Shown here: in pieces, positions 1 through 24,098 of the stretch
Numbering within the stretch: the stretch's first letter is position 1
Layout of the letters: the number at the start of each line of letters is the position of its first letter
NCBI GenBank assembly: GCA_026770585.1
Contig: MU646543.1
Location: forward strand, 274,807-298,904
DNA: 24,098 nucleotides
Reading direction: 5' to 3'
From: Baffinella frigidus
Taxonomy: Eukaryota; Cryptophyceae; Cryptomonadales; Baffinellaceae
Notes under the pieces: model-generated
What the model was told of the DNA's origin: nothing
Databases searched by the model: none
Seen by the model: only the letters and a program-made list of their open reading frames with translations
Position numbers and translations under genes: made by a program

Positions 1-599
1 ATCTATGCAACTGGTTTTGACTCTGTTGGCCGGAAGCAACCACACGGAAGCAACCACACGAGGTATCTATGCAACTGTGCGAGGGTACTCTCACCAGCCC
101 TCTGAGGTGGTAGGCCTAACCACCCCATGTTTAGTCCGTTTGAGGAATCTGATTCCGCAAAGTCAATTATTGGATTATTACCCAGGAAGCACGCCAAAAG
201 TCAGCAACTGGTCACGTTTCTGCACGCTTTCCGTGCAGGCTTTCCCACAAAATCCTAAAACGTGCATTTATTGTGTTATCCATTGTTACTTAAGTTAACA
301 CAGAGGTTCCACTTTTGCTTTGAGACGTTGCACTCTCGACGTTTGTCTCGGTGGGCCGCGCTCTTAACCTCGTGTGGAATGGCAAAGGTTGACCGTGCTA
401 ATAGGGTAACGTCCTGAAAACCGGGTAGTTAGGCCTTCGGTATTGCCTACGGTAGGCCGTAGGGCCCCTAGGACCTAATTTTCATAGGACCCCCCCTATA
501 GGCCCCTACGGCCTACCGTAGGCAATACCGTAGGCCCAACTACCCGGTTTTCAGGACGTTGCCCTATGAATGCTCGCACTAACCCGGGGCGTTGACCAG
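1..599. other. Upstream intron of the mutase-family gene
   Basis: No exon found. Bases 54-376 begin CACACGAGG and end CCTCGTGTGG, the ends of the CACACGAGG foldback family, but without a clear target duplication. Bases about 296-375 are the reverse complement of about 4860-4940 (the stretch containing tttgtctcggtgggc), so material from this element recurs 4.5 kb away. Bases 404-564 are a separate palindrome. The preceding coding exon of the gene must lie to the left. Confidence 0.6.
404..564. mobile_element. Foldback element, GTAGGC family, TA-flanked
   Basis: A near-perfect palindrome: ends GGGTAACGTCCTGAAAACCG and its complement CGGTTTTCAGGACGTTGCCC, arms rich in taggcctac/gtaggccta, flanked by TA on both sides (402-403, 565-566). 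There is no coding capacity, so it is non-autonomous. It ends 35 bases before the first mutase-family exon. A related, decayed copy is at 935-1120. Confidence 0.75.
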
Positions 600-641
600 G
601 TCGTGACTCACGACGAGGCGGTGGAGAGGATTCGCGCCACG
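600..641 (+). CDS. Mutase-family exon 1 of those in window (VVTHDEAVERIRAT)
   Basis: A 42-nt phase-0 exon between acceptor gaccag and donor ACG|gtgctt. It encodes VVTHDEAVERIRAT, the segment that in the family links the catalytic loop to the IARTD strand (family pattern: vv..eEav.rIraA). Too short to identify alone, but it joins in frame and in the correct family order to the exon at 2682. No preceding exon is visible in bases 1-599. Confidence 0.75.
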
Positions 642-3600
642 GTGCTTCCCCCCGTCCCACACGAGGCTATCCATCCGAACAGAATCAAAGGACATTTTGA
701 AATTTGTGGGGAAATGATCACGTTTCCGTACGGATGTCCGTGCGGAAACGTGATCAAATGCTGACTTTTGGCGTGTTTCCTGGGCAATAATCCAATAGTT
801 AACTTATGAATCTGTTCGCATGGATAGCCTCGTGTGGTCCCCTGCGTGCTGTGTGCAAAGCACCTTGTCAACTTTGTGTAAAGCACTGAGCCGTTATCCG
901 TTGGCCGAGAAACGTTCATGGGCTAACGGACTAAACATGGGGTAGTTAGGCCTACGGAATTGCCTACCGTAGGCCGTAGGGCTCCTATGACCAAAAAGTC
1001 CTGGGATTTTGGCCTACAGTAGGAGGTCGTAGGCAATGTCGTAGGCCTAACTACCCCATTTTTGGTCCAGGCCTAACTACCCCATTTTTGGTCGTAGGCC
1101 TAACTACCCCATTTTTGGCCGTGCCTGGAGGCGGACGACTACGGTCCATCTAAGAGCCTTTGGCTAAATGTGTTGTAAAAAAAATACCCTGTCCGAGATA
1201 TTGATTATGATTCGATCAACACACTTCGAAAGTTGAATAGCCAGACACAGACTCCCAAACTAGATTTTCTCGTCGCAGAAACGCATTTTATGCCCGTGAT
1301 GAGGAAAGGTCGGGACGTGATGACAGTCGACAATCCTGCATTGTTGCTGGAGCCATTGTATTCTCGTAGTTTTCCGGACCCGGGCGCGGGACTAGAGACA
1401 CGGTACTACCCCCCTTCCCCTGCTTGCTGTGTGTAAAGCACCTTTTTTTATCTCTGTGCTTCACTTTTTGTAAAGCATAGAGCCGGTATCCGTTTGCCGA
1501 GAAACGTGAATTAGAGACATGGGGCTGCCCACCCCCTTCCAAAGGAGTCCCCCGTACGACTTTTTAACTTTAAAATTAAAATGGGGGGTTGACTGATTCC
1601 GACTGCGCGGTTGACTGATCTCCAAGCGCCACTAAACCCTAAACCCTAAACCCGAAACCGTAAACCGTAAACCCTAAACCCGAAACCCGAAACCCGAAAC
1701 CCGAAACCCGAAACCCTAAACCCTAATTCGTAAACCCTGAACCCTAGACCCTAAACCCTAAACACTAGACTCTAGACCCCAGCCCTAAACCTTCAACCCG
1801 AAACCATAAACCTGAAACCTGAAACCTTTAACCTTAAACCCTGAATCCTTGACCCTAAACCCTAAAACCATAAACCCTAAACCCCAAACCCCAAACCCTA
1901 AACCCTAGATCCTAAACCCTAAACCCTAAACCCTAAACCCTAAACTCTTAACTCTAAACCCTAAACTCTAAACCCTAAGACAGGTCAAGGCTCGCGATGA
2001 GTTGCGCGGAGAGGTGCCCGCCCGCCCGTTGACTAAATCATTTGACTAAATCATTGACTAAATCATTTGACTAAATCGTCGACTAAATCATTTGACTGAA
2101 TCATTTACAAATCAATTAAATCGTTCAGCTGCCTGTGAACTAACGTTTAGCAACGACAGCTGTCCGTTGACTAAACACTTCAGTCAACCGGTCCCGTCCG
2201 GTGTTGTGTCCCTGGAAGGGGGGGGGGGGCGAACCCGAAACCCGAAACCCGAAACCCCAATCCCGAATCCCGAATCCCGAACCCCGAACCCCGAAACCCG
2301 AAACCCCAATCCCGAATCCCGAATCCCGAGCCCCGAACCTCGAAGCCCGAAATCCCGAATCCCGAATCCCGAACCCCGAAACCCAAATCCCGAATTCCGA
2401 ATCCCGAATCCCGAATCCCGAATCCCGAATCCCGAAATCAGGACGGCACGGACTTGTTAGTGATCGCGCGCACAGACGTGCTTCGCGCCACAGGCAAAGA
2501 CCCTTCTTCTTCTTCTTCTTCTTCTTCTTTTTCTGTTTCTTCTTCTTCTTCTTTTTCTTCTTCTTTTTCTTTTTCTTTTTCTTTTTCTTTTTCTGCTTCT
2601 TTTTCTTCTTCTTTTTCTTCTTCCTCTTTTTCTTCTTTTTCTTCCCAGTCTTCTTCTTCTTCTTCTTTATTCTCGATGCAGGTCCTAGATAGGCCCTTCA
2701 GCCTTGACTTGGTGGTGATCGCGCGCACCGATGTGATTCGCGCCACAGGCAAAGCCCTAATCCCAGAGAATTTACTACACACATGGATCATATTAGTAAT
2801 AGTCAAGCATTTGTGGAGTAAACTTCGCTGGCAGAAAGGGCTTTTTGATCTTCATATACGTTGTATACTCGGTGACATATGACTCTGGGTAGGTGACTCT
2901 CTAGAGCATCTTTCTGCTCTCGCGTGTCGCCTCCCAGAGGCGCCCCGCGAGTGTGTGACCACACACTCATGACCACACACTCACGGGGCGCCTCTGGGAG
3001 GCGACACGCGAGAGCAGAAAGATGCTCTAGAGAGTCACCTACCCAGAGTCATATATCACCGAGTATACAACGTATACGAAGATGGAGCTTTACCTTAAGC
3101 TTCGCGCCACAGGCTAAGCACCTCTCCCGACCATCCTCGCTCTGTCTCGTCCGGCCGCTGTACTGACGTGCCCTGCGTCGTGTCCGTGTGATTTCATCCG
3201 GACGAGTATTCATAATGAATACGATTTCGGGGATCTCCGATTCGATTTTGGTGTATCTTGAGGCTCTGAATGAAGTCTAGATAGACGACTGTCTTATTTA
3301 TACCCCTTAAGATACACCAAAATCGTATTCATTATGAATACTCGGCGGGATTAGATTGTTATGTGGGAGGGGTGCAAACGCGTTTCGTAGAGCACTGTGC
3401 AGAGAAGTTGGCCACCGAAAAATGGGGAAATGGGAAAATTGGAGCCATTTTGTCCACTTGTGAGCAATTCATGCTACTAAATTTCTCAAAAGTTGACAAA
3501 ATGGCTCCAATTTCTCGATTTTCCATGATTTCCCGTGGCCAACTTCTCTGCACAGCGCTCTAACCACTGCAACCTGACGTGTCCGGCCGGTGTACGAACG

Positions 3601-6600
3601 TGTCGTGTGGAGGGGGGGGCGAGACCGCACCCTGAACCCTGCACCCTGAACCCTGAACAGGCAACATGGTGGAGTGCAAGAGGCGATGTGAGGCGTTCGT
3701 GCGAGAGGGGGGTAGCCATCGTGTGCGCCCGGGTGAACTGACACGTCCTGCGTCATGTCCGGTTGGTGTACTAACGCATCCTGTGTCGTGTCCGGTCGGT
3801 GTACTGTCACGTCCTGTGTCACGTCCGGCCAGTGTACTGACGCGTCCTATGTCGTGTCCTGCCAGTGTACGAACGTGTCATGTGTCGTGTCCGGTCAGTG
3901 TACTGACGCGTCCCCCTTCGTGTCTGAGCAGGAGATATGGCCGAGTGCCGGCGGCGATGCCAGGCGTTCGTGCAAGAGGGGGCTGACGTGGTGTACGCCG
4001 AGGGGCTGGAGGGGGAGGCGGACATGCGCGCGCTCGCGACGCTCCTCCCTGTGCCGACAATGCTCGCCCAGGTGTAGCCACGTGACCAACCCTCTCGACG
4101 CCACACGGGCCTCTGTGAGGGTGTGGAGGACGCCTTTTCAGGGTCCCTGTGCCGACCATGCTCGCCCAGGTATAACTCAACCCAAGGCGTAAGGGCCTAC
4201 CAAGGAAGAGCCCTAGAACCTAACGTGGGTCAGGGGGTGAGGGGTTAGGGCGTGTGCTGTGTGGTGTAAGGTTCAGGGTGTCGGGCTTCGTGGTGTAGGG
4301 TGCATGGAGTGGCTGGATGGGGGAAGAGGACACCAGAGGCACACGCTGACAAGGTCTATTCTGGTGGCCTTAAAGGCACAAGCTTCTGTTCCTTTCGTGT
4401 GAGAGGTATAGCCGCTAGGGTCTAGAGTTTAGGGTGTGGGGTTTAGGGCTTAGGGTTTATGGTTCAGGGTGTAGGGTGCAGGGTGTTCCCAGTCCCGAGC
4501 ATGCTTGTCCAGGTGAGGATTAGGGTCTAGGGTCTAGGAGTTTGGGTCAAGAGTCTAGGGTTTAGGGTCTAGGGTCTCGAGGTTTTGGGTCTAGGGTCTA
4601 GAGTTTAGGGTGTATTTACGGTGCTGGTTTCTGTGGAGGAGGCTGGGAGGTTGAGGTTCATACACACTCGTTCGCGCTAAAAGTGTTTAGATGGCTTATC
4701 GTGGTACATATTTTTAAAACTCCTGCGGCAAAGAGCTCCAACTCCCAACACTTTTGGCGTGTTTCTCGGGTAGAATCAACTTTACTCCTAGATCGTGTGT
4801 AGTAAAACGAAAATTCGTTCACATTTTGACTTCTGCCCTGGCGTGGTCAGCGGCAGGGCGCTTAACCAGCCGATTCCTCTTGAGAGCGCTGCCCACCGAG
4901 ACAAAAGTCGAGAGCGGAACGTCTCAAAGCAAAAGTGGAACTTCCGTTAACTTAAGGTAACGGTGGAAATCGGCAGGTGGAGCGGCCAGGAAAGGCGCTG
5001 GTTTCTGTGGAGGAGGCTGGGAAGCGCGGCTTCACGCTGCACCTCCGGGGCGTGACGGTATGTGGAGCAGTTTTTTTCGCGAAAAAAATGCAAACTGCAA
5101 CAGTGACAAACGTTGACGGTGCTGGTGCGAGTTCGTCAACTTTGGGGGGTGTTGACTTTTGGAAATGACTGGAAGGGTTGAATTGTGTGGAGGCTGTCGG
5201 GTTTCGGTGGAGGAGGCTGGGAGGCGCGGCTTCACGCTGCACCTCCGGGGCGTGACGGTGTGCGGGGCCATTTTTTTCTCGGATCTGGCGATGCGGAGGC
5301 AAAGTGCAACAGTATTGTCGAAATGGGCTCCGCGCGAAAAAAATCGAGGTCAGGTCAGGCACGGATCCAACATTTTTTGGGGGGGAAATGCCATTTGTGT
5401 CATCTTATGGGTGGGGATGCTATTTTGGGATAAAAAACATGCCTAAGATAGCATACAAGTTCATTTTTGGGGAATCCGACCGAATGCTGACCTGACCTCG
5501 ATTCCGCGCGAAGCCCATTTTTCGACAATAACAAACGTTGACGGTGCTGGTGCCAAAACGTTGACTGGAAGTTTCGAATGGCTGGAAATGGTGTATTGTG
5601 TGGAGGCTGTCGGGTTTGGAGAACTGTCTGGTCTTGCCCGTGTCGGCGCCTTGCGATTCTCTCTGGAAAGATGGATTTTAATCTCCATACACGTATTAAT
5701 TAATTGCTTTTGGGCAACGAAAATTACTACACGATTTGCTTATACAAGTAATAGTAGAGCATTTGTGTAGTAAATTTCGTTGCGCCAAAAGCAATTAATT
5801 AATACTTTTGTGGAGATGAATTTGAGGAGCGTGTGTGAACCGTGCCGAAGCCCTGAACCGAATATGACACCAGAAGCCCCAATTCGCTATTTCCTATTTG
5901 CTATGTCCTGCCCCATAAGGACCGGTCTAAGCTAATCTCCATACAAGTATCAATTAATTGCTTTTGGCAACGAAAATTACTACACGATTTGCTCATAAAA
6001 GTAATAGTAAAGCGTTTGTGTAGTAAATTTTGTTGCGCCAAAAGCAATTAATTAATAATTTTGTGGAGATGAAAGCCCTCACCCCTAACCATGCTTCTTT
6101 CCGAAGAACTGCAGTCTGGAGAAGTGTCTGGTCTTGCCCGTCTTTCTCTTTGGATGCTGGTGCTAGAACGTCGAGGGGTGTGGGGTAAACCCTGAACCCT
6201 CAACCGTATCCCCTACGCCAGGTGCTCTCAGCAACGATATGCGCGCTGCAGAAAACTCTGTCGAAACCCTGAACCCTCAACCCCAAACCCTAGACCCAAA
6301 ACCCTAAACCCTAAACCCTCAGCCAGGTTCTCTCAGCAACGATATGCGCGCTGCAGAAAACGCTGGCCGCCATGCGGAGCGGCGACGACCTCGACGCTAC
6401 AGGTTTTATCTCAGAAAACAAGTTCTAAAACTCGTTTTCTTAAGTCAATTCCCCTACAAATTCGTCAACTTATTCTTTACTCTCCGCATAAGTTGACAAA
6501 TTTGTAGAGGAATTGACTTAAGAAAACGAGTTTTAGAACTCGTTTTCTGGGATAAGGTTAGGGGGGGCACGTTCAGGGTGGCTTGTAGCGAGCTCTAGGG

Positions 6601-9100
6601 CTAAGGGTCAAGGGTCAAGGGTTTAGTGACTCGGTTTTAGGGTGTGGGAAGACACTGGCCGCCATGACGCCACAGGTCTGTGCTAAACCTCACACCCTGA
6701 ATCCTCAACTCTGATCCTGAGTCTTACTACGGTATTTATTACCTCGCACACTATCGCCGTGAAATTCCATCCGTGAAGACTCTCTTCATGCCACAAGTCC
6801 GCGCTCAACCCTCAACCGTAAACCTTGATCCGTAGACCCGAGGCTTAGTGCGGTTTTACCTTGCGCAATATCACAATGAAATTAAGAAGAAGGACGCTGC
6901 TAGGACCGTCCGAGGGTGTTATGCACTGGTCTACGCATTGGCCTCGGAACGCTGACCCCCCACGGGGGGGGGGGCAATGCATGCGGAACCAGTTCCAGTG
7001 TCCGCCTATGTTGGGAGTTAAAAGAACCTAAAAGACCTAAAATGTCGGTAATGATTCCGGCCTCGCATCCTTCCCCCTGTGTTTACAGGGGTGTCACACC
7101 TCCCTCTCGGGAGGTCATGCTAAAAGCTAGCCCCTGTTGGGGGGGATGCATGGCCGTGGTGGCATCAATAAAGTTGTCGCACACTCCGCAGGTGTCGATA
7201 CAGGGGTGTCTTGCTCATAAGAAAATGCCACCCCCCTAGGACCACCGTAGGGGCCTCGGCATAGGCATCCTGTAGGGTCCTGCGGGGGGGCGCTTTCTTA
7301 TGAGCGAGGTACCCCTCTAGGTCCTAGTCTCACAGGGACTTCACGGAAGGGAACGCACGGTGGCCGTGTAGGTTTCCCACACGAGGCTACCCAGGCGAAC
7401 AGAATAAAACGGACTTTTAAAGTTTTGTGGGCAAATGATTACGTTTCCGCCCGCTGAGCGGTCGGACCTGTGTAAAGTCGCTGCTTTTCATCTGAAAATT
7501 ACTACACACGTTTACAATCGACTTTTATTCTGTTCGCATAGGTAGCCTCGTGTGAACAGGGGTGTCTTGCTCATAAGAAAATGCCACCCCCCTAGGACCA
7601 CCGTAGGGGCCTCGGCATAGGCATCCTGTAGGGTCCTGGGGGGGGGCGCTTTCTTATGAGCGAGGTACCCCTCTAGGTCCTAGTCCCGCAGGGACTTCAC
7701 GGAAGGGAACACACGGTGCCACGCCGGATTGGAGGCGGGGGATAATTTTTTAAAAACACCACAGGATGTGTTCTTTGACTTTTGAAAACCACTGCCTTGA
7801 GGATGAATTGACTTTTGGCGACCCCTTCCAAGACTCTGGCGTGGTACGGGGTTTTGGGTCTCTGGGCTTAGGGCTCAGGGTCTATGGGGTCTATGGGCTT
7901 AGGGCTGAGGTCTTATACGGACCTGGGCCTTTCAGGATGCAAGGTTCGCGTCGAGGACAACCCGTCAGCGTCAACCGCATAACCACACACCTCAATTTAC
8001 TACACATAATTAGTTTTACTAGTGATATTGTAGCATGCGTGTAGGTTTCGGTCCGTGATGGACCCACGTTTCTCTCCACGGAGGGGACCGTGTGTCCCCT
8101 TCCGTGAAGTCCCTGTGAGACTAGGACCTAGAAGGGTACCTCGCTCATAAGAAATCGCCCCCCCCCAGGACCCTACAGTAGGTCTCCACGAAGGGCAATG
8201 CATGGTGGCCATGCCAGCATTGACAAATGCCTCTCGCCCTCCCCCCCCCCAACTAAGGACCTGCTCCCGTTCGATCAGCTTCACTCCGCAGTGTACGCCG
8301 TGGGCAATGCATGTCGGTACATGGTAGGAGGTGGAGTTAGAATCCATCCGGAAAATGCTCGTATGAGCGGCCGACACGGGGTACAGTAAGTGGCACAATG
8401 CGCAGCATGTGCGGCGCTGACGCTGGTTGTTCGGCAATAAATTATCAATCTCTCTATCGGTACAAGTAGCCCCTGCGTAGCCCCTGTAATAGCCCCTGAG
8501 TAGCCCCTGAGTAGCCCCTGTAAAAGTAGCCCCTGAGTGGCCCCTGTAACAACTCCGGCCTCGCGCAGGGAAGGACCTGCTGCCATTCGACCAGCTATCC
8601 CTTAAGTGGCCAGTAGGCTCATACGCCCTACCGTAGGGCCCTAGGACCTGCCTAGGACCTCTTGGTAGTCAAATTTGACTGCCTGGTCACTTAAGGGATA
8701 CTGCACGGTGGCCATGTACTACGCGGGAGAGCTACATGTCATTTTACGCCCTGCGTCTATCTATTATTTTCCCTTGAAATCCGCAAAAGTTGCCGGAAAT
8801 GCCCACAAATAATTGACTTTGACGGAAAAGTAACCGCCAGGATTGCTTTCCGGTTGCCAGGATAACGCAACTAGTCCTCCCCCGTAGTAGGTTTCGGTCG
8901 GTAATGAACGCACTTTTCGTGGCCTTTCTGCAGGATACGTTCCGGTGTCCGCCTATGGTGGGAGTGAAAAGAACCTAAAGGACCTAAAATTTCTCCCCTG
9001 CGCAGGGAAGGACCTGCTCCCGTTCGACCAGCTGTACGCCGCAGTGGGCTTCAACGACGCGTTTGCCTGGGAGGCAGCGCTCGGCCCCGCGGGTCCCTAA
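600..9100 (+). CDS. PEP mutase / isocitrate lyase superfamily enzyme, C-terminal 166 aa, six exons (5' partial)
   Basis: Joined exons: 600-641, 2682-2748, 3932-4071, 4977-5057, 6327-6402, 9006-9100, total 501 nt, in frame to TAA. Seen in order: THDEAVERIRA (helix before the core strand), LVVIARTDV, FVQEGADVVYAEGLEGEADM, LPVPTMLAQVERPGK, VEEAGKRGFTLHLRGVT, and a C-terminal tail with LLPFDQLYAAVGF. This order is that of the PEP mutase / methylisocitrate lyase / oxaloacetate hydrolase (carboxyvinyl-carboxyphosphonate phosphorylmutase-like) family of C-C or C-P bond enzymes. The ARTD arginine and the glutamate of YAEG match conserved active-site positions of the family. Family members are usually near 290 residues, so the N-terminal half with the Mg-binding aspartates and the KxCGH-type loop lies outside the window. 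The substrate cannot be assigned. LAQ stands where most relatives have LAN. One intron has a GC donor. Every exon junction agrees in phase, so the gene model is strong; expression is unproven. Confidence 0.9.
658..836. mobile_element. Foldback element, CACACGAGG family, with 4-bp target duplication
   Basis: Terminal inverted repeats CACACGAGGCTATCCATCCG / matching GGATAGCCTCGTGTG end, flanked by GTCC (654-657 and 837-840). It contains an inner palindrome of gatcacgtttccg type. It starts 16 bases after the donor of the exon at 600-641. Relatives: 7388-7552 and a degenerate one at 23697-23890. Confidence 0.72.
935..1120. repeat. Decayed GTAGGC-family palindrome with tandem end repeats
   Basis: The left end ggggtagttaggcctacgg pairs with cctaactacccc on the right. 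The right end, about 27 bp (gtaggcctaactacccc plus atttttgg), is repeated three times in tandem at 1041-1120. Confidence 0.6.
1631..1978. repeat. Interstitial telomere-like array (CCCTAAA and variants)
   Basis: About 350 bp of imperfect 7-mers: CCCTAAA interspersed with CCCGAAA, CCGTAAA, CTCTAAA and CCTGAAA. It is internal to an intron, so it is an interstitial array and not a chromosome end. The unit matches plant/alveolate-type TTTAGGG telomere DNA. Confidence 0.9.
2030..2112. repeat. Short tandem repeat of TTGACTAAATCA
   Basis: Seven imperfect tandem copies of a 12-16 bp unit ttgactaaatca. No coding content. Confidence 0.7.
2229..2438. repeat. Telomere-like variant array (CCCGAAT/CCCGAAA)
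   Basis: About 30 tandem 7-mers in which the unit is CCCGAAT, CCCGAAC or CCCGAAA rather than CCCTAAA. Open frames on both strands here are an effect of the 7-bp periodicity with few stop codons. It ends directly at the acceptor-like cag before the exon copy at 2442. Confidence 0.88.
2442..2493 (+). pseudogene. Copy of mutase-family exon 2 (possible alternative exon)
   Basis: After aaatcag it reads DGTDLLVIARTDVLRAT plus one base and then gcaaag, the same reading frame, phase and GC donor as the exon at 2682. It differs mainly in the first residues (DGTD instead of VLDRPFSLD). It could be a dead echo or a mutually exclusive exon; the 5-residue-shorter linker argues for an echo. Confidence 0.65.
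2500..2670. repeat. TTC-rich polypyrimidine tract upstream of exon 2
   Basis: About 165 bp of (TTC)n mixed with TTTTTC units, all pyrimidine on the plus strand apart from a few interruptions. It ends about 10 bases before the acceptor ctcgatgcag, so it can act as an extreme polypyrimidine tract. The Glu/Lys-rich and Ser/Phe-rich open frames over it are artefacts. Confidence 0.85.
2682..2748 (+). CDS. Mutase-family exon 2 (IARTD strand)
   Basis: A 67-nt exon encoding VLDRPFSLDLVVIARTDVIR plus AT and the first base of a glycine codon. IARTD is the family signature strand. The acceptor is ctcgatgcag, immediately preceded by a long TTC-rich pyrimidine tract. The donor is ACAG|gcaaag, a GC rather than GT donor, and both related copies (2442-2493 and 3100-3112) carry GC at the same place. 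Spacing from the previous exon to ARTD fits the family better than the rival copy at 2442-2493. Confidence 0.82.
2848..3083. repeat. Large near-perfect inverted repeat (236 bp)
   Basis: The left arm beginning atcttcatatacgttgtata is repeated inverted at the right end, with arms of about 110 bp and almost no loop (centre near cactcatgaccacacactc). It would fold into a long hairpin. No convincing target duplication was found, so its origin as an inserted element is inferred from the other foldbacks. Confidence 0.85.
3203..3344. repeat. Foldback element with palindromic arms
   Basis: cgagtattcataatgaatac and its inverted match at 3321-3344, with gtgtatctt/aagatacac inside. The left arm carries an extra 18-20 bp (ggggatctccgattcg) missing from the right arm, so the arms have diverged by an indel. 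Confidence 0.7.
3390..3560. mobile_element. Foldback element, TA-flanked
   Basis: Ends GAGCACTGTGCAGAGAAGTT and complement AACTTCTCTGCACAGCGCTC, flanked by TA (3388-3389, 3561-3562). The arms hold aaaattggagccattttgtc / gacaaaatggctccaattt. Non-coding. Confidence 0.72.
3660..3710 (+). pseudogene. Echo of mutase-family exon 3, 5' part
   Basis: Reads MVECKRRCEAFVREG in the frame of the real exon's MAECRRRCQAFVQEG, then diverges at the position of the AGAD strand (…GGS). It starts within 35 bases of telomere-like repeat. It lacks the glutamate strand and the donor, so it is non-functional as an exon. Confidence 0.75.
3733..3910. repeat. 33-bp minisatellite before exon 3
   Basis: About five copies of a 33-bp unit (gtgtactgacgcgtcctgtg…tgtccggtc). 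Single copies occur at 3158-3190 and 3577-3605. The last copy ends about 20 bases from the acceptor at 3931. Unit length is a multiple of three, which keeps frames open by chance. Confidence 0.8.
3932..4071 (+). CDS. Mutase-family exon 3 (EGADVVYAEGLE)
   Basis: A 140-nt exon completing the split glycine codon, then DMAECRRRCQAFVQEGADVV and YAEGLEGEADMRALATLLPV, ending PTMLAQ. The acceptor is gagcag and the donor CAG|gtgtag. It contains the family's AGAD-v-vEg strand with the conserved glutamate and the beginning of the next strand. The intron upstream ends in a 33-bp minisatellite that runs almost to the acceptor. Confidence 0.92.
4072..4976. other. Intron between mutase-family exons 3 and 4
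   Basis: Holds two echoes of the exon 3 end (4143-4169, 4486-4512), TTTAGGG/TCTAGGG-like repeat at 4215-4620 mixed with unique sequence, a short echo of exon 4 (4619-4655), and at about 4860-4940 the inverted relative of bases 296-375. Nothing else recognisable. Confidence 0.75.
4143..4169 (+). pseudogene. Echo of exon 3 end with donor (VPVPTMLAQ|gtataa)
   Basis: After tttcag it reads GTCCCTGTGCCGACCATGCT then CGCCCAG and gt, the same 27 bases as the real exon end plus a usable-looking donor. A second, more diverged echo at 4486-4512 reads VPSPSMLVQ followed by gtgagg. Confidence 0.8.
4977..5057 (+). CDS. Mutase-family exon 4 (VERPGK...GFTLHLRGVT)
   Basis: An 81-nt phase-0 exon encoding VERPGKALVSVEEAGKRGFT and LHLRGVT. 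It aligns with the family segment N-m-vEgGkTP...eLe.lGf. The acceptor is cggcag and the donor ACG|gtatgt. GKAL replaces the usual GkTP, so the loop is divergent. Partial copies lie on both sides (4619 and 5199). Confidence 0.88.
5199..5264 (+). pseudogene. Echo of mutase-family exon 4
   Basis: Reads VSVEEAGRRGFTLHLRGVT then gtgtgc, nearly identical to the real exon from its tenth codon on, with a GT donor but no proper acceptor. It is part of a tandem duplication of roughly 200 bp covering the exon and following intron (repeated acaaacgttgacggtgctgg). A smaller echo (LVSVEEAGR) is at 4619-4655. Confidence 0.82.
5315..5528. mobile_element. Foldback element, TTGT family, TA-flanked, with empty-site sibling
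   Basis: Ends TTGTCGAAATGGGCTCCGCG and complement CGACAA, flanked by TA at 5313-5314 and 5529-5530. Flanks gcaacag…acaaacgttgacggtgctgg match the uninterrupted duplicate at 5096-5126 (gcaacagtgacaaacgttga), so the boundaries are fixed by an empty site. It belongs with the element at 13360-13593 by end sequence and layout. Confidence 0.88.
5679..5819. mobile_element. ATCTCC foldback element copy 1, TSD ATTT
   Basis: Ends TAATCTCCATAC / GTGGAGATGA; inner arms attaattgcttttgg, then the core caacgaaaattactacac…gtgtagtaaatttcgttg. Flanked by ATTT on both sides (5675-5678, 5820-5823). Confidence 0.88.
5933..6072. mobile_element. ATCTCC foldback element copy 2, TSD AAGC
   Basis: Same family as the element at 5679, nearly identical through the arms and core, flanked by AAGC (5929-5932, 6073-6076). 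Confidence 0.88.
6222..6260 (+). pseudogene. Echo of mutase-family exon 5 with acceptor
   Basis: cgccag then 39 bases reading VLSATICALQKTL, same as the real exon 105 bases downstream, then telomere-like CCCTGAACC. It retains an acceptor but no donor. A second collapsed echo at 6650-6674 (ctggccgccatg joined to acgccacag and gtctg) has lost the middle of the exon but keeps the donor. Confidence 0.82.
6327..6402 (+). CDS. Mutase-family exon 5 (VLSATICALQKTLAAMRSGD)
   Basis: A 76-nt exon encoding VLSATICALQKTLAAMRSGD then DLDAT plus one base. It corresponds to the helix after the last barrel strand (family: t.l.aa..A...al..l..G). The acceptor is agccag and the donor ACAG|gtttta. The donor lies inside the 4-bp target duplication GGTT of a foldback element inserted at 6406. 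Confidence 0.9.
6406..6555. mobile_element. TTATCTCAG foldback copy 1, TSD GGTT, at the exon 5 donor
   Basis: Ends TTATCTCAGAAAACAAGTTC / CTGGGATAA, flanked by GGTT (6402-6405 and 6556-6559). The left GGTT contains the exon's last G and the donor GT, so the element starts two bases after the GT. The arms include ttaagtcaattcccctacaa. Confidence 0.9.
7201..7317. mobile_element. CAGGGG foldback element copy 1 (TA-flanked)
   Basis: Ends CAGGGGTGTCTTGCTCATAA / cttatgagcgaggtacccct-type, flanked by TA (7199-7200, 7318-7319). The interior is ctaggaccaccgtagg-type palindromic sequence. Confidence 0.8.
7388..7552. mobile_element. CACACGAGG foldback, relative of 658-836
   Basis: CACACGAGGCTACCCAGGCG at the left and GGTAGCCTCGTGTG at the right, with gaacagaata/ttattctgttc next inside. 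No clear target duplication on the right, where a CAGGGG element is directly adjacent. Confidence 0.7.
7557..7673. mobile_element. CAGGGG foldback element copy 2
   Basis: Nearly identical to 7201-7317 and followed by the same sequence (ctaggtcctagtc…cacggaagggaac). It therefore looks duplicated together with its flank rather than independently inserted; it lacks the TA on the left. Confidence 0.75.
8255..8596 (+). pseudogene. Two upstream echoes of the mutase-family terminal exon
   Basis: 8255-8300 reads KDLLPFDQLHSAV before diverging. 8568-8596 has acceptor cgcgcag and reads GKDLLPFDQL, then is interrupted at 8598 by a TCCCTTAAG foldback. Neither reaches the stop codon. Confidence 0.82.
8598..8698. 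mobile_element. TCCCTTAAG foldback copy 1, inserted in an exon echo
   Basis: Ends TCCCTTAAGTGGCCAG / CTGGTCACTTAAGGGA, flanked by TA on both sides. It interrupts the terminal-exon echo after gaccagc. Other copies at 9827-9926 (TA/TA) and 10495-10595 (TA/TG). Confidence 0.82.
9006..9100 (+). CDS. Mutase-family terminal exon with stop codon
   Basis: A 95-nt exon after acceptor ctgcgcag. It completes the split glycine and then reads KDLLPFDQLYAAVGFNDAFA and WEAALGPAGP followed by TAA. It fits the C-terminal helical tail of the eukaryotic branch of the family (…F.ei...vGf...y..E). Several partial copies flank it on both sides; only this copy holds acceptor, full tail and stop together. Confidence 0.9.
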
Positions 9101-9156
9101 ACAGCCGGTCGTACAAAACGTGTAGAGTGACAGAGTCGTTATGTCCTACTCAGACA

Positions 9157-9815
9157 CAGCCTTGCATGGGAGGCAGCGCTCGGTCCTGCGGGACCCTAAG
9201 CCGCCGGTCGTACACGACGTGTAGAGTGACAGAGTCTCTATGTCCTGCTCAGACACATTTATCCGGGGAAACCTATTTTTCTTTCATTTGATGGCAACGA
9301 AAATTACTACACAATTCGTTCTTATTAGCAATATAAAAGAATCTGTGTAGTAATTTTGATTGCCATCAAATGAAAGAAAAATAGGTTTCCCCGGATAAAC
9401 ATCCTTGCCTGGGAGCACTGGGCCCTGCGGGACCCTAAACAGCCGGTCGTACACATCCTTTAGGTCCGTTAGGTTCTTCGAGGGATAGCAGCTCCACCGG
9501 CGCGCCTCCCCCTCCATTTCCACCTGCGATCTGGCTGGAGACGCGACTTGATTTCTGATTACTGGGGACCCTCTCGGGTGCTGCTTAAGCCCTGGGGTGC
9601 ATCCGGTAGGTCCTTTAGGTTGTTCGAGCCCCCACCATAGGCGGACACCGGAACTTGTTCTGAAGGAAGACCATGCTTCCTGTCGGATCACATCAAGCCC
9701 CCCTCCCCTGTACAGAGGATCAACGTGTAGAGTGCACGTGACATGTCTCTGGGGCCTGCGCAGACACAGCCTTGCATGGGAGGCAGCACTCGACCCAGCA
9801 GAACCCTGAGCGGAC
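9157..9815 (+). pseudogene. Downstream echoes of the mutase-family terminal exon and 3' flank
   Basis: 9157-9200 reads SLAWEAALGPAGP with stop. 9403-9446 is a deleted version (LAWEHWALRDP). 9768-9813 reads SLAWEAALDPAEP with stop. Between them the 3' flank (ccggtcgtaca…gtgtagagtgacagagtc…cagacaca) is also repeated, giving a unit near 100 bp. Faint relatives of ctgctcagacaca occur at 10438 and 11738. Confidence 0.8.
9259..9398. mobile_element. TTATCC foldback, TSD ACAT, inserted in an exon echo
   Basis: Ends TTATCCGGGGAAACCTATTT / CCCCGGATAA, flanked by ACAT (9255-9258, 9399-9402). Removing element and one ACAT gives cagacacatccttgcctggg, matching the uninterrupted sibling cagacacagccttgcatggg at 9151. 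It shares the central core caacgaaaattactacac with the ATCTCC family although the arms differ. Confidence 0.9.
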
Positions 9816-9826
9816 CAAAACATCTA

Positions 9827-9926
9827 TCCCTTAAGTGACCAGTGGGCTCATACGCCCTACCGTAGGGCCCTAGGACCTGCCTAGGGCTCCCACGGGCGAT
9901 TATTCGCCCGTTGGTCACTTAAGGGA
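9827..9926. mobile_element. TCCCTTAAG foldback copy 2
   Basis: Ends TCCCTTAAGTGACCAG / CTTAAGGGA, flanked by TA (9825-9826, 9927-9928). The central hairpin (gggcgattattcgccc) differs from the other two copies. Confidence 0.82.
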
Positions 9927-10015
9927 TAACGGATCGAAACCAACTTGGCCACCATGCATTCCCTTCCGTGCGAGGGCCGTGTAAGATCAGGACCTAAGCG
10001 CTAAGTTCTTCACTA

Positions 10016-10132
10016 CAGGGGTACCTCGCTCATAAGAAACCGCCTCCCCCTAGAACCCTACGGTAGGCCTGTGCCTAGGGCCCTATGGTGGCCCTAGGGG
10101 GGGGGCGCTTTCTTATTAGCGAGGTACCCCTG
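10016..10132. mobile_element. CAGGGG foldback copy, TA-flanked
   Basis: Ends CAGGGGTACCTCGCTCATAA / inverted, with TA at 10014-10015 and 10133-10134. About 117 bp like its relatives. Confidence 0.85.
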
Positions 10133-10290
10133 TACGGATCGAAACCAACTTGGTCACCGTGTATTCCCTTCCGTGTGAAGGATCTCTGTGAGATCAGGAC
10201 CTGAGCTCCAAAAAAACAGGACCTAAGCGCCAAAAAATCCTGATCTCTGTGAGATCAGGACCTACGCGCCAAAAAACTCAGCCCGCGCTA

Positions 10291-10407
10291 CAGGGGTACC
10301 TCGCTCATAAGAAACCGCCCACCCCTTAGGACCACCGTAGGGCCCTAGGCATAGGCCTACTGTAGGGTCCTAGGGGGGGTCGGTTTCTTACGAGCGAGGT
10401 ACCTCTG
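10291..10407. mobile_element. CAGGGG foldback copy, TA-flanked
   Basis: Same ends as the copy at 10016, 117 bp, TA on both sides. The flanking sequence gatctctgtgagatcaggac is itself repeated three times at 10180-10265. Confidence 0.85.
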
Positions 10408-10494
10408 TATGCAGGCATCAGTGGAACGCTCGAGGTCCTGCTCAGACACTCGAGGTCCTCGGTGGGGGTGCGTATCCCTCGGTGGGGGTGCGTA

Positions 10495-10595
10495 TCCCTT
10501 AAGTGGCGAGCAGGCTCATGCGCCCTACCGTAGGGCCCTAGGACCTGCTTAACACCTCTTGGCGGTCAAATTTGACCGCCTCGCCACTTAAGGGA
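10495..10595. mobile_element. TCCCTTAAG foldback copy 3
   Basis: TCCCTTAAGTGGCGAG / CTCGCCACTTAAGGGA with a perfect inner palindrome gcggtcaaatttgaccgc. Left flank TA, right flank TG. The 20 bp before it (ctcggtgggggtgcgtatcc) is directly duplicated. Confidence 0.82.
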
Positions 10596-10969
10596 TGTGT
10601 ACGGGGTCGTTGACGTAGGACCCAGCGGTCTGGCGTACATCTGTAGCGTAGGGCTGCGAGGAGTTCTAGGCATTCTGCGTGAGTATTGATTACGAGTCCA
10701 GCATGACCACGTACTAAGGCCCCCTGCGGAGGGTTTTTGGCCAGTAGGATCTGGAGTTCTCTCATCGCTGCCGAGCGAGGACGGGACACAATTTTAAGGG
10801 GGTTTACAGAACTTTCAACTGAATCCTTAATTAAATGGACTTTTAAAATGAAAAGCCAGGTCCGGACCTTGCTTTTAAAAACGCGCTTAGCCACACAGTG
10901 GACTGTGAAGGGATTCCGAATAACCCTCAAGCTTTTTAGTACCGTGAGGACTCATTGGAGCCCGCCATA

Positions 10970-11025
10970 CAGGGGCACCTCGCTCATAAGAAAGCGCACC
11001 CCCCTACATGTAGGGTAGTCATATG
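10970..11025. mobile_element. Truncated CAGGGG foldback (left half only)
   Basis: CAGGGGCACCTCGCTCATAA and the start of the interior are present; the right end is missing. A second half element lies at 8132-8190. Confidence 0.65.
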
Positions 11026-11093
11026 CTTCTAGGACTAGCCCTAATGTAGAACCCTAAGGCCGTGCGTGTCCTCGATTTCAAGTAACCCCTGTA

Positions 11094-11211
11094 CAGGGGT
11101 ACCTCGCTCACAAGAAACGTCCACACCCCTAGGACCACCGTAGGGCCCTAGGCATGGTCCTACTGTAGGGTCCTGGGGGGGGGGGGGGTTCTTATGAGCG
11201 AGGTACCCCTG
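11094..11211. mobile_element. CAGGGG foldback copy, TA-flanked
   Basis: 118 bp, both ends intact, TA at 11092-11093 and 11212-11213. Confidence 0.85.
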
Positions 11212-11405
11212 TATGCCTCCTTCCACCCAGCCCTCTGGCTCGGCGCGGTCCTGCTCTCACTACTTAGAAGGCCTAAGTGAATGTACTTTGGAGGCCTAAG
11301 TGAATCTACGCCGACGTCCTCATAACCTTGCGTCCTTAGATGCCCTTAGAGCCTAGATACCCACAGCAATACATCTGGCGTTCCTGAGCACTCTTCAGGT
11401 GTGTA

Positions 11406-11618
11406 CAGGGATACCTCGCTCATAAGAAACCGCCCCCCCCTAGGACCCTACAGTAGCCCTATGCCTAGGGCCCTACGGTGGTCCTAGGGGGGTGGGCGTT
11501 TCTTATGAGCGAGGTACCCCTGTGCAGGGGTACCTCGCTCATAAGAAACCGCCTATGGGGGGGGGCGGTTTCTTGGTCCTGTGGGGAGGGGCGGTTTCTT
11601 ACGAGCAAGGTACCCCTG
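11406..11618. mobile_element. Two CAGGGG foldbacks in tandem
   Basis: Element one spans 11406-11522 and element two 11525-11618, separated only by TG where TA would be expected. The second is shorter and contains a duplicated ggcggtttctt, so it looks rearranged. The outer flanks are TA. Confidence 0.8.
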
Positions 11619-11930
11619 TAGCCCTACTGTAGACCCCTAAGGCAGCGCGCGTCCTGGCTCAGCGCGGTCGTGCTGGAACGCAACACATGTTTCTTTCATG
11701 TAGGTCAGGAGAGTGCGCACAACCCCTCGAGTCGCCCCTGCTCAGACACAGCCTCTGTGGGTGTGAACACTGTTGTATTTCCCCACGTGGGAGATCCCCT
11801 CTTAGGCGGATCAACCCCCCGTAATAGCCCAAATGTCTACCCCTAGTACATCAGGCTAAATCCCCCCTACTCCGGGCCTCTATTGGTGCATACATGGCGG
11901 CCGCGCTGGACAAAGTCTCACGCTCCGTTA

Positions 11931-12048
11931 CAGGGATACCTCGCCCATAAGAAACTGCCTCGTCCTAGGACCCTACAGTAGGCCTATGCCTAGGGCCCTA
12001 TGGTGGTCCTAGGGGGGGGGGCGGTTTCGTATGAGCGAGGTACCCCTG
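11931..12048. mobile_element. CAGGGG foldback inserted in a copy of the Trx-UBX stop codon
   Basis: Ends CAGGGATACCTCGCCCATAA / inverted, TA on both sides (11929-11930, 12049-12050). Joining the flanks gives gtTAggagagagactgcgtg, which matches the last exon of Trx-UBX (gtTAggagagagactgggtg at 12334-12353). The target TA is thus part of the echoed stop codon. Confidence 0.85.
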
Positions 12049-12049
12049 T

Positions 12050-12085
12050 AGGAGAGAGACTGCGTGAGAGACGCGTTCTCACGCT
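12050..12085 (-). pseudogene. Echo of the Trx-UBX terminal exon
   Basis: The sequence aggagagagactgcgtgaga continuing gacgcgttct repeats the 3' half of exon 7 (NASLTQSLS-stop) about 285 bases downstream of the gene's stop. It is broken from its left flank by the foldback at 11931. Confidence 0.75.
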
Positions 12086-12177
12086 CCAAAGTTGACGGGT
12101 GTGTACCGCAGACCCAGCACGTCAACTTAAGAATAGTCCGCGAGCCAACCCGAGACTGAGGCAGAACTAGAAGGTCT

Positions 12178-12198
12178 GTCTGTCTGTCTCTGACTCTG

Positions 12199-12243
<45 letters not shown>

Positions 12244-12332
12244 CTCGCTCGCTCTCTCGCTCGCTCTATCTCGCTCTCTCTCGCTCTCTCTCGCTCTCGC
12301 TCTCTCGCTCTCGCTCTCTCGCTCGCTCGCTC
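12178..12332. repeat. CT / GCTC simple repeat in the 3' flank of Trx-UBX
   Basis: Long pyrimidine tract on the plus strand, (CT)n with GCTC interruptions. On the gene's strand it is (GA)n/(GAGC)n starting directly after the stop codon. Confidence 0.9.
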
Positions 12333-12334
12333 AG

Positions 12335-12394
12335 TTAGGAGAGAGACTGGGTGAGAGACGCGTTCTGCAGCTTGGCGTCCTCGATCGTCTGCGC
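12335..12394 (-). CDS. Trx-UBX terminal exon (UBX end and stop)
   Basis: A 60-nt exon after acceptor tttcacag, encoding [19 protein letters not shown] and TAA. It aligns with the UBX C-terminus (..qTL.eAnLlNAvivQ.L). The sequence just downstream on the minus strand is a long GA/GAGC tract that would fall in the 3' untranslated region. Confidence 0.88.
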   Translation of the reverse strand, partial: AQTIEDAKLQNASLTQSLS

Positions 12395-15300
12395 CTGTGA
12401 AACACGGTAACGGGGTTAGGGGTTTACGGGTTAGGGGTTAAGGTCTAGGGTTTACTTCAAAGAAGGAGGACGATTGGTCTTTTAAGTCTGCGGAACAGGC
12501 CACATGGATTTAGGGTTTGAAATGTGGGTTCAGGGTTCAGAGTTCAGGGGGTATGGGTTGGGGTTTAGGGGTTTCTCCGAAGATAGGAGTCGATCGTTTG
12601 ATTCTGCGGAACAGGCCACAGGGGTTTAGGCTTTGAAATTTGGGTTTCGGGTTCAGGGTTCAGGGGTTAGGGGTTAGTTTTCAGGGATTTCTCCTAAGAA
12701 AGGGTCTCGATCGGTGGAGGATTTACTCACGCACCGCCCTAACCCCTGAACCCTGAACCCGAAACCCAAATTTCAAAGCCTAAACCCCTGTGGCCTGTTC
12801 CGCAGAATCAAACGATCGACTCCTATCTTCAGAGAAACCCCTAAACCCTGGTCCTCGAGTTTGGCACGCGGGTAGGGTTCCGGGTTTAGTGTTTAGTGTT
12901 TAGGGATTAGGGTGTGGGGTTTACATGTAGGGTTGAGGGATTATGAATAAGGGATTAGGGTTTACCTGTAGGGTTTAGGGGTTAGGGATTAAGGATTAGG
13001 GATTAGCGTTTACATGTAGGGTTTAGGGATTAGGGATTAGAGATGAGGGTTGTGGGAATATGTAGGGTTTAGGGATTAGGGATGTGGGGTTTAGGGATGA
13101 GGGATTAGGGTTCATGGCGCGTGCCTGGTCCTCGAGTTTGGAGCGCGGGTAGGAGTTGGCGAGCACAAACGCCACCCCGGGCGTGGCGCTGGCCGCCAGC
13201 GCGTACAGCGATGCCACCTTGATGGACGAGGGGGGTGTCAAAGACAAAAACGGCAGCGTAACATTGCATAAAAAGTGGGATAAACGCCTGGCATAGCATA
13301 AATAAAAGCCGAACATAGCGTAAAAGGTGGAACTGGTTCAGTGGTCTGCCGAGATGGTATTGTAGATTTCGGGTCCGCGCGGGGTTTTTTGAGATCAGGT
13401 CGGGGGATCGGTTAACGAAAAAACGTAAGAATGATTCGTTGTGTGTCACCATATGGGTGGGGGTCGCGATCTTGTCATCAAATCCATGCGTAAGATATCA
13501 TAAAACTTTAGATGGACGTAAAAATCTCCGCGATTTTCCCATTTTTAGATCCCCCGACCCGAAGTGAAATCCGCGCGGACCCGAAATCTACAATAAGAGT
13601 TGGGAAGCACCAACGCCACGCCGGGCGCTACAAACCGTGATTGACCACACCCATCTCTCCGTTGACATTTCATGCGCCTGGGGGGGCGGGTCTTTACTGC
13701 GTGGGGGGGGCATTTATAAATGACATCTAAATAACCCCATATTCAAGCGGATGCGTGAGATGGAGTACAGCGACGCCACCTTGGTGTGTATGCACCCCCC
13801 CGCCAACCCTCACGTTTCGACCAAATCGTCGATTTTAGCTTTTAGATTTACCCTTGATTTACCCTTGCAGAGACCCCGGATCCGGGGTGTCTGCAAGGGC
13901 AAATCTCAAGTCTGAAATCGATGATTTGGTCTAACCGTGAGGGTTGGTGGCCACGGAGGCTGTCTGGCTCTGCCTCAGTCGGGTAAGCTGACTATTCTTA
14001 AGGTGACATGCTGGGTGTGTGGTGCAAATACATCGACATTGGAGCGGGAAACGGCCTGGTCTCACCAAATTGGTCAGACTAAATAGACTGAGACAGAGCC
14101 GGCGCCGTGTGTAGCAGGTTTGACCCAGTAGTTTAATCTCCATAGAAGTATTAATTAATTGCTTTTGGGCAACGAAAATTACTACACGGTTTGCTCATAA
14201 AAGTAATAGTAAAGCATTTGTGTAGTAAATTTCGTTGCACCAAAAGCAATTAATTAATACTTTTGTGGAGATGAAGTTGGCACTTCACAAGGCCCATAAT
14301 CGGTATAAAAAGCTCATAACATGTACATCAGGCTCATAACAGGTTTAGGGTTTAGGGTTTAGGGTTGAGGGTTTAGAGTTTAGGATTTAGGGTTTAGGGG
14401 GCAGGGTTTAGGCCCCAGGGTTTAGGGGTTAGGCTTAGGGTTTATGGTTTAGGGTTTAGGGTTTAGGTTTTAGGGTTCAGGGTTTAGGGTTTAAGCTGCA
14501 GGCTTCAGGATTTAGGGTTAAGATTTAGGGTTTAGGGGTAAGGGTCTAGGACGCGGGTGGGACCTTGTCAGAGAGGTTGAACTTGGCCTGGACTTTCTGC
14601 CCGTCGTGCAGCCGGATCTGCATACAGCACTTTCAGGGCAGAAACTCTAGTACACACTCATAGGCTAACGGCCTGGAATTGGGGTAGTTAGGCATACGGC
14701 ATTGCCTAGGACCTCCTACCGTAGGCCGAGGGACACGGGCAACTAAAATTCGGGGAGATAAAAATGCCGGATCTGCTCCCCGCGTGGTGGTGTGCATGCT
14801 CAGAGGGAAAAGCGGTTTCGATAAATTGTCAAACACGACCGCGGCCAGCAAGAGGGCGGGGTCGTACGAGACGCGAGGGCCCCTAGCAGTAAGTCCCCCT
14901 AGCAAAGGGCCCCTTGCTAGGGGCCCAAGGCAGGCGCTGCCTGTCTTGCAGCCGGATCTGCTCGTGGTGAGGGTTGAGGGTTGAGGGTTTGGGGTTTGGG
15001 GTTTAGGGTTGAGGGTTTAGGGTTTAGGGTTTAGGGTGTAGGGTGTAGGGTTTAGGGTTTAGGGTTTAGGGTTTAGAGTTTAAGGTGTAAAGTTTAGGGT
15101 TTAGGGTTTAGGGTTTAGGTGTTCGGGTTTAAGGTCTGGGTTTAGGGATTTGGGATAGGGTTTAGAGTTTACTGTTAACTGTTTAGTGTTACACATTGTG
15201 CGCTGCCCGCCGTGCAGCCGGATCTGCTCGCGGTGGTGTGCATGCTCACCACCAGCAACCCGAAACAGCTTACTACGGGTCTGGGGGCTTCGGATATTCA

Positions 15301-18300
15301 ATCCGTACCGGAAATCCTTTAAATGGAACCTTGCGAAATAGAACCTAATAGATCGGTACACGATGTCAGCGCCCGTCGAACACCCAGTAGGCTTCGCAGA
15401 TCGGTCGATTTATGTCCGAGCTACTAATTAAGAATTTCTCGGTACAAAGATATCTTAGTAACCCCACATTTCGACGAAATGTGGGGGTCAACTTAATAAA
15501 ACTCGCCTTTCCCCCCCGTTTTCGGTCGAAATCCCCTGAGCAGCCCGCTGTGTGGCACCGCCAAGGAATGAGGCATCCGCCCTTCGATGACGCTTCAATG
15601 TTTTGCATGATGCTGGAACGTGGACGCCTACAGTCTGGACCTGCGCAGGTTGTGCTTGTTGCAGATAGATTTGGTAAGCGTGTCAACTATCATACTACGT
15701 GTCTCAGCTTCGGGCGTCCAGGTTAGGAATTTCTTCAATTCAAATCCCCCACCACTCGTATCGTCCAACCAGGGCGAAAGTGCTTAGCACAAAAGGTCGA
15801 AAATCGTTGATGTGGTCCTCTCGTGAGGGTTGCTGGCTGGACCTGCGCAGGTTGTGCGAGGGCTGCGTGCGCTCTCGGTGAACCCTAAACCCTAACCCCT
15901 GGCGGGCTGCACCTCCGGGGCGGCGGTGCAGGGTTAAGGTGTAGGGTTACGGAGTGAGGGGTGAGGGATGAGGGTTCAGGATCGAAAAACTGAGGAGCAG
16001 CCCACCTGGATGGTCGTAGTCGGCAGTGCCTCATCCACCACGGGCGCCCACGTCGGCGCGCCCGCGTTTAGGATGTAACCCTCAACCCAACCCTACACCC
16101 CAACCCTACACCCTACACCCTAAACCTTGACGATGTATGTTTAGGGTGCAGGGGTGAGTGATGAGGGGTGAGGGGTGAGGGGTGAGGAATAAGGGACGAG
16201 GGTTGGAGGGGTGAGGGGTGAGGGGTGCGGTTCGAGGGTCAAACAGTGAGGAGCAGCCCACCTGGATCGTGGTGGTAGGTAGCGTCTCATCCATCACAGG
16301 ATTCAGGGTTGAGGGTTGAGGGTTGAAGGGATAAGGGATGAGGGGTGAGGGGTGACGGATGAGGAGGGTCAAAAAACTGAGGACCACCCCACCTGTATGG
16401 TCGTAGTCGGCTGTGCCTCATCCACTACGGGCACAAACGTCGGCGTCCCAGACCGTCACCCGTCACCCGCCAATCCTGAACCCTCAGCCCTCACCCGTCA
16501 CTCGTCGCCCCTCAACCCTCAGCTCTAAGGTGAAGGGGTGAGGGGTGAGGGATAAAGGACGAGGGTTGGAGGGATGAGGGGCGAGGGGTGCGGTTCGCTA
16601 GTCCGAAAAACTGAGGAGCAGCCCACCTGGATCGTCGTAGTCGGCAGCGCCTCATCCACCACGGGCACAAACGTCGGCGCGCCCGCCGCCGCCGCGGGAG
16701 GGGGCGCGGCGGCGCCTGCGCCGCTGAGCGTCTGCCCGGCGCCCTGAATAAAACGATTGAAGAAATTTATTGCGCCGCGGGAGGGGGCGAGCCGCCGCCT
16801 GCCCGGCGCCCTGGTGCACGATTTCTGTTAGATTTAGCCCGCATTGCGTGATGTTTCTCCAAACCCTAAACCCTGACAGAAATAGAGAAACGCGAACAAG
16901 AACACCAGGAACAAATCAGCGTCAGCCCTCGCTCCCACAGCGGGGGCTGGCGTAGGGTTTAGGGTTTAATTTTTCAAGGTTTAGGGTTTAGGGGTTAGAG
17001 TTTAGGGTTTAGGGTTAAGGGTTTAGGGGGGGTCCAGCTGTGCCTGAGTTTCATTCTGGCTCGTCCTTCAAAGTGTTTAGGAGCAGAAATCCAGGACAAA
17101 AGGGGGGATAGAAAGCCGTTAGGACGAGCCCGAATAAACTTCAGGCAGAGATGGGAGATGCTTCCGCCACCTCCCCCGCTGAGCGTCTGCCCGGCGCCCT
17201 GATAAAAGGAGAAATTTATTTGACGCCGATAAAACAGCGGAATGTGGGGTGTTGCAGAGCGGGGTCCAGCCGGGCGCGCGCAAGCCACTAGGGGCGGGTG
17301 GGGTCTAGCTCTGACTCAGTCGGGTTGGACGACTACTATCAAGTTGACATGCAGGGTGTACGGTACAAACCCGTCAACTTTTGAGCGGGAAGGAGCCCGC
17401 GCTCGCCAAATTGCTTCGCCCAAATAGACTGGGACAGAGCTAGGAAAGGACCTGGAACGCGTCCTAACACCCCAATCCTGGGTGTTACAGAGCAGAATCC
17501 AGCCGAACGCGAAATTTACTGGACACCGATAAAACCGCGGAATGTGGGGTATTGCAGATTGGGATCCAGCCGGGCGCGCGCAAGCTACTAGGGGCGGGGG
17601 CGGTCTAGCTCTGCCTCAGTCGGGTTGAGCCCTGGCTCGGCAAAGTGCTTCGCCCAAATAGACTGAGACAGAGCTTGGGCGAATAAATTTGCCGATCCAG
17701 GGCTCAACCCGACTGAGGCAGAGCTAGGGAGTAGCCTGGAACTTATCTCAGAAAACGAGTTCTAAAACTCGTTTTCTTAAGTCAATTCCCCTACAAATTT
17801 GTCAAGTTATGCGGAGAGTAAAGAATAAGTTGACGAATTCGTAGCGGGATTGACTTAAGAAAACGAGTTTTAGAACTCGTTTTCTGAGATAAGAACGCGT
17901 CCCAGGCCACCTCCCCCGTCGAGAGGTGCTTCGCGATGGCCGCGCGCCGCGGGAAATTATCGCCAGGTGACGCGTTCCAGGCTACTTCGTAGCTCTGCCT
18001 CAGTCTATTTCACTCGGAGTCAGAACATTTCGCCTAAGTCAACTCCCCCTGAAAGCCAGCGCCTTAAGTCAAATGCCGTCCATAGTGGCCAGGTCCATCT
18101 AAACGAAAACAGGGGAAAGTTGACTTAGGTGAGCTGGTTGACTTAGCTGAAATCTTGTGGCTCGGAGTGTATTTGGGCGAAGCACTTTGCCGAGCGCGGG
18201 ATCAACCCGACTGAGGCAGAGCTATTATCACGCGAAATCATCGGACACCGGTCAAACCGCGAAATCTAGGGTGTCACAGGGCTGTACGGAATCCGGTGAA

Positions 18301-20320
18301 GTTCGTCAAGGGACCTAGAACGCGTCCCACTTGTCCACACCCCACACCCCACACCCCACACCACACAACACACAACACACAACACACAACACACACCCCA
18401 CATAACACACCCCACACCCCACACCCCACACCCCACACCCCGCGTGCTTCTCAATGGCCCGCTCGGCTCCTCATTCAAAGCATCCAGACGGAATTTTTGA
18501 CGCTTTTGTACCAGAGTATTCGCCTAACTGCACCTGGAAAGCTTCGCCCAAATATATTGAAACAGAGCTAGGAAGGGACCTGGAACGCGCCCCACTTCTC
18601 GCCGGCGTGTTTCTCAATGGCCGCGCGCAGCCCAAATTTATTGGACACCAAAATTTATCTGATACCAAAATTGATTGGATACCGATAAACCCGCGGAGTC
18701 CAGGGTGTTACAGGGCTGTACAGAATCCAGCCGAGCGGGACCGCGCGGCTAGCCCTGGTATTTAATTGGGGGCTCCAGCATTAAATTGCTTCGCCCAGAT
18801 AGACGGGAGGCAGAGCTAGGAAGTTAATAGTTTCCGACGCCTTCGCGAAGCAATAATGGCTCCAAGCCCCATACAAATTTTGTATGGGACAAGACCATGG
18901 ACACGACCGTGAAGTCGTTTAAATGTCCATGAAGGGTATTTTAGGGTCGTGTCCAATGTTTGGTACAAAATTTGTACCAGGGCTTGGAGCCATTATTGCT
19001 TCGCGAAGGCGTTGTGAACTATGAAAGTAACCTGGAACGCGTCCCACTTCTCGCCGGCGTGCTTCTCGATGGCCGCGCGACTTTCCTTGAAATGAGTTCA
19101 GACGGAATTGTTGAAGCTTTTGTACTGCGGTATTCGCCTAACTGCACCTGGAAAGCGTCCCACTTCTCGCCGGCGTGCTTCTCGATGGCCGCGCGACTTT
19201 CCTTGCAATGAGTTAAGACGGAATTGTTGAAGCTTTTGTACTGCAGTATTCGCCTAAATGCACCTGGGACGCGTCCCACTTCTCGCCGGCGTGCTTCCTA
19301 AATGCACCTGGAAAGATTCCCCCAAATAGACGGAGGCAGCGCTAGGAAGTCACCTGGAACGCGTCCCACTTCTCCCCCGCGTGTTTCTCGATGGCCTCCG
19401 GCCTAACTATGCAGAACGAGGCGGACGCTATCCGGAGGTTAATCGGGACACACCAACCTCGTGACCACCCCCCTCTTGCGTCAATGGGCAGCGAGGATGA
19501 GGGAACCTGGAACGCGTCCCACTTCTCGCCGGCGTGCTTCTCGATGGCCGCGCGCAGCCCCGCGGGGTCCGCGCCCCGCACCTCGTCCACCTTCTCGCCG
19601 TTCTTGTAGAACTGGAACGTCGGCATGGCCTTCACGCCGCATGCTGCCGCAGTCTCCTGGTTTGCGTCTACGTCCACCTGCCGAGCGCTTAGGGTTCAGG
19701 CGAAACCCGGGGTTTAGGTTAGGGTAGGTCCTCAGGGGTGCATCGACGTTGCCAAGGACTGTTATCCCCCCATTGGCGTCACCGTCCACCTGCAAGGCGG
19801 CTCAGGGTGGTCACTGGCTAGGGTGTAGTATTTAGGGTGTAGGGTGTAGGGTCAGGCGCTGACACCCCGTCCCCACCTTGCAGAGCGTCGCGTGCGGGAA
19901 CTCCTTGGCGAGGTTGGCGAACTCGGGCGCGATTTTCTTGCAAGGGCCGCACCACGTCGCCGTGAAGTCGACAACGACAAGCTTCTTCCCCGCGTCGCGA
20001 AGGCAGGCGTCGAACTCGCCCTTCGTCCCGAGCGACACCACCTCGCCTGCGGGGTGCGCGGGGTTGAGGGTCCGCAAGCGGCTGTGACCTATGAAAACCT
20101 CGAGAGAGCGTGCGCCTTGCACAGAGGCGAGCAAAGCGGCAGGTCTGTTGGGCTCTAATCCAGCGGCTGAATAAGCTATGCAGCCCGCCTTGCACACAGC
20201 CGAACAAAGCAGAAGGTCTGTTGAGCTCTACCCAGGACCATGCGGACACCTGGCAGACACCTCACCCCAATGGGTCTAACCCAGGACCATGCGGGGGTTC
20301 TGCACACCTTTTCCGGCCAT
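12335..20320 (-). CDS. Thioredoxin-SHP-UBX fusion protein, complete, 225 aa, seven exons
   Basis: Joined on the minus strand: 20320-20308, 20046-19877, 19677-19507, 16743-16627, 14617-14564, 13217-13125, 12394-12335, total 678 nt. ATG is in a good context (GCCATGG) and the stop is TAA. Residues 1-115 are a thioredoxin fold: [20 protein letters not shown] with active site WCGPC at 36-40, and cis-proline in [10 protein letters not shown] at P80. Residues 117-126, [10 protein letters not shown], match the SHP box (FxGxGxxL) that binds the Cdc48/p97 N domain. An Ala/Pro-rich linker follows, and residues about 152-225 are a UBX domain: [39 protein letters not shown]. The R…FPR p97-contact signature appears as R159…YPR198-200. 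Inferred role: disulfide reductase or redox sensor tethered to Cdc48/p97. UAS-UBX proteins of animals have a thioredoxin-like fold but usually lack CxxC. No signal peptide or membrane segment is seen. All six junctions keep frame. Confidence 0.9.
12562..12847. repeat. Imperfect palindrome of intron sequence
   Basis: ggtttctccgaagataggag with the following cgatcg…gcggaacaggccacagggg is repeated inverted at 12745-12847. A third, direct copy of the unit (tctgcggaacaggccaca) is at 12486. Confidence 0.75.
12851..12876 (-). pseudogene. Echo of Trx-UBX exon 6 end inside telomere-like repeat
   Basis: On the minus strand: ccctacccgcgtgccaaact then cgaggaccag, encoding YPRAKLEDQ. It runs straight into CCCTAA-type repeat on both sides. 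The exon's 3' end is kept but the donor is ggtttag. Confidence 0.8.
13125..13217 (-). CDS. Trx-UBX exon 6 (UBX core with YPR)
   Basis: A 93-nt phase-0 exon encoding [20 protein letters not shown] then [11 protein letters not shown], the UBX helix and the strand with the cis-Pro FPR-type loop, here YPR. The acceptor is catcaag and the donor is CAG|gcacgc, a GC donor. A copy at 23130-23157 has GT at the same position, so the donor dinucleotide has shifted among copies. Confidence 0.88.
13360..13593. mobile_element. TTGT-family foldback, TA-flanked
   Basis: Ends TTGTAGATTTCGGGTCCGCG / CGCGGACCCGAAATCTACAA, flanked by TA (13358-13359, 13594-13595). Arms include gatcgggg-type sequence and a divergent centre. 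Relative of 5315-5528. Confidence 0.85.
13598..13787 (-). pseudogene. Split echo of Trx-UBX exon 6
   Basis: 13763-13787 reads KVASLYSI with the same aag acceptor, and 13598-13632 reads GVALVLPNS. About 135 bp of unrelated sequence lies between the two halves. Confidence 0.72.
13803..13947. repeat. Foldback with CCAACCCTCACG ends
   Basis: ccaaccctcacgtttcgacc at the left matches inverted ggtctaaccgtgagggttgg at the right, with nested palindrome cttgcagagaccccggatcc-type at the centre. No clear target duplication. Confidence 0.75.
14134..14274. mobile_element. ATCTCC foldback element copy 3, TSD AGTT
   Basis: Same family as 5679 and 5933 (TAATCTCCATAG / GTGGAGATGA, identical core), flanked by AGTT (14130-14133, 14275-14278). 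High identity between copies in two different genes suggests recent activity. Confidence 0.9.
14341..14548. repeat. Interstitial TTTAGGG array next to exon 5
   Basis: About 200 bp of TTTAGGG with variants, in the G-rich orientation on the plus strand. Ends close to the donor of Trx-UBX exon 5. Confidence 0.9.
14564..14617 (-). CDS. Trx-UBX exon 5 (UBX strand 1-2)
   Basis: A 54-nt phase-0 exon encoding [18 protein letters not shown], the first UBX hairpin (family: iqIRlpDG.rl..kFn.sh.v). The acceptor is tatgcag and the donor AAG|gtccca. It is the only exon in the window whose acceptor is not followed by G. Three copies of its 5' edge plus acceptor lie at 14765-15245. Confidence 0.9.
14765..15245 (-). 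pseudogene. Three echoes of Trx-UBX exon 5 acceptor region
   Basis: Near 14765-14800, 14934-14965 and 15191-15245 the phrase cagccggatctgctcg (plus strand) repeats the start of exon 5 (IRLHxGQ) with its intron acceptor gagcag and upstream gagcatgcacaccac. The longest echo reads QIRLHGGQ. None continues to FNLSDK. Confidence 0.8.
15935..16600. repeat. GGGTGAGG / GGGATGAGG minisatellite blocks
   Basis: G-rich 7-9 bp units (ggggtgaggg, ggttgaggg) fill the spaces between exon 4 echoes, some in CCCTCACC orientation (16455-16515). They resemble degenerate telomere repeat with T to G changes. Confidence 0.8.
16006..16450 (-). pseudogene. Three echoes of Trx-UBX exon 4 end with donor
   Basis: 16006-16065, 16263-16300 and 16393-16450 each read …[12 protein letters not shown] or a close variant ([11 protein letters not shown]), followed by gtgggctgctcctcag, the same intron start as the real exon at 16627. 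The third has a base change in the last codons. They are spaced by GGGTGAGG-type minisatellite. Confidence 0.88.
16627..16743 (-). CDS. Trx-UBX exon 4 (SHP box and linker)
   Basis: A 117-nt phase-0 exon between acceptor ttattcag and donor CAG|gtgggc. It encodes [20 protein letters not shown] then [27 protein letters not shown] is the body of an SHP box, followed by an Ala/Pro linker and the start of the UBX domain, as in p47-type proteins (…PTT.IQIRL). At least three truncated copies lie at 16006-16450. Confidence 0.9.
17168..17200 (-). pseudogene. Echo of Trx-UBX exon 4 start with acceptor
   Basis: Minus strand: ccttttatcag then GGCGCCGGGCAGACGCTCAG, reading [11 protein letters not shown], as the real exon starts, then unrelated sequence. 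A shorter echo at 16797-16812 reads GAGQA. Confidence 0.82.
17307..17440. mobile_element. GCTCTG foldback copy 1, TA-flanked
   Basis: Ends GCTCTGACTCAGTCGGGTTG / CAAATAGACTGGGACAGAGC, TA on both sides. The interior has aagttgacatgcagggtgta…cgtcaacttttgag, another short inverted repeat. Confidence 0.8.
17607..17724. mobile_element. GCTCTG foldback copy 2, TA-flanked
   Basis: Ends GCTCTGCCTCAGTCGGGTTG and the same inverted, giving longer arms than copy 1. The sequence just left of it (caagctactaggggcggg) duplicates that left of copy 1, so the pair partly arose by tandem duplication. Confidence 0.8.
17743..17892. mobile_element. TTATCTCAG foldback copy 2, TSD GAAC, inserted in an exon echo
   Basis: Ends TTATCTCAGAAAACGAGTTC / CTGAGATAA, flanked by GAAC (17739-17742, 17893-17896). 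Joining the flanks gives cctggaacgcgtccc, exactly the echoed thioredoxin exon end. The central loop is in the opposite orientation to the copy at 6406. Confidence 0.92.
17992..18222. mobile_element. GCTCTG foldback copy 3, TA-flanked and longer
   Basis: Ends GCTCTGCCTCAGTCTATTT / cccgactgaggcagagc, TA at 17990-17991 and 18223-18224. It contains an inner imperfect palindrome ttcgcctaagtcaactcccc…gttgacttagc, possibly a nested insertion. Confidence 0.72.
18333..18443. repeat. CCCCACA / CACAACA simple repeat
   Basis: Tandem ccccaca and cacaaca 7-mers, same unit length as the telomere-like arrays but without the TTAGGG core. Confidence 0.85.
18838..19011. repeat. Palindromic element with CGCCTTCGCGAAGC ends
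   Basis: Arms cgccttcgcgaagcaataat and ggctccaagcccc match inverted at 18979-19011; the centre is ggacacgacc…gggtcgtgtcc. Possible TA flanks lie slightly outside (18828, 19020) but the end match there is imperfect. Confidence 0.78.
19033..19297. repeat. Tandem repeat of about 115-121 bp carrying the thioredoxin echo
   Basis: Two full units and a partial third: exon echo, then gagttcagacggaattgttg, aagcttttgtactgcggtat and tcgcctaactgca. A relative of the non-exon part is at 18475-18535. It shows that at least some echoes spread by tandem duplication. Confidence 0.85.
19507..19677 (-). CDS. Trx-UBX exon 3 (thioredoxin C-terminal half)
   Basis: A 171-nt phase-0 exon between acceptor ctcggcag and donor CAG|gttccc. 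It encodes [40 protein letters not shown] and [21 protein letters not shown]…GVKAMPTF is the thioredoxin strand with the cis-proline. The last residues, DAFQ, extend past the normal thioredoxin end and supply the F of the SHP box. Its 3' end is the most heavily echoed sequence in the window. Confidence 0.95.
19678..19876. other. Intron 2 of Trx-UBX
   Basis: 199 bp with short telomere-like runs at both ends. At 19774-19793 (plus strand gtcaccgtccacctgcaagg) is an echo of the exon 3 start with its acceptor, reading VDGDAN on the minus strand. Confidence 0.8.
19877..20046 (-). CDS. Trx-UBX exon 2 (thioredoxin active site WCGPC)
   Basis: A 170-nt exon between acceptor accccgcag and donor AAG|gtgggg. 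It encodes [40 protein letters not shown] and [16 protein letters not shown]. The WCGPC redox motif and the surrounding VDFTAxWCGPCKxIAP are textbook cytosolic thioredoxin. Confidence 0.95.
20047..20307. other. Intron 1 of Trx-UBX with internal duplication
   Basis: 261 bp. A unit of about 70 bp (gccttgcacacagccgaaca…ggtctgttgagctctaccca) occurs twice (20112-20165, 20185-20245), and ccaggaccatgcgg a third time at 20281. Confidence 0.75.
20308..20320 (-). CDS. Trx-UBX exon 1 (MAGK + 1 base)
   Basis: A 13-nt coding exon, ATGGCCGGAAAAG, followed by donor gtgtgc. It was chosen because exon 2 needs one incoming base, and the resulting start [17 protein letters not shown] resembles thioredoxin N-termini. 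The start context GCCATGG is near optimal. Coding exons this short are easily missed, and other upstream ATGs are possible, so the start is good but not certain. Confidence 0.7.
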
Positions 20321-21320
20321 GGCGTGGGAGAGACGCGGAGCGGTGGGAAGATTGGGTTGAGGGGTGGTGTGTGTGATCGGTACAGCCCTAGAGAGAACGC
20401 TCCTCTTCCACAAATCCCAGCAAAAAGCGTCGGGCGCATCCACTTTTGAGGGTCCACTTTTGAGGTGAGGAACTCATCCGTAGTTAATCCCAACTCCTCA
20501 AGAGTGAGGTGGGCGTGACCTTCGATGTGAGTGTAAATAAAAGCACCAAAGCACCAAAGAGCCACGAACAAATCGTGAAGAGACTGGTCCACATGTTTTT
20601 GCCCCACCCGCCATCCGCTCGAAAGGAGGTGCACGGGGCAACTATGTGTGGCTTAGGCAGGGGCCCCACGCAATGGGGTGCTCTGCAGGGGAAAAACTAA
20701 GGAGGAGGACGCTAATGCGTACTTCTCCTGTGTGGACCCCCCATTATGGGTAGTGGCAGTTTCTTGAATAGGAAAACTTTGGTGCAGTTCCCAGATCTTT
20801 TCCTAATCTCGCCTCAATTATTGCACCGTGTAATTCACTTTCGAATAAAGTCAATAAGTGTCAATAAGTGTCAAAGAAATTTGACCCGTTGGGAGGCTTG
20901 GGATACGTAGCGATGAGCCACGAACAAAGAAATTTTCCCCGTTGGGCTGAAAGGGAGGCTTGGGATGGGTTGCGATCGAGTCGAGGGAAGCCCCGGACCA
21001 GGGAGGCGAGCCAGAATTAAACTCGGGCAGAACTAGATAATGTCAATTTTTCACCTAAAGAACAACAAACAAGCCACGCACAAGAGAAAGTTCCGACTCC
21101 TGGTTCAGGGCGAACGGGTACCTGGTACTCTTTAGGTTCTTTAGGTTTTAATTTCGCCCAACATATGCCAACGACACGCCCTTCCGTAGAAAGGACTGCA
21201 CCCTCCACGAACGAAGCGCAAATGGCCGTAGCTCAGTGAAATGTTGGCCATTTGTTTATGTTCAAATGTTCTAGACTCTCCGCAAAACACTCTCACTAAC
21301 TTTGCCATAACATTTATTTA
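20321..21320. other. 5' flank of Trx-UBX, no gene found
   Basis: Pyrimidine-rich just before the start codon on the minus strand. Contains duplicated phrases: gtcaataagtgtcaataagt (20849), gggaggcttgggat with gttggg (20889, 20951) and ggtccacttttgag (20450). At 21100-21155 is a member of the dispersed ttaggttctttaggtttt repeat. No promoter motif could be assigned. Confidence 0.5.
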
Positions 21321-21330
21321 CAATTCACTG

Positions 21331-21960
21331 AAGACGACTCAGGATTCAGTGAGAACAACTGAGGATTCAATCAGGATGACTCAGGATTCAGAGAGAACAA
21401 CTCAGGATTCTCTCAGGATGACTCAGGATTCAGTGAGAACAACTTAGAGTTCAGTCAGGATGACTCAGGATTCAGTTAGGATGACTCAGGATTCATGCAG
21501 GATGACTCAGGATTCAGGCAGAAGGACTCAGGGTTCACTCAGGATGACTCATTATTCAGTCAGGATGACTCAGGAGTCAGGCAGGATGAGTAACTATTTA
21601 GTCAGGAGGACTCATTATTCAGTCAGGATGATTCAGGATTTAGTCAAGATGACTCAGGATTCAGGCAGGATGACTCAGAATTTATGCAGGAGGACTCAGG
21701 ATTCAGTCAGGATGACTCATTATTCAGTCAGGATGACTCGGGATGACTCAGGACTCATGACTCAGGACTCAGACAGGAGGACTCAGGATTCAGGCAGGAG
21801 GACTCAAAACTGGGGAAAAAATGGATTTTTTGACTTTCAGGATTTAGTCACCAAAGTCAGGATGATTCATTATTTAGTCAGGATGACTTGGGATTTAGTC
21901 TGGATGACTTGGGATTCGGTCAGGATGACTCAGGATTTAGGCAGGATGACTCAGGATAGA
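21331..21960. repeat. 21-bp minisatellite (MTQDSVR-encoding)
   Basis: About 30 imperfect tandem units of atgactcaggattcagtcag plus g. Because 21 is a multiple of three, one plus-strand frame reads (MTQDSVR)n for about 240 residues with a single stop near 21447. There is no splice-site or codon evidence for a real protein. It is listed as a repeat, with coding status open. Confidence 0.85.
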
Positions 21961-22870
21961 GTTTCCAGGTAGTTTGTGACTGGGGAAAAAACAATTTCCC
22001 GAAAAAATGGCGATTTTGTCAAGAGACTGGCCAGTTTATGTGTTGCGAAACTGTCAAACGGACGGGTTGCCTTCGCTCGTACTCGTCGGCCACACTAGCA
22101 CTGGTATCCAACAAAATCTCATGTAGCCTAGCCTCCCCCGATGTGTGTCGTGTCGTCCAAGACCGAGTCCTAGAACTGCCGTCCGGACGAACCCACCCCG
22201 GGTCGCTTTCGTGATTTATTAGCTTGGATTCGTCGGCCGACCCGGGCCTTCTGTTAGTCTAAAGATCGGTCTCGCCTACGTTGTATGTAAGCACCGTCTT
22301 GCCTATTTCTGGTCCGTCCTGGACTTCGTCCTCGCAGGCCCCCCATATCTCTTTTCTGAAGCCCGCTCTCTCTTCCTGTACAGAGACCCTTCACTTTGGC
22401 GTGTTTAGCTTGCAGAGAGAGTAAAGTGAGTTTAAAAAGTGAGTTTAATCGGATCGCACCCAACACTTGCAAAGACACTCATAGCCAATCGTTTCCAATG
22501 TTGCAGGTCGGAGTTTCCAACAGACGCCCTCCAGATTTTTACCTTGAACCCTAAACCCTAAACCCTGAACTTTAAACCCTAAGGCCTAAACCTTATAAAC
22601 AGCGGGCTACGAAGCGATTTCCGGCCCGATACGGCAAAAGAAATCGTTTCCCTATTCGCAGGAACCCCCCTACGTCCCTGTATTGCATACCATACGGGCT
22701 ATGGATTATCCACCTGCGTGTTACTCACGAAAAACCTTTCTAGCTGTGTGGAGGTGGAGCTGAACGACTTTTGGAACGATTTCGCTCGGGCAGCGTTTCG
22801 TCTTTCTACAGAACAAGTTCCGGTGTCCGCCTATAGTGGGAATTAAAAGAACCTAAAGGACCTGGAGGTC
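21961..22870. other. Unassigned sequence with one dispersed repeat
   Basis: No gene supported. A short CCCTAAA run lies at 22543-22580. 22816-22862 is a copy of the dispersed repeat (ttccggtgtccgcctatagt then gggaattaaaagaacctaaa) also found at 7004, 8938 and inverted at 9605. Confidence 0.5.
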
Positions 22871-22879
22871 GTCACAGAG

Positions 22880-23129
22880 AGTCCCTCTACGGTTTAGGGT
22901 TCAGGGGTTGGGGCTGAGGGTTAGGGCTTGGGGTTTAGGGTTTCCAAGCTTCCGTGGTACCTACCCTAATCCCGAATCCCTCATCCCTAATCCCTACATG
23001 TAATCCCTAATCCCTTATTCCTAATCCCTACATGTAATCCCTAATCCCTTATTCCTAATCCCTAAACCCTACATGCAAACCCCAAACCCAAACCCTAATC
23101 CCTCAACACTAAACACTCTACCCTGAACC
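22880..23129. repeat. Telomere-like block with ATCCCT/TACATGTA variants
   Basis: taatccctaatccctacatg-type 7-mers with recurrent acatgtaa and cttattc variants. The same unusual variants occur in reverse orientation at 12880-13080, so the two blocks are related. Confidence 0.85.
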
Positions 23130-23412
23130 CTACCCGCGCGCCAAACTCGAGGACCAGGTTATGATCCTCCCTCCTAGCTCTGCCTCACGCGGTTTGACTG
23201 TCGAGACTCTTCCCAAGTGGACGTTCTGGGTTTGCAATCCGTCAAAAGTTGACGGATTCGCAGATTTGTCAACTTTGGCGCGGGAAAGAGCCCGGGGGGG
23301 GGGAACTGGTGAGCCCGAGTAGACGGGGACAGCGTTAGGGAGTGAAGCTTTTCTGAGGGGGGTTCGTGCTTTCCAACTCGTACCCCCGCGCCTCGAGGAC
23401 CAGGCGAGCTTC
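23130..23412 (+). pseudogene. Inverted-orientation echoes of Trx-UBX exon 6
   Basis: 23130-23157 reads YPRAKLEDQ then gttatg (GT donor). 23366-23411 reads VLSNSYPR, loses bases, then LEDQ and gcgagc (GC donor). Between them lies a TA-flanked GCTCTG element (23177-23333). They are on the opposite strand to the gene and 10 kb away. Confidence 0.82.
23177..23333. mobile_element. GCTCTG foldback copy, diverged, TA-flanked
   Basis: GCTCTGCCTCACGCGGTTTG at the left, gtagacggggacagcg at the right, TA on both sides, with inner gtcaaaagttgacggattcg palindrome. Confidence 0.7.
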
Positions 23413-23994
23413 ATCCCACGCGAGGAAATGGACTATTTTAAAATGTATTGTAGTGTCACGAGCTAGTTTTGTACTGAGGTTGGCCACGTTCCTGACGGGA
23501 ATCCTGCCAGGAATGTCACCACGCCGCCTGGATGTAGGGCTTTTAGGCCGAACTAGGGGTTTTGAATAGCCCCTTGTCCAGCCTCGAGTTGCCCTCCTCC
23601 AAAGAGAGAGACCTTGATTAATACCAACACGGCCGCCATGTGTGCACCCCCACTCAGGCTATGTCTGGACAGGGACGCCGAGAGAGGTCATGCGTCCACA
23701 CGAGGCTACAATTGGCCTTTTCTTAAAACGCTCTTTTAGAAGGTCGTCTCTGCATTGTGCAGCAATTGTCACGTCTCCGGGGGTGGTTTGCCCCGGGGAC
23801 GTGACGAATGCTCGCACAAAGACTGGACGCGACCTTAAAACCAACATTCAAGAAAAGGCCAATGACCGCCTTGTGTGGGTAGCCTGCGCGTCCATGTCCA
23901 TTCACAGCGTGTGCCGCAGGCTCAAACGATCGAGTAACCCCTGTAGCTTGATTCGCACGCTCAAACGATCGAGCTTCCTTCTTCGGAGTGACCA
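23413..23994. other. Right-hand region, degenerate CACACGAGG element
   Basis: 23697-23890 starts CACACGAGGCTAC and has a perfect inner hairpin around gtcacgtctccgggg / ccccggggacgtgac, with aaggccaatg pairing cattggcctttt imperfectly. gctcaaacgatcgag is repeated at 23919 and 23960. No coding exon recognised. Confidence 0.55.
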
Positions 23995-24098
23995 CTAATC
24001 CCTCAACCCTCAACCCTCAACCTTCAACCCTCAACCCTCAACCCTCACCCCTCAACCCTCCACCCACAACCCTCAACCCGCAACCCTCAACCCACAAC
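23995..24098. repeat. AACCCTC tandem repeat at window edge
   Basis: Fifteen or so AACCCTC/AACCCAC 7-mers, another telomere-like variant, continuing beyond the window. Confidence 0.88.

Follow-up and report, generated by a model that had tools for sequence, protein, structure and literature searches.

Results

Two intron-rich genes in the window

The window, by which we mean the whole stretch of 24,098 nucleotides analysed here, contains two intron-rich genes, one for a thioredoxin-UBX protein on the minus strand (gene A) and one for a PEP-mutase-like protein on the plus strand (gene B). Exons were placed on the basis of translation, splice signals and the Pfam matches of the joined protein, which gave 12 exons, six for each gene. 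Gene A extends from 20046 to 12335 and comprises exons A2 to A7, its first exon not having been found. In its product a thioredoxin domain (PF00085, E 8.5e-30) is followed by a UBX domain (PF00789, E 1.9e-13). Gene B occupies about 599 to 9100 and its product matches PF13714 (E 2.8e-12). The introns after A6 (13125) and B2 (2493) appear to begin with GC instead of GT, and in gene A five out of six exons start with G after the acceptor AG.

The best protein match was thioredoxin-like protein P0001 of Baffinella frigidus (96% identity over 54% of the query). When aligned with 19337-19677, this NCBI gene model passes the A3 donor unspliced and stops just past the first of the partial exon copies described below (here called echoes); by eye, its C-terminal part is the window's read-through from A3 into that echo. 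An 86% identical protein, P0002, has the A3-A4 junction joined, which supports the chosen exon ends, and then continues into the window's intron after A4. Judged from sequence, the window's genome is that of B. frigidus, presumably strain CCMP2293, or of a nearly identical alga. The CCMP2293 draft genome comprises 534.5 Mbp with 53.9% GC, 41.1% repeats and a BUSCO coverage of 72.3%, and is 6.1 times the size of that of Guillardia theta (PMC9756366).

Most exons have partial copies nearby

With all exons masked, the remainder of the window was queried with every exon at a cut-off of 28 bits. Thirty same-strand and two opposite-strand matches were found, as compared with averages of 0.065 and 0.085, respectively, in 200 dinucleotide shuffles. 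At least one echo was present for 10 of the 12 exons, while none was found for A2 and B1 in the exon-masked window at ≥28 bits. Using nhmmer, same-strand copies were recovered at E <0.1 for nine of the ten echoed exons and for A5 only at E 0.29; the reversed window yielded nothing at E <0.1 for any of the 12 exons. The echoes in the window are real. A preliminary description of this DNA had claimed nearby partial copies, mostly on the same strand, for at least ten of 13 exons, and this stands except that we placed 12 exons. The edges it had named are indeed exon edges, five-prime at 14617, 6327 and 9006 and three-prime at 4071, 16627 and 19507.

All but one of the same-strand matches are local (29), the exception being a 17-bp match of B4 to 15906 at a distance of 10.8 kb. 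Both opposite-strand matches lie about 10 kb from their exon. An inverted partial copy of the A6 region, 78-80% identical and 10 kb away, was seen at 22963-23158 and 23359-23405 (corresponding to 12847-13050 and 13123-13173). Exon A3 is the most echoed. Its eight matches were taken, by eye, to represent seven echoes; a simple-repeat array separates two of the matches and a foldback shortens another (Table 1). Divergence among copies ranges from 0 to 22%.

Table 1. Exons of genes A and B, each followed by its echoes. Search queries for B2, B5 and B6 were 1-2 bases shorter than the true exon ends.
Feature	Position	Strand	Remark
Exon A2, thioredoxin domain first part	19877..20046	-	no echo found
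Exon A3, thioredoxin domain end	19507..19677	-	donor CAG/GT at 19507
A3 three-prime-edge echo	19354..19396	-	P0001 model reads through into this echo
A3 three-prime-edge echo	19264..19297	-	
A3 three-prime-edge echo	19148..19195	-	within 116-bp tandem unit
A3 three-prime-edge echo	19032..19079	-	48 bp identical to exon
A3 three-prime-edge echo	18580..18633	-	
A3 three-prime-edge echo	18315..18459	-	matches 18315-18335 and 18439-18459, joined by eye across GGGGTGT-type array
A3 echo	17738..17950	-	match 17926-17950; by eye reaches exon edge, split by foldback 17742-17893
Exon A4, linker to UBX	16627..16743	-	
A4 three-prime-edge echo	16393..16445	-	93 bp intron aligned, 70/96 columns identical
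A4 three-prime-edge echo	16262..16300	-	98 bp intron aligned, 86/98
A4 three-prime-edge echo	16006..16065	-	92 bp intron aligned, 73/95
A4 five-prime-edge echo	17170..17198	-	acceptor AG present
A4 internal echo	16773..16802	-	upstream of A4
Exon A5, UBX start	14564..14617	-	
A5 five-prime-edge echo	14937..14957	-	21 bp
A5 five-prime-edge echo	15203..15223	-	21 bp
Exon A6, UBX	13125..13217	-	GC donor
A6 three-prime-edge echo	12848..12876	-	splice GC lost
A6 internal echo	13594..13627	-	upstream of A6
Exon A7, last exon	12335..12394	-	with stop codon
A7 echo at stop-codon edge	12049..12079	-	
Exon B1	599..637	+	boundaries uncertain; no echo found
Exon B2	2442..2493	+	GC donor; searched as 2442-2491
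B2 three-prime-edge echo	2706..2746	+	
Exon B3	3932..4071	+	
B3 echo near five-prime edge	3666..3729	+	from exon base 6, upstream; tallied as internal
B3 three-prime-edge echo	4144..4169	+	
Exon B4	4977..5057	+	
B4 internal echo	4620..4648	+	upstream
B4 three-prime-edge echo	5200..5257	+	
Exon B5	6327..6402	+	foldback after its donor; searched as 6327-6401
B5 five-prime-edge echo	6222..6260	+	
Exon B6, last exon	9006..9100	+	with stop codon; searched as 9006-9098
B6 five-prime-edge echo	8255..8293	+	from exon base 3
B6 five-prime-edge echo	8569..8596	+	acceptor AG present
B6 stop-codon-edge copy	9162..9257	+	offset 99 bp
B6 stop-codon-edge copy	9405..9463	+	past foldback 9258-9399
B6 stop-codon-edge copy	9772..9807	+	

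Edge echoes keep to one side of their exon

Among the 29 local echoes, 23 reach an exon edge within two bases and the other six are internal. That echoes mostly span splice junctions, as had been proposed, is correct with the reservation that 4 of the 23 lie at a stop codon. In the window all 17 three-prime-edge echoes are located downstream and all six five-prime-edge echoes upstream of their exon (p 1.2e-7, a value that assumes independent matches, which tandem copies are not). Stop-codon edges account for 4 of the three-prime-edge echoes (three from B6 and one from A7), so the side rule is not confined to splice sites. Both exon edges are present in none of the 23 edge echoes, nor in any of the 29 local echoes, whereas random units of 60-450 bp would carry both in 18-53% of cases. 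Some echoes are arranged head to tail, with offsets of 99 bp (9063/9162), 116 bp (19030/19146) and also 67 bp; most copies are now separated by other DNA. Strand, locality, fixed side and the head-to-tail cases support the small tandem duplications around exon edges suggested in the preliminary description, but the restriction to exon edges cannot be upheld, as intron-only stretches are duplicated too.

For A4, the similarity of the echoes runs on beyond the exon edge through 92-98 bp of intron. The 35-bp intron flanks of 25 splice-edge echoes from the window and from a CLU-like gene elsewhere in the genome (see below) were compared with the flank of the respective exon; the set was drawn from 30 edge echoes, of which the four stop-codon ones and the one that begins at exon base 3 were left out. 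Significant resemblance was seen for 13 of the 25 at p<0.05 (expectation about 1) and for 6 at p<0.01, indicating that those 13 echoes were copied from DNA rather than from spliced RNA. The other 12 flanks fail p<0.05, some despite an exon part that is 97-98% identical. A reading by tandem duplication alone is at its weakest here, since simple co-duplication predicts better flank matches. The A3 echoes are alike across the junction (18523-18622 and 19297-19396 share 85% over 100 bp), and a change at A3's own flank may account for the mismatch of that exon.

Copies of spliced mRNA were sought with nine probes across exon-exon junctions. Of the six matches obtained, four were the exons themselves and two were edge echoes plus a short extra match, which we take to be due to chance. 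With no clear junction-spanning copy among the nine probes, retrocopying of spliced RNA was rejected.

Mismatches between echoes and exons

Over 38 echoes, the raw mismatches numbered 24, 27 and 79 at codon positions 1, 2 and 3, and the mismatch events private to single echoes 7, 12 and 38. Among the 117 distinct mismatches, 64 were synonymous (0.547; range 0.413-0.673 when exon families were bootstrapped). Models predict 0.26-0.34 for two unconstrained copies and 0.41-0.51 for an exon free only at synonymous sites paired with a neutral echo. The mismatches are those expected of a constrained exon paired with an unconstrained echo, not of two unconstrained copies. The echoes therefore look like neutral relics of real exons, in which mild constraint could remain. 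Selection on the echoes had been considered because of the third-position skew and was dropped, as the distinct events and the exon's own synonymous changes fit an unconstrained echo.

Exon edges compared with intron-only DNA

Nineteen 50-base tiles at exon edges were compared with 119 clean intron tiles outside the echo list. A same-strand copy was found for 13 of the 19 exon-edge tiles at each of 28, 32, 36 and 40 bits, and for 45, 40, 31 and 29 of the intron tiles at these thresholds. The excess at exon edges is thus 1.8 to 2.8-fold depending on threshold (Fisher p 0.005 at 32 bits). Opposite-strand copies were present for 20 to 12 of the 119 intron tiles and for no exon tile, and part of the intron-tile matches is leftover transposon pieces. 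An excess of about twofold is expected from decay: with only one side of the pair free to change, exon-echo pairs would lose their similarity about half as fast as pairs of intron copies. Slower decay may fall short of the whole excess. Junction targeting is not needed, because intron-only tiles are duplicated as well, and general local duplication comes close to being a sufficient account of the tile counts.

A process or selection that favours splice junctions, whether through copying coupled to transcription or splicing or because echoes are kept as decoys or alternative splice sites, would explain the higher counts for exon-edge tiles and also why similarity so often ends at the junction, as it does for the 12 dissimilar flanks. 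It could further explain that GT, GC or AG is kept in 17 of 18 counted splice-edge echoes of the window (a tally that allows a two-base shift for B2 by eye and does not count a guessed extra A4 spot) and that the first A3 echo lies 153 bp past the real donor, a multiple of three, with an open frame between. Against this, exon pairs decay more slowly, which by itself yields about twofold excess; echoes are also found at the stop-codon edges of A7 and B6, the mismatch pattern requires no constraint on the echoes, and the nine junction probes detected no clear spliced copy. We consider a preference for junctions rather unlikely.

Foldbacks and other repeats

The window contains 21 foldback regions, some of them within or next to echoes. 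Seven of 62 echo ends lie within 20 bp of a foldback (2.1 expected) and four within 5 bp of foldback ends (0.76 expected, p 0.0045), in a list of echo ends that was partly made by eye and partly split at foldbacks before counting. Across five blocks, the window among them and the 3.5-kb piece introduced below left out, foldback density and direct-repeat density follow a similar rank order (Spearman 0.9, p 0.04). By eye, arms of one element type follow several A3 echoes. All this would be expected if foldback (MITE-like) elements caused the duplications, with hairpin breaks, stalled forks or gap repair after excision copying the flanking exon edge. On the other hand, insertion into an existing echo yields equal closeness, foldbacks and echoes may both just build up in neutral DNA, and there is no foldback between copies such as 6186/6291 and 3719/3786. 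The foldback-driven repair put forward in the preliminary description as a possible cause may contribute, but later insertion explains the echo-end closeness and the density ranking equally well, and we view it as doubtful.

A family of elements of about 120 bp is present at 7199-7319, 7556-7675, 10014-10134, 10289-10409, 11092-11213, 11404-11523 and 11929-12050. Its members match in both orientations and have inverted-repeat arms CAGGGGTACCTCGCTCATAAGAAA flanked by TA (by eye). Foldbacks with arms starting TTATC have 4-bp flanking repeats by eye (17742-17893, 9258-9399, 6406-6555). Degenerate telomere-like CCCTAAA/TTTAGGG runs are common in introns (1633-1980, 14341-14550, 14970-15170 and elsewhere), and a short-period repeat array with a period of about 21 bp by eye lies outside both genes at 21318-21957. 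Two scans of viral collections with foldback motifs found nothing.

Echoes in other parts of the genome

Thirty further stretches of the same genome were taken, 19 of which consisted entirely of N, and five readable pieces from two contigs (22.5, 21.1, 3.5, 9.5 and 24.0 kb) were used, with foldbacks and low-complexity sequence masked. Near repeats (<3.5 kb) in same and opposite orientation numbered 40:1, 16:2, 0:0, 10:3 and 69:3 in these pieces (135:9 in total) and 60:8 in the window. Beyond 3.5 kb there was no same-strand excess, neither in the other pieces (6:16) nor in the window (6:7).

Of 49 coding-like segments (composition score >=8), some of which are copies of one another, 23 had a local copy on the same strand and two on the opposite strand; shuffles gave none. 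Echoes are therefore not peculiar to the window, a restriction that would have refuted the preliminary description, although their spread is uneven: 14 of 18 segments were copied in block BL1, 6 of 12 in BL4 and 1 of 10 in BL2, and each of the two BL3 pieces had a single copied segment (among 6 and 3, respectively), which makes only 3 of 19 outside BL1 and BL4. Pfam searches with 20 coding-like segments from these pieces gave two matches, CLU (PF13236, E 1.8e-5) and one leucine-rich repeat, so the coding calls there rest nearly all on composition. Longer coding-like stretches (L028:1037-1303, L024:3765-3953, L027) are mostly without echoes, and BL2 and BL3a together have 2 copied segments of 16. 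There is a hint that intron-rich genes are hit most.

In BL1, six exons of a CLU-like gene were placed from splice signals and from what we take to be resemblance to CLU proteins; Pfam support is confined to C3, the start of C5 is arbitrary, and a nearby segment at 17254 was omitted. Copies were found for five of the six exons, a count biased by the fact that the repeats had been seen before the exons were placed. Less exposed to exon choice is the side rule, to which all seven edge echoes of this gene conform. One of the nine CLU copies (BL1 20428-20526) spans the whole stretch taken as C5, the start of which has no proven acceptor.

Discussion

We interpret the echoes as what decay has left of small local direct duplications that occur often in intron-rich DNA of this genome, and assign this reading a probability of roughly 0.7, held at that value because decay may not explain all of the exon-edge excess of up to 2.8-fold. 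Duplications of tens to hundreds of bases would arise often, in direct orientation and mostly about 50-500 bp apart. One that reached from inside an exon into the intron would keep an intact exon and put an extra edge with its splice site into the intron. As long as splicing still joined the intact pair, such edge-crossing duplications would be tolerated, while a copy lying wholly inside an exon, or including all of one, would alter the protein and be removed; both filters are postulated. The fixed side of the edge echoes (23 of 23 in the window, 7 of 7 in the CLU-like gene) would follow because the retained exon is the copy with both edges. Each event would lengthen the intron, and the echoes would then mutate freely, take in foldbacks and simple-repeat expansions and possibly duplicate again. 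We infer that the outer splice sites are used in Baffinella mRNA and that the duplications come about by slippage, unequal exchange or break repair.

Each echo could instead mark the birth of an intron from an AGGT-bearing exon piece that was duplicated in tandem, a route of intron gain that has been described for exon-intron borders (PMC4974935). Such births predict the end of the upstream exon just before the new acceptor; on the acceptor side the window has five-prime-edge echoes of the downstream exon (6 of 6), and not one three-prime-edge echo lies on the wrong side, which makes this account very improbable. An assembly artefact from collapsed or mis-joined long reads is hardly credible, given copies that differ by 0-22% with an excess of synonymous differences and into which foldbacks and simple repeats have been inserted, and echoes that recur at separate places on two other contigs.

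If the local duplications proposed here occur genome-wide, a single genome could offer many natural experiments in splice-site choice. The end of A3 and its donor stand beside seven echoes, and only the first donor is expected to give normal protein. Each echo would be a clock against its own exon and thereby provide a way to date intron growth. Echoes may also mislead gene prediction, as in the NCBI thioredoxin model, which reads through into the first A3 echo. A bolder proposal, which we put forward tentatively and think less probable than its opposite, is that introns grow mainly by repeated self-duplication of splice junctions, that this helped the genome to reach about six times the size of that of G. 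theta, and that the spliceosome must pick the outermost pair among competing, real-looking sites.

Several known systems resemble the echoes in part. In tandem exon duplication, as with mutually exclusive exons, exon sequence is duplicated beside the original. The copy is complete there, with acceptor and donor, unlike the Baffinella echoes, of which 0 of 29 have both edges. Internal gene duplication, associated with intron creation, comprises within-gene duplications that alter or add exon-intron borders; the Baffinella copies differ in being fragments left in introns. The term is used in PMC9860276. Introners (Gozashti et al., 2022, PMC9860276) bear a likeness to the Baffinella foldbacks, which have terminal inverted repeats and, by eye, 4-bp or TA flanking repeats. 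They are, however, a dispersed family that forms whole introns with splice sites at the ends, whereas the echoes are gene-specific and, within the window, local to their own exon except for the two inverted matches 10 kb away and the one 17-bp match. The words 'crypto', 'Baffinella' and 'Guillardia' do not occur in the main text of that article (PMC9860276), and the titles and beginnings of abstracts listed in literature searches yielded no description of exon-edge echoes in cryptophytes, which is no proof of absence. The closest likeness is to the potato RdRp gene, in which one tandem genomic duplication across an intron-exon border made a new spliced intron (Ma, Lan and Niu, 2016, PMC4974935). 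There, too, a direct tandem duplication takes in an intron end, the beginning of the following exon and the splice signals. The potato case is a single event in one gene that resulted in a new intron, whereas in Baffinella the partial copies number in the dozens, have decayed, are spread over several genes and were not each seen to have made an intron. It is in number, decay and spread that the echoes differ from the potato duplication.
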